A DNA stretch of 64,000 nucleotides from Stropharia rugosoannulata (Eukaryota; Basidiomycota; Agaricomycetes; Agaricales; Strophariaceae), in the NCBI GenBank assembly GCA_028532985.1, contig JANCIK010000013.1:2418001-2482000 (forward strand), written 5' to 3'. The first letter of the stretch is position 1. Each line of letters begins with the position of its first letter. Of this stretch, positions 1 through 64,000 are shown one piece after another. The notes under the pieces are model-generated. The model had not been told where the DNA came from. It made no database searches and saw nothing but the letters and a program-made list of their open reading frames with translations. The translations under genes were made by a program, and so were the position numbers.

Positions 1-587
1 ACGACCCCTTACGTTCCCGTTTACGACCTCAATAAATCTTCCATTTTTGCAAAATTACGTTCTAGTTGACGAGGTCATTGCATATCTCTCTCACTCTCGC
101 TATTCACACAACGCCATCATACATACCCCATTCCTATTCCCTTCTTACTCTACGCACATTATACGTCCAGTTTAAGGGCTAGTTTATATATTGTTTAGTG
201 TCTGCCACTAGTGTCTTCTAGATACCGCCCCGATCTCGCTTTTACAAACACATCACATCTATACCTACGGAACCATCATCGTTACTTGGCACATAGTACA
301 CCTACGCTGCGCTGTGTTATACGTAGATCTATCTATGCATCACTGCATTTTGCAATTCACTTCCGGGTCCGCAATACCTCAAGGCCTCAAAGGCCGCGGG
401 CCCCAGGCCTCGGACACAAAACATTCACAGGTACGTATTATATGTAAGGGAGAAATCCTTCTTCCTTTCCATCTTCCGCTCTCGTTTCTATTTTGTTTTC
501 AATATTATATCCCCACCCAACAAATCTCTCTGGCAAAAGGTTGACCGTTGCTAGATCCACATCCTCGAATGATGTATTCCCTTTTGA
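1..587. other. intergenic, no gene seen
   Basis: Only short overlapping open frames with no family resemblance and no convincing splice structure are present. The stretch lies 3' of the minus-strand membrane protein gene and probably holds its 3' UTR and flanking DNA. Confidence 0.5.
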
Positions 588-1962
588 TTACACAGCTGCA
601 ATCACTTCTTTTTCGTTTTGTGATTCGACTGTCGATCTGCCATCTGGTGCTATTATACTTCGACTGCTGCTCTCAATGTCATGATGGGTGCTTTCCACTA
701 TCATGGTAGACCTGGGTATTCCGATAGAGCGGTCGTGGAACTGAATGTTCGATACTTGGTCCCTGGAAGTGCTGCTTGACGTGCCGGAATGGAGTGACGC
801 GAGTGCGATTCGGGCTACCATGACAGTCGGCGCCATGCCCTTGTAAATCCCCATAATATCAGCCTATCGCTCATTTCATTTCCCACTACTAAGGCGAGTC
901 TACGCACCGATAGGGAGGTAAACAGCGTGCTTGTGTACTGCTGCATAGCAAACCAGGATGCCTGATCAGGCCGGATGGGCGACATGATGCTGCTTATGGC
1001 GTAGAGAAATGATATTACGGCGTACACAGCAGACGACTGCACGAGCAGCTCCAATATTCTCCGGAGACGTGTTCGCAAGGGCCCTGTGTCGTAGTCCGGG
1101 TCCTCGCGCCACATGGACTGTAGGCGGTATATCATCAGAAGCGTCGTAAGAGTCGTGGTGCCGAAGGACAGGAAAACGGCAACAGTGTAGACGTCGATGA
1201 AGACGATGGTGAAGCTGGCGATGGCTTGTCCTACTATGCCAGCTATGAAGAAACCTAAAAATCCGACAAGCGGGACAGTTTGATATAAGCTTTTAAGAGA
1301 GAATCACTGCGTCCTCACAGGTTTCTGCGATGAGAAGGAGCACGGACACGAACACTACTCTGCGTGAGCAGCCCCACATGCCGTAGCAGCGCCATATCTA
1401 GAAATTACATGAGCCACGAGTTGAATACAAATTGCAGTAGAAAGCCACTTCTACTACAGTGCACCTTACCAATAAAACGTCTGCAGCGACAGCCTCTACT
1501 CCAGCAGCGGCGGAGAACACAATATTAGCCCAGTTGATCTCACTGTCAACGAAAGAGATTCCTGGGTTCTCGGCCAGTGCTTGCGGATTCTTGATAAGTA
1601 TAAACCAGTCGATAGATGTCGATAAAACATTTGCGGCGTATAGAACTGTGATACTGATTATTACTATGTACTTCCCCGGGGATTTTCTGGTGTCTGTTAA
1701 GGTTAGGTACTTAGGGACATGTACTACCACAAGGATGGCATCTCAGTAGAGTCTAGACCTACTGTACAAGTACATGGTTCCGATATAAATGCATGTGTAA
1801 AGCCCTATTTTAATATAAAAACGAGAAATTAAGATAAGGGTTGCAGTTTTGAAGATGTAACACACCGGTTAGTAGAATACTGAGTAATGCAGCATTAAAC
1901 TCTGCATTTACGTCGGCCAAAATGACGGATATAGGGGGGATAGCAATTCCATTGACAGACAT
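588..1962 (-). CDS. multi-pass (about 7 TM) membrane protein
   Basis: A spliced gene on the minus strand. The ATG at 1962 opens an exon (MSVNGIAIPPISVILADVNAEF) leading into the first hydrophobic segment. Later exons hold a long hydrophobic stretch at about 1480-1690, then DVLLIWRCYGMWGC and FVSVLLLIAET (about 1320-1480), a further TM stretch near 1140-1255, and a segment ending QQYTSTLFTSLS. A 47-nt intron (GTGCGTAG...ATAG) near 866-912 joins this to ADIMGIYKGMAPTVMVARIAL and a Ser-rich polar tail that ends at 588. The D-x3-WRCY-x2-W motif, the GMAPT-x-MVAR motif and the polar C-tail match a very common family of basidiomycete seven-helix plasma-membrane proteins of unknown function. I cannot name a ligand. 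Exact exon borders in the middle are approximate. Confidence 0.72.
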
Positions 1963-2431
1963 GGTTTGGTAGATGCAGAAGGGAAGACTTCATCGAAAAC
2001 ATAATCGTAGAGGAACTAAATAGTATGGTATTGGTAGATATACTTAGCTTGCTTAAAGATATGTTACTGACAAGCCTATTAAGGGGTATTTGATAGATTT
2101 ACACGAGGATTAATGTATTGGAGAAGAAGTTTGGAAGGAACTATCACAAACCTTGACATATTGGCGTGAGAAAAGTACGGTTCTCACTGTCTAACAGTCA
2201 ACAGATGTATCATTTACATCTTATTTACATTTACATCAGTCCTTTTACTACTAGTGATAGATTGAAGCTATAGCAGCCCTTTGTGCTCAACCTCGCAAAT
2301 ATAATATATGAGTATATGTTATCTAATTACATGTCATAGCTGGAATTCGAAGACAGGAGTACTCAACTTGCTCTAATAGTCTATGCCAAAAAACTTAGTA
2401 TATGGCACGGCTTTATCATATGGTTCCGCCC
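1963..2431. promoter_or_regulatory. upstream region of membrane protein gene
   Basis: AT-rich host DNA without an open frame between the start of the 7-TM gene and the left end of the outer transposon. It presumably holds that gene's promoter. The transposon lies about 475 bp upstream of the ATG. Confidence 0.4.
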
Positions 2432-2438
2432 ACTTTAA
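2432..2438. repeat. 7-bp target-site duplication of outer KDZ element, left copy
   Basis: ACTTTAA directly precedes the left terminal repeat. The identical 7-mer follows the right terminal repeat at 49589-49595. Both lie at exactly the same distance (45 bases) from the aligned ACACA core of the inverted repeats. The inner KDZ element also makes a 7-bp duplication. Confidence 0.75.
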
Positions 2439-2518
2439 CACCTCATCTCACTCCCTCAATGCAAGATATACTCTGACTACACAGAGGGTTTAATGCAACA
2501 GAGACTGTAACCATAGAG
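2439..2518 (+). repeat. left terminal inverted repeat of KDZ-O
   Basis: Aligns without gaps to the reverse complement of 49509-49588. About 53 of 80 positions match, including an unbroken TTTAATGCAACAG core and the flanking ACTGTAAC. The outermost 20 bases are only weakly conserved (about 7 of 20). Confidence 0.7.
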
Positions 2519-3437
2519 GCCATTCAACACTATAGTGATGCATTATCTGTCCGCCCCTGCCACCTCACCCAGCACACTGGTGCATCATTTGACCGTATGC
2601 CCTGATGCAACATGATCTTGGGTCCTCCCGTCCCCCGGCGCCGTATCCCGTCCATCCTTTGGCCCGGAGAGGCATCCGGTTCGGTCCCGTAGGGTCGAGC
2701 TCCCCGTCATTCATTGATGCGCTCTTGATGCGCCGGGCGCCCTTTATGAACCACTTTGTTGCTGCACGGCCAATGCGTGGTTGCACGGTTTGGTCTATTT
2801 TTGCCAGGTAAGTGGGCTGGCCAGGCTTGGACCAGGCTACCCGTGGTTCGCACTCGTTACCCCTTCACTTAGCCTGCGGGATACCTCCTACCTAATCATC
2901 CCTTGTCGGCAGCTGTGTTTTTTACTTACTTGCATCTTGCAAATATATGTTTTAGTTTTCAATATGGATTGCACGCGGCGCCTACCAGTGAGTCCAGTGA
3001 GCTGTTACAAGCTCTCGTTGCATCACCGTAGGTGAAATTTTACTTACAACTCGTTTGTAACCTTTGTCTTGCATCATTGCTAACGCCTAAGAGGCTCTTC
3101 CGTTGCATCAGCAGCTGTATGTATCTGTTTCGTGTGTGTGTGTGTGTGCTAATTACCAACAAGAGTCCTGTTGCATCACCTAGCGTTAATCGGAGCCTTA
3201 CATTCGCTTTGCATTACTGCCAAAATACCGCTATCATAAATAATCAAGAAGGTATTATTATATATATACATTGTAAGATATAAATGTCACCAAGACTAAA
3301 TAATGCAGAACAACAAGAAACAAAGATTAGCATCAAGAAAGGGGTATATGAGGAGGATATATGTCTTTATATGCGCACACTGCACGAAGTTATTCATGTG
3401 AGAACAAATTAAATGTGAAACTGGGAATAGAACATAC
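2519..3437. promoter_or_regulatory. left subterminal region of KDZ-O with TTGCATCA repeats
   Basis: No convincing gene. It contains exact TGATGCAA/TTGCATCA copies near 2603, 3018, 3069, 3103 and 3171, related forms near 2534 and 2579, GATGCGC variants near 2716, and a (GT)n run near 3133. A short terminal exon of the HMG-like gene may end near 3244. Subterminal repeat arrays of this kind are usually binding sites for transposon-encoded proteins. Confidence 0.6.
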
Positions 3438-6400
3438 CGCTTAGTTGTTTTCTTCTCATTTCCTGGCGCTTCCTCTGCAAACTTCCGCTTGATTTTCAAG
3501 TCCGGCACAGAACGGAGCATAGCTGCCAGCGTCCTCGTGAGATCGAAGGTGAATAAATTCCATTCATTTGAGCAGTCGTCCTGGTAGACCGTGCGGGTCA
3601 GAGTACTGCAGCCCCACCAGGCGGCCAGTGTCATCAAAGAAACAAGGCCATTAGGACCTGCTCGAAGGAGGGGGCGCCAAGAACCCTCTGGCAGTTCATA
3701 CATACATATAGGCATAGGCGACGAATCCGAACGACGCTCTGCTGGTTGAATGGCATGCCACCATTTCACCAAAGCAATGCCGAACTCCGCTGAGTCACTG
3801 ATTGACGGCTGAGCTTCATAATTTCGTGCGCCGTTACGGTTCTTCTGAAGAAACTTACTCCATTCGTCCGGGCGTAAGTTAACTTCGGGAAGGGCGCCCT
3901 GAAACAGACAGGTATTGCATCATATGAGGTATAAACTTGCGTACAAGTAGATTGGGCTCATACCTTTGTACCAGAAATGACACCATACCCTAACTTGGAT
4001 TCGATTTCAAACCACAGAGTCACGCACGATTTCCAGTTGTCGCCTAGCCCGTCCGAATGTAATAACATGTTCTCCTTGGCTGAAGTTGCCCAGGAAGGAG
4101 GCTGGTCTGGAGGAATATTCTCTTTCCCCACCGCTAGCTTCTTTGCCTGGTCACTGCCGATGCTGTTCATCTGGTCGGTTCGCGTGGATGGTTTGATTTT
4201 CCGTTTACTTCGAGGCGCTGACGATTCCTGTTGATAAGCAAGTGTAAATTTAGTTCGTTGAATGTCAGTCAAATGAATTAACTGACCGATTGGTCCACAG
4301 CAGCCAGCGGATTGACCGCTGATTGACTATGCAGTGTATTTTGTACCGCGAGGGAAGACGGCGACAACGGTGCACTTGGCTTTACGGTCTGAGATGGAGC
4401 ACTTGGCACTGTTGGTTGTTGCGGACAGGCAGCTGAGCCTACATGAGGCTTAGGTGAAGCTGGCAGACAGACATCACCAACATAGTTCGGATTAATTGGA
4501 GCCTCCGGTAGGCAAGGGGCTGGATGGTCGCTGCTGCCCGAACCATCCGTCATGGGCTCGGTGTGGGTTAATGATACATTGACATGTTCAGAATGATCTA
4601 TTGTGTCGTTAATTAGTGAGTAGGTATCATAGAGATTAAAAGGCTTACTTCGAGAGGTGGCTGAAGGTATTGAAACTTTAGCAAGTCGAACGGTGATGCA
4701 ATATACATGACTCACTGGTAGCATTCATTGACGGGCAGAGTGATGCATCACTGGGAAGGGTACCTAATAATACACAAACTTTACCGTTGCTCAGGTATAC
4801 TGATGCATCAACAAACGACTTACTTCTCATATTGCTTACATTTGCGAGCGGAGCTAGGTTGAAGTGTCATCAGTATAGGTAGGTTAATCTACATAGTGAA
4901 ATAAACATACTGGCAGCGATGTTAACATTTGTAAACCAGGCTGATCCATGAGCTTGAGCAGGTCAGTACTGCTGATGTTCATCAACGGTCAATATGAACT
5001 TACCATTGGGTACTTCTCCCAAGCGCAGATCGGTTTGCGTTTCGGGTGTGTAATCACTTGGAACTGTTGATTAATTAGCTTGCGCAATGAAATGGAAAGG
5101 AAAGAAACATACTGTCAAATAGCGACATATCAAAGTCGTCAGAATTGAGATATTCTAGGAAGCTATTCCCTGCCTCGATTACGTCTTGAGTCGGATTACC
5201 GGCAGACGTCAGTGTCTTCATAACATCCTCGTCTGACATGCCTACGAAGACGTCCTGGCCTCCAGCCTCCGGAGTACGATGATTGATATTTGCTAGATGA
5301 ACAGTAAGATGATGATGCGGCATCACACTGATGCAAAACTTTACCATATCCAGTGCTCTCGTTGCCACTCATCACCGTTGTTATGAGTGGGACATACAAT
5401 CACTAGTGATGCAACACGTACTGAACAGCGCATGAGCGATCCCAGATCCAGCCTCGCCAATGTTCGCTGTGCATCATGAGTCTCGCAGTGATGCATCAGT
5501 ATAATGCAAGACTTACCATAGGCAATCTGCTGACTGTCGTTGCTACTCAAGGTGGTCACTGCAGGGGGTATATAGGTCTGGGGATCTACATGTCTTTGTG
5601 AGTGGATCATCCAAACCCAGTGATACAATACGCACTAAGTAACCTATCAGCCAGCCCAAATCCGGCGCTACCGACGCTTGCTGTACATCATAAGTCTCGC
5701 CGCGATGCCTCAGTAAGATGCAAGACTTACCACAGGTGATCTGCTGGCCCTCGTTGTCACTCAAAGTGGTCGCTGCAGAGGGTATATAGGCCTGGATATC
5801 TCCAAACGTTGTCCCAGCTTGAGCTGGTTCCTTGTGAGCTATTTCAGTTGTAGTACAGTTTGTTGTTGCAGTAGCCGGCGAACACTCATGAGGGGTGAAC
5901 TCGGTAGATGATGCAGAAGGACCGGCAGTGCGCTGTTCTGTCTCTGCCGGTAATACAGGAGGGGTTGGTGGTTTGGCAGTTGGGGCGGACTCGGTCAACG
6001 ATGCGGGAGGGCTGGCAGTGATAATTGGGGTGGACGCTATCGGTAATGCAGGAGGGGTCGCTGGGTTGACTGTTGTGGAGGACACGGTCGACGATATGGG
6101 AGGGATGATGGACGTATTTTGTTCAGTACCTGAGGCCGCCGAATTGGAAGTAGGCGCTGACGCCTCTGGCATGGCATTGGCAAACACTGTCAGACGTGTT
6201 GTCAGTCAGCGCAGGCGCGGAGATTTCAAGCCACGCACACCCTTTTCCACAAGGGCCTTCTTCCCTTTCAAATTTTTGTCTTTGCACGACTTGTTCTTCC
6301 TTTCATCGGACAAGGAAACATTCTGGCCAAATTTCAGTATACGCTATGACAGATGTTGTTGCAGTGAATACGCACGGCGACAGAAGGTTCCTTTTTTGAA

Positions 6401-7506
6401 ATTTCAGCAGGGTAAAGACTGCGCGATGCCTGCACTTCGGGTGCTATAGGATGACGCTGTTAAACAGACGCTTTTACTTACATTTCTTCCCACATTTACA
6501 ATAAAGCTTTGTCAGGTAATCGGTGTACGGATCTCCCAACATGTCGTCATACGCGGGGTAGGCCTGGCCGAAGTCCTGATCCGACTCAACTCCATTACAA
6601 TGTAAGCTGGTATATAGCGATCAGATCAGATTGCTAATTTCACGCAAGACATAAACATATGAACTTACCTGCGCACTGCAATTTCGCCTCCGGCCAAGGG
6701 ATGCGGACCGCCCATCATAATGGTGAATGACCAGCCGCTTATGGTGGCCAGCGCATCCAGACTTTCTGTAATAATTCGTGGTAATTCCTCGATAGCGCTA
6801 AATATAATATTAGTTTTGAAGTGCCGTGCCAACACATAGACCGTACCGGAGATACTGTTCCGGTGTCCGAGTTACTGTTTCGTCGTTGTCGTCGTTCGTG
6901 TTCTTAGTTTCTTCTATCCTTTGAAGGATCTCCTCTTGGACTGATGGATCTTCTTCATCGTAAAGTTGCTTAGAGTATTGGTTAATGAGCTGAAGTCGGC
7001 GACCATGTGTGATTGTGCCTTCTGCTTTGAGCACCTGATTGACTAGGGGTTGAATCTTTTCGGTATAGTACAGCTTAGCATACATTTCATAAGGCTTCAG
7101 AATACGCGTCTTCTTGCGCACGAGTTGTAGTAAAGCCGATGTTGTCCGCCGGCAAGTCCTAGAAGCCGGATTAGATCGCCATCTAAACCAATTTTGTATT
7201 TGCTGTATAAGATAACGATTGAAATTAGATTGTGTATAAGTAAGTAAAGTCTATTTGATATCTTACTGAGATACGCGCTTCAATCGCTTCTTGGACCGCT
7301 TTGATCTGATCTTGAGTGTAACTGGCTTTCGCGAGACCAGGGTACAACTGTTCTTGCTCTGGCCATTTTTTAAACCATTCGTCGTTGACCGAGTCCCAAA
7401 AAACTGTATAAGACTTTCTATCGGCTGTCCTACACATGCGGAACTGCTCTACGTAACCCTCTAAAAAGGCTGTCTGGTCGATTGTTGCCCACGGTTTGCG
7501 GGGCAT
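3438..7506 (-). CDS. KDZ-associated HMG-like protein, multi-exon
   Basis: The start ATG is at 7506. Exon 1 (MPRKPWATIDQTAFLEGYVE...) joins through a GTAAGA...CAG intron to QIQNWFRWRS and a basic helical stretch (KPYEMYAKLYYTEKIQPLVNQ, about 7050-7110). That layout, N-terminal W-rich helices then xNWF then a YxxYAKLYYxEKI block, is the divergent HMG-like protein that accompanies KDZ and related elements in basidiomycetes. Later exons hold SGWSFTIMMGGPHPLAGGEI (near 6700), a Lys-rich block near 6230-6330, a Pro/Thr/Ser-rich linker (5800-6187), a tandemly duplicated exon unit (5270-5800), and a C-terminal block with WWHAIQPAERR and LRAGPNGLVSLMTLAAWWG (about 3580-3770). The middle exons are uncertain, and some may be decayed. 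It is predicted to bind DNA in the nucleus. Confidence 0.6.
5270..5800 (-). repeat. tandemly repeated exon-intron unit inside the HMG-like gene
   Basis: Three diverged copies of a roughly 200-bp unit. Each has an exon end encoding xxYIPxAxTTLSxNxxQQIxxGKS-like residues, a donor site, then an intron start containing GCATCA/TGATGCA motifs and a segment encoding CETxDxQ. The first two copies (about 5490-5600 and 5695-5800) are clear; the third (about 5325-5400) is degenerate. Confidence 0.6.
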
Positions 7507-7823
7507 CTATAATTAAGTAATTAAGAATAGATTGTATGTTCTTTCTCGAGAAATACTCGTACTTTTTAAGCGTTGAGTGCTTGATATTCCGTTTGGTGTG
7601 TCTTGCAATATGGACAACTGGATAGCTGATGCAACGATTTTTTTTCTATAGACACTACGAAGGCCTGGCAGATGGAAGACATGTACTGTGCAGCTTTGCG
7701 GATCCCAATCAGCCACCGCTTTTTAAATGAAACCTTAATCCAAGGGATTTAAAGTGCAGCAGTCTCCCATTTTTCAAGCTTACTCCCCTTGACCTACTAC
7801 ACCCATAAACGCACTCATCTTAC
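7507..7823. promoter_or_regulatory. divergent promoter region
   Basis: A 317-bp gap between the start codons of the HMG-like gene (-) and the viroplasmin-like gene (+). No further open frame is credible here, so it is probably a shared bidirectional promoter. Confidence 0.4.
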
Positions 7824-8864
7824 ATGACTGACCAGTCGAACAAGCCTGCTGGAGAGATGTCTCCACCTCGGGACGCCCCTCCAGTAAACTTGAGTGATTT
7901 GCTTCATGCGATGACGGCTATCGTACTCCACACTGGAAGAGGTGAGGATACCGTGCTGTGGACAAATCTACATGCTAATCTCTCCGTCCTTTTTTTTTTT
8001 GTAGACTTCGCGCTTCCTCATCCTGAACAGTGGGGCGCTATTCTTACCACTGCCGAGAACGGCAATCATACCGGTTAGTAGCAAGGACAACTCCATTTAA
8101 CATCATGAAGACTGACCTGCGTACTATAGCTGCAACTGCCAATGAGCAGGAATGCCCCTGCAATGTCTCTGTGCCCATTGCCACCGGGACCACCACCGCA
8201 GCTGCTGCTGCACCAGCGGCTGTGACTCCTACCGTCGCGGCTCCCGCTGTCATGACGTTTGCGACTGCCGCAGCTCCCGCCTCTGCAACCGTCGCGGCTC
8301 CCGCGGCTCCTGCGGCTGTGACGTCTACTGTCGCGGCTTCCACTCCATCTGCGGCTTCCGCCACCGACACCTTGACAGGGTTGTTCCAGGGCCTGAGTGT
8401 TGGTACCCCACCCGTCCCAGGACATCCTACGTACTTTGAGGGTGCAGTGCGCAATGTTCCCGACAGCGTGGACATCAATGACCCCACCGTGAGGTGGTAC
8501 GCTGTGACCGCGGGAACTCAAGTAGGCGTATTTGCCCATTGGTAAGTTTACTAGATGTCCTCAAAACTGTAGATTTAATCTCACATTGTCTCATGGCAGG
8601 CACACCGTCGCCCCTCGTGTAATGGGCATTGGCAGCGCCTGTTTTACTAGGTACTCCACCAAGGCGGAGGCCGATGCAGCGTTCGATGATGCGGTTCTGC
8701 GCAGCACCGTGCGCATTTTGCACGCACCCTCCGTCTTGTACCCTTCTGTTCCACCGGGTGGTCCTGGTGGTCCTGGTGGCTCTGGTGGCTCTGGTGGCTC
8801 TGGTGGCTCTGGTGGTTCTGGCAGTCCCGGAACTGCTGGTGCTGGTGCCGGCATTACCGTATAA
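7824..8864 (+). CDS. RNase H1 N-terminal/viroplasmin-like domain protein with Gly-Pro/Ser repeats
   Basis: Spliced plus-strand gene starting at the ATG at 7824, with three short introns. The donor ggtgag near 7940 joins a poly-T/TAG acceptor before ACTTCGCG, the second runs from about 8074 to CTATAG near 8130, and the third lies at 8542-8599 (CATTG|GTAAGT...GGCAG). After splicing, WYAVTAGTQVGVFAHW joins HTVAPRVMGIGSACFTRYSTKAEADAAF. This is the small WYxV-G-x2-G-x(2)-W...F-x-S/T-K-x2-A-x2-F fold shared by the RNase H1 N-terminus and caulimovirus P6, which binds RNA-DNA hybrids or dsRNA. It is preceded by an Ala/Val/Pro/Thr-rich linker and followed by about ten GGP/GGS triplets. The role in the transposon is unknown; nucleic-acid binding is likely. 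Confidence 0.7.
8758..8826 (+). repeat. 9-bp tandem GGTGGCTCT-type repeats
   Basis: About seven copies of a 9-bp unit encode GGP then GGS triplets at the C-terminal end of the viroplasmin-like protein. The copies are nearly identical in DNA, pointing to recent slippage expansion. Confidence 0.85.
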
Positions 8865-10154
8865 TTCGCCTGTGTATGTTTTCTCGTATCGTTGGCCTGC
8901 GCAACCCAGAATTTGCTCCGAAAATGTCGTTTGATCTATATGTGTTTGTTATCAAATGACAATGTGTTTGCTTATCGAATTACGTGCTCCTGTTGTCAAC
9001 ATCTTGTGCTCAATAATTCAGGGCGGAATGTGGTGAATACATCTGACATACGCATATATAATTGAACTTTGATTCGTACTTGTGCCTAATATGGCAAGTA
9101 CTACACAACACATAGTGCCCCGTCCTTGTGAAGTATGCCGCAACCTCCTCTCCTCGGTTTGAGGGTAGTTAGACGACTGAATAGTACTGCATTACTGCTT
9201 TCCATTTGTTATTGTTATATAGCTTATTTGCTTTCAACTGGCTTGTGGCACCTCAAACTAATACCAGTAAGTCATGATGATGATTAAATGTCACAAGAAT
9301 TTGACTGCAAAGTCTAGCCCCCGACGCTGATACGAGATAGGCTGTAGTAGTAAACTACAAGTAAACTACGCACACAACTATTAATGTGTACAGTACCTGA
9401 GTCCAAGCCACCCAAATTTTAAAATCCAATCTCAAGATGACAGGGATCTAGAGAGCGCAAGGAGAATGTATCCACATATTAACTCAAGAGTGAAAGGCTT
9501 GGGTCCTCATCGTTCATAGATCAGCCAGGTCAAATACATGACTGGGGCACAGTTTTAACTCACTCTATGTGCAGTAAATATGCCTGGAGACTTGTTTCTC
9601 ATTGTACTAGCTTCTCCAATGATGTATGTAGAGTAACAAATGAATATTATGTTGCTCAGTCGAGAAACTTCAGTGGATATTTATACACAACCTGATTGGC
9701 TGAACAACATCATTTTGCCATTAATGCTCTAAATATCGAAGGGCGAGGAACTGAGGTGTGCGTGTATGCTTATCATGCTACCAGGGTATATGCAGAGCTT
9801 TTTGTATGATGTTCACTCTCGGTTATCATATGTTATAAACCTATGTGTATTTCTCAGCGCCTATTTATTAGGCACACGATTGGTTCATCAATTTGCGTCA
9901 CTCCCCGGGTTCGGCGAGCACGGACATTACAACGTTGCTGTTCTTGACTGGCCTACCTATCACCTTCATTAATTATTAACTGTACAGTTGTAGGGACGGC
10001 TGCTACTCTGCCGATGTCAACAGCTTTTTTTGTCCTGTGCAAGCTGCGTAGTTGGTAGTTGCATTTGTCTCGGTTGATTAAAAGGTGAGAATTGTTTCGT
10101 CATCGTTGCTTGGCCTGAACTAAAGGGGATACCTCATGATCAGTTGACCTTAGT
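8865..10154. other. KDZ-O intergenic stretch, nothing recognised
   Basis: AT-rich DNA between two plus-strand genes of the outer transposon. It has no long open frame, no RNA gene and few copies of the element's TGATGCAA motif. Confidence 0.4.
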
Positions 10155-10435
10155 ATGACTTACACCAAGGACGAGATGCGAGCAATTAAAGAACTTGCGC
10201 CTCACTTCCGTGCGGCCGTTCGGAAAAACAGTGAGGAGGCCTTGCAAGACTTCTACAGCCGCGCCTACCATACCTGGTTTGATCACTGCCCTATGCCCCG
10301 TCCTTTTGGCATGGACCCAGAAGAATGGAAATGGAGAATGGGGAAGAAGCAGAAAGTATGTCCTCAATGTTACTCAATGTCATATTTTAGACTTGTTATG
10401 TCTGATTTTTTATTCCTGTCTGTCAGTACATCCGT
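10155..10435 (+). pseudogene. small KDZ-O gene, 5' part, broken by Gypsy insertion
   Basis: Exon 1 is 10155-10355 (ATG, 67 codons, Arg/Lys/Trp-rich, including MDPEEWKWRMGKKQK). A GTATGT...GTCAG intron (10356-10426) follows, then exon 2 starts TAC ATC CGT. The Gypsy LTR begins immediately after that CGT. Reading resumes in the same frame at 43381 and stops at 43434, so before the insertion this was an 87-residue protein. I recognise no domain; the basic, aromatic character suggests nucleic-acid binding. The break is total because 33 kb now separates the halves. Confidence 0.65.
10432..10435. repeat. 4-bp target-site duplication of Gypsy element, left copy
   Basis: CCGT precedes the TG that opens the left LTR and recurs at 43377-43380 after the CA that closes the right LTR. 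Ty3/Gypsy integrases typically duplicate 4-5 bp. Confidence 0.85.
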
Positions 10436-11029
10436 TGAGAGGTCTACTGCGTAGCTAGACTCGAAATCGCGAAACACCACACACACACACACCCAGCGGA
10501 GCGAGATCCTATCCCTTAGATCGAGCGAACGCCCTCAACTAAATGGTAGTATAATCTATGCTCTGCTCTGGTTCCCGTTCTGGGCGTGCGATGTGCGCAC
10601 CTCGTGTCCTCTAGTCCTTGTAATAGCAAGTAGTGCCTGCAAGTTCGTTTGTAAGGAGGGGTTTAATTCTAGTAAATCTCGGATAGAGCCCGGTTGCTAG
10701 TGGCGTGCGCTAGGCAAAATGATGAATGAAATAAGTTGTTTTTAGCGAACGGCTTCGCTGTGCGCACTTCCGGGTCTGGTGACCTCGTACGATGCGCGGA
10801 CTCTCCAAAGTCCAACAATCCCAAGACTCTCCAAAGTCTTTCACCCGGCGGTGCAGTCTCACAATCTAAACACTACAGTGCGAGTTTCCGTACACGGTTG
10901 TACTGACTCCTCACTGAGCTCTCCAAATGACCCGGTGGCCAGAAGCTATCCAAAACTCCTATGATTCACAAACACTTCACAGTTAAAACCCTAACAAAAG
11001 CTAAACACAGCCCGCTGACGGCCTGGGAC
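10436..11029 (-). repeat. left LTR of Gypsy element, first part (594 bp)
   Basis: Matches 42162-42755 with three differences. It begins TGAGAGGTC and is cut at CTGGGAC by KDZ-T; the rest resumes at 28199. It includes an (AC)n run near 10480. Confidence 0.95.
11023..11029. repeat. 7-bp target-site duplication of KDZ-T, left copy
   Basis: CTGGGAC is present once in the intact right LTR but on both sides of KDZ-T here (second copy 28192-28198). This gives a direct empty-site comparison. Confidence 0.95.
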
Positions 11030-11309
11030 CACATAGAACAGTCCCCTGGTACCGTACACTATAGTGTATTCGGGGACTATATATATACTATATGACATAA
11101 CATCATTCCTGCCAATTCTTTATTTAGATCTCTGCCATGTGTCATAGACGGATCCGGCGACTAAACGTCTACCGTAGGCTATAGCGTCATTCCGGCAGAA
11201 TGCGGGTTCCCAGCCACCGTTCCAGCTCGGCATCGGGCCGACACACCTCCCCTCGGAGGGTCGGTCGGTGCCCCGAGGTGTTGGTCGGTGGCAAGCTACC
11301 CAGACTCGG
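11030..11309 (+). repeat. left terminal inverted repeat of KDZ-T
   Basis: 280 bp, about 96% identical to the reverse complement of 27912-28191, with no gaps. It contains a 14-bp palindrome TACACTATAGTGTA near 11056 and, toward its inner end, clustered TCGGTCGG/CCGA motifs. Confidence 0.93.
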
Positions 11310-11709
11310 CTTGGTAATTAGCATCCTCAAAGCATCCCGATTGTTGTATAAGTAGGGGTTTTTAGTGCTCTTATATATATGATAGAGTAAAGTTACGACT
11401 GATATACCAGCTCCAACATCCTACACCTGTCCTCAGCGCCGGCCACCGGATCCAGACGGACACCGATATCGACCTTTTAGATATAAGCATTCTATGTTAG
11501 TTATTGTCTTTGCTCATTGAATGCATGTTGCTGTGATAGTAAGGTCGGCTAAATACTGGTGTTAATCAGACCTCTCCGACTACGCATCGGTATCCGATGA
11601 GTTCCATTTCGGCCCATCGGCACGTGACATTCGCGTTGAAGTTAAATTTTCTTACTACCCTACTACTTAGTATACTACTACGACCGTCCATTGCACTACA
11701 TCAGGTACC
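11310..11709 (+). promoter_or_regulatory. upstream region of the TET/JBP gene
   Basis: No gene. TATA-like stretches occur near 11345 (TATAAG) and 11370 (TATATATATG). A TCGG-TAT-CCGA site lies at 11587-11597. The start codon is at 11710. Confidence 0.5.
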
Positions 11710-13012
11710 ATGTCGCATTTACTTGCACTAGACTTGACAGAAACTGTTGCAAAATATATGAAAGCACGTTTCCACACAATTGTCACGGGCGAGGTGGTCA
11801 ATATCCATTGGCCATACAATGCTTGTCTTCAATGTGATTGCGACGATATGGTTGATGAGGTCGTAACAGCATTTCGTAACCGCAGTAAGATAAGGACTGC
11901 TATTTGGTGGATGACTTGCTTACCATTTCTAATAGAAGAGACATCTTGGAATGTTGAAGATTATGTTTCTTGTTTAACTCAAAAACAGAATAGTCAAAAT
12001 GAAGAACTGGAGACAGCTATGTCCAAAAAATTTGGAGCATTACAAAGTAGCAAAGGCCTTATCACTGAAGCATGTCTGATCACAGACTTATCTGGAAATA
12101 CGCTGTTGTGGTATCTCCCAAATACTCTAACAAAATCAAGAGCGGTTGAGTGTTCCACATTGTCCTTATAACAATAACTAAAAATAGTGGCAGAGTATGA
12201 TATGGGAAGGTGTAGCATCCCTGGGGTCATTCATAAAAGTTGCAAACAAATCTAACGATTCAAGTGGACCAACATACTATGCCACAAGATCAGCATCGGA
12301 GTCCAGTCGGGAATTGAACACGGCGTCCGGTCGGGAATTGAGCTCGGCGTCCGGTCGGGAATTGGCATTGCATGACATTCCAGAGATCGCGTCAGGAACT
12401 GTAACAATTGCACCTTCCTGGTATGAGGTTGGTCATGAGGTGGGTGCCGTGACATGAGCACAGTGTCTGTATAACAACGAGAGTAACTAGAAGACCAATC
12501 TGGAAATGTCGTCTTTGTTAAATGCAAAGAACAGGAATTGGCTTGAGAGCCAGAAGGAGCTTTCGGCCTTGATTGGAGGCTTACTATCCATTATTCATCC
12601 AGAGCAGTACGAGCAAGGAATTGCTTGCTTGAAGTACATCCAGGCTCATCCCGATGTGCTTGCCAACTCAGCGGAATTGACCGAGGTGATGAATTTTTGG
12701 AGTGCCCCTTTTACGGCAATCACCATTATCAGCAACCGCACTCCGTTTCACCGAGACACGGGAGCCGATACGAGTGCCTTTGATGTCTTGATCAACATTG
12801 GTACTACTCCCAATGTGTACTTTGAATTACCCGGCCTGGGGATTAGACTGGCATACAGAGGTGGAACAGTCATTGGAATGTCATCAAGGTTACTTGTCCA
12901 TGGGGTGGCTAACAACATTGACAGAATTTGTATTATCTATCATTCTAAGCACACCATTACTGAAGGATTGCATGGAAAAGTACTCCCATGGATGAATATT
13001 TCTCAATTTTAG
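11710..13012 (+). CDS. TET/JBP-type 2OG-Fe(II) dioxygenase
   Basis: Joining exons 11710-12144, 12194-12439 and 12491-13012 gives 400 residues in one frame with clean GT-AG borders. The N-terminal part contains SGNTLLWYLPNTL (just before residue 145) and the middle WYEVGHE, both typical of basidiomycete Tet-like oxygenases. The catalytic double-stranded beta-helix has the HxD iron motif in FHRDTGAD (His314, Asp316), the distal His in LLVHGV (His364) and a 2-oxoglutarate-binding Arg (about Arg372, RICIIYH). All key residues are present, so an active enzyme is predicted. The family oxidises 5-methylcytosine or related methylpyrimidines in DNA, here in the nucleus. It converges with the next gene, stop codons about 70 bp apart. 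A Ser/Arg/Glu repeat in exon 2 lies in a probable linker. Confidence 0.9.
12296..12365 (+). repeat. 24-bp tandem repeat in TET/JBP exon 2
   Basis: Three consecutive copies of a unit containing CGGCGTCCGGTCGGGAATTG encode SxSRELN/SGRELSS/SGRELAL. The repeat preserves the element's CGG/CCG half-site signature. Confidence 0.85.
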
Positions 13013-13081
13013 TTAACTTTGCTCCTGTACTGTGTTCAAGTTTATTAATCATTTGCGCAAAAAAAGTCTGTACTATTACAT

Positions 13082-15274
13082 TCAGTCAATGTCAATGGTG
13101 CCCTGCTCAAAACCAAAGTTATCATCATCATCTTCGTCATCATCAGCACTATCCTCAGATGCATCGGAGTCGTCATCGGAGTCCGAGTTTTCACTCGGAA
13201 GAGAGGAGAGAGCCGATGGAGGCCGGACGGAATCAAGAATATTCGTGTCCGTGTCGCCATCGGCGTCATCGTCAGCATCGGCGTCATTGTAAGTAGACGA
13301 GGGAAAGCCTGGCAGGATATCTTCTTCATAAGCCGCAACACCAGTTAAATCAAGACTCTGCTCAGGAGAAGGTTCGGCACCACGCCGATCAAGAGTTGCG
13401 GGCAAAGCAAGATAACTGGTGTTTACAATTCCATCGTCACCACGGCCAGAACCCTCGGAACCTTCATCTGATTGTTCAATGTTTGGAGGAATATCGTCTT
13501 CGACTTCCACGTCGGCAGTGAAGGCGGGAAAAGTTGCTGACCGATCGGGCTCCGACTCGAAGACCACTATGTTTGTCGGCATTGTGGGTGGCGGATCCTC
13601 ACCATAGAAGTCATCTTCCTGCTGCATACGATCGTCTTCACTCTGCCTCGCCTTCATGTCCGTATCAGAGACCTCCGACTCCACCGAGTGATTTCCGTTA
13701 TCCTCCATAGCTTCACTTGTCGGGGGGAGCTCCTCGTCAATGGATTCGTCCGTGCTGTCAGTGATTTCAGAAAGGACTTCAATGGTCAGCGGGATGTCCT
13801 CGTCAAACTGTTTGTTGGGCATTTGGGGCCCGTTGGCGTCAGAAACGGAGTGCAACAGAAGAACGGGAGCCGGCAAGCCAATGTGTCCTCCGGGATGAAC
13901 TGGATATTTAGAATTTGGTGAGAGAATTCGAACGGACTTCGATTTCTCTGCTTGTCGCGGAGCCCGAGTCGGCACCGACTCGGATTGATCTGTTCAAAAT
14001 TATTATTGTTTGTGGTGATTGATTTTTTCAGGGTACTTACTGGATGTTGACTTTATTGGCTTATCCTGCCCGTCTTCCCTTTCTGGCCGGAATTGACGCT
14101 TGAATTCTTCTGGTGGATTTGCACCGTACTTGTGAGGGATGATGCCGGTATCTGACACATGCTTTGCGATTGCTTCATATTGATTAATCACATAATTTGA
14201 CCGCTGCATTGCCATGCCTACACTGCGCGTGGTAGATGCAAATTGGGTCCCAAGATTCTGCAATTCTTTAATTGCGGTGTCTGCCAAATCTTTCCATTGG
14301 GAGCACTTTTCGCAGACAACCCTCAAGGCTTCAGCATTAGGCAAGTTGGTTGATGCCTGTGGTTGCGATGAGACATTCTTCACCCCAGACGTGCGTGATA
14401 GAGTCGCCGGTGACCATAATCGGGCGCCGGTCGATCGTTCCGATGACTTGTTCGGCGGTCCTGATCGACCCATTGGAGGTGGTTCCCTGCGATGGGATGG
14501 AGACGGTTCCCGTCGGTGGAATGGCCTCGGTGCTTGAGTCACCGGCAACACAATTTTGGATCTGTCGTACGCGGCTTGCCACTTTGGCAAGGCTAAGCAG
14601 TCATCTGGAATCGGTCGGGGGTTCAACGGCCACCGATCCTGATGCGTGTCGCGTTCCTCTGTCCTCTGCTGGTCCTGATCGTTCGTGCTTCTTTCTTCAT
14701 CGTCCGCTTTCCTCCAGCCCCTGAATATGGTGCTCCCCAAGACGGCTTCCTCATACGCGGCCATGTGCTCGATGATGTCGACATAAGCTGGAATTGAATC
14801 AATGACATTTTGGCCTGATTGATTCCACCAATAATGGTTGTCTGCTGTCATGGCCAAGATAGCTGTGTTGTCATCTTCACTGTATTCTCGGTCCACCAAT
14901 CCTGGTATGTTTGAGGAATCTGTTTTGTCTGATGGTTCATACATAGTGCAGACCATGAAGTCGAAAAAGTATGGAATTTCAATGACAAATCCCTGTACAT
15001 GGCAAAATCCAATGTATGAAAGGGCAGCTTCCTAGTTCGCGCTGTATTAGTATGTCTATTTGAATAATAGCATTGTACTCACTACTTCTGCGGAGACATT
15101 GTACCAGTAAGGAAGGCCATCCCAAATATCTTTGAACACAGCCCTCGCGGCCATGCGCACCCGAGCCATGAGGAGGTGTACCTTGATGTTGGCGCGTTCC
15201 TGGCGATCACGGAAGTTAGATGCGTGAATGGGAAAGGGCATTTTGCCGACTAGATCAGGGGTATCGGGATCCAT
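13082..15274 (-). CDS. KDZ-T acidic protein of unknown function
   Basis: A minus-strand gene of three main exons: about 15085-15274 (ATG at 15274, MDPDTPDLVGKMPFPI), about 14040-15035 and 13082-13990. The N-terminal third (NIKVHLLMARVRMAARAVFKDIWDGLPYWYNVSAEV, then EIPYFFDFMVCTMYEPSD) looks folded. The centre holds Pro/Arg repeats (RREPSPSHRREPP) and a helical segment with CEKCSQWKDLADTAIKELQNLG. The last 250 residues are extremely Asp/Glu/Ser-rich and end in an acidic run. I recognise no family. Acidic tails of this kind are seen in chromatin or histone-binding and activation proteins, but that is only suggestive. It contains TCGG-N-CCGA sites at 13176, 13544 and 13969. Confidence 0.65.
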
Positions 15275-15617
15275 TCTATGACGCGAGGGTAAGGATAACA
15301 AAAGCGACTTTTACTGTTCCGTTGATGGTTGGATATAATCACATGACATTTGTCGGTGTGTTCCGTTGATTACACAATCATATCACGTGTGTAGCATAGA
15401 TCTCTACAGAAATACTTAATTGTCTATCTGTAAATGAGACGTTGAAATAAATGGCTCTTCAGTTACATTGCCCTACTAATTCCACATTTGAAGTTCCTTC
15501 AGTATATACACATGGAATGAACAAACAATATTGAACGAATATCGGCTTGTTAGCAAGTGTCGGATGCATCGGTCGCCGTGTCGGTCATGTGTGCTGTACA
15601 AAAGTGCAATTCTCTAA

Positions 15618-18600
15618 TTAAACATATATCAGCCCAACATCTTCCCAAGCACGACTATGGTTAGGATGTGTTGAAATAAAAAGGTCTTCAGTTACACGGC
15701 CCAATTCATTCCACATTGAAAGTTGCTTTTGTGCATAAGCTTTGAATCCACGAAGAATACGATTTTGCATGTCAAAGGTGTTATGTGCTTCGCTTGCCAT
15801 ATCGGACGGGGGCCGACCGGCATCCGAACAGGCAGGGATATTTTCTCGATACGACCTCCAAGACTTGGCCTTGAATACAAAAAATCTGACGGTCCAGTTC
15901 ATTTCGTTTTTGGTTAATTCAAGTTCTTCTGACCAACGAAGGTGCTGAGCACGAGCCCTAAGCCAATTTACACGGAGAACTATAGATCTTGTTAACTAAA
16001 AAATCAAGTATACAAATACATACTTACAATCCTCTAAGCGCTCACTGGTTTCAAGTGCATCCGTTGTTTGTCCGACGGGAACCGACTCGGCCTCCGGGGC
16101 ATCAGACCTGGTGCTTGTATCAGGGTCAGTTTCAACATTGAGAGTGCTCCATATCCATGACAATCGTAATCGACTTCCTCCTCGAACATTTGGATTGAAA
16201 ACTGCTTCACTTGCTTGAGTATCCTCACAAGTAAGTTTCGGAAATCTTCTTTGTACTTCTTCCTCTGATGATAGAGAGACCATTACGGCTCTGTTGGCCT
16301 GGAAAGCTTGTCTGTTTAGAGATATTGATGCTGATAACATTCCAACACGTGTCGTGGCCCTTGTTAAGTGTGACCTGGTGGACCCCCGAACATTGTTTTT
16401 GTACACCCAGGACAATTGAACAATCGCTGATCGAATAGATTCCAGGATATCTTCGGCATGACCTTTCCGAATCGCAAGTTCATGTTCTTGTAATCTACTC
16501 ACAGTCTGCTTGTCATCGCGGTGAAGATGTCGAATCATACTTTCCGTGAAAGCTGATGGGAAAGGTAGTCTCTGCTGCTCGGGATCGGCCCGACTTTCTT
16601 CATAATGCTCGGTGCTGTCGGCATCTTCATATTCACCTTCGATCAAGGAATTGTCGGCGTCCGCCCGATCGGTGAAAATTGCAACGGCTTCTTGCCCAAT
16701 GTACTCGCAAGCCTGCTTTGAGAATTTATCCACTCGGGTCCGAAGATTTCTGTGCCGACGGACCAGATCCTGTCGTTGAGTTACAGTTGGATGTTTGGAT
16801 AATTTTCGAACATGCGATCTTATTTCAGCTCTGTAGTGAATAATTAGTATATTAAGAATCATTGTTTCTTGTTACTAACTGTGTTTGCTCAATCTTGAGG
16901 CCCTGAGATATCCACGTTGCCTGTCCAGTTGATCCATCTTCCTTCATTTCCTGTTCGGATAACATTAGTTCAACCTCCTGTCTGGATGCTGCTTTCTTGA
17001 TCTTCGGAGCATAAATGTCCATTCCATCGGGTTTCTCTTCCCTTGTACTTTCAGCAGCCAATATTTCTGTCTCCCATCTGTCTTTCAGCTGTGGCCCAAT
17101 CTTGTTGGTGAACTGCCTGAAATGTTCGGAGGCCTCCGAAGCCTCTTTGACTGCCCTTGTATATTTCTTCACAATTGTTGTTCCTATGTTTTCATTAGGT
17201 CATTTCCATTACATATTGATAGCAATCTACATCACCTATATGAATCATTTTTTTCCAATTTGAGTCTCCCATATGGTCATCCAAAATTTCAGTCCGATGT
17301 GCCGTTGTCGCCCCCCGAGCTCCTCTTGAAACTTTATTCAAGAGACTCCAAAGAGTCTCCAATATCTCTCCATCAACAATGCCCGCACCAGGAATATACG
17401 TGGATGCCCATCGGTACAAACATTCATCCTTGTGTCCATGGACATGCCATAACCCAATAGCCCGGATTAGTCTTAATCGGCGTGGAAGCGAAATACCTTT
17501 CATTTTAGCAAATCGCGCATGTTGGTGAATTCCATATATGCACATGATGTCGTAAATCATCATTGCCTGCTTTATCCCATCCATGTTTGTGTTCTTCACT
17601 GCTTCTGAGAAGCTATAATCCATGCAGATTTGCCGTTCCCCTAGTTGAAAGTCAACAACACTGCTTGGGCAGAAACAACCATGTCTTGCACAGGCCTGGG
17701 CGCCGATCCCCCTTGCCCTTCTGCCAGCAACAACCTTTTCGCTGTCTAGTTGCGCACGGTGAGAATGGCAATCAATTTTCTTCAATATTAATTAATAAAT
17801 TTGAAGTGTATTCCGGAAGCACTAAGTACATACCTGCTTAAACAGCTTGGAATATTTGGCTGCATCAGCCAGATGCTGCTTGTATGGCTGTGCTGCGGTC
17901 ATGAATGCATCTCCATAGGTGAGGTGAACGTCGTCCGCTTCATTCCGCTGATTAAGATGATCCGCCTTGAAATTGCCATCCGCACAAAATTTGGGAATGT
18001 AAAGGTATTGATGAGGATTGCTTTCCCAATTCTCAGGTAAATTGATTCCTGGTTGAGGACAGGTTGGACAGAAAAGAGCCAGATGTTTGTTGATCGGCCC
18101 CGTCCCGGGCTCCGAAGGAGAGTCATCGGAGTCGATTCCCATGAGTATTGCATCATTGTTGGCATCTGTGCGAGGTTCCGAGTTACGAGCTGGAGCGGTT
18201 TCAGCGTCGGGACCCGCATTGGGAAATAGCCCGGTGCCCGATTCTGTGGTTGCGTCCTTGTCAGCCTCCGCCCGGGTGGTCTCCGATAATGCGTCCATAA
18301 ACTCATACAGCTGTCTATCATATGCCCGCCCGTGTATTTTCCATAACTTCATGTTTCTATAGCATCGGCTGAGGCGCCGAAGTTCTCGGTATCGATCTAC
18401 CACTGCTGCAGGATAAGATGGACAGGTAAGGCATCGAAGTTTGGCGTAATATTGGTACGCTGAAGTCTTGCATTCCAGGTTTGAGACACGAAAGTCCTTG
18501 AGGACTGTAAAGGTGAATATGGTCTCAATTTTATCGTAGCTTGTCGGTAACATTGACAATTCAATCCAGGGTAAATCAGGTTCTTGTAGTGAGCCAGGGC

Positions 18601-19569
18601 ATAAACACCGAACGAAAGGTAAGTGATGAACACCTGTCACGTCAACGATAGTAATGAACTTGTTGTCCTGGTTGTCATATGGTCTAGGTCGGGGAAGTAT
18701 GTTTGGGTAGCCAAGTCGCATGTCAAATTCTTCCGCCAAGATTTCGTCTTCCCAATCTTCGGGCTCCGGGACGGCGCCGACCCGAGCCTCGCGCTCAAGG
18801 TCAGCTTCATGGAATTCTTCTGTTGCGATGTCAGCTGTAGGTAGCTCCCAGTTCGGATCTCGAAGGAAAGATTAACTTTTGATATTAAAGACAGATTTAA
18901 CTTCTACCTGCATCTTCAACATAAGGCCTAGATGGACATCTTTGCCCTTGGTGGCCTAGGTGTAGTTTTATTCCCAGTTGCCACAGAGCGCCAGTCTTAA
19001 AGCAACTCTCTTGCCATCTCTCGACCCGGTGTAGAATTTGGAATTGATGTTCGCGACGGCAGCACACGGTACACAGAAATCGGCCACCGAAGCAATCCCG
19101 GCACCGCCATTTCCCTTGATTTAAGTTACAACCTTGACATTTTAGATTTTCGGGAGCAGGCGCTTCGTTTGCAATCCAGATTTGCAAGTGCCGCTTTCGT
19201 CGGTGCACCCATTCACGAAGAAATGTATTCTGAGACTAGGAAATGTAAGCTGACATCTTTATTTGACTATTCTTGACTTACCTTTCCCCTATGCACAAAT
19301 GCAGGCAGAGCTTCAAGATTTCTTATTGCGTCTTCCTGAGTAACATCTCCTGGATAATGTGCCATGGTGAATATCTCCTCTACACTCTGCTGTGCGCAAG
19401 ATACTGATGCCTTCGTTGCTGCAGGAACAGTGTACACTCCGGCCATTTTTCTTGGACGTCGAGCGTGCGCCCTACGTTGTTTCACTGGTCTCCCTTTGTC
19501 ATTCAATTGGATAGGCTCGTCATCGTCGCTCCCGACGGACATCATATGTATGTGGCTGCGAGAACTCAT
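15618..19569 (-). CDS. KDZ transposase of KDZ-T
   Basis: Minus-strand multi-exon gene with the ATG near 19569 (MSSRSHIHMMSVGSDDDEP). Exon 2 (about 18905-19210) holds the CxC2 cluster CQGCNLNQGKWRCRDCFGG...CTVCCRREH and RWQESCFKTGALWQLGIKLHLGH. Next come DVTGVHHLPFVRCLCPG, RCLTCPSYP and LFCPTCPQPGINLP (18060-18680). Then comes a cysteine/histidine insert and the RNase H-fold core: IYDIMCIYGIH (candidate Asp), PGAGIVDGEILETLWSLLN (candidate Glu) and DDHMGDSNWKKM. The C-terminal end has VNWLRARAQHLRWSEELELTKNEMNWTVRF (about 15880-15960). This order is the KDZ architecture and all parts look intact. It would cut and paste elements bounded by the 280-bp repeats. It starts divergently from the HMG-like gene. 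Confidence 0.88.
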
Positions 19570-20284
19570 TATCAGAGGACAGAGATCAGCAAAGCAGAAG
19601 TGAAGTTCTATGATACCTTTCGTACTCCTTTTATATGTTCGGTACAAACAATTGACTTGGATCCGTGAGCCAATGAAGTAACAAGTAAAAATTAAATATG
19701 TTCAATGAATGTAGAATACTATGACAACATTGTATTCATTATCTTATTGTTTTTTTCACTCTTGTTCTTGTTTATTGTTCAGAACTTCAGTGCACAACGT
19801 ATTACAGGTCAGTAAAGAACAACAACCCGTCTAAGCGGGTTGGGCATGGATGCCAACACAACAGGATAATATAATATCTTTTGTATAATGTACATGAACA
19901 CACTTCATATGCAACTGGTATTGCCTAGTTGCATTATCCGCATTGAACACGACCAATATTTATTTACAGCAGTAGAAACGGTGTAAATTAATCAAACTCT
20001 AAGAAGGATGAGGAGAATAACGTCATCCCACTCTTCATCAGGTGTTCACTGCAATTACACTCTCTATCATAGAATCTGTATGTATTCTTCGAAAAATCTC
20101 GTGAATATCTACCTCATTACCTCATATCAGCTGTATAGATCGGCATCGGTCGGCGACATGTCGGAATCACCGATCAGATCAGATCCTTTAATTTATCGGT
20201 GGCGTGCAAATTGCGACATAGCATGCGCCTTGCCAAAAGGGGTCAAATTCTAATTACTAACTTAACATTACCCATTCATGATCC
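19570..20284. promoter_or_regulatory. divergent promoter between transposase and HMG-like gene
   Basis: A 715-bp gap between two start codons facing away from each other, with no credible gene. It holds a 7-bp-stem hairpin (CAACCCG...CGGGTTG near 19826) and a cluster of TCGG/CCGA half-sites at 20144-20180. Probably a bidirectional promoter. Confidence 0.5.
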
Positions 20285-22794
20285 ATGCCTCCGTCTACCG
20301 AAGAGACAGTGATTGCAGCGGCGAAGGATGCATCAGTTCCAGAGCCATGGACAGCCAAAGAAAAAGAGATCTTGAAAACCCATCTGGATGCATATAAGGC
20401 CCAGAAGAGAGGGCAAAAAAACACATGGTTACGAGATGTTGTTTTACCGTTGATAAGGGAGTGCTATAAGGAAAGGTATAGCCGGAATGCCATAGAGAAG
20501 GATCCAGAGGCAAAGAAGCAATGGAAGAATAGGAAATTGGTGAGCGAAACACTGATTGACTCTCCGGTCGGTGTCCGAATCGGCTCAAAAACTGGCATAA
20601 TTATTTAGCGGGTGTACAACTGGTTTCGCAATCATGGAAGAAAAGAACGTACCCTCCATATTCCAGGGCTCAACTACAAAATGACTTTTGATACCGTTGT
20701 CACTGCCAAAAAAAAAAAGGAAATTGAGGTTTTGGCACGGAGTCGGGCCGGCGCCGACATCGATGCCAGCAGTCGGGAATGGATAGGTCACTACCAAGGA
20801 GCAAAAAAAATAATCAAGGAAGAACTGACAGATGAAGAACGGGAAGAGTACTTGAAGGAGTTGGAGCAATGGCAACTAAACGGTGTGCCAAAGGACATAC
20901 AGATTGAGTGAGCGCCAAGATCTTCGTTACTTCGATCTTTAATCACGTCAACATTAGGAACGCCATGAAATATTCCACTAAAGTGGCCAAAGCGGCGGAT
21001 AAGATCAAATGGGAAAGTATGGGCATCCGAACAACATCATTCTCCTGCTTCCAAGGCGAAGACGGGAAAGGGGTGTATACTGTGTGAGCATGTCAATTGT
21101 GTTTAACCAGTAGTGCGTTCCTAAAAACTAAACAAATATAGCTTTGACACGCAGAATATGCAGGGCAGCACCCCTACATATGTTCCTAGCTTCCAGAGAT
21201 GGGCTCCAAAGGAATTCAATATGTTCCTGAAGAAATACATTGAGTATACCAAATTTGCCATCAAGCTTAGCGCCGTCGGGCCGAACGGGGATGCTAATTC
21301 CACTGCTAGTCCAGTATTGGTCAACAAGGGTGGTTTGCCACATGTACCGCCAGTAATTACGAGCAGCACAGGTGTCGAATACCTTGAAACGCAGGAAAGG
21401 GCAATACGCCAATACATTGGTCAACACTACAAGTTGGCGTATGGCAGAAAAGCTGCCACACCTTACAAATTTATGACTGACGGGGATTACCATTGGAGCA
21501 TTTTTGTTGACGAAATCTACATGCCCGAGGGAATTGAATTCAGCGATCCTCACAGTTACAAAGTTCATCAGACCAGCCAGATTCTGAGATTATGGAGATA
21601 TAGGGAAAGCCAGGGCGAACTGCCATTCCGGTTTTCAAATGTGAAGCAGGATGACATACCGGGGTCTGCCCGATACCCTGAGGGAATGTTGACAGAGTTT
21701 AAAGCCCCCAGCTCACGGTCAGTCCCTATGGAAGAGAGAACTGCTGCACCGAGGGCCGAAGTGGCAGATGTCGGCGCCGATACGGGTTCCGACATGGCAG
21801 AAGAGGGCGCCGAGGCGGGCCCCGAACACGCAAATGTCGGCGCCGAGACGGGCACCGATACCTATTCAAGTACGGAAGGTGCGGATTCAGCTGAATTTTC
21901 AGATTCCACAACGAAGCTGGATGTGGGTACGAGCCAAGCTCCCAAGGTTTGTTGAATCATTGTTTTTGTTGCTTAAAATAATATGTGACTATAAATCAGC
22001 ACCAAGGAGTTTCAGTGCAATTTTCGTCGAGAAAGGGGAAGGAGAAGCAGGGCGGCGCCGACCGGGGGCCGACAACAAGATTTCCAACGCCAGCGGAGTC
22101 CACCGACAACTTTTTACAGGACACAGATTCAGATCATTCGCTCACCGATGGTTCCCGTGTTCAAAAGGAGAGACCTAGGCCAAGACCGAGAGGTTTGGCT
22201 TCAACACAAAGGTCATCGATGAACATTCAAGCATTAACACCAGATGTGTCAGTGGCATCCAGTCAGACACCTGAAAGTAATGTACAATCCGAGGATGATG
22301 CCGGCAACCAAAAGCAGGTGAAGATCAGAAGGGGGAAATCGACCGTCATGAAAATAAGGATCGAATCTTCTGAAAGCGAAGTGGCTGCGGATCAACCCGA
22401 TCGGCCCCCGAGCACACCAGTCCAAAATCCAATTCCTGAAATTCCCATGCTCCGGCCACGCAAAGCAAACTTTAAGAAGCAACAAGAGGATGCTAGCATT
22501 GGAAATGAAACGCCCGATCGGCTCCCGAGCACGCCAGTCCAAAATCCAATGCCTGAAACTCCCATACTCCGGCCACGCAAAGCAAACTTTAAGAAGAATC
22601 AACAGGATGCTAACTCTGAAAATGAAACGCATTCTCGGCAGCCGACCGAGAATATATATACTCGTCAAATGACTAGAAGATCTCGTAAACGTACAGAAAA
22701 AGGTGCTGCATATGATCAGATGATTGGGTCTAGTCCCACAGTTGTTGGTTCTTCACCATCCATGACCATGTATAAGAAGAGAGGGGACAATTGA
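20285..22794 (+). CDS. HMG-like protein of KDZ-T
   Basis: Five exons read in frame: ATG at 20285 to about 20538; about 20606-20908; about 20958-21085; about 21142-21948; about 21999-22794. The spliced product has N-terminal helices (EPWTAKEKEILKTHLDAYKAQ), the VYNWFRNHGRK motif, and a block (EWIGHYQGAKKIIKEELTDEEREEYLKELEQW) that is the divergent HMG-like domain known from KDZ elements. Then follow a W-rich folded region (TPTYVPSFQRWAPKEFNMFLKKY...), an acidic Ala/Gly/Asp/Thr-rich repeat linker, two copies of a RPPSTPVQNPIPEIPMLRP repeat, and a basic tail (RQMTRRSRKRTEKG). It is predicted to be a nuclear DNA-bending or DNA-binding partner of the transposase or TET/JBP protein. It converges with the Zn-cluster gene. 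Confidence 0.8.
21766..21866 (+). repeat. about 33-36-bp repeats built on GTCGGCGCCGA
   Basis: Three diverged tandem units inside the HMG-like gene. Two contain the exact TCGG-CG-CCGA site (21771-21780 and 21837-21846). They encode VGADTGSD/GAEAGPE/VGAETGTD. Confidence 0.75.
22387..22610 (+). repeat. about 114-bp direct repeat in the HMG-like gene
   Basis: Two near-identical units encode PDRxPSTPVQNPxPExPxLRPRKANFKK. Each starts with a CGATCGGC...CCCGAGCAC block related to the element's TCGG/CCGA motif. Confidence 0.85.
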
Positions 22795-22929
22795 ATACTC
22801 AGATCCCTTGATGTATATCAGAATACCAATGAATTTATAATGATAACAAGATATGACATTACAAAAAAGAATAAAGAGGTAGAGATTAAGTACATTCACA
22901 AAAAGTATCTACAAAATACATGCTTGAAC

Positions 22930-25900
22930 TCATGTCTTCTTTTTCTTCCCATGTCCCGTTGTCATCACGCGGCGGGGCGGCTTGTCATTGATTTTCCTCT
23001 TCTTGCTGACTCTCCCAGCTATGGTATCCGTGTCGTCTTGAAGCTCTGGAGGTATTGGGGGACGTGCTTCCACCCACGGTTCCGTACCTGCCGCCCGTTT
23101 ACGCAACCGAGAGGGACCGGGACCCGAATCAGGCGCCGCGGAATCGTCGTCCTCGATGTTTGTCAGTGGGGAGAGGCCGTCTTGATCCATCATCGCGTTG
23201 ATGCCCTGAGACATTAACCGCTGCTCTGTTGTGGCGTCGTGTGATTTCTCCAGAAGCTGGTCGATTACATTGACGAGGGTTGGGTTGGCCCCCATCTGAA
23301 CAGCTATGTCGCCTGAAAAAGAAAGAAATTATTACAAAACTAACAGAATGCAATAAGTACTCACTTGACTCCTCCAGTGGACAGTCTTGACGTCCATCCG
23401 CGACACCAGGGGAATCTTTCTGATTTGGGATGCTCGTATCTGTGGGAATGAACGCAGAAACATTCGGATCTTCGACTTCATTAGAAGCCTCGGCAGATTC
23501 CTCTGATCTGCGTTGAGCAACGTCCTCGGACTCTTGCACCGGATCCGGAGTTGCAACGGCGGGTGTCACCTCGGCACTCTTCTCGGAGTCCGGCTCGTTC
23601 TCTTGCTGACGCTCAGAGTCCTCTGGCGTTAGAACCGTTGATTTCGCATCGGCAGCATCGTCGGAGTCCGAGTTGTTCCCCGGCTGGTTCTCACCAGAGG
23701 CGTCATGCGAGACCCGGGGGCCTTCGTCAGCCACAGAGTTCTGCGCAGATGCCTCGGCATTCCCGGTCGGTTCCGATTCTTGTCCCGGTTGCTGATATTT
23801 GGACGCCGATTGCTCAGGCTCCGTGTCCTGTACCTCAGTCGCTTCCGTTTGTTGTCCGGCCCATTCATCGCCGGCCATCGATTGCTCAGGCCCCTGCGCA
23901 GTCTGTTCTGGACCCAATGACAGGGCTGTGACCAACTGCTCCGTTGTCGACTGTTGGTGCGCCTCCTGACCGTTGTCCATCGCATGTTCGGCCTCCGGAG
24001 GCTCCTGCGCAGTAGCTTCCGCTGGTGGCCGGCCCGTGCTCACCACTTCCGCCACCTCTTGTGCATCACCGATCACGTACTCGTGACGGCCGGGAATCAT
24101 GCGCAGAAGGCATCTGCGCCTGTTCGCCTTGTATGATGGCCTCGGTGCCCGACGAGCTATCCGACAAGACAAACCGTCGCTTCCGGGAGGATACCTGTCG
24201 GTAACTCACTTCTGTCGAGGTGTTCAGAAGCCCATCGCCTTGGACCTGTTCTGACCGTTGTATTGGTCCTCGATCGAGTGCGATTGCCATTCGAGAGACT
24301 TGTTCCCCGACTCGATGTAGCCTTTTCCCCTGTGCCACCTGCTCGGTCATAACCTGCTGGACGTTGTCCATCACGACTCGCACGTCTTGCAATGTCTTCA
24401 CTAGAAGCTCGCCCAGGTTTGTTGGAATGAAGTCATCGGCGCCACCCCGATCGGTCTCCATGGCCTGAAGAGGCTGTGCAAATTGACCCAAGGGGGTCTC
24501 ATAATGCAATGTCGACTGCAATCTGTATCGGTCGCGTGCCGACCGGGAACGCCTCCTTGCCATATTCTTGACTTCCTTTTCGCCCCACCCGTCGTCTTCG
24601 TCAGAGCTGGTTGCCTTATCCTCGGAGTCGGAACTTCGACTGTCGTAGCCATCATCTGTCACATACCTCCTCCTGTTATCCTCGCCGCGGCTAAGTTCAC
24701 ATTTGACCTTCATCGTCTTGCATCGGAGACATGCAATCCGCTTCTCATCGGGATCCCTTTCCCATTTCAAGCGGTCCCGCAACGTGTACTTATCGCGATA
24801 TTGGCAGGCGTGGCCGCCCAAGAGACACCGCTTGCAAGGACGAGGCGACTCGACGACCGCTGACGCCTTCCTCTTTTTTGCCTCTTCCAACGGTTTGAAC
24901 GTCGGATCCAAACGGCTGGTCTGGTCGGTGTCTTCACTTAGTTCCATGTATTTCTTGCGCATGGACCTACGTGTCGGGCCCCGAGTCGGCGGCCGAGGAG
25001 CGATGTCATCCTTTCCTGGACGCTTCGTCCTTGTTGGAAGAACCACCACCGGCCGTGTGGACTTGTTAGGTGGACGGCGCGCTCGCTTTGATGTACTGGT
25101 CCTATTCTCCTGTGTATTCGTATTGTTATCCTCTCCGTTGCTCTGCTCAAGCTCGTCTACCTCCATCTCCTGGTTCTCCATTGTGTCCATGGTGTCCGAA
25201 CCCGTGGGAGCCGCTATTTCAATCCGGCGATCCAGATGCGAAGGACCTGCTTCGGCCATTTCATGCTGCATCGGGGTATCTCCGAGGTCCGTCGGCGTCG
25301 TTCCGACCTTCTTTGGGGGTGCTAGGTCTGTTTCGAAGGGAGCCATGATCTGCCCTTTGTGAACTACGACTGAGGTTGCAACGCCGTCATCCTTCAGAAC
25401 GACACCGACTTTCTTCTGGGATCTCGGTGGTGATATTCGGCCTGGGCTCGGAGCATGTCCGAGGTCTATCAATGACCCAATCTGCCCTGTTGTCACCGTA
25501 TCGACTCTTGATCCCTGGGCTGCTGACTCTAGCGGCTCTTCTTCCGAGGACACATATACTTTTGACGTTATCTTTTTGCGAGTCTGTATATATATTTGTT
25601 ACCATTATTTTGTAAATATCTTACTGCTTACCTTACGAGGCTGCTTCTTTGCCGTATCAGTGGGCAATTTGGCCCGGGTGACAGAGTCTAAAGAGCGCGT
25701 AATGATGTCAGCATGGAGCGACCAGCATGTCTTGTTGGGCTCACCTTCGTCCCTCACTTTTCCTTTGCCTTTCTCTTCCTTCTTTGCCCTTCCCCTCCCT
25801 TTATCCGCACTCTGTTCCATCTCCTTCGCGTTGGTTCCAACCTTTGCCTTGTTTTCCTTTGTATTTGATCTCATTTTGAACCAGCTGGGGATTGCTTGAC

Positions 25901-26348
25901 CTATATCAAATGTGATTACTGTACAAAGTAATGTAGAACATGGAAATAACGTACCACCAAATAACACATTTTTCGGTATCCCACCTGCACTCTCCTCTAT
26001 ACCAACTAGTGCGGTCATCCCTCCAGTCATCCGGCTATGCAGACCATCAAAAGTGAAATGTTGCTTAGATTTTTCGAGATCGACACCGTAGTGGTAGACA
26101 TAGTCTACTAGCGTCCATGGCGTGGTTTCACGGTTTAACTGGTGTCGACGCAGCTGAAGCGGCACCACAAGAATGTATTGTCAAAGAAAATCAGTTGATG
26201 ATGTGAAAAAACAACTCACCTCTTTAGCGCGCGCCCACAAACTAGGCCACCGTTCTGGAAACCCCGTCTCATCCTTGCGCGCCCATATTTCAACTAACTG
26301 CTTATGCAACTCGGCGCGTGACGAAAGGAAGGCGCTTTGGGACGACAT
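22930..26348 (-). CDS. Zn-cluster (Zn2Cys6-like) protein of KDZ-T
   Basis: Minus-strand gene from the ATG at 26348 (MSSQSAFLSSRAELHKQLVE), through short exons at about 26048-26168 and 25650-25900, a large exon (about 24150-25560), then 23375-24060 and 22930-23310. The large exon has RPCKRCLLGGHACQ and, 24 residues later, ACLRCKTMKVKCEL: two CX2CX6C half-clusters. The second closely resembles the first half of Gal4-type Zn2Cys6 domains. The linker between the halves is longer than the usual 5-12 residues. Basic and AT-hook-like stretches precede it, a coiled-coil-like segment (LGELLVKTLQDVRVVMDNVQQVMTEQ) follows, and the tail is Glu/Gln-rich with a basic end (KKRKINDKPPRR). It is predicted to be a nuclear, probably dimeric DNA-binding protein. 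Gal4-type domains read CGG, which is the half-site scattered through this element. Confidence 0.75.
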
Positions 26349-26801
26349 TTTGAAGGAGGGATACCGGGGAGTCGCGTAGCGGGATGCGGTCGAGGTACGA
26401 CGGGACGCTAGGCAGATGCAGGCGCGACGGGGTGGGAACCGAACGTGAAGAAGAGGGTAGAAGAGTGCGACGAGACGCGAGTGATAGCGCAATGGCGCGG
26501 CGGCTGATGGGCGAGACGCGATGAGAGGCGCGACGCGACGCGTGGAGGAGTGCTTGGAAGAAAATGACAAGTCCAAATCGGACGCAAGCCGATGTTCTTC
26601 AACTTGGGCCAAATATGATCAAAGTCGGTCATATGACCTGTGCCGCCGGTCTTTTATTCGGCCACCGGTGACAGCCGGTGACCGTTATAGATGGCCGGCG
26701 ACAACCGATGACTGTTAATGGTGGGTGGATGTCTGTAAAGGCCAGATCTGATAAAAGATTGCTTACCTTCTGCCAGTCCTACTAAGTATATAATAGTTAC
26801 T
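26349..26801. promoter_or_regulatory. divergent promoter region in KDZ-T
   Basis: Lies between the starts of the Zn-cluster gene (-) and the small Ser/Asp-rich gene (+). GC-rich, with CGACG/GGCGACAACCG-type half-sites near 26640-26710. A long open frame upstream of 26348 on the minus strand exists but has an Arg-rich, non-protein-like composition. Confidence 0.4.
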
Positions 26802-27202
26802 ATGCGCCCTTGTAAGTAAGAAATTTGTACTATGTAAAGTCATAATGAATAAGCAATATAGCCTACTTGAAGAGAAAGGCTGCTCACCTGGAAAGCAGTG
26901 ATGAAGATATCGAAGTCTCCAGCCCCATCCCTATCCCGAGATATTTTGATGGTGGTCCTATGGATGCAGATAGCGATTCTTCAATGGAAGTGACCAGCCC
27001 AATACTAATACCTATACAGAGCGACTACTCAATGGAGATATCAAGCCAGATTTCAACGTTCAGTGATAACAGCATTGAGGTTTCAAGTCCAATTACAGTG
27101 AAGACAATTATCGAAATCTCGGACTCCGACAACGGATCGGAGGCGGTCGGAGACGGGCTTGGCTGTATAACTAGTGCTGATAGTGAGCATGAATCCTCTT
27201 GA
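26802..27202 (+). CDS. small Ser/Asp-rich protein with repeated hydrophobic-acidic motifs
   Basis: I place the start at the ATG at 26802. Exon 1 (10 nt, ATGCGCCCTT) is spliced at GTAAGT (26812-26861, ending ATAG) to CCTACTTGAAG, giving MRPSYLKRKAAHLESSDED. The rest is a 112-codon open frame with four copies of an (S/I)(I/M)E(V/I)(S/T)SPI-like unit and a final TIIEISDSDN. Hydrophobic triplets next to acidic/Ser runs resemble SUMO-interacting motifs; that is inference from pattern alone. No family recognised. It contains a TCGG-ACT-CCGA site at 27119. Confidence 0.5.
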
Positions 27203-27401
27203 ACGCTTGCTCATTTAATTACACATATAAAAGCTAGGGAAATTAGAACAAAACTATTGAACTCGGCCACCGACCGACCTTTGTCGGACATTGTAGACAT
27301 CAATTTAGATCGTGTAATGGATATTACATGGAATGTCCCCAATAATTATGTGCGGCGTCTTGACGTCCTTCTAAACTCTTTACCTAACCCTTACATAGAC
27401 T

Positions 27402-27614
27402 ATGTTTTCTCTCGAAGATGTATATGAAACCTCAAAACTGATTGACGATATGAAACTGGGACCAGACTTTCAAACCAAACTGTCAAGCCTAATCAATGCT
27501 CGGAAACAACAATATTATATGGAGAGGGCGTACTGGGAGCTGTGTAATGATGGTCTCCAGGGTTTAACCACCATTCAGCAAAACCTCGCACACTGGAGGG
27601 ACCGGTTGGCATAG
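27402..27614 (+). CDS. small helical protein of KDZ-T
   Basis: A 70-codon frame from an ATG, predicted mostly alpha-helical (YMERAYWELCNDGLQGLTTIQQNL). It could be a separate gene or the last exon of the gene upstream; a CATAG acceptor lies just before it. No family recognised. Confidence 0.35.
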   Translation: MFSLEDVYETSKLIDDMKLGPDFQTKLSSLINARKQQYYMERAYWELCNDGLQGLTTIQQNLAHWRDRLA

Positions 27615-27911
27615 AAAAACATTCATATATAAGCATTACTGGAAATTGAATAATATATCGGCAAGTGTGTCGGCCCCCGACCTGTGCTACATCATTTGTC
27701 TGTTGTCCTGCGCATTTGTAAAGGTTTGAGGCCTTATAACGGAGCCTCGGTTACCGATAATGAATGCTCATGCCCCAAGACGGTTGATTGTTAATTTATC
27801 GGACGGCTCCGAGGGGGTGATACAAAAGACACTAGTATATACGCAATGTCCTCCTTGAGAGCTTGGGGCACTATTTTTGGTCCTTAAACTGATCCGACTG
27901 CAAGCGCCACA
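27615..27911. other. KDZ-T right subterminal region
   Basis: No gene seen. Contains a TCGG-TTA-CCGA site (27747-27757) and several single TCGG/CCGA half-sites next to the inverted repeat. Confidence 0.45.
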
Positions 27912-28191
27912 CCGAGTCCTGGTAGCTTGCCACCGACCGACACCTCGGGGCACCGACCGACCCTCCGAGAGGAGGTGTGTCGGCCCGACACCGAGCTGGA
28001 ATGGTGGCTGGGAACCCGCATTCTGCCGGAATGACGCTATTGCCTACGGTAGACGTTTAGTAGCCGGATCCGTCTGTGACACATGGCAGAGATCTAAATA
28101 AAGAATTGGCAGGAATGATGTTATGTCATATAGTATATATATAGTCCCCGAATACACTATAGTGTACGGTACCAGGGGACTGTTCTATGTG
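27912..28191 (-). repeat. right terminal inverted repeat of KDZ-T
   Basis: Reverse complement of the left 280-bp repeat with about ten mismatches, several of them CG to TG or CA changes. Ends ...TTCTATGTG. Confidence 0.93.
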
Positions 28192-28198
28192 CTGGGAC
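28192..28198. repeat. 7-bp target-site duplication of KDZ-T, right copy
   Basis: CTGGGAC, identical to 11023-11029; present only once in the unbroken right LTR at 42749-42755. Confidence 0.95.
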
Positions 28199-28819
28199 GG
28201 AACCCAGCACACAGATCTAGTGGGTAGACAATTGCTTAAATTACTATAGAGGAGGATACAGGTTTATATGCGATGCGCGCATGTGTACTAATAATAAGGT
28301 AAAGTAAATACTAGCAATGTGCGGCCAAAGGTCCGCGCATCGCATCCGGGCTTCCCTTCAAGTGTCCTGATCCCTTGGCATTCGCTGCGCGCATGTCGTT
28401 CATTCCCTCGGGCTTTTGCGCGTCTTTTGATGCGCGCCGCCACGGTCACATGATGTGTGGACTTAGACAAATTCTGCCTTCGCAATGCGCGCATATGAGA
28501 TACGTGCACAGCCCTTCACACCGCCTTTGGTATCCGCTCAGCTGTACTCACACCGCTCTTTGCTGGTGCTTAACCGTTCTACGCTTTCCTGATCGCTCGC
28601 ACAGACGGCCAAACTATGCACTCTAGACTGTGCAGCTCGCTGACCAATCCTTCTCGCGATACGGTGCACGCAGGCGCTTGTAGTCATGATGCTCGCGCGC
28701 TGATAGCTATAGACTATGAGGCAGGCTCAACTCTAGTCTCTCTGTGTTTCCCGCGCGCAGCTATCCCACTAACGGACCTTCTAACTGTTTACACCCGTAG
28801 CCAAAAAGCAGCCCTGTCA
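28199..28819 (-). repeat. left LTR of Gypsy element, second part (621 bp)
   Basis: Matches 42756-43376 with three differences, all close to 28318. Ends in CTGTCA. Contains three TGCGCGCA octamers (28274, 28386, 28486). With 10436-11029 it rebuilds the 1215-bp LTR. Confidence 0.95.
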
Positions 28820-28832
28820 TCTCCCCCCCACT
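28820..28832 (-). other. polypurine tract of Gypsy element
   Basis: On the minus strand AGTGGGGGGGAGA lies directly against the 3' (left) LTR, the expected place for the plus-strand primer of reverse transcription. Confidence 0.85.
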
Positions 28833-29365
28833 AAAATCTTGACTGTCCTCAGTCAATTTCAGGTGCGCGCATCGCATCCTCGATAGCAATTCACCATTAT
28901 CCCGTTTTTCCTGCCTACGGCTCAGCTACTGCCTTACGTGGCTACTACGGCGCCTCCGCCGGAGTCACTATCTCTATCCATCCTCTTCCCTTCCTTTTCA
29001 GGTATCCCCAGCCCGACTTTTCTCGACTAGTTTATTTTAGGCAACCGCCACCGCACTCATACGCGCACCGTACCTCCCGCTGACTTCCTTCTTGGGTCAT
29101 TTGCCTAATCAGGTCTTTTCTTTTCCTTTTCTGACCCTTGCTGGACCTTCTTTTGGCGTTACGCTGTTCTAGCATATTGCCGGTAAGTTTACTCAACATG
29201 CACTCACCACCGTCCGCTTCTCTCATACTCCCGAATTTTCCTTCGTCATTCTCCCCTGTGTATATAACCAGTTCCCTTGCTCTTCTCGTTCTTTCTTTCT
29301 CTCGCTTCCCTCTCCAAGTCCCCACTGCTCCCAACTTATTCCTTACTCTGGATCACAAAAGTTTC
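28833..29365 (+). promoter_or_regulatory. upstream region of the first extra Gypsy gene
   Basis: Pyrimidine-rich, no gene. A TGCGCGCA octamer lies at 28864 just inside the LTR. TATA-like TGTATATAACC occurs near 29260, about 100 bp before the ATG. Confidence 0.45.
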
Positions 29366-31383
29366 ATGGCTTTCCGTGGCGTCAGCAAACTGCTTCTGGT
29401 TCAAAAGGAAGAGCGCGCACTCGACCGCGCCGACCATTTTCACCGACTCCGCCCTGTCTTAGCCCAGTACGACGTCTTTGAAGACCTGGGTGCCCGCAAC
29501 GACCTGAATTCCGATGAAGTCACTCAGTTTATCTCCCTCCGCAAGCAATTCGGCTTCGCCTTGGAGAAGCATCTGCGCGCCTTTCCCCTCGACGGTACCC
29601 ATCATGCTGGTACACGGGAGCTGGCCCTCCTTTTGTCTCTCTTGGCTCTGGGTGACGACGACCCCGTCTTTGGATGGGACTCCGACGATATTTCTCTGCG
29701 CGCCGTGTGGTTCGCTGAGCCCACGCTAGCCTCCGTAAGTCCTGTTCTCTCTTTTTGTGTTTTAAAATGCACTGACCGCTCTTTCCTTAGTTAACTTCGT
29801 ATAAACTCGCCTTTGCCAGCGCCTTTCCCTTGTCTTGGTCTCCTGGGGTTGAGCCCGAGCCCCGTTTACAGTACATCATCCCTGCGCCGCCCGACGTGGA
29901 AATGGCCGCGCCAGAAGCGGGTGCCTCTGGCACTGTTGAGACAACGGCCGCGCCCCCACCCGAGCAAACGTGTGCATCGTCCACTCCTCCGCCCCCTTCC
30001 CCGGACCCGGTGCCTTCTGCGCGCACCTCACCGGTCCTCACCGTGCCTGCCCCTACTGCGCCTGCCAAGCGCAAGCACACCTCGCCCGTCCCTTTGTCTT
30101 CCCTACCAATTCCCCCTGTGCCTCTGGCTAAGCGTACGCGCGCTGCCACTTCCACTCCCAGTAAGATTCTTCTCTTTTCTGTGACCCTTTTTGGCTACTT
30201 AACACATTTTTAGAAGTACAAGAGGCTGTGGCCGGCCCTTCTCGGGTGCACGCATCGGCCCCTGCCTCTTCCTCTTCTCATGCGTGCACCATCGTTGCGC
30301 CTTCGTTTCCTACTTCTAGCAGTTTGACGGCGCTCTCGCGCCTTGAGGGGGTGGATTCTTCCAAGGTGGAATACGAATCTACCTACCCTATCTACAATCT
30401 GCTGCCTGGCATCTACTCCGCCTCCCTTGCCTTGGCCGGCAAACCCCTCCCCAACGCCATAACTATGGCGCAACTCCCTTCTGAAAAACAGTTAGATGCT
30501 GCCGTCGTGGTATGTTCTTTCTTTCTTCTATTGTTATTTTTATTCTCATTTATTGACTTATGCTTTCTTTACAGCCCGGCTTTGCATGTTCCCTGTGTGA
30601 CTCGTCGGCTGGTACTTCTAAGTCGGCTCCTCATCAACTCTTCTGTCTCCTCCGCGGCCCCGGTAGGAAATGCGCTAAGTGTCGCCTCGACAGTCGTGGC
30701 CCTTGTATGCAGGCCATGACTGGACCAGAGTTGGACCGCGCTCTCGAGGGATCGTCCGGTTGGCATCGGACTTCTCCCCGCGGTGCGCTTACTTCTTCTC
30801 TTCGCTTTCTTTGACTTATATAATTTTTATTTTATTTTAAGAACTTCGCTCTGCTTTCGATCGCCTCGAGGCCTTTAGTCAACAAGCGCGCGCTCTCGAG
30901 GAATCGCGCCGAGGCCTCGAGCGCTTATATTTTGCTGAATTGATCCAGTTGGTCCAGTTAGCCCAGGCCATGGCTGCCACCATGCCTACCAACGTTATCA
31001 TTGGCTCCCGTTTCTCCGACTGTGAAACTTTCGACGCTCTTCGCTCCATGAACTTAGAGACTCTTTGCGCCTCTTATGATGCGCTTTGCCAGCCTCTCGA
31101 CTCCAAACAGTCCCTCGAGTTTACCCCATTGTCGTCCTTCTACAGCCCCGAGCGTCCCCGCCACGATCCTACTACCTTTGTGCCCACACCGCAGCCTTCC
31201 GTGGCTTCGAGGGTCCGCTCATCTACCTCTTCCAAGCCCAAAGCGTCCAAAGGGAAAGGAAAAGGGAAAGGCAAGGCCCCCGCCCGTTCCTACAAATCTG
31301 CCCTTGTGGTTGTTGACGATGCGAGCCCTGAGGCCTCCGCTGGTGAAGAGATTGGCAACGAGGGCGATAACATGGAGTCCTAA
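29366..31383 (+). CDS. Gypsy accessory protein 1, Cys-cluster protein
   Basis: ATG at 29366 (MAFRGVSKLLLVQKEER) and five exons joined at GTAAGT-type donors near 29733, 30161, 30509 and 30780. It is a helical N-terminal region, then a Pro/Thr/Ser-rich linker with PAKRKH and LAKRTR basic patches, then a domain with ACSLCDS...FC...KCAKCRLDSRGPC (about 30580-30710), and finally a Leu/Ala-rich coiled-coil-like segment (LRSAFDRLEAFSQQARALEESRRGLERLYFAELIQ) and a Lys/Gly run. The CX2C...C...CX2CX7C arrangement suggests a zinc-binding, possibly DNA-binding module. It is antisense to gag-pol and not part of a standard Gypsy element. No family recognised beyond other basidiomycete proteins of this style. 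Confidence 0.65.
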
Positions 31384-31781
31384 TTCTTGCTGCGGTGCGC
31401 GCCTTCTGGCGCTTGTTTTTCTTATATTTCCTTCTTGTTACCCTGGTACTATTCTATCTAGCATATGTAGAATAGCTTTGTTTACTATTATATGCTATCT
31501 AATTGTTCTCTTGTCTCTTTCCTGTGTGATTTTTAAGTGCTTCATCTCCTAGGGTAGTCCCTAACAGCAAGTTTTCTTTTGAGCGAGTACAAGTGCGATG
31601 CGCGCATATGAAGTGATGTGCATATGCGTATACGCTAGCCCACTGCTACTTCTGCCCTGCACTTCTGATCCTTCTGCCGTATCTCCTTAAGCTGCTAGAT
31701 TTATCTCTGCTTGGCTAGGCCATCTCTCCCCCCCACTATAAATTCAACTGTCCCCAGTTGACAGATTCTCTGCCTTCTGCT
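31384..31781 (+). other. Gypsy intergenic stretch
   Basis: Between two plus-strand accessory genes; no gene. Holds a TGCGCGCA site at 31599 and a pyrimidine-rich CCCCCC run near 31733 shortly before the next ATG. Confidence 0.4.
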
Positions 31782-32262
31782 ATGGCTCTCCGATATCAGC
31801 GCACTGCTGTGGCTCGCCAATTTACTGTTTTACTGAGACAACTCGCCGTTCATGCGGAGCTCGCAGAGGACTGCAACAACGGCCCTTTTCACTTTCCTCT
31901 ACAGTCTGCTCAGTCCCTCATGCACGCACTGGTAAAGTCCTTATGTTCATGCAAGTGCTTCCTCTGCTGATGTTTTCCTCTAGGATCGCATTACCCTGCC
32001 TTTGCGTTTCATCAACTTCAACCGTCAATTCCTGGCTTTAGTCATGACGATCGTGTTTTACGAAGGCCGCGCTCAGCGCAGATTTAGCGATGATCATTTC
32101 GATGCACACATGCTCAGTAACGCCGCCCTTCACCTTCTCGATCGGTACAGCCATCTTGGCATGCCTTTTCACAACCTCCCACCTTCTGAACCAACAGGCA
32201 CCACCGTTCTAGACGTAGATCCTGACGCCGCCCTTGTAGTAGATGATATTAGCTACGATTGA
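31782..32262 (+). CDS. Gypsy accessory protein 2 (small, unknown)
   Basis: ATG at 31782 (MALRYQRTAVARQFTVLLRQLAVHAELAEDC). One short intron near 31931-31984 (GTAAAG...CTCTAG) joins DRITLPLRFINFNRQFLALVMTIVFYEGRAQRRF. The frame closes at 32262 after an acidic tail. Helical, no known domain. Confidence 0.5.
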
Positions 32263-32311
32263 GCCCGTGCGCTCATCTGATGGACGGTTTTGTAATATAT
32301 ATGGTCCAGCA

Positions 32312-32851
32312 ATGACCCTGTCTCTTATCATCATGCCCTCCCTTAATACCGAAAGTAATCTCCTTCAGCGCGCGAGGTCTGATCCTTCCTTCCTGCATTT
32401 AGCTGCTCTGCCCAAGCGGGCACTAGCTGATATTCCGCTCGATGATCATGAGTGCATCTGCCGCATCTACATAGGCGCCCTTCATTTTATTCTTGAGGCT
32501 GCGACTGAACCGCTGCTTCCCATGACCATCTGCCTAGACATGATGTGTCATGTTCAAGACCATGCGGTGCGCGCATGTCCCCATTCTCCAGCCTTTTCGT
32601 GCGCGGCTCTGACATCCTTGTAGCGGGCTCTGGCGCTGACCGAAGCTACCTGTCACTCGCCCCGCCTATCGCACTTGTGCGCTCAGCTTCACTATAGCGA
32701 GCTCGTCCTGCGCTTGTGTGGGACCACAGATGCTGAGCGCTACGGCACCCTCCCTCACTCTGAACACTTCCAACAACTCCATTATGCCGCCCAGGTCTTT
32801 TACCAGGAGGAATTCTTTCCTGTGGGTCTTTCTCCTCGTGCGCTGCGCTGA
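32312..32851 (+). CDS. Gypsy accessory protein 3 (small, unknown)
   Basis: ATG at 32312 (MTLSLIIMPSLNTESNLLQRARSDP). The frame runs to MCHVQDHA, where a donor GTGCGC overlaps a TGCGCGCA octamer (32568). After the CTTGTAG acceptor (near 32623) RALALTEATCHSPRLSHLCAQ continues to ...EEFFPVGLSPRALR and a stop at 32851. Several His/Cys pairs are present but no pattern I recognise. The single intron is inferred from frame continuity. Confidence 0.4.
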
Positions 32852-33373
32852 CCCTGACAATCACTTCTTAGGATGTTTAATTCCCGAACTGACATTTTGC
32901 TGTCTTTTCATTGATAACTATCTATAGTCATAGCTAGCATCTATTTCTTGGTACATGTGTCATGACCCTGTATTTGAAATAAGACTGTCGGGTAACATTG
33001 TTATGCATTTTCGGCTTCAATCTCAAAGCGGACATCAATTTGCCAAACGGGGAAAGACCTGCATCTCTTTTGATGCGCGCACCCTTTTGCTGCGATGTGC
33101 GCACAATCCTCCCACCTTCTGTCGCTATATGGGCTCTTGTATTCAGGTCCCCTCCATCCCACTCAATCTCCGTGAATGTAACGTCAGACAGGTGTAGCCC
33201 TGTGCTATGACCCATCTGGACCTTTTGTTGAGTCCCTCTTTTCTTAACTCCTTGGGCCTGCTGCTCAGTCACCAGCTGCGTGCAGTGCTGATCGTCCCAG
33301 TGAATGCTATATAAGCGCTCGCCGTCTCTGTATGAGCACATCGCATCTTATTCCTACTTTCTCAACCACCACT
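32852..33373 (+). other. Gypsy intergenic stretch
   Basis: No convincing gene; contains a TGCGCGCA site at 33074 and GTGCGCAC/GCGCTC variants. Presumably the promoter of the next gene. Confidence 0.35.
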
Positions 33374-34688
33374 ATGGCTACTACTCATGCTCCTCTTTTC
33401 AACTTCACCAATGTCAAGCATCAGCTCTCGCTGATCCAGGACATTCGTGGGTTGGCCTCTGCCACTCCTGCGAATTACACCGGCAGCCTGGAGCTGCTTG
33501 CTGTCGATTTGGTGCGTGCATCGCGCGGTTCCCTTGTTGTATGTTACTGACTTCGTCTGGCACGATTGCAGAACCGCTGGCGCGATGCACACGGCGGTAT
33601 CACTTGCGTTATAAACAACAATGAGGCTATCGAGATACTCAATGAGACTCGAGCCATATATACGTCGCTCGAGGCTGACCACCACATTCGCTCCTTCTCC
33701 CCTGCCGCCAACACATTTATCAACTTGCATGAACAAGTCCTCAAGGCTAAGGCTGCCACTTCTCGTCAGCGCACCCATACCCCTACTGGACCGGTATGTT
33801 CATCTTCCTTCCCTAACCCTTTCTACACTTAATCCCTTTTGGTGCGCGCAGCGCAACGTTCGCGTTCTTACGCGTTCCGCAACTGCGGACCTTGAGACCG
33901 CCTCCGCGCCTGGAGGTACTACATCTCCTGACTCTGACGATGACAAGGTGTGGCTAACCTTAGCTTCTTTACCAGACATCACTAACATGCAACTTTACAT
34001 GCTCCTCAAAAAGATGGCCCTTGACGACAAAGTTGAAGCCGCAACAGAGGGGGGTCCTCCCAGCAGGCAGCATACTCCTGAGCCGAGTCCTAACAAGAAG
34101 CGCGCCGCGCCTCCTGATACTCCTAAACAGGTGTGTGTTTGACCCGTCTTCGCTGCGTGCACTTAGATTCTTATAGAAATACCAGCGCGAGCGCGGAGAC
34201 ACTCCTGGTTACCGTTCTCGTCCCCTTGGTCGAGGCATGACTTATCGTCAGACCGAGCTTCGTCGCTCATTCCGTGACACCGCTGCAGGTGAAGCCTCTC
34301 CTAAGAAAGCCAGACTGGGCTCAGAGGGCGTTCCTACGTTCCCCGATTCTCCTTTTATTATGCAAGGTGCGTGCACCGCACCACTCTCTTACTAATCTTT
34401 TCTAACCCTTCTCCCTCAGGCACTTCTCTCGTTTTGGACAATGACAAGGTCAATGCTTGTCTTGATGCTGCCGCTAACCTCCTCAAGGAGCCCCTTAATA
34501 CGGGTAACCCTTCTGAGTTGGTGACGCGCCGCCTCATTGGTGATTTACAAGCAGAGATCATTTGTGATCTCCACAAGGTCGACTTCATCCTCAAGCGCCG
34601 CGCGCTCCTCGTCGAGCAGCTTGTCATCTTGCAGCGCAGCCTCGACGTTACTGGCGTTACTGCCACCGAGGACAAACCGGCCCAGTAG
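33374..34688 (+). CDS. Gypsy accessory protein 4 (helical, basic linker)
   Basis: ATG at 33374 (MATTHAPLFNFTNVKHQLSLIQDIRG). Five exons, donors near 33511, 33793, 34129 and 34365. The spliced protein has an N-terminal helical domain (NRWRDAHGGITCVINNNEAIEILNETRAIYTSLEAD), a Ser/Pro/Lys-rich centre (SPNKKRAAPPDTPK, YQRERGDTPGYRSRPLGRGM) and a helical C-terminal segment (VNACLDAAANLLKEPL...RALLVEQLVILQRSLDV). It ends 127 bp from the stop of pol, tail to tail. No family recognised. Confidence 0.6.
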
Positions 34689-34815
34689 ATAGCCTGGCTC
34701 AATGTGCACTGCGCGCCTTAAAGGGGCGTCTGTAGCTAGCTCTCTTTGTATTCCCCATCTTCTTTACCCAATATATTATATTGTGGTCACTTTTCTTCCT
34801 ACAGTGCTCGCACAT

Positions 34816-37800
34816 CTAAGTGTCTTCTTCCCCCCAGTCATCATCGTCTTCTTCATCTTCTTCCACTGTAAGCGCACCGCTACCCAAGGGTACACCGGGC
34901 TCATCAAAGATATAATCTTTGGGAATAGCTGGCTCATAGTCCGGTGCCTCTAACATTTTAGCTAGGTTCTCCTTGGTCTGATCAATTATATCATCCAAAC
35001 CGTCCGGTAAGCGCAGCTGTCTCCGTGCAAAGTAAGGAATGAGGCGGAACGCCGCCACCTTATCCTTCAACACAGAGCCATCCATCTCTGCCACTAAGTA
35101 CGCTCCACCATCTTTTCGTGCGATAATGATGTAAGGCCCGTTCCACCGTGCGAGCATCTTACGGTTCAGACTGGATTCTATGCCCGAGTTCCTCATTAGC
35201 ACTACATCTCCTGGCTTAAACACATAGTCACGGATTTTAGCCGAGTGCTTCTTTTCAAATGCCCTGATCGCATCTCTTTTCGTCTTTGATACTCGTGCGC
35301 GCATCTCCTCTACTGTGTCGCGATGTTTGGCTAGTGCGCGCGCACGATACCCCACTAACTCCTCCGTAGTTAGTACGCGATCTGGCAGCTTCACCAGCCA
35401 CGTTGCTTCTGCTATGTCGAATGGTAGTATGGGATGTGCGCCCGTCACCATGAAGAATGGGGAACACCCGAATCCTCGTCGGACAGTGATACGATCCGCC
35501 CACAACACATGGTAGAAGAATCTACTCCAACGCTTATGCGCGCCTTCTGTTCCTCCACACGCTTTCCACAACATCTGTCTTATGTCCCAATGGGGACGCT
35601 CTATCTTGCCATTCGCCTGCGAGTTGTATGCTGAGATGGTAATCCCTGTAATCCCATACTTCTTTTCTAAATACTTGAGCGCTGCGCGGAATGGTCCACC
35701 GTTATCTGTGATGATTTCTTGTAGACAGCCCCAACGGCAGATAATGTCCTCGAATATCCACTGCACTATCGCACGGGCATTCTCTTTCTTTAATGGCCGT
35801 CCTTCCGCCCATGAGCTCAGCGCACATCTTCCGTGCACTATGTAATTATACCCATTGGAGGCCGGGGACATGTGCATAGTGTCCGCGTGTAGTTGCTGGA
35901 AGATAGACGGCGTGTGTGTCTCGGTGCGCGGGATCTGGATGATCGTCTTCTGCCTTAACTGACAGACATGACATGTTTTCACATACCAGTAGACATCCCT
36001 TTCCAACTCAGGCCACCAGAAGCGCTCAGCTAGCAGTTTGCGCGTAGCGTACGCTCCTCTGTGCCCTAAACTGTCATGCACTGAGCGCAACATGCGTGTC
36101 CGCTGCGCCTGATCTATCACCAACTTATGCGCGTCATCTATGGATCTCCGGTACATTCGCCCATCCTTGTCTAAGAAGAAGTTACGAGCATTCCTCGTAA
36201 AGTTCTGATATTCTCGCTCCGTCATGCCTTTAGGCCTAGTGGTTGGATTCTGCAACCAGTAGCGTATCATCGGCAATTTCTCATCCATATCTTTTCCTGC
36301 AGACGTCCTGTTGCGCTCATCATACTCCTCATCCTCCAGATCCTCTATTCTGGAGTCGGGTATTGCATGCGCTAGTATGAATTTCTCTAAGTACTCGCGC
36401 TGCGCGAGCGGCACACTCTCTTTCTGTATGAAGTCCCGCACGGCCCGCTTTTCCGCTTCCGTCTCTTTCCGTGCACGCTCGAGCTCCTGCTGGAAACAGC
36501 CTATGGAGCGCGCTTCTGGTAACTTGCGCGCAGTGGGACCTTCAAACAACTCGTTGAGGAGTCCTGTATATAGATACCCTCCGCGATCATCGATCTGTTC
36601 CTTGAATTCCTCAAAGTCCAGGGGATCTGGGTCATCTTCATAGACTTTCTCATATTCGAGCGGTCCCGCCTCCTGATCATCATCTTCTTCGGAGTGCGCA
36701 TACGCCTCATCTCCCGGTTGCCCTTCCCTACGTGATAAACCATCTGCACCAAAAGTTTTGCCCGCAACATGTTTCAACTGGAAGTGATACATAAGTATTT
36801 TATCTATCCAGCAGTTAATAGTCGCATTAGGGCCCATGCCCGGATTATCCAACATGCCCTTCAAGTATTTGGCATCTGTTTCCACCACCAGCTTGCGCGC
36901 ACCGATGAGCCAATAATAACAGGCTTGTAGCGCACGTAAGAGTCCATACAACTCCCGTTTGGGCTGTGAGAAGCGCTGCTCGCGTTCCGTTAACAGTATT
37001 GATCCGAAGCGCGCATATACCCTCTTCTTCGAATCTTGTGGGTCCTGCTGATAAATATAGAACCCTACTGCTCGCCATGATGTGTCAACAGCCAAAGTAA
37101 TCGGCCCTGGCAATGTGTAGTCCAGTGGTTTCACGCAATGTGCGTTGCGCGCACCGTCTTTCAGTGAGTCCATGCTAGCTTGCTGAGCGGGCCCCCACTC
37201 AAAGGGCTCTTTCCCACGCAATAGCCGCTGTATGTGCTCTGCGCACTTCGCGTAATCCGAGATGTAAATCCGTAGCAGACCCATTGTACCCATGAATGCG
37301 CACACATCACTGATATTCTTGCATGGTCCCCAATTGAGAATTGCATGCACTTTATTAGGTGCTGGCTTGCGCCCTTCGTACGTGCACAAGTGCCCCACCA
37401 CTACTATCTCAGCCGCGCACAGTATGGACTTCTTTCCACTAAATGTTCCTCCTGAGTACTTCATGCGCTGCACGATTCTGTTGACATTCAACATGTGTTC
37501 CCATACAAATCTCCTTATTCCCTTATTCTCTGGTATCGTCTCATATCCTCCTCCTTCTAACTCGTAGCGCGTTTTAGGTCCCCTAATAGGTACATCGTCT
37601 ATATAGGGCTCGGTAACTTCAGGTATTTCATCGCGTAATATATATGCGACATCCTCGTGAAAGATGGGCACGGAATTCGTCCATCCCATAGGTAGGGTTA
37701 CTAAGCGCAGCGCACCGAACAGCGTCTGGAATGTAGTCAAGTCTCTAGAAGACTCAGCTAACAGCCGCTCATCGTACCCAACATACAAGTCCAGGATGCC

Positions 37801-38751
37801 GCCACATGCGCGCCCCGCAAAGTGTTCTGCTAGACTCTCCGCTGCTGGAGGTAGTCCTGAATGTGCAATGGTTACCGCATTTAACAGTTCAAGACTGTGC
37901 ACAATTCTGAACGAGACCCCGTCTTTCTTGGTCACTGTAAACCAGCGCGACCGGTACGATGAGCTCGAGGGCTCATACGTGCCTGCACAAATCTTGGTGG
38001 CGATGAATTCACATACGCGCTCATACATCCCAGGTGGTATTGGAATGTTCTTCAATACCCAAGGCGTGTGCTCTACAGTGGGAATATCTACTGGAGGGAA
38101 GAAGTCCGTACGGAATCTACCCTTCTCTGTGTCATCCCACGCGAACGCCTCGTTCTGCTGCATGAAAACTTGATGCACCAGCTTGCGCTCCTCGGACCAC
38201 AGGAAATCCCCTTCATGCGCCTTGTCAATCCCTTCCATGCGCTCAGCAGTGTACCGACCTGTAGGTACGAAGTCTGGCGGATGTGGTGACAATTGCGGCA
38301 TGTCCTTCAGTGGGTCTCCTTTTATCTCCCTCACTATTCTAAACTTCTCTGGCAAATCTTGGTAGACGGGCCTGACTTTCTCAGCTACTGGCTTATACTT
38401 CTTTCCTGCGAGCACCGTAATGGTTGTGGCATTCTTGCCAGTCAAGCGCTTATGCATTACTCCTTGTTTCTTACTAGGGACCTGTTCCTCGTGCGATGCG
38501 CGGAACTGCCCTCTAGGCTCCCCTTTGACTACTTCTTCCTTGCGCCATTCGCGCTGCTGAAAATACTTGTATATTCTTTCTTTCTCATCATCCTCCATTT
38601 TAGCTTCATGTACTGCTTGAGCCATGTATACATCCCTGAGCTCAGCGCTCCCAAACCGCTTCTTATTCTTTGGTAGCGCGTACCCCGCTATCTCTATTTT
38701 CCCCGTGCGATCATCTCTGTCAAACATCAACGCGACCTCTCCTTGACGCAT
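34816..38751 (-). CDS. pol: Gypsy pol: reverse transcriptase, RNase H, integrase
   Basis: About 1310 codons without a stop, ATG at 38751. Order along the protein: reverse transcriptase with RWFTVTKKDGVSFRIVHSLELLN, LPMGWTNS and the active-site PYIDDV; RNase H with TLAVDTSW, KRELYGLL and ETDAKY; an integrase with the H-H-C-C zinc finger (HDSLGHRG...CHVCQLRQK), then Asp in LHADTMHM, Asp in ITDNGGPF and Glu in ANGKIERPH; and a GPY-like C-terminal module (RWNGPYIIIARKDGGAYLV) with an acidic tail. No chromodomain is visible. All catalytic residues are present. The integrase lies after RNase H, as in Ty3/Gypsy. The ATG overlaps the protease stop by one base (TGATG). Confidence 0.95.
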   Translation of the reverse strand: MRQGEVALMFDRDDRTGKIEIAGYALPKNKKRFGSAELRDVYMAQAVHEAKMEDDEKERIYKYFQQREWRKEEVVKGEPRGQFRASHEEQVPSKKQGVMHKRLTGKNATTITVLAGKKYKPVAEKVRPVYQDLPEKFRIVREIKGDPLKDMPQLSPHPPDFVPTGRYTAERMEGIDKAHEGDFLWSEERKLVHQVFMQQNEAFAWDDTEKGRFRTDFFPPVDIPTVEHTPWVLKNIPIPPGMYERVCEFIATKICAGTYEPSSSSYRSRWFTVTKKDGVSFRIVHSLELLNAVTIAHSGLPPAAESLAEHFAGRACGGILDLYVGYDERLLAESSRDLTTFQTLFGALRLVTLPMGWTNSVPIFHEDVAYILRDEIPEVTEPYIDDVPIRGPKTRYELEGGGYETIPENKGIRRFVWEHMLNVNRIVQRMKYSGGTFSGKKSILCAAEIVVVGHLCTYEGRKPAPNKVHAILNWGPCKNISDVCAFMGTMGLLRIYISDYAKCAEHIQRLLRGKEPFEWGPAQQASMDSLKDGARNAHCVKPLDYTLPGPITLAVDTSWRAVGFYIYQQDPQDSKKRVYARFGSILLTEREQRFSQPKRELYGLLRALQACYYWLIGARKLVVETDAKYLKGMLDNPGMGPNATINCWIDKILMYHFQLKHVAGKTFGADGLSRREGQPGDEAYAHSEEDDDQEAGPLEYEKVYEDDPDPLDFEEFKEQIDDRGGYLYTGLLNELFEGPTARKLPEARSIGCFQQELERARKETEAEKRAVRDFIQKESVPLAQREYLEKFILAHAIPDSRIEDLEDEEYDERNRTSAGKDMDEKLPMIRYWLQNPTTRPKGMTEREYQNFTRNARNFFLDKDGRMYRRSIDDAHKLVIDQAQRTRMLRSVHDSLGHRGAYATRKLLAERFWWPELERDVYWYVKTCHVCQLRQKTIIQIPRTETHTPSIFQQLHADTMHMSPASNGYNYIVHGRCALSSWAEGRPLKKENARAIVQWIFEDIICRWGCLQEIITDNGGPFRAALKYLEKKYGITGITISAYNSQANGKIERPHWDIRQMLWKACGGTEGAHKRWSRFFYHVLWADRITVRRGFGCSPFFMVTGAHPILPFDIAEATWLVKLPDRVLTTEELVGYRARALAKHRDTVEEMRARVSKTKRDAIRAFEKKHSAKIRDYVFKPGDVVLMRNSGIESSLNRKMLARWNGPYIIIARKDGGAYLVAEMDGSVLKDKVAAFRLIPYFARRQLRLPDGLDDIIDQTKENLAKMLEAPDYEPAIPKDYIFDEPGVPLGSGALTVEEDEEDDDDWGEEDT

Positions 38752-40019
38752 CAAATCATCGAGGATTGAAAATCCTGATCTGCGTTAGGGTTTTCCGTTG
38801 TACCAGGGTCCTGCAACTTAGGTTCGCGCTGCACAATCTTGGGACCGCACCCTCGGTTATAAGTGGGTACTACCAATTTACGCTGTGTGTTGGGGTCGGT
38901 GAGCGTAAGCTCAACCGTTCCATCGCCGCGCGTCTTGACATTGCTCTCCGTGAGGATCTCGAACGGCCTGCCCAAGAGCACCTCATAAGCCGCTGCGCTG
39001 ATGACATGTACTTGTAAATACACTGTCAGCCTGTTAAACACAAATGGTACGTTGCGCGCTAAACCCTTGGTGGATTCCACCTGCTTATTCGCGCTCTGCA
39101 TCCGTATAGTGAAGTCCGGGTCCCAACTAAGTCCTAAGCGCTCAGCGGTGTCCTGTGCCATTGACACAATCTGCGACCCACTGTCGAGCAACGTCTCTGC
39201 GTGTCCCTTGCCGTTGATGAGCGGAAATACCGCCTTTAGATGGTGCGATTCGCGCGCCACTATAAGTCCCTTAGGCTTTTCGCCCGGCTGCAGAGTCGAG
39301 ACGTACTGCTCGTACGGGTCTTCCATGATGATGGTCCCCGGTTGCAGTCCGCTGCGCTCATCTGAGCAAGTAAGGAAAGTGGCCACTGGTAGCTCGTCCA
39401 TCTGCATAAACTCCTCTTCCTCTTCTTCTTCTGCTAACTGCGCAATAGCTTCATCTACTTCGCGCTCTTCCTCATCATAATCTAATTGTAGTACGCGCAT
39501 CGTATTCAGATCCAATGGTACCTTTCTCGGTACTATGCGCTCAACGAACTTCCTTCTGAAACCTGCAGTCGATATGCCTAACAACTGGCCCTGCGTGATC
39601 TCAATCTTCTGATTTTCTAAGTGTTTGAGGACTGCGTCGGCTTGCGCTTCATCTTCGATAGGTGCGCGCAGCTTATAGGCCGGCTTCCTCTTCTCTACTA
39701 CAGGTATGGGCTCTTCCCTAACCTTAGGTTTTACTTTCTCTGGTACGCGCAGCGGGGGTACCATTACATATGGCACTGCTGCAGATCGTGCACTAGGCCC
39801 AGCTTTTGCAGGAACCTCAAACACTACTTTCTTCTTTACTGGTGCGCTGCGCGCACCTTGCTCCTCCACTACTTCTCGCAACTCATCTTCCTCCTCATCA
39901 CTCGCGTCCTCAACTGATGCTCTGGGTATATTCTTGATTGGTAACTTCTTGTTTGCGCCCTCCGGGTTCTTGGGTTTATCAGAGCCGCTACGCATAACTC
40001 TGCCCGCGTTTCCCTTCAT
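38751..40019 (-). CDS. Gypsy aspartic protease ORF
   Basis: Separate frame between gag and pol; the first ATG is at 40019 (MKGNAGRVMRSG), five bases after the gag stop. The catalytic motif is LLDSGSQIVSM, followed by LLGRPFEIL, the usual retropepsin pair. The N-terminal 240 residues are charged, with Lys/Glu-rich and Glu-run segments. Stops at 38751-38753, where TGA shares its A with the pol ATG. Gag, protease and pol are thus three frames; translation of the later two needs reinitiation or frameshifting. Confidence 0.85.
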   Translation of the reverse strand: MKGNAGRVMRSGSDKPKNPEGANKKLPIKNIPRASVEDASDEEEDELREVVEEQGARSAPVKKKVVFEVPAKAGPSARSAAVPYVMVPPLRVPEKVKPKVREEPIPVVEKRKPAYKLRAPIEDEAQADAVLKHLENQKIEITQGQLLGISTAGFRRKFVERIVPRKVPLDLNTMRVLQLDYDEEEREVDEAIAQLAEEEEEEEFMQMDELPVATFLTCSDERSGLQPGTIIMEDPYEQYVSTLQPGEKPKGLIVARESHHLKAVFPLINGKGHAETLLDSGSQIVSMAQDTAERLGLSWDPDFTIRMQSANKQVESTKGLARNVPFVFNRLTVYLQVHVISAAAYEVLLGRPFEILTESNVKTRGDGTVELTLTDPNTQRKLVVPTYNRGCGPKIVQREPKLQDPGTTENPNADQDFQSSMI

Positions 40020-40024
40020 CAGAC

Positions 40025-41977
40025 TCAATCGAAACCCTGACTGAGCGCAGTGTCGCGTTCGGCTTTCATAGTCGCTATTAACTGACGCTGTTCCTCTATC
40101 ACCTCCTCAGGCGTCTTCGCCGATGCGCGCTCCTTCAGGAACGCCTTCTTACTCTCCAGCTCTTGCTGAAGTGCGTGTATCTGCTCCTCATAGGTCTCGT
40201 CCAAGGAACTGGCCGGTTGGTACATCTGCGAGTATACCATGCTAGGAGGCATACTCATGTACGAGGGATGGACGGGTGCCATATACGCTTGCTGCGCGGG
40301 CTGCCCGTTCTTCTTATGCCATTCGTCGACGCGCTCTTTGATTGCGCGCGAAGGGTCCCAAGGTATCGATGACCCGTCGGGTAGCTGTAAGCGCCCCGCC
40401 TCTGTGATGACAATCCTTCCAGCTGACAAGTCTTGCTGCCGTACGATGCACTCAGCAACCACATGTCCCGTCTGCTTGCAGTAGAAGCAACGGGGCTCCG
40501 GGCGTTGTTGGTATTGGAAAGGCCTAGGCGGCGGTCCACCGAAACCCAGTGCGCTCATGGGCATCATGGGGGCTACTGGTTGTACAGGCACCGACATCGG
40601 TGCGGCGCGCGCAGCCATGACATTGCGAATAATGTCCTCTAATTCCTTCTTACTCGACTCCTTCGACTTCGCCACCGTCTTCTCTACTAACGATAAGGTA
40701 TCCTTGAAGGAGGCAACGAACCCTTTCAGGTCCTCAATCTCTCCGCACAGCGAACCAACATCCGCGGCCTCAGTCTTGATGGCGGGCACCGGCATAAGTC
40801 CATCAGTGCTATCGCGCCCTAGGCTCAGCGTAGTGCTTGGGTTCTTGGTGCGGGCCATTTGTTCCGCCATCTCAGCTACTTGTTTGAGAGGGTACATGTC
40901 CTCGGTGCGCGCTTCTACCGTCACCCCAGTAGGTGCGGTGAACTGTATATTGCGCTCAGTCAAGAACTTGTCGAACGATGCGCGCGTCGTGTAATCAATG
41001 TCCAGTTTATTAAACAGACGATCCCTGAACCCCACAGTGAGACTATTGGTGAAGTAAGTCACCAAGGTATGATTCGCGAGCAGGGTAGGCGCTTTCGTGA
41101 GCTTAGTGGCCTCGGCCAAGAACGCGCGCTTGAAGTCCAGCAACACCTGGAGGTCTTCCTCCGAGATGCGCTGATTCTCCTTGCAGAGCTTCTTGAGCCG
41201 CGCGATGGACCCTGTCTGAATGCTGATCACCTCCGGGTACTCGTTGAGAATCATTTTCTTGAGCTCCGCGTACCCCTTGGTATCATAACCTGGTAAATTC
41301 TCCCACTCCTCCGCCGTCTGCATGGGTACATATTTGATTACATATCCTCTCTTCTCATTGTCTTCCATCACCTCCGCGCGCTTAAACCAATCCTCCAGAT
41401 CCTCGAAGTACCGCGGCAGCTCATCGCGCTCTGCAGCAGGATCGAAGCTTGGCGCGCCGCATGCACCGCGTACTGGCATGGACATGTCCTTAGGCATAGT
41501 TTCTGATTCTCGTGGGGGTGTATTTCGTTTGCTTTCTGAGAGATCTGACAAGTCTCCTTCAAATATATCTCTCGCTACGCGCTCCGCTTCACTTTCGCTA
41601 TTTTCCGCCGTGCGCTGCGCGGATGTCTTAGCAGTCCCAAATACTTCCGAGAATGGAGGAGGGGTGTCTTGGGTAGCTTGGCTATCAGAAGTACCGAATG
41701 GTGCGGTTTCAAGTGTAATATCACCGTCCACTAATTGGCCTTCTGATTCAATGCCAGATGGTGGTCCCCAAAATCCACTAGTCCCTACTCTTAATTCCGA
41801 GTCGCTTTCGGTGAGCGCACCTGGGATGCGCTGCGCTAATCCCTGAGTCTCGATCTGCAAATGCGCTTCCTCCCTTGCTCTTTTCTTTGCTTTTCTATCT
41901 CTCGTCGGTGTAATTACCAACGGCTCTACCAGCTCAGCGTCTTTCTTGCTCCTCGTGGTTCTCTCGCGTGAAGGCAC
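40025..41977 (-). CDS. gag: Gypsy gag with CCHC zinc knuckle
   Basis: A 650-codon open frame. The central part (RYFEDLEDWFKRAEVMEDNEKRGYVIKYV...) is the Gag capsid-like region of Ty3/Gypsy elements, and RCFYCKQTGHVVAEC is a CX2CX4HX4C knuckle for RNA binding. The C-terminal part is helical (EEQIHALQQELESKKAFLKERASAKTPEEVIEEQRQL). The frame has no ATG for its first 160 codons: 41977 is a GTG and the first in-frame ATG is at 41497. Because the open frame extends even further upstream to a stop near 42085, the real start may lie in an upstream spliced exon or be non-AUG. Confidence 0.85.
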   Translation of the reverse strand: MPSRERTTRSKKDAELVEPLVITPTRDRKAKKRAREEAHLQIETQGLAQRIPGALTESDSELRVGTSGFWGPPSGIESEGQLVDGDITLETAPFGTSDSQATQDTPPPFSEVFGTAKTSAQRTAENSESEAERVARDIFEGDLSDLSESKRNTPPRESETMPKDMSMPVRGACGAPSFDPAAERDELPRYFEDLEDWFKRAEVMEDNEKRGYVIKYVPMQTAEEWENLPGYDTKGYAELKKMILNEYPEVISIQTGSIARLKKLCKENQRISEEDLQVLLDFKRAFLAEATKLTKAPTLLANHTLVTYFTNSLTVGFRDRLFNKLDIDYTTRASFDKFLTERNIQFTAPTGVTVEARTEDMYPLKQVAEMAEQMARTKNPSTTLSLGRDSTDGLMPVPAIKTEAADVGSLCGEIEDLKGFVASFKDTLSLVEKTVAKSKESSKKELEDIIRNVMAARAAPMSVPVQPVAPMMPMSALGFGGPPPRPFQYQQRPEPRCFYCKQTGHVVAECIVRQQDLSAGRIVITEAGRLQLPDGSSIPWDPSRAIKERVDEWHKKNGQPAQQAYMAPVHPSYMSMPPSMVYSQMYQPASSLDETYEEQIHALQQELESKKAFLKERASAKTPEEVIEEQRQLIATMKAERDTALSQGFD

Positions 41978-42141
41978 CGTTCCAAAGGATGGTCTGGCTT
42001 CTTCTGGCTCGGCGAGCGATGAAGGCGCAGGAAATTTGCCTCGCTTGTTACTCGTCCCCGTTTTATTTGAAATTTTTGTAATTTATTGTAATAGGTGCAA
42101 GCCGTAGTTCCCGAAACACTAAGTGAGATTTCTGAACCTTC

Positions 42142-42159
42142 CCCTCGCGGTGGGCTCCA
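42142..42159 (-). other. Gypsy primer-binding site
   Basis: On the minus strand, two bases (TC) after the end of the 5' (right) LTR, comes TGGAGCCCACCGCGAGGG. It starts with TGG, complementary to a tRNA CCA end. The primer tRNA would end ...GTGGGCTCCA; I cannot say which tRNA this is. Confidence 0.75.
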
Positions 42160-42161
42160 GA

Positions 42162-43376
42162 TGAGAGGTCTACTGCGTAGCTAGACTCGAAATCGCGAAA
42201 CACCACACACACACACACCCAGCGGAGCGAGATCCTATCCCTTAGATCGAGCGAACGCCCTCAACTAAATGGTAGTATAATCTATGCTCTGCTCTGGTTC
42301 CCGTTCTGGGCGTGCGATGTGCGCACCTCGTGTCCTCTAGTCCTTGTAATAGCAAGTAGTGCCTGCAAGTTCGTTTGTAAGGAGGGGTTTAATTCTAGTA
42401 AATCTCGGATAGAGCCCGGTTGCTAGTGGCGTGCGCTAGGCAAAATGATGAATGAAATAAGTTGTTTTTAGCGAACGGCTTCGCTGCGCGCACTTCCGGG
42501 TCCGGTGACCTCGTACGATACGCGGACTCTCCAAAGTCCAACAATCCCAAGACTCTCCAAAGTCTTTCACCCGGCGGTGCAGTCTCACAATCTAAACACT
42601 ACAGTGCGAGTTTCCGTACACGGTTGTACTGACTCCTCACTGAGCTCTCCAAATGACCCGGTGGCCAGAAGCTATCCAAAACTCCTATGATTCACAAACA
42701 CTTCACAGTTAAAACCCTAACAAAAGCTAAACACAGCCCGCTGACGGCCTGGGACGGAACCCAGCACACAGATCTAGTGGGTAGACAATTGCTTAAATTA
42801 CTATAGAGGAGGATACAGGTTTATATGCGATGCGCGCATGTGTACTAATAATAAGGTAAAGTAAATACTAGCAACGCACGGCCAAAGGTCCGCGCATCGC
42901 ATCCGGGCTTCCCTTCAAGTGTCCTGATCCCTTGGCATTCGCTGCGCGCATGTCGTTCATTCCCTCGGGCTTTTGCGCGTCTTTTGATGCGCGCCGCCAC
43001 GGTCACATGATGTGTGGACTTAGACAAATTCTGCCTTCGCAATGCGCGCATATGAGATACGTGCACAGCCCTTCACACCGCCTTTGGTATCCGCTCAGCT
43101 GTACTCACACCGCTCTTTGCTGGTGCTTAACCGTTCTACGCTTTCCTGATCGCTCGCACAGACGGCCAAACTATGCACTCTAGACTGTGCAGCTCGCTGA
43201 CCAATCCTTCTCGCGATACGGTGCACGCAGGCGCTTGTAGTCATGATGCTCGCGCGCTGATAGCTATAGACTATGAGGCAGGCTCAACTCTAGTCTCTCT
43301 GTGTTTCCCGCGCGCAGCTATCCCACTAACGGACCTTCTAACTGTTTACACCCGTAGCCAAAAAGCAGCCCTGTCA
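42162..43376 (-). repeat. right LTR of Gypsy element (5' LTR), intact 1215 bp
   Basis: TG...CA ends. Uninterrupted counterpart of 10436-11029 plus 28199-28819, with six differences. Contains four TGCGCGCA octamers and drives the minus-strand gag-pol transcript. Short open frames inside it are duplicated in the left LTR and are not genes. Confidence 0.97.
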
Positions 43377-43380
43377 CCGT
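43377..43380. repeat. 4-bp target-site duplication of Gypsy element, right copy
   Basis: CCGT, matching 10432-10435. Confidence 0.85.
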
Positions 43381-43434
43381 CGCGCTCTCCGCTGGGGTGG
43401 ATGGCAATTCTCGCCCGTTAAACCCAAGAAATAA
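43381..43434 (+). pseudogene. small KDZ-O gene, 3' part, cut off by Gypsy
   Basis: Continues the frame broken at 10435: CGC GCT CTC CGC TGG ... AAG AAA TAA, encoding RALRWGGWQFSPVKPKK and a stop. The stop is about 60 bp from the stop of the next gene on the other strand. Confidence 0.6.
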
Positions 43435-43496
43435 CATCTCATAAATCATGTAACAATCATAGTTGTGACATATTTCAAATTTATTTACCATCTGTT

Positions 43497-44261
43497 TCAG
43501 AATACATTATCAAGCTCTTTGCTCTCCTTTCCCTTACCGGCTGCATGCCAGTCCTCAACAAGGTCCATCACGATTCTGGCCATATCCTGAAGTAAGTAAA
43601 TACCCATATAATGGATAAGAAGAGGAGGTTTTCGATCGACCCCAGTCAAAATCTCCCTCGCTTCTTTCCAGGAAGAGAGAAAGTACGATAGTTCTCCGTG
43701 GATGTCATTTTGTACTTCATGTATGTTGACGTCGTGTTTATGATAGTGACTGAGCCGACTAGCAGCACGCTCTCGCTGTTTATGCCTCCGCCACCCCGTG
43801 AGAGAATGCGAGTGAACTTCGAATTGACCGGGCAGGATGTGTTTGTGGCCGTCATGATATGGTGGGTCATCCCAGAATTCAAACCAGAAATGATGATGAT
43901 CACTTCCCAAAGGCTCCTCAGACCAAAGTGCTTCCTTGTAGCTTTCAGAGTGCACCGGGAGCGAGGCTTTTGCTTGTTTTCGAAGACGGTCTGGAATTTC
44001 CGGAAGAGGTATCAAGGTGGTTGATTCAGAGTCCTCGACGGCCGACGGTTGACCTGATTCCATTAGTTGCTCTTGTCGCTTGACATATGCGCGGTGGTTT
44101 TGCAGGGACCTAGCTTTACGGCCTCTATAAATTTGTATTAGTACATTCCGTGACTACAGTTGAATGTCACCTTACTGTATCGAAGAATTGTAATCCATGC
44201 GCTTTTGAAGTTTTGCTGAGTCCCTTTCCTGAACTGTAAGGTACTTCGCTCGTCGACCCAT
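43497..44261 (-). CDS. KDZ-O small basic protein
   Basis: ATG at 44261 (MGRRAKYLTVQERDSAKLQKRMDYN), one intron (CA|GTAAGG...TTATAG, about 44117-44168), then GRKARSLQNHRAYVKRQEQ and a 188-residue frame ending ...KELDNVF. The N-terminal 50 residues are strongly basic and helical, of the 'RP/R-x-KY/F-x-T-x-EE/QER' type that opens many basidiomycete transposon-associated proteins. The rest has a His/Trp/Phe-rich stretch (GSDHHHFWFEFWDDPPYHDGHKH) and helices. No known domain. It lies just 3' of the KDZ transposase gene on the same strand. Nucleic-acid binding is likely from charge. Confidence 0.65.
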
Positions 44262-44517
44262 TGTACTTAGGTCAAAAAAATCGATTAGTAGCAGCCCTTA
44301 TATATATAGTGTCAAAAATGGTGATGCAAGGGCCGGGGCTTCGTCTTGCATCACCCACTGTGCATGTTGCATTATGTACCCCCTTCTTATTGCATTACTG
44401 CTCGCTCCCGTGTGCGTTAGATTACGCGTCTGAAGCAGTCAGGTTCAATGCATGATCGGCGAACGTTTGTAAGCCACTATATGTTGCATCAGTCACGTAT
44501 GATTTGAGTTGCATAAT
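44262..44517 (-). promoter_or_regulatory. motif-dense gap 3' of KDZ-O transposase
   Basis: About 255 bp holding exact TGATGCAA/TTGCATCA copies near 44334, 44346 and 44484 and four one-base variants (near 44366, 44388, 44447 and 44508). It separates the transposase stop from the ATG of the small basic gene, so the motif also marks an internal promoter, not only the ends of the element. Confidence 0.6.
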
Positions 44518-47500
44518 CTACATAGTCGCTTTGTTATACTTGGATTTATGTGGGGCTGGCTCGTTGAATTCATTGGGAAGCACTTGAGTCGGATCCTCGA
44601 TGATTTTGAACATACGGTCCGTATGTTGCGCTAATGACTGCCAACGACGCTGACAACCTGCCAGCATCTTATTGAACATGGCCGCCTGACGTTCGGCGTA
44701 AGCAATATGCCCTTCAGTATGCACATCCGATGCACTCTCCGCACGGGGACTGGTTTTGGGGTCCGCTTTACCCTTCCAGTCCTGGGTGCGGTACTTGAAG
44801 TAAAGCAGAACTCGTGTCATTTCTTCTGAGAGGAGTACAACCTCTTCCGAAAATCGTTCCGCTCTCGCTCTGGATTTACACCACTCAGAACGGATACCTG
44901 ACGTGCAAAGATAAGACATCAGCTAATCACTGTCTTTTGCTAGAACTCACGATCAGTCAAATACGTTCCACTTTCGTCATCAATCTCCTCCATCGGTACC
45001 TTCTTCCAGATCCACGAAAGAGTCTGTCGACCCTCAGATTCCTTGCCCTTGCCTTTAGCTTTCCCCTCAGCCACATCCCGGATGTCTTCTTCACATAACA
45101 GTAGTAAGTCTTCCTTCCATTTGTACTCCGCAAGTAACGGTGATAGAGAGGTAAGCGCGGCGAAGGCCGACCTATATTCCTCGGCTGCACCCTGAATCTT
45201 TGCATCAATACCAGCAATTGTATTCCGCGCGCGAGTGTTTGCTGCTTGGCCCCGTACGAAGCGATCCTTAAACTGATACAGATGGGCTCGAACCTGGAGT
45301 TGGGAGCGAATGACATCAAGCACTTCATGAGCTTGTGAGTAGCGAAGCCTCCATTCAATTCGTTGAAGGTTTACAGGGACATGGGTCTGGGTCTTGAGTT
45401 GGGAAGGGAGCCAGAGAGAGAGCTTGTAGACCTGCAGTTCCGTAGATGTGGTCTGCGCAAATTCCTCGCGCAATTTGGCCAGTCCCGGGATGTATATCTG
45501 GTGGAACGAAAAGAATGTATCGATCTTCCTGGTAAGCGTGTTACACTGCAACTGATGCTTCGTGCGCTGGCGGTCTAGCGCATGCTCCCAGACCTTGGCC
45601 GCTGATGCTTTGAGACGGCGTCTACAATCGGTACATCAGGTTTGAAGACGTTATAGGCGTCACAAATAGGAAACTTACTGTTCTCGTTCCAAATTAATCC
45701 CCATCATTATCAGTACGCTCGGCGTCACCCTGTCATCCAACGCCATATCTCTTGCATTAGCAATGTCACGAGCTTCATCTTCAACAAGCTGCTTCATTAC
45801 AGACGCCTGCGTTGGTCCTAATAGCATGTTTGCTCGCGATATCAGGATGGCAGATGTGTATGCACCAGTGCTTGTAACTTCGTATGGATTGGGGTTCGAT
45901 TTGTCGAGTTCCCATGCCTGAACCATTTCCTCCCATCGTTCAATTGTTTCCGGGGGAACTGTGAGGGTCATCTCGGCATGGCTGACTTTGTGCTCAGCCA
46001 TGTCGCGCGCTGCTGCATACATTTTATGGTATAAGCTGTTCGCTAAATAGACGGTCTTTGAGTAAGATGATTTGTTCTTAACCATAGCAAAGCCATACGA
46101 GACTCACCCATCCCCGATACCTTCTTCCAGTTCTCATCCCCGATATGGCTATCAATGCAATCGGCCCGGCTTCCAGGACCCATTTCGCGTGTGCTTACAG
46201 CAATTTTGTCTAGATTAGCCCAACCTCTCTCGGGTGCTTCGCCATCTGTCTGGCCAGTATGAGGCGTGAAGTGAAAGGAGAAGTCGGACCGGCACTGTGC
46301 AACATGCGCCGGTAGATGGAATTTTGGGACAAGATATCTGACCGAAATGTCATTACGGAGGATGAAGAACTCGGAGTCGTGTTTCTTCATCCGCTCTTTA
46401 TGGTGCTTCCACCATTGACAAGCAATATCATACGATACTGTAAAGTGCTTGAGTGAAGTGCCTTTCATTGCCGAGTGAAAAACATAATCCATATTGCAGT
46501 ACCTGATACATTTGCTTTAGTACTGCCAACAGAGAAAGTTACATTTTGATCCGACCTTTCACCCCTTTGCAAATCACCAACGCTAACCGGCCGTTTCATA
46601 TCATGTCGAGAGCATACCACCGCCGCAATGCCCGTGGCAGCATGGCCTTGCAGCGCTCTCTCAGATAAGTTTACGGCGTCATGACGGGAGCAAGAGCTTT
46701 TCTGTACATGTAAAGCAGAGATAATCAGTGATAAGATCTCGGAGCAGAAGTCAGATAACGCCTACTGACCGGCTCCTTTTCATTCTGAAAGTTCTTCAAA
46801 TATGTCTTATATTGATGTTCTTCAACAAAGTAGGCACAACCCTGGTTGAGACCAGGGTCTGCGATGATATTCAAGACGTTCTTGCGCCTCATGCGCATAC
46901 ATGCGTCCAACGCGACATAGATACCGTGCAGCCAGCTTTAGAGGTTAAGTATACTGTATCGTAAATATATACAATGAAAGGCTTACCTGGGCGAGCCATC
47001 TGTTTCCCAGTTAGGTCTCATGTTGATCCCGGGCTGAGGACAGGCAGGGCAAAGTACAGCACACTCCCCGTCCTTCGTGCCAGGAATGCCTGTTGCATCA
47101 TGCCCCTGGCCCGAACGTTTCATGAGCTTGAGAAATCGCCACTCTCGTATCATCCGCAGCAAAGCAGGATAGCAGTCCTGATAAAGACAAATCATTAGCC
47201 TGGTGATACAACCGTTTTCAAGATACATTGCACTACTTACATCAATATGTTCAGTTCCAGTGTTGTCTGTACATCGACTGAGGGTCTGGTGAAACTGGAA
47301 GACCGATAAGGTAGACTCATAGGATAGAAGTTCAAGATATTCAAGACATGTAAATGTCGCAGCACTGCGAGGATCCGTTGTGGTCGAAGGGAACAGTCGG
47401 GCGCGGAGGAGCTGGACAACGTGTTGCAGAGTTGTATTCCTGCATCCGCAGAAGTCAAGAGCAATGATATGAACGCCGGTTATGTCAACAACAGTAAAAT

Positions 47501-48310
47501 CGTCGGCAAAGGAGTGCTTAGGGTTGAAGCATGGATCACCGTGTTCATGGCCAAGCTGAACTCGTAGCCCGATCGCTTTCAAGGAGGACTTCTCAAAGAA
47601 CATACCGTTCCATTTCTGTAGGAAGAACATAAGTCATAAGTAGAATATAGGTCAAATTAGTAGGCCCACCTGAATTCGGTGCAAGAACAGTCTTGAATGC
47701 GATGTTACCATGCAGTTTTTGCACAGCATGGACCGGCCAAAACAATCCTTGCATTCAAATTCGCCACTGCCTTCCCTGCATAAAACACATGTCTCGGTTG
47801 CGAAGTGTCCTCGCCCTTCAACCGCAATCATCTCTTGTAGTATCAGTTGGGCTTTAGGGATGAACTCGCGGAGGGCCTGATCCTAGATAGCGATTAGTAA
47901 ATAGTATACACAGGAGTAGCTAGGACCTAATCACATACCCCTTGAATCCTCAACTTCGTTATATTTTCAGTGTCCCCTCCAACCCTAGCCATGTGTTGCA
48001 GGTAATCTTCATCGACAGGAATACCCATGGAGATGTTTTGATCATCGTCCAACAAATCGTCGGCCAAACTCGTGTTGAGGTCCGGGGTATCATGTTCGAC
48101 ATGTTCCTGAATGTCTGGTGAAGGTTGAGTAGAGACTGTTGAATGCAGTGCCCCAGTAGTGCGTGTTGAGATTTTCGCTGAGCTACCTGAGCCGGTAACA
48201 CGATAATGAACGTGCTCGTGGTTCTTCACACTACGGACAATCGTTGGGGCCCTGTGGTGCACCATACTGTTCAAGATTTTCTTCTGTCGAGCGGTTAGAC
48301 CTTTGGTCAT
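44518..48310 (-). CDS. KDZ transposase of KDZ-O
   Basis: Multi-exon minus-strand gene; I choose the ATG at 48310 (MTKGLTARQKKILNSM) because the open frame further upstream is only repeat sequence. Near 47690-47860 it has the CxC2 cluster (CVLCREGSGEFECKDCFGR, LCKNCM) leading into KWNGMFFEKSSLKAIGLRVQLGH. Then come DITGVHIIALDFCGC, CLEYLELLSYEST and LCPACPQPGINMRP. The RNase H-fold core (46085-46495) has SYDIACQWW (Asp), DGEAPERGWANL (Glu) and DSHIGDENWKK. The C-terminal end is IRSEWCKSRARAERFSEEVVLLSEEM (44780-44900). Same architecture as the KDZ-T enzyme but closer to the consensus. No clear disabling lesion was seen, though splice sites between 46500 and 47000 are uncertain. Confidence 0.82.
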
Positions 48311-49508
48311 GGTCGTTTTGAGTAGAACGGGATGGCCAAGAGGATTGGTTGAAGAGCGTCGCAACGGTGAGCCTGGCGTGGTAGGAGGGGAAGAAAGGTG
48401 ACATGGCAATGGCAGTGGCGGGCGGACATGGCAGGCAGAACATCGAAGACTGAAGTTGAGAACGGCGTGGTGATGCAAGCGAAAGACGTGGGACTTTGGT
48501 GGGACTGATGCAACGTTATTGTGACGATCGCTGATGTGAGCGGAAACGCCAAGATGATGCAAGGGGTCTCGGCAAATGATGCAAAGGGCATTGGGAGCAG
48601 CTAGTAAAGGCGAGAAGCAGGTCAGGCAAGTGATGCAAGATGAGCAACCAGGCAAGTAATGCAAATGCATACATGATGCAAGGTGAGGGACCCAGGACAG
48701 AAGTATTGCCAAGGTATACACCAGATGATGCACTAGGAAGAGCTTGCAAACAATGCAAAGGGAAGGTGAGCGGATGGATAGTAGGGTTAACTCAAGATGA
48801 TGCAACAGAATAGCTCTTGCACAGGATACGGAGCAAATACGGAGCAAGGAAATGCCTAGGTCTAGTGGAGGTGATGCACAGGGAAAGTCCGGTCCTGATG
48901 CAATGCATTGCCTGACGAGGGTGTTATAAAGCGAGCGCCCAGAACCCAGGGCGAGCAGGTGTTGCAAAGGGCGTCCAATAGATGTTGCAAAGGGTGTCCA
49001 ATAAATAATGCAAAGGGACAGAAAATCGGCCATTTTATTGTAAATGAATCCATCGGCGGAAAGACTACGCCTGTTTACCGTGTCCACTATAATTCAAGAG
49101 AATAAGAATAAAACATATGTTTGGGTGGCTTACTCTGAACCTTACCTGAGCTGAACTTACAATATAGTGCGTGAGTAAGGCGAAAGGTAAAAAGGCAACG
49201 GCGCGCTTTATTCCTGTAACGTAGGTAATATGCAGGCGCAATAATTGATGAGGTATACCCATTAAGAAGTGAATGCTGGGGGTGAACCGTGCGCTAGCGC
49301 ACGGTTCACCCGACAGGGACAGGGAGGGCGCATCAAACGGAAGCGGCGCGGCGCACCGGAAGGGAGCGCCCCCGGAAGGAGCGCCCCCGGCCGGAAAGGT
49401 AAGGTCGGCGAGGCCCTAGAAGTGATGCAACGTACAGGGCAAATGATGCAATAGGCAAATGATGCAATATATTCAAAAAAGAGGCCTCTTTAGCCCTATA
49501 CAAAGGGC
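48311..49508 (-). promoter_or_regulatory. right subterminal region of KDZ-O, dense TGATGCAA array
   Basis: No gene. Eight exact TGATGCAA copies fall within 48471-48903 (48471, 48506, 48555, 48577, 48631, 48674, 48798, 48896) with more variants up to 49010, then three at 49423-49466. All the exact copies run in the same direction. The array precedes the transposase start codon and so is both subterminal and promoter-proximal. A GC-rich block with a 32-bp palindrome lies at 49280-49400. Confidence 0.7.
49280..49311. repeat. 32-bp perfect palindrome
   Basis: Sixteen bases (GGGTGAACCGTGCGCT) are followed at once by their exact reverse complement. It is followed by a GC-rich stretch with two copies of a GGAAGGxAGCGCCCCCGG unit. 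It lies 277 bp from the right end of KDZ-O. Confidence 0.9.
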
Positions 49509-49588
49509 CCTGTAGTTACAGTAGCTGTTGCATTAAACCCCATGTGTAGTTACACAAGGTTTTGCATCAGAATAGCTATAGCGGCTGA
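49509..49588 (-). repeat. right terminal inverted repeat of KDZ-O
   Basis: Partner of 2439-2518; the shared core read on the minus strand is TTTAATGCAACAG. Outer 20 bases are diverged. Confidence 0.7.
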
Positions 49589-49595
49589 CTTTAAA
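49589..49595. repeat. 7-bp target-site duplication of KDZ-O, right copy
   Basis: ACTTTAA, matching 2432-2438. Confidence 0.75.
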
Positions 49596-49765
49596 GCCTT
49601 GCATTGATGGAGGTTATGTGTACATGCTTCTGTTGATAATTATACATTGAATGACTGCATCTTTGCCGCCCGTAGTAGACCGGTCATGGTCATGTACATA
49701 AACGTCAGTCGCTACTGTTAACATTGAGAACTATTCTGGTTTGCCCTGCACATCAACAGAGGACC

Positions 49766-50737
49766 TTAAGCAAATATATGACCCATAAAAATACGCTTGT
49801 GCAATTTCGATCCGGCCTCTTCAATAGCATCAATTTCCTCCTGAGTCAAATCGGGAATATTCTCCGCATCCAAGAACTCCTTGATTCGCTCTGCCTTTGT
49901 TGAGGTCCTTAATATAATCGATTTAGCTTACATAGATCAGTCAAAAATTGAGTCAACGTACGTGACAACTACAACATCCTTCTGTAGTAGCCATTTGGTG
50001 AGAACCTGGCCCGCACTAACAGGCTTGCCGGATGATCCTTCTACGCGGCTGCGAATGTTCTCAAGGACAGGGTCCAGTGGACCTCCAGCAACGCGTGCAA
50101 CTGGCGTCAGGCCTCCGTACGATTCTACCACAATTCCACGCTCCTGGCAAAGCTTGACAATGGGTTCGGCGGCCTTCCAAACATAGGGATGTAGTTCGAT
50201 CTGAGTATGTCATATTTAGCCAACTTTCGACTGGGATGGGTAAACACTTGGTACCTGGTTAGCCGCTGGAACAACTTTTGCATTGGCGAGTATTTCGTCG
50301 AGATGAGCAACGGTGAAGTTGGATACGCCAACAGCCTTTGCCAGGCCTTTATGGTACAGCTCCTCCATATCTGCCCACCACTTCGGTAAGTCTCCAGCCG
50401 GTGCCCGGGAGGGGTCGTGTATCAAAAATAGGTCGACATATTCAAGTCCCAGACGTGAAAGAGAGGCCTTGAGTGACTCGGCAATGGTTTCTCCAGGCTT
50501 GAGTCCATTAAGTTTGGTCGTAATGAAGAGCTCTGAGCGGGGCTTTCCAGAGCTCTTCACGCCAGCAGCCAGAGAGTCTTCGTTTTCGTACATCTGCGCT
50601 CCGTCGAGATGGGTGACCCCATTGTCAATCGCAAGGCGCACGAGCGACTCAGCATCTTTCTTGTAGAGAGCGGTGCCGGTTCCAAAGCCTATGGCGGGTA
50701 TGCTGGCACCGGTGTTGAGGGTGAACTGCTTGGACAT
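49766..50737 (-). CDS. aldo-keto reductase
   Basis: ATG at 50737 (MSKQFTLNTGASIPAIGFGTGT). Three exons: about 50255-50737, 49965-50204 and 49766-49905, joined at GTACCA and GTACGT donors. The catalytic tetrad is visible: Asp and Tyr in THLDGAQMYENE, Lys in ITTKLNG and His in LFLIHDPS. KAVGVSNF and the C-terminal TKAERIKEF are typical NADPH-binding regions. Around 290 residues, normal for soluble AKRs that reduce aldehydes and ketones. The stop is about 170 bp from the end of the outer transposon, so the transposon lies just downstream and the gene is complete. Confidence 0.9.
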
Positions 50738-53261
50738 GATGGCTTTGTGGGGTCGATGAGATAGAGAAAAGATAAGAGAGTTGAAGATGGCGTGAGACCG
50801 GATGCATGGGTGCTTTTTGGTTATCTAATAATATTTGTGATCTTCATGGGAGCCATATGCGTGAGGAGCCTTGGCCGAAAGTCCGCCACCACCACTGAAC
50901 AAACGCAGAAGCACGATTGCGAAGCATGATGATGTTTTTTTTTCGTAATCCATAAATAGAAGAACATAGGAATGATCCGGGCCTCGGCCGGTCTGGCAAG
51001 AAATACTCATATTTTTCAATTAGCAAGACTACCTCATGAGTTGAGAAAAGACTCTCTCTTAAAATAACTACCCGTATCACTTTTAACTATGAGATAAACA
51101 ATGTAGAATCTCATTGCTGATTGAATAGTAACTCTTTTTCAAGTTGAACTCTCCATTTTCGCAAGTCAAACTGCTCTCGGCATTACGGCATTAGCTACGT
51201 CGCCCACAACGACCGGCATGTGAACCAATCATGAACATGCCACAGCTTGGGCTCGCAATCCGATTTTTCCTGCGTGTGTATAGATCAAGAACATAAGCTT
51301 ACTGATTAAACTTGGACGGCTCTTCGAAGACATTCCCCATAAATGGGCTGCCTTGATTTGCGCAGTGAATCGTTCATACCTTCATCAATAAATAAAACAG
51401 CGTCTACTAAGAGTTCGCGCTAAGAAAAATACATAGTACTGTACCATTTTGAACGGTTCATCCGCCCCTGCACGAAATTGGTTGTTTGTCCGGACTCACT
51501 GGTGGACGAACCAATATACAGCCGACGGGTTTGAATTATGGTGTAAATAACTGCAGGCCATAAGTTAAAGAATACAACCTGGACAAATAATTTTTGGCCC
51601 AACCTTCCTGGTTGTTCCGCGTCCCAACAGGAATGGTGAACTGCAACTTTTGTCTATGGTGTCTCTGTCCACCTGGACGAACTTTTCGAAATAAGAAATT
51701 AGATATAAGTATGGACGAATTAAGTTACATTCACGGTGTAACTATCGCAATAGGCTCCGTAGCAACTTGATCTTGTTCTTGATTTGAGCCCGATGAGCCC
51801 AAGGTGCGAGCTGCCGATCCATTAGTAGCTTAATACCTGTATTGCGGGAATGGTGCTTGGACATTATGGACTGGATAGCCAAAGAGCGGTTGGATAGAAG
51901 ATAAGCTCGTACATATCCCTCGTAAAAATATACAACAATACGAATATGATATCGACCAGAATATACGTCATACCTAGTCCCTCTTTGGAAATTTATGCCT
52001 GTTTATCAGGTAGACCTTGTGCAGATCGGATTCTAAAGGGTAGGAGTTGGGTAGGGGAGCCAAAAGTCTTGCTAAACTACAAGAGAACGTCCTGAGTCGA
52101 TTGCGCGCAAGAAAAAACTATAGATGAAAGCAAACTACCCAATACCTAGTCGATTCAGCTACTAGGAGCCTCATGGTCCTGTGAGTACTGGAGAAACTAA
52201 ACCTGATTCTAAACTTAGAACTCGTAAAATGGGGTCTAGATCACGGTGGCCTGCCACGACGCTCATGCCTGACGCTAGCTAACTTCATCTTAGTACAATA
52301 CATTGTACTAACACCATATCTTCGGGCATTCAACGTTTAAGGGACAGAGTGAAGATGCCTCATGATTTATTGCAATTACAAGGTGCAACGATGCCACGGA
52401 GATTTCAGTAGTATAAATAGAGTCGCAACGTTGCAGTAGTGTATTCCAAGGTAGATAGGTTCCATTGCTCCGGATTCCTCAATATATTGCTGGTTATAGC
52501 AAATAAATGCACGTCTGAACATATGTGTCGCATAAATACATTTGCGGCAACTGTATGATCCGGATTTCGAAATATCATCATGAATTGAAACAGGAAATAC
52601 GCAAACCAATTCTGTGTTCGGTAGTTCGCATAACCACGAGGAAAATAACACCACCGACGCATGTGCTCAAAATGAAAATATATAGCTGTGACCCTGAGGC
52701 ACAAGACATACATGCGTTCACCTAGTGTCGTACCTGCGAGCTTCGAAAGAATTGAGTTCTCTTCGAAAGGTAGAGAAATAAATGGCCTCAGTACAAGTGT
52801 TACTATGCGTTTAGTCATCATGTCTATATTGCACACATATTCATGGAGATTATTCGGTTTAAGCGCCTGCATTGCGGTGTGCGTTCTGAGAAAAAGTTCG
52901 TATTTAGATCGATTCACGAGCTTTATTCCGCCTTACACCTGAGGAAGGACACCGAATTTCGAACAGTCTCACTCAGCACAGGGTCTACGGGTAAAGGAAG
53001 CAGTCGGAAAACCGATCTCACATGAATACCCTGTACCTCCGCCGTCCGCGAGGCTCAAGTACATTTCATCCCGTGGCGGCACTTTCTGAACGGTGACGGT
53101 CACTCGGTCCGAGCTCCAGAGCGGTAGAGTGGTGAAGAATTAGTAGACAAATATGTAATTAGCGATTAGACCTTGTCTAATATAGATACCAGTTGAGAAG
53201 ACAAAAACCTAAATGAAAGTAGGAGCACGCGCTTCGAACGTGGTTTGGACTGAGGGGATGA
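50738..53261. other. 2.5-kb gene-poor stretch
   Basis: No recognisable gene. A 170-codon minus-strand frame at 52405-52917 lacks an early ATG and resembles no family. AKR promoter sequences are expected at 50740-51000. No transposon ends or TSDs were found. Confidence 0.4.
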
Positions 53262-54705
53262 TTATTTGGTCCCGTTCTGCCAGACGAGGCGCTGTAAATC
53301 TGAGTCGGTGTTGTACCTGATTAACGCGCTTTCACGCCAACGCTGCCAAGTTGCGAATAACTCGCTTGATGGAAAGATAAGGCGCATGAGAGATAAGAAG
53401 TGTGTCTGCATAACGTTAATATCTCCTGGATCTCCGCTGATACAATGCGCGAGGCGATGAAGAACACGTCCTTTGCGAACGCATTCGGAGAGCGCCACTT
53501 CCCCACGACCAGCAAGGATTCCAGCGAACTGCTCTTCTGCACGGGTAAGCTTGTCCTCGCCGCTGTAGTACTCGTTGAGATCAAGGAGATAAAGCGGCGC
53601 ACCAAAGGCCTCCCCGCGCGTCGTTGTTTGCGCCCACTCCCAGTCGATAATGCCGACAATGCGCAGCGCGTCGTCAACAAAGATATGATCGCCTTTGTCG
53701 TCCATGTGCTTGAGAAAGAACTGCCGCGGCTCGCTGACCTTGCCTACCACGTCGTCCAGAAGTGTCCGATGCACCAGATATGCGTCGACCGCGTGTCTAG
53801 TATAGCTCTCGCCGTTTAAAATGAGCTGAATCTGGTGTTTAATGACCGCCGCTCGGTAGTCGCGCGCGGACGTGAAGGGGCCAAGCAGCCTCAAGCTACC
53901 GCTAGCATCGGCGTCAACTGTGCTCTCCTCCAGGATAGGGCCTACCCACGACAGGTTGTCCGGGTTTGAGAGACAGCCGATCTCTGAGAACGGATGGTGG
54001 CTCAGCTCCACAAAAATGTCGGCGAATTGCACCAACAATTTATTCCATTCGACTTCTGTCAGCTGCCCAAGCGTGGAGAGCGGTGTGCCCTCAATTTTGT
54101 CCATAAGAATATAGCTGATACCCACAGGGTTTTCTGGGCCCTCTATGGCATAGTCGTGCACATTGGGGACTGGAATCTTGGTTCTAGAGGAAAGGAAACG
54201 GTAGGTTGCGACCTCGCTCAGAACAAGGCGGCTCTGATGACCTAGTGGTGTCGTCGCAATATTGTTTTGGCGAATACGGCAGAGCCAGGTCACGCCGTCA
54301 GCAAAGTGTATTGGAATATGATAGTTCAGACCGCCCATGACTGAAGATCGATTTGTGGAGTCATATGGTAACTCCGAAATATTGCAATCGACCTTCCTAA
54401 GGGCGAAGGCACGTTGCCGTAGCGCAGAGAAATTAACCCTCGACAGTAGCGCCGTGATTTCAGCCTTTTCAGAATCCGCGAACCTTTCGCGAATGCTGGC
54501 CACATCCCATCTCTAGTAATCCCGAGGTCACAAGAAGTCTACAGCGTTTCAAAATAGTAGACGCATACCTGCATATCAAGACAATGGTGAAAGTCTGGGT
54601 CGTTATGTTTTCGACATAGATTTTTGTTGCACAACCTGCAAGAGCCTTGTCGACGAACGGCTGGCTCTAGACATCCTTGAGTGGTACACTTGAACAGTGG
54701 CATAG
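53262..54705 (-). CDS. zinc-finger plus aminoglycoside phosphotransferase (APH)-fold protein
   Basis: Exon 1 (54569-54705, ATG at 54705) encodes a Cys/His finger: FKCTTQGC...GSCRLCNKNLCRKHNDPDFHHC, AN1-like. A GTATGC...ACTAG intron (54513-54568) joins exon 2 (53262-54512) in frame. Exon 2 has the kinase-like fold: FADGVTWLCRIR near the N-lobe Lys position, ISYILMDKIEGTPLS hinge, FFLKHMDDKGDHIFVDDALRIVGIIDWEWAQ (HxD-like catalytic loop with HMDDKGDHIF, and the IDWE magnesium motif). This pairing is common in basidiomycetes; substrates are unknown. The first ATG-like codon of exon 2 is a GTG, so the two-exon model is needed. Antibiotic resistance should not be inferred. Confidence 0.82.
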
Positions 54706-56528
54706 CGACAGGAGGTGGCAGGAATAGTATACACGTACTCTGGCCTCCACTGACACTTTCCCCGCATAACAGCCAGGTTATATAATGGTATTTCCTATAT
54801 GTTGATCCCGGCTGGTTCGGCTCTTTTCATTATACTAAAGCATTCAATGCGCGCAGTTGAACCTATCGCGACTCTTGAACAAGCCCCAGAAAGACCCTCG
54901 ATCTGGCGCTTATGGTGATTGGGATGGAATCCTTGATCTAAGCGGCGTTTAATTGCAGGGAAATTCCAGATCTAGTACGAGTGGCTTGTAAACATAGCGG
55001 AGTACCCTTGTAGACCCGTTGCACGTTTCAAATAATTAATCCCGGCATTATTAAAACGTGCAAGTGCCGGTGCGCATGGACTATGGATGGAGCATATCAC
55101 CAGGGATGAGATTACATCTCGATTCTAATGCCACTCACAGATAGTATGTCTCAGCATCGAAATCGCATTTAGGGGTCGCAATGAAACCGTCCGATGAGGT
55201 AACCACGTAAGAGTTCATCGAGCCCCCCATCGGACCTAATATAATAGTACTCAAGTGTACACACACATTGGGCGACATGCTTGACCATTCAACGAGGACG
55301 CGCACACAGACTCGGTACGTCGGTCAAATGTTGTAATAGATCAAAATAGAATGGTTTCTTCAGGGATTCTGCGAAACTTCGGGATATGCCAATTATAATG
55401 CCAATGCCGACATCTCGGCAAGGCGTTGCTGGTTTGCAAAGCCGAGCTCACCACTTTGCTGGTCAATTACTGGTAGGTCGAGCCCAATAATATACTTATA
55501 AACACGGATGATTTACTGACTTGCTACTGATATCACTATTAGTAATCGATCATAGCCATGCATGCCCTCTGCGACAGTTTGTCTGTACCTTGCCTGTACC
55601 TCAGAGAGTAATCAGTCCAGGGTGACGCGTTTACCCATCATTGCCTACCCTTGGAAGTCGACCATGACTTAGAAATACTAAAATTTATATTTAAAGAACT
55701 TCAAATTATATCGGGTTGTCATTTGCTGCATTACCTTTGAGTTTCCTGCCAGTGGATATGTGACAGATTAAATGACGAAGTGTATATCCTACTGAGAAAA
55801 TCAGTACTTATATTCGGGCCAACGACGCTCATGACATGCTTCAAGCCCAAGTCAAGCTCACTTTTCAGCGCCACTGACAGTAGTAAGCTCGAACCATGAC
55901 TAGATGTGCTTAAACACATGTCACACAACAGTAATAAGTTATAAAGTATTTTAACCATCCTTATTATTATCTGGGAAGTCGAACATACGATTGGAGTTGA
56001 CAGCCTGAAGGCTTGCTGAAAGCCTCTGAAAGTTTGTAATGTTCAGAAGCGGAGATGTAGCGGAGATGAAACTTTAGCACCGCCAAGTTCCAACCTCTTA
56101 CGTACGTTGAGTTTTGACTCTGACATCACACTTGCTTCTAGCCTCATATTTTCTGCAGACCAACTGCAAAACTATCCTTTTGACTCGACCAGTTCCTTTC
56201 TCTCCGTTGAGCGCTTATGAAACATCTCACTTTGCAAGTAAAAACTTGAAGACAAACGGTTTGCCAAGGCCTTACTAGTGAAGTTGAGCCTGTACTAATT
56301 CATTTCTCAAGCGCCCAGATTTCGACCCTATGTCACTGCCATGTCGACCTTATAGCGGTGGACATGTAATGATCTGGGAGGCGGTGTTTAGGCACCCGGC
56401 TTCTAGTACGACATATATAGGAGCTTGCTCACCAGCTAAGGTCCCTTTCCCGTCACCCTTTTCTATAGCGCCAGAGGGCGTGTACTCAGCCTCGCTGTTC
56501 TGGAGCTTCGAGCTATCTCAGTCAGAAT
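54706..56528. other. 1.8-kb intergenic region
   Basis: No gene recognised. Separates divergently transcribed genes (APH, -; protease, +) and should hold both promoters. One TGCGCGCA octamer occurs at about 54848. Confidence 0.4.
56409..56418 (+). promoter_or_regulatory. TATA-like box of protease gene
   Basis: ACATATATAG about 110 bp before the ATG at 56529. Confidence 0.4.
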
Positions 56529-58519
56529 ATGGCTTTTACAGTCATGAAAGGCCAGCTCTCTAGAGTCGTATTCTATTTGCTCGTAGGGTTGGAGATGGTC
56601 TCTGCACTCGAGATACATTTTAAAAGGGCACCTCGAGGTGCCAGAATGACTTCTCCTCGCTCTGGCACGCGCTACGCACTGGGAAGCACTAGTAGCAATG
56701 GGACTGTGGATAGTATTAAAGACGCGCGCGTAAGTTTGGTTCTCAGTTGAAAATGCACGCATTGGCTAATCACACTCGGAAACGAAATAGTACGTCACAA
56801 ACATCACGATTAATGGGGTCGGTTCGTCTTTTCGCCTTCTCGAAAACACACACCAGCGTAATATCTGACTCTAATCAAGAGGTGCAAGTAGCACTCGATA
56901 CAGGAAGCACAGATTTATGGTATGCTTAGAACTTCAAAAGACGAGCAATACTTTTAATCTCCTTAATAGGGTCAATCCTTTGGGAGGCATTGGTTCCTTT
57001 AACGACACGAAGATACCTCTACAGCTAAATTACGGCGACGGGACATATGGGGTGAAGGGTACGATTGGGGTTTCTCCTTTCACATTCGGCTCCTACCATG
57101 TCGACCGCCAGGCCTTTCTGCATGTCGACAGCTCCACCGTACTGGGACTGGCAGAGAACGGCATTTACGGGCTTATGGGACTGAGCTTTGATTTCACCTC
57201 TGGGTCCCCCATCAACCTTGCCATTAAGCGAATTTATAGCGCCGACGCGCACTGGGGTCGCTCAGTCTTGCGCAACATTTTTGCCCAGAACGAAACCCAG
57301 CCAAACTTTATTGGCATCAACCTTGCACGAACAGGGGACCTAGAGGATACCGTGGGCGGCTCGTTTACTATTGGCGAGTACGATCCCCAGTTCGCAGACG
57401 TAGCGCAAGCGAAGAAGCTAGAGCAGAATCCGAAGGGCGGTGACAGATGGACGACACTGCTGGACGGTATTTCCGTGGATGGCAAGAGTGTCAAATTGGT
57501 GTCTACAATTCCAGGCGTGCCCACTGGCAAGTCACGGGCGCTACTGGATACTGGCGATCCCACTTCAGTGTTTCCGATAGATATTGTCGATGGAATCTAT
57601 TCAAAAATCCCTGGGTCCGCTCTGTACGATGATCCGCTCACAAAAGTACGAGTGTGGATTATCCCGTGTAACAGTACTGCCCTTGTAGAATTTATCTTCG
57701 CGTAAGCTTGCCTGTCTTCTGCATCATGTCGTTGTTTTTCTGATTGTAAATTTAGGGGACAAAAATATGCAATACATCCACTCGATCTCAGTATTATCAG
57801 CGAAGCAATAAAAATTCGAGGCAAAGAATATACTGCCTGTGTGTCATCATTTGTTGGTGTCGATAATTGGGCTCCCGGGGCGTTTGATATCTCATTAGGC
57901 GCTACATTCCTTCGGAACGTTTACTCTGTGTAGGCTTGTCCTTATGTTTATTGCATAATCTGCGACAACTGACATCTGAGTTTACAGATTTGATTTTGGT
58001 GACAACCATCGATCAAACGGAACTACAGGAGAACCTTACATGCAGCTTCTGAGTAAAACTCACTCAGTAAAAGCAAATGCTCAAGTTGTTAGCACCCGTG
58101 GGGATACAATGGCCACTCTTCCTCCAGAATTGGAGCCATCTGCTCTTGTTGCTGCCCTGCTAAGTCGCCAGGATCCCGCATTGACAGAATCGTCCGACGA
58201 CAATAGCAAGCTGGATCAGAGTAAAAGCCCGGAACTCGGACGTTTGTCTGAAACTTCGTCCTTCAGCCGCTATACATCCATTATAATTGCCTTGCTCGTA
58301 TTTAATCTCCTCCTCACAATGACGCTGGTTGGCTTCTCAGTCATGATGTGGATCCGAAGAGGCTATTCGACCCGCAGGAAACCAAGGGAAATCGATCCCC
58401 AGTATACCCCGCCTATGACTTCTGCCGGGGGATACCATCACTTTCATGAACGGCATTCAAGTGTGTATTCCCGCCCGTACAATCAGGTACTATTCCAGGC
58501 AGATGCTTCAGCTGGTTAA
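56529..58519 (+). CDS. pepsin-like aspartyl protease with C-terminal membrane anchor
   Basis: ATG at 56529 with a hydrophobic signal-like start (VVFYLLVGLEMVSALEI). Two active-site motifs are visible: VALDTGSTDLW (about 56893-56920) and ALLDTGDPTSVFP (about 57540-57580). Between them are LNYGDGTYGVKGTIG (flap), NGIYGLMGLSF and FTIGEYDP. Later exons encode ISLGATFLRNVYSVFDFG, the usual family A1 C-terminal signature, then a Ser-rich stalk and one TM helix (SIIIALLVFNLLLTMTLVGFSVMMW) with a basic tail, so the enzyme is probably anchored at the cell surface or in the vacuole. Introns near 56922-56970, 57703-57755 and 57931-57987. The first intron's acceptor (56750-56830) is unresolved. Sequence right after the first DTG motif is shorter than usual. 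Confidence 0.82.
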
Positions 58520-58898
58520 TATCGTTGAGAATCGGGAGGACGACCTTTTATTTTGCTTTTGGATTACCTGGACTAGGAAGCTTGGATACATTTGCGTGGT
58601 GTTTCTTCAGTTTAAGTTCAACTAGATATTGCCCAGTCTTATACCCCTAATATTTAATAGCACTCCTCGTAACGAGACAACACTGTAAACATTGATAAAT
58701 ACTTCCACTCGTTTTACCATTTATTTCGGTTACATGATATATCGCAGTACTTACTACATAATTTATGTGTACTTATAGCCAACTTATAATTTGCTTATGA
58801 TACCATAAGAAACGAATCTAATCTTATCGAAAGTATTTGCTGTGGTTTGTTACACGGCGTGCTGCTCATTCCAGCACTTGCTCTCGACGTTCATCTTG
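58520..58898. other. intergenic, protease 3' flank
   Basis: AT-rich with no gene; should hold the protease 3' UTR and the promoter of the next gene. Confidence 0.4.
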
Positions 58899-60016
58899 AT
58901 GCCTCCACGTATCGCCAAAAGCCCATTTGAACCACCAAATGATACGGCAACATACAGGGATATACTCCTATTCGAAGAAAGGCTCAAAACTAATGCAGCA
59001 AATCTGCAGAGACGCAAGTCGCGGTACCAACGTGCGTGTATTGTGGCACCAATGTGGCACCATTCCTAATGATATCTGATCGCTTTTGTTGCGCTTTCGT
59101 GCAGTATTTCTACTACAACTGTTGGTTGTCATAGCATTTCTTCTGTACGAAGTGATACTGCCACCACAAACATCAGTACTGTCAATACCATACCGAATGC
59201 TACTCGAACGATTGCTGCCGGACGTATATGACGCCAACCCCAATGTCACCCTCCATCCGTATATCGGCAGCGGCCTGCTATTTGTGAGTGTCACTACGCT
59301 TGTACTAGTTTTCGCCAGTGGAATGTATGCGGAGAAGATCGCGTACGCGAACAAGTAAGCATATCGCCTATGACCCCATCTTGAGAAGCTGAATCTACCA
59401 TAGGTATGTGCCACATGCTAACAAGGCACTGCGCTCCCTGAATATGTATCTGAACGTCCGCAAGCCCCCACTGCGCTCCAAGCTGAAGTGGAACCCATTG
59501 GCCTTCTTTTTTCCCCGGCCGGAGGAAGCTCCGACCTCGCCGTCTCCAACCCCTACCACGCAGCGTCCTCGGGCGAGATCCGCGTCGACAACGCGGCCCA
59601 TACACACCATCCCGCCCGCAGCGAACCCACGTGGCGAGCTCATCTTCTCCTCACGGGTTCCGAAGGACCTGCGTGAAGGCTACGAGCGATACCGTGCTGC
59701 CTTCGAGCGACGCCGCGAGGAGAAAGAGTATGCGGAGCTGAGGAAACGATGGTATGGCCGCCTCCTCTTTTGGAGAAGGCCTCCTCCGCCTGCACCTGCA
59801 GCACCGCCAACACCCCTGCGTACGCGGACTTCTTCGAATGCGTCGACGCGCGGGCGTGTGTCGAGGAGCGGGACTCCACCAATTGGAGGTGATGGCATCG
59901 TGATGAAGCAGCGGGACAGGAGCAGGTCGCCCACTTCGTCCATGCTGAGGTGGCGAGGGAACGAGGATATGCGGACTGTCGTTCTTGAAAAAACTGTGGC
60001 CAATATGGACAAATAA
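58899..60016 (+). CDS. Spo7-like regulatory subunit of the Nem1-Spo7 phosphatase
   Basis: ATG at 58899 (MPPRIAKSPFEPPNDTATYRDILLFEERLKTNAANLQRRKSRYQ). Introns at about 59029-59103 (C|GTGCGT...GTGCAG) and 59355-59402 (AA|GTAAGC...CATAG) keep the frame. YRDILLFEERLKxNxxxLxxRKxRY followed by two TM helices (FLLQLLVVIAFLLYEVIL and GSGLLFVSVTTLVLVFASGMY) and FSSRVPKDLREGYERYRAAFERRREEKE is the Spo7 layout. The family partners the Nem1 phosphatase at the nuclear envelope/ER to dephosphorylate lipin. The C-terminal 100 residues are a Pro/Ser/Arg-rich tail longer than in yeast. Confidence 0.82.
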
Positions 60017-61008
60017 CTTCCCCAATGATGACCTGCAAATTGGGCGTGTATACAAAATTCAAATGCGCTGTGTTCACTCACTTGGAGCGTTGCAATTATT
60101 TTTCGTCGCCGCTTTTTTGGCCTGAATGCGTCCAGGCCCTCTCCATTGATCTCTGACAGTGCCACTGAGAAAAGCAGAGTAGCAAAGCACCTACCTCGTC
60201 AACGATCAACTTCACATTTAATGAGTAATTAGTTGCTGTGACTCTCATTTCAGTATTTCATAAAGCATGTCTAACGGAAACCTTTTCTTAGTCTCTAATT
60301 ATACCAAAGTATTTGGTATAATTAGAAACGTGAATGTTCCGCTCTGTCATAAAACCGTTTGGGATAAGAGGGCTTCATGGCAAGCATTACTTAACCGACG
60401 GAGTGTAATTCCATGCAGAAAATCCTAGTATACTTACGTTTTTATTTAGTATGACCGTTATTGATGCGCAAGCCCAAACTAGAGCCGCTATTGTAATTCC
60501 AGATGAACGTTCGAAAGGCCACCGTTTCTTTGGCAAAAGAAAGGTGGTAAAACAAAGCTCAAGTTGAATGATCCCGGTGATCAATAGGCTTCATTTTTAA
60601 AAATTAATTTTGGTTATATATACATAAAACAAACAACCAAGACTTGGAAGTTCAACGAAGGCTTGAAGAATTAGAACCGTAGAAGCTTACAAGGAGCTAA
60701 TAAAACTTGAACAAAACAAATTCTCGGGGCCTAAAACTTGTTAGGATCCGAAACGCCCGTGCGGAGTTTGCCGCGAGCGGTAACATGATGGGAGACCTCT
60801 GCAATGTTGAACCTTGACAACGACCATTATCACGATTTTCACGACCCGGATACTATAGTCCGTCTCTCTCACCATCACCTTCACTTTATGCAGGCTCTGG
60901 AGTCGTAGATCTTCAATTTAAGGCAAAGTCACCGACAACTTTAACAAAACAACGAAAACAACCACTACACTCTCTTGAATCACATTCTTTAAACCCGTTC
61001 AGTTCGAA
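60017..61008. other. intergenic with a perfect hairpin
   Basis: No gene. Contains a 15-bp perfect inverted repeat (TCTAATTATACCAAA, loop GTA) at 60294-60326. AT-rich; presumably 3' flank of the Spo7-like gene and promoter of the next. Confidence 0.45.
60294..60326. repeat. 15-bp inverted repeat with 3-nt loop
   Basis: 60294-60308 is the exact reverse complement of 60312-60326. Could be a folded 3' end signal or the fused ends of a tiny decayed element. Confidence 0.8.
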
Positions 61009-62162
61009 ATGTATCTGTCATTGGTCCTCACTCTTGTTTTTATGGGCATTGCTCAGGCAGAACTCTTTGTAAGAGTGGAATCTTTGGTGTTCATGTATGT
61101 TTTGTTCATCGATATTGTGTTCATGGGATATAGGTTGTTCAACCACTTCAAGGCTCAACATGTCGTGCTAACGAACCGTGTCTAATCACCTGGGTCGACA
61201 ACGGAGTGCGGCCTTTACTTTCCGCAGTCGGTGTGTCTACTGTTGGGCTTTACACGGGGAAGCAGGTGAGTTTGGAAACGTCATTTTTTGTCCATGAATG
61301 GCGAATGTTAACGTTAAACATTCATTGTCCTTTTAGCAATTGGTACAAACTATTCCTCCCGTGGATGTATCTACCCAGCATTCGGTTACCTTCACACCTG
61401 ACCCTTTAGCGGGAGCCAATTCAGATAATTAGTGCGCCAGCACCATCTTCACCACCCGTTGCGCTGATCTCAGACGTGTCTCTAGCTACATCGCCATTAC
61501 CTCAACCACGCTGAAGGGGAACAACAGTGTTCCCTACTCCGGGTGGTCATCTTTCTTCACGCGAGTCGTCATCTCGTTGTCCATTGTTAGCGCTAAATTA
61601 ACATATGTTTATGTTTAGATTGACCGGCATGACGGGCTCATTTGACACGCTACTTGCATCAGCGACGTCAGCGATACCCATCCCGTCTACTCTGTTGACC
61701 TCGGACGGAGTGGGCACCTCTACCGGGACAATTGGCACTGTTTCGACCGCACCGACGACGCAGTCTGCTGAGAGCTCTACCTCAGCATCGTCGCAGTCCA
61801 CTTTGAGTTCTTCAACGCAGTCGCGGTTCATCACGTCCACTAGGTCCTCTTCGTCCTCATCGGCATCGTCAACACCGTCGCCAAGCAGCTCGTCTTCGTC
61901 TGCATCACAGGCTTCATCGACGTCCTCATCGACAGCTGCCTCCGTGTCACAAACGTCGATACCTATCGCATCGCCGCTGCTGCCAACAACCACACCCGCA
62001 TCTGTCTCGTCGCCTGTCGCGCCCGTACCCACGTCCGCGTCATCAGCGCCCGGCTCTGTAGGAACGGCGGCTGCAGCCGTCACAAGTGGGGCGAACAAGA
62101 ACGGCTCTTCTGCCATGGCTTTGACTCTCATTGCTTCCGTTATTTATTATGCACTCATATAG
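61009..62162 (+). CDS. Kre9/KNH1-like secreted Ser/Thr-rich protein, probable GPI anchor
   Basis: Five exons (61009-61068, 61134-61265, 61337-61431, 61486-61560, 61619-62162) give 301 residues in one frame. A signal peptide (MYLSLVLTLVFMGIAQA) precedes a Kre9/KNH-like beta domain: STCRANEPCLITWVDNG, VGLYTGKQQLVQTIPPVDV, FTPDPLAGANSDNYYIAITSTTL, FFTLTGMTGSF. Then follows a very Ser/Thr-rich region and a C-terminal hydrophobic tail (SSAMALTLIASVIYYALI) after small residues, typical for GPI attachment. Role inferred in the cell wall. Reading straight through exon 3 hits a stop (TAG at 61430), but a GTGCGC...TCTAG intron removes it. The last intron uses GC-AG ends (61561-61618). Confidence 0.85.
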
Positions 62163-63093
62163 ATTTGTTTCTCCTCGGACAACCCTTGATTTACTCCGTG
62201 TATAGCTTTGTCTTTTTGGAATGAACTCGACTGGTCGTCTAGGCTCATTCTATTCGTTCACCATTCCCTGCGACACCTCTCTGTACGCACTTGTATTTTT
62301 CTTATTTTTATTCCCCTTTTCTTATATTGCGCCTGCGACACACACATATCCTCATCGTATTCTGTCGTATGCTTTACCTATAGCTATGCCCAACTCGTAC
62401 ATGTTATGAGCTCATATTCCTTGGAAGTCAAGTCTGCGAAGGCATAGGGATGCGCGAATTGCCAGAAAGCCTATTCTTAACAAGGCCATCTTGTCATGAA
62501 TTGAATGTGAAATTCTTTCAAGGGTGTTGACGGATACGGCATCGGCTAACGGCAGGGCGTTATTTAAAACTCAACGTACATTAGCTATTATTGCAGTCCA
62601 GGCATATGACGCTGGAGCGAACGAGAAGTATCCTAGAAGACTTCCTTGTACGTGATAGAAATCTTGACAATAACCACTTGACACTTGGAAATGGTTGAAG
62701 GTAGGCCCTACTCTGCACTACTTCATCTTGTTTGACACCGCCAATGTAATTGCCACTTTTCCACTAGAAGCCCGCTCTTCCAATGATTTTCAAGATGAAG
62801 TCAAGGTAATGCGGTGAACACAAAGGTCGGGAAGCGCATTCCAGCATACATCATACTCGTCATGCCTCAAGCCTCAGCTGAAGGCCCGAATAACCATCTG
62901 ATCACTGGCGTCATGTCTTCTCCCACTTCTTGAATACGGCAGCGATGAGCAGGGAAGAGAAGCACCGCGCTCCTTGTGCAGCCATTCCAAACACCGGCCA
63001 GCGTTGGTCGCCAGACTTGTCCAGCTGATCGATGGTAGCAACCCCAATTTGCATATAAAAAGGTGTTGGGTACCGCATTTGAGGTCGTCCAGC
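62163..63093. other. intergenic
   Basis: No gene seen. The minus-strand open frame at 62874-63389 is a shadow of the GH31 gene. Confidence 0.45.
63053..63064 (+). promoter_or_regulatory. TATA box of GH31 gene
   Basis: CATATAAAAAGG about 30 bp before the ATG at 63094, implying a very short 5' leader. Confidence 0.5.
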
Positions 63094-64000
63094 ATGGCGA
63101 ATACTCGAATGAAACGACTGGTTTTAGCTCTGGGCGCCCTTCTTGCCTCTGCGTATTCCTTGCCTGATGGAGGCTCGTTGCCTAGCTCGTTGAATGAGCG
63201 GTCAGCCAGCTTCACGCCCAGTCGTGATGTGTCAAACTGTCCAGGTAAGCTGGCCGTGCTATTCACTCCGGCGAAATACTCATTACAAGCTACTATGTAG
63301 GATACAAGCTTACTTCTGTTAAGCAGACCAACACCGGGCTGACTGCCTCGCTGAATCTTGCTGGCGCATCCTGTAATGCATTCGGACAAGACATTTCCGA
63401 CTTAACTGTCGAAGTGACTTATGAAACTGGATCTCGGTGAGTGTTCCAAGGTCCAAGTTGTCGGTGGTTTGGGCTCGGGCGTACATTAAATCTCACCTAT
63501 TTTCGTTCCCTACTAGCCTGCATGTCAACATCTTTGACACGGCGAACAAGCAGTTTACAATCCCACAGTCTGTCATCGAGCGCCCTCCTCCGCCAACAGA
63601 ATCTTTCAAAGAGAAATCGGACCTTGTTTTCAACTATGATTCATCGCCCTTTGCTTTTTGGATTACTCGTCGCTCTGACCCGAATGCGGCACCGTTGTTC
63701 GACACTAGGATCGCGTCGCTTCCCAAGACACCCATTCCGCCAGTCGTCTCGGGGGATAACTCTACTGCATTGGATGGCTTTCCGTTGGTGTTCGAAGATC
63801 AGTACCTTCAAGTCAGTCCTGTATGGCCTGTTAAATTCTAGCACTGACGTCAATTTTGACAGATCGCGTCTGTTTTACCTTCAGACACTAATATTTATGG
63901 TTTGGGAGAGTCTGTTGCAAGCTCGGGGTTCCGAAGAGATCTTGGGGCTACTATAAAGACAAACTGGGCTCGTGATGCCCCAGACCCCGTGGACCAAAAT
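63094..64000 (+). CDS. GH31 alpha-glucosidase, N-terminal part (cut by window end)
   Basis: ATG at 63094 with a signal peptide (MKRLVLALGALLASAYSLP). Exons 63094-63244, 63301-63436, 63517-63811 and 63863 onward join in frame. The product runs NCPGYKLTSVKQTNTGLTASLNLAG, then YETGSRLHVNIFDTANKQFTIPQSVIERPP, PFAFWITRRSD and NIYGLGESVASSGFRRDL. This is the N-terminal beta-sandwich and the YGLGE motif of family 31 alpha-glucosidases, which release glucose from malto-oligosaccharides outside the cell. The catalytic barrel lies beyond the window. Confidence 0.9.

Follow-up and report, generated by a model that had tools for sequence, protein, structure and literature searches.

Each of several mobile-element families in the basidiomycete Stropharia rugosoannulata carries its own dense short DNA word, and selection on these words acts at the level of DNA. 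We put the probability at about 0.55 that each private word is maintained family by family and is read by a sequence-specific protein encoded by the element, as a form of self-marking like that of the VANC proteins of plant VANDAL elements. Beyond plant VANDAL, little is known of how transposons recognise themselves and thereby avoid silencing while leaving other elements dormant. Here a single genome holds eight private codes with computable words, four of them with a candidate reader, which makes direct tests possible; the words in exons, if so read, would clearly exemplify a DNA code superimposed on a protein code in mobile elements.

Nested elements in the window

The window is the whole stretch analysed, 64,000 nucleotides of contig JANCIK010000013.1 (positions 2,418,001 to 2,482,000, forward strand), and coordinates below are its own. 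It contains KDZ-T within an LTR of a Gypsy element, which in turn lies within KDZ-O.

2439..49587, minus strand: KDZ-O, a KDZ DNA transposon with CA..TG ends, delimited by comparison with a second copy; about 14.2 kb without the nested Gypsy and KDZ-T
46046..47633, minus strand: KDZ-O transposase exons (KDZ, 46046-46516, Pfam PF18758, E 8e-34; CxC2, 46986-47633, PF18803, E 5.5e-39)
10436..43376, minus strand: Gypsy LTR retrotransposon, split by the KDZ-T insertion (LTRs 10436-11029 plus 28192-28819, and 42162-43376)
34819..42082, minus strand: Gypsy ORFs (gag 40028-42082, protease 38754-40106, RNase H/integrase 34819-38784)
29135..31380, plus strand: antisense ORFs lying between the left LTR and Gypsy pol; another Gypsy, adjoining element A, has pieces that are 51-68% identical to them
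11030..28191, minus strand: KDZ-T, a TET-bearing KDZ DNA transposon of 17.2 kb, with TIRs of about 280 bp (96%)
16855..19235, minus strand: KDZ-T transposase exons (CxC2 17825-18871, KDZ 17198-17791)
20282..21952, plus strand: divergently transcribed gene pieces of KDZ-T, homologous to element A

Both KDZ-O and KDZ-T have the CA..TG ends and 7-bp TSD of the Kyakuja type (CTGGGAC at 11023-11029/28192-28198 for KDZ-T; ACTTTAA at 2432-2438/49588-49594 for KDZ-O, as read against its second copy, which lies at C7:2063.6-2078.8 kb and lacks the Gypsy). Two KDZ-O copies are known in the genome, and the near-end inverted repeat of the element measures 66 bp at 76%. The Gypsy LTR pieces are 99.5% identical, with 6 differences in 1222 bp. 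The transposase domain PF18758 exceeds the Pfam cut-off in the KDZ elements; a Mutator-type domain was absent among the scanned ORFs, for which Pfam gave KDZ and Gypsy domains, so these are not MuDR/VANDAL elements. TET-bearing fungal Kyakuja/Zisupton (KDZ) elements have been described (Kojima, 2025, PMC12730594), and the available part of that paper gives the features found here: a KDZ transposase, a 7-bp TSD, CA..TG ends and, in some, TET/JBP. Two Laccaria Kyakuja families are reported there without TIRs, unlike KDZ-T. The terms "subterminal" and "VANC" are absent from its main text, and its available part names no Zn2Cys6 reader.

A private word for each family

The earlier note had assigned each of the three elements its own over-represented motif, which holds for TGATGCAA in KDZ-O and TGCGCGCA in Gypsy; the KDZ-T word, however, is CGG-N3-CCG.

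11440..27756, unstranded: 45 CGG-N3-CCG sites of KDZ-T, spread across the element, with 28 different spacers
2603..7634, unstranded: left TGATGCAA cluster of KDZ-O, 10 sites
44322..49569, unstranded: right TGATGCAA cluster of KDZ-O, 17 sites
28274..43050, unstranded: 19 TGCGCGCA sites of Gypsy, in LTRs, coding and other DNA

The KDZ-T count compares with a simulated mean of 2.9 (maximum 10), and the dyad spacing spectrum of the element peaks at N3. The motif first proposed, TCGG-N-CCGA, was rejected as far rarer and as occurring in other families (3 sites in element C1, 2 in L061). It is found 5 times in the window, 4 of them in KDZ-T (simulated mean 0.24, with 0/200 simulations reaching 4), and half of these four, at 11233 and 27980, represent a single site in two mirrored TIRs.

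For TGATGCAA, 27 of the 29 sites in the window fall within KDZ-O (17 on the plus and 10 on the minus strand), with simulated means of 0.45 (maximum 4) for the left part and 0.35 (maximum 3) for the right in 200 simulations. Its density is 1.9 per kb in KDZ-O vs a genome-wide figure of about 0.05 per kb. Since it occurs 2272 times genome-wide, three times as often as its reversed control (756), with two KDZ-O copies known, TGATGCAA doubles as a common host 8-mer, which speaks against strict privacy. Sites of TGCGCGCA number 21 in the window, and the 19 of them in Gypsy compare with a simulated mean of 0.52 (maximum 3); GCGCGCA occupies 38 separate places in Gypsy (simulated mean 3.5, maximum 9); the genome-wide count of TGCGCGCA also exceeds that of its reversed control. 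Both words are thus private by density and present elsewhere too.

Additional KDZ elements in the same genome bear other words. That of family A consists of everted triplets, CCG-N1-CGG, in place of the inverted triplets of KDZ-T, and those of C1 and B are a single CGG with family-specific flanks. Once the words were corrected, the claim of almost no cross-occurrence was borne out: the table for 12 element stretches and 2 host flanks is near-diagonal, with leaks of CCG-N1-CGG into KDZ-T (7 times), of CGG-N3-CCG into KDZ-O (5 times) and of the C1 word into L062 (5 times). Three host ORFs and the right host flank showed no word enrichment.

Sites recur about every 200-255 bp in A, B, C1 and C2 and every 380 bp in KDZ-T; in T and A they are spread through the body rather than confined to the ends, and non-symmetrical words sit on both strands. 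Spacing in A, B, C1, C2 and Gypsy is no more even than random at the nucleosome scale, and KDZ-O sites are clustered. In A, B, C1, C2 and Gypsy the flanks share little except a short extension of the word. Among 12 of the 14 family A loci (L009 and L023 were omitted as near duplicates), motif 7-mers matched exactly in 65% of comparisons and 7-mers taken as a whole in 45%, and copies without a site mostly differed by one base. A flank preference by reader group could not be seen in family A, where A..T-flanked sites were too few (0-2 per 3.6-kb locus).

Words inside coding sequence

In homologue-backed ORFs, with readers excluded and separate places counted, the words exceed a synonymous-codon shuffle in all six sets analysed, each reached by 0/1000 shuffles: A (28 observed vs 3.7 expected), T (15 vs 1.8), C1 (14 vs 5.1), C2 (25 vs 3.5), B (19 vs 3.2) and Gypsy gag-pol (16 vs 4.5). 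The coding sites of all six occupy all three codon frames. This enrichment beyond synonymous shuffling therefore makes the DNA the object of selection. In single ORFs several small ones were not significant; among reader ORFs alone, the excess was clear only in A (10 vs 2.4, 0/1000) and weak in T, C1 and B (reached by 42, 86 and 25 of 1000). The motifs of A, B, C1, C2 and Gypsy are embedded in coding sequence with few flank likenesses, rather than in non-coding tandem repeats. Tandem repeats do appear in part in the L054 array and in a 117-bp repeat of KDZ-T.

The conserved coding pieces of KDZ-O (2868 nt) hold 2 TGATGCAA sites, and we therefore treat this element as end-clustered, resembling classical subterminal TnpA arrays. 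An apparent coding enrichment in its ORF 47930-49093 (10 vs 1.66) was rejected, the sites lying in the unconserved part of the ORF.

Candidate zinc-cluster readers

A Zn2Cys6-like protein is encoded by the four CGG-word families T, A, C1 and B.

24069..25598, minus strand: candidate reader of KDZ-T, 510 aa, with exactly six Cys in two C-x2-C-x6-C halves within 24609-24881

The six-Cys pattern is full in T and C1, has x7 in the second half in A, and retains 5/6 in B. The T reader matches PF00172 weakly (16.9 bits vs a gathering score of 21), and no such match was found in the A and B readers. The protein database gave no homologues of the T and A readers vs 289 for the transposase, and a PDB sequence search with the T reader gave no relevant match; a predicted structure of the zinc cluster (pLDDT 49) was too poor for use. 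At other KDZ-T-clade loci, reader homologues are 83-100% and 34-44% identical. Within this clade word and reader change together: the word is kept with an 85% identical reader and absent with readers of about 35% (sister loci and a match 35 kb away, as distinct from L061's own reader), while the transposase stays 71-94% identical. For the kept word, 13 of the 50 TCGG-N3-CCGA places listed on C1 fall in 17.3 kb at C1:2698-2715 kb. The CCG-S-CGG core of family A is kept although reader identity drops to 40-45%, which means that a change in the reader is not always matched by one in the word.

On the evidence of its sequence, the zinc-cluster protein of the four families evolves fast and looks able to read the family word, most likely as a permuted Zn2Cys6-type (Gal4-like) dimer. 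Two Cys triplets, symmetrical CGG/CCG sites with fixed spacing and a downstream stretch of the T and A readers that by eye looks like a coiled coil all resemble the Gal4 type, from which the readers differ in a loop of 15-24 residues, a Lys in the second half and scores below the Pfam cut-off. The order looks permuted because of the position of this Lys, which we take to correspond to Gal4 Lys18.

A Cys-cluster or basic DNA-binding protein had been proposed for each element. KDZ-T has two candidates, the Zn2Cys6-like protein and the CxC2 part of its transposase, and KDZ-O has the CxC2 of its transposase; among the Gypsy ORFs scanned, the claim fails except for a gag zinc knuckle below the Pfam cut-off. 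The related proposal that motif readers provide specificity fits the four CGG-word families. No reader was identified in KDZ-O or Gypsy, and the existence of any there is something we infer.

TET/JBP

12491..13009, plus strand: TET/JBP dioxygenase exon of KDZ-T (PF12851, E 9.6e-14, match 12506-12940, genome scan)

This exon is homologous to the TET ORF of element A and is the only TET/JBP found in the window with PF12851; the same scan detected none in KDZ-O, Gypsy or the B, C1 and C2 stretches. TET/JBP therefore cannot be a shared effector, whereas the earlier note suggested that it could supply the oxidation step. PF20515 was discarded as a probe, being silent in this genome and in 14 controls.

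Proposed self-marking and its alternatives

Among the mechanisms considered, VANC-like self-marking explains these observations best, with transposition-site binding and target immunity as rivals. The element-encoded reader would recognise the word of its own family and, with sites dense and exons included, may coat its own element DNA and little else. From sequence we infer that such binding and coating most likely mark the element as self and keep it expressible, with the coat locally opposing CG methylation or heterochromatin; TET/JBP, where also encoded (T and A), may add oxidation. KDZ-O and its relatives have their arrays at the ends. In the accessible text on VANC and the MuDR-type VANDAL elements of Arabidopsis (PMC5735166), a family has a dense private motif and a related family another, the element-encoded reader has variable regions, and anti-silencing is demonstrated; VANC21 motifs are mainly non-coding, in same-orientation arrays linked to tandem repeats. 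The families described here likewise have private, dense motifs that differ between relatives. In contrast, their sites also lie in exons and, for non-symmetrical words, on both strands, copies lacking a site are mostly one base off, the candidate reader is Zn2Cys6-like, and anti-silencing is a proposed function.

A more specific version, which we hold tentatively and at somewhat less than even odds, is a whole-body address code, exons included, maintained by synonymous and non-coding selection and read by swiftly evolving zinc-cluster proteins, for which self would be defined by how the half-sites are oriented and spaced. Families would diverge by switching between inverted N3, everted N1 and, perhaps in L061, direct N3, with the transposase conserved, and Gypsy would have evolved its own code.

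It is unlikely, but deserves some weight, that the words are sites bound by the transposase, or by a TnpA-like partner that brings the ends together for excision, as at the subterminal repeats of CACTA/Spm. According to the available text of PMC2613891, the subterminal motifs of CACTA elements differ from family to family, and so do the DNA-binding proteins, with conserved transposases. KDZ-O similarly has element-specific arrays near its ends, with 22/27 sites within 3 kb of an end; at L063, 15/16 TCATGCA places lie within 0.43 kb. However, T, A, B, C1 and C2 have sites across the body and in exons, which end assembly would not need, and the KDZ-T-clade word changes though the transposase is conserved.

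We give a small chance to target immunity, whereby a reader would mark its own DNA so that the transposase avoids its own copies and nesting into elements with another code stays possible. Sites covering the whole body would suit this, as would the nestings seen, all across families (Gypsy hosts KDZ-T, KDZ-O hosts Gypsy and a KDZ-T relative hosts KDZ-O), but contact between reader and transposase is unsupported and the Gypsy word is left unexplained. Similarly improbable is autoregulation, with the zinc-cluster protein an ordinary promoter activator and surplus sites tolerated: the accessible part of PMC5559640 describes Zn2Cys6 proteins as transcription regulators that typically bind CGG triplet pairs as coiled-coil homodimers, but exon sites exceed the synonymous null. 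It is very improbable that the words are artefacts of base composition, codon usage, decay of CpG or duplication on a local scale. In favour of this reading, CpG is depleted in A, B and C1 (o/e 0.67-0.76), 3/45 KDZ-T sites lie at the 117-bp repeat spacing, the L054 word is partly in a tandem array and two words exceed their reversed controls genome-wide. It is opposed by the synonymous shuffles, by a specific spacing whose spacers vary, by flanks with little in common, by homologous genes that carry different words and by negative host ORFs and flanks.

Other KDZ loci

No clear word was found in 8 of the first 30 KDZ loci (L001, L002, L003, L004, L006, L012, L013 and L030; 3.4-4.5 kb each), L064 was weak, without a clear word, and L017 (-1.8) and L019 (-1.3) fall close to the limit set by the null (-1.6 to -2). 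L028 is dominated by a AAAAAGAC repeat. Equal words group in the same clades of a KDZ tree of 31/40 rows (9 near-identical A rows dropped), to which we give no weight, with 7/25 inner branches well supported. At L061, direct CCG-N3-CCG occurs at 13 sites but loses significance once corrected over all dyads (score -0.2), and it is no more than suggestive.

Words of the nested elements and of other KDZ families

The window, C13:2418001-2482000 of a 48-Mb assembly (20 contigs), holds the KDZ DNA transposons KDZ-O and KDZ-T and a Gypsy element that lies inside KDZ-O and whose LTR pieces are 99.5% identical. A second KDZ-O copy on contig C7 (~99% identical) is without the Gypsy and is inserted into the end of a relative of KDZ-T, with a 7-bp overlap at the junction; it also carries a MITE-like insertion (L052:3563-4517, ~955 bp, inverted ends of ~42 bp, ~9-bp overlap at the site) that is absent from the window copy. 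Antisense ORFs of the Gypsy (29135-31380, between pol and the left LTR) resemble, at the protein level, ORFs of a different Gypsy at C13:1401-1403 kb, which is without TGCGCGCA in the 2 kb read. For the pol of the window Gypsy (34819-38784), 35 of 468 candidate copies were scored; 28 of these are 95-100% identical and 7 are 89% identical. A Pfam scan of the genome gave 123 matches to KDZ, a name that reportedly dates from a 2014 paper; many are exons of a single gene. In a protein database search, the closest named relatives of one KDZ transposase from this genome came from Flammula, Psilocybe and Galerina, mushrooms of the Agaricales.

Elements and loci, with the short motif (word) over-represented in each KDZ family outside the window
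2439-49587: KDZ-O, outermost of three nested elements; 7-bp target duplication ACTTTAA
11030-28191: KDZ-T, splitting the left LTR of the Gypsy; target duplication CTGGGAC; terminal inverted repeats ~280 bp, 96%
C13:1385000: family A; CCG-N1-CGG, 62 sites, central base always C or G
C12:2480000: family B; TGCGGCAA
C10:1016900-1039500: families C1 and C2; GGCCGA (C1), CGCCGA (C2)
L054 and L063: GTCATGCA
L062: CGCCGA

The earlier note had proposed a private motif for each window element. This was borne out for KDZ-O (TGATGCAA, 27 sites) and the Gypsy (TGCGCGCA, 19 sites), both far above simulation. KDZ-T also has an over-represented word, and the motif proposed for it, TCGG-N-CCGA (4 sites against a simulated mean of 0.24, two of them a single terminal-repeat site and its mirror), is outdone by the inverted triplet pair CGG-N3-CCG. 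A triplet-pair scan found 45 such sites with 28 different spacers between 11440 and 27756; the other spacings up to N8 have 2-16 sites each, except for a second peak at N7 (23 sites). Near-absence of cross-occurrence, also claimed, was upheld in a table of 10 corrected words against 12 stretches of element DNA and two flanks of host DNA, which is close to diagonal. The leaks are the C1 word in L062 (5), CCG-N1-CGG in KDZ-T (7), CGG-N3-CCG in KDZ-O (5), the C2 word, which L062 has too, and a weak L061 word that is widespread. Families A, B, C1 and C2 and L054 were analyzed as stretches, not as bounded elements. Among the first 30 KDZ loci, a family word was present in 21 (two of them about at the null limit) and no word was found in 8, while L028 was masked by another repeat. 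In L028:249-3523 and L057:1-3000, AAAAAGAC is repeated on both strands (AAAAGAC, 31 in L028 and 13 in L057:1-3000), which may be a plain repeat or the word of a further element.

Genome-wide counts bear on whether the motifs are common in the host, which the earlier note had counted against a private code. TGATGCAA (2272 against 756 for the reversed control) is common in the host too and is peculiar to KDZ-O by density (1.9 per kb against ~0.05 per kb in the genome). TGCGCGCA occurs 2784 times (control, 633). The counts of ACCGCCGGT, a form of the family A word (402; control, 314), and of TCGG-N3-CCGA (558; control, 570) are near their controls, so neither is a host-wide word.

Own words in coding sequence

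Synonymous codons were shuffled 1000 times with protein and codon usage kept constant, in ORFs with homologues in another family (gag-pol for the Gypsy); readers, the element-encoded Zn2Cys6-like proteins proposed to bind the words, were excluded, and each site was counted once.

Own-word sites in coding sequence, observed against shuffle null (shuffles reaching the count)
A: 28 against 3.7 (0/1000)
T: 15 against 1.8 (0/1000)
C1: 14 against 5.1 (0/1000)
C2: 25 against 3.5 (0/1000)
B: 19 against 3.2 (0/1000)
Gypsy: 16 against 4.5 (0/1000)
KDZ-O, conserved pieces: 2 against 0.16 (8/1000)
L054, pieces: 1 against 0.09 (90/1000)

All three codon frames are occupied in each of the first six. Among the reader ORFs, that of family A has a clear excess by itself (10 against 2.4), and the excess is weak in T (3 against 0.75; 42/1000), C1 (2 against 0.5; 86/1000) and B (5 against 1.9; 25/1000). 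In a set of 16 KDZ-T ORFs, which includes some with overlapping ends and some that lack a known homologue, the synonymous shuffle was exceeded by CGG-N3-CCG (33 against 4.5; 0/1000), N7 (19 against 3.9; 0/1000) and N2 (12 against 4.4; 2/1000), and N0, N1, N4, N5, N6 and N8 were unremarkable. No such enrichment was seen in the host DNA examined, which comprised three ORFs and the flank on the right.

In A, B, C1, C2 and the Gypsy, the DNA flanking the sites has little in common once a short extension of the word is set aside, so most sites of these elements seem to be of separate origin. This does not hold for a tandem array in L054 or for three KDZ-T sites (22402, 22519 and 22636) that have the spacing of a 117-bp tandem duplication at 22396-22636, a way of gaining motifs like that of VANC. 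When two groups of family A loci (9 and 3 loci, 86-87% identical) were compared, in comparisons that are not independent, motif 7-mers were identical in 65% (608/934), against 45% for all, 43% for GC-rich and 44% for two-CpG 7-mers, and CpGs were kept in 89% of cases inside the word against 62% outside. At 27 aligned sites of this family, site-less copies differ mostly by one base.

Candidate readers and their relation to the words

The earlier note had placed at least one Cys-cluster or basic putative DNA-binding protein in each element. KDZ-T encodes a Zn2Cys6-like protein; none turned up in either KDZ-O or the Gypsy. The KDZ-T candidate (24069-25598, minus strand; 510 aa) has only six Cys, which form two C-x2-C-x6-C halves followed by a coiled-coil-like stretch (by eye), and scores 16.9 bits with the Zn_clus profile, below the cut-off of 21. 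The same pattern occurs in proteins of A (616 aa, second half one residue longer) and C1 (241 aa), and a B protein (253 aa) has five of the six Cys; any reader of C2 would be beyond the stretch read. Around the cluster these proteins are only 21-23% identical to that of T, yet the Cys (one lacking in B) and one Lys are common to all, the latter probably at the position of Lys18 in Gal4. In Gal4, Lys18 touches CGG, and typical Zn2Cys6 targets are CGG triplet pairs in inverted, direct or everted arrangement, according to passages of PMC5559640. The T word is an inverted and the A word an everted pair of this kind. CGG or CCG lies inside all five whole-body KDZ words (T, A, B, C1 and C2) and in none of those of KDZ-O, L054, L063 and the Gypsy. 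Families B, C2 and C1 share a third conserved gene (L057:3060-4817, L060:3440-5611 and L059:7337-8725), whose product combines a single C-x2-C-x6-C half with a long acidic tail; the B and C2 versions were scanned and match no Pfam family.

Judged by sequence comparison, word and candidate reader change together in the KDZ-T clade. Matches to the T reader number 18 and fall at 14 places in the genome; by coordinates, 11 of these places have a KDZ match within 13 kb, and for the other 3 the distance is 21-40 kb. Identity is 98-100% at the window and two further loci, 83-85% at another three, 42-44% at a further two, and 34-36% at the rest (a second, shorter stretch at 44-48%). Of 50 listed places of TCGG-N3-CCGA on contig C1, 13 fall in a 17.3-kb stretch of the element with an 85% reader and 37 are spread over ~4 Mb, with none near the KDZ match C1:2383608, whose group has ~35% readers. 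In L061, of the same group, 4.5 kb hold one CGG-N3-CCG against 10 in the equal-length T stretch around the transposase, despite transposase pieces 71-94% identical to KDZ-T; direct CCG-N3-CCG occurs 13 times against 3, a hint that L061 may use it. Family A is the opposite, the core word being kept across readers from 100% to ~40% identity. The form ACCGCCGGT, however, has 56 places on contig C1, of which 30 belong to two elements whose readers are 56% identical; the element with a 40% reader has none.

Possible roles of words and readers

Of the first 16 kilobases of family A, 15 contain its word, at 1-7 sites per kb, and the word of KDZ-T spans the element nearly end to end, whereas KDZ-O has 22 of 27 sites within 3 kb of an end, so that two layouts, whole-body and end-clustered, can be told apart. 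For KDZ-O, the simpler reading is an end-clustered arrangement as in CACTA/TnpA, as described in part of PMC2613891. Dense self-sites throughout the body, together with a private reader, agree with self-marking, which by analogy would act through VANC-like anti-silencing; VANC is the closest precedent. According to passages of PMC5735166 and PMC10398659, VANC motifs are mainly non-coding, in one orientation and in tandem repeats, whereas the present words are also in exons and mostly separate. Plain transcription control by word and reader is improbable, and a role in target immunity equally so. In the open full-text literature (titles and starts of abstracts; most subscription papers fall outside it), such words or Zn2Cys6 readers were not found for KDZ or Gypsy elements.

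The TET/JBP domain (PF12851), which the earlier note had as a possible source of oxidation, with motif readers giving specificity, is present in KDZ-T (12506-12940, the sole match in the window) and once in family A; no match was found in the B, C1 and C2 stretches, KDZ-O or the Gypsy, where words exist without it. Excerpts of PMC12730594 (Kojima) describe TET-bearing Kyakuja with 7-bp duplications and CA..TG ends, and suggest that TET of the AG type has no target specificity of its own, something that a reader could lend it. The genome has 32 PF12851 matches (one below cut-off), many of which, by coordinates, adjoin KDZ matches of A and T types.
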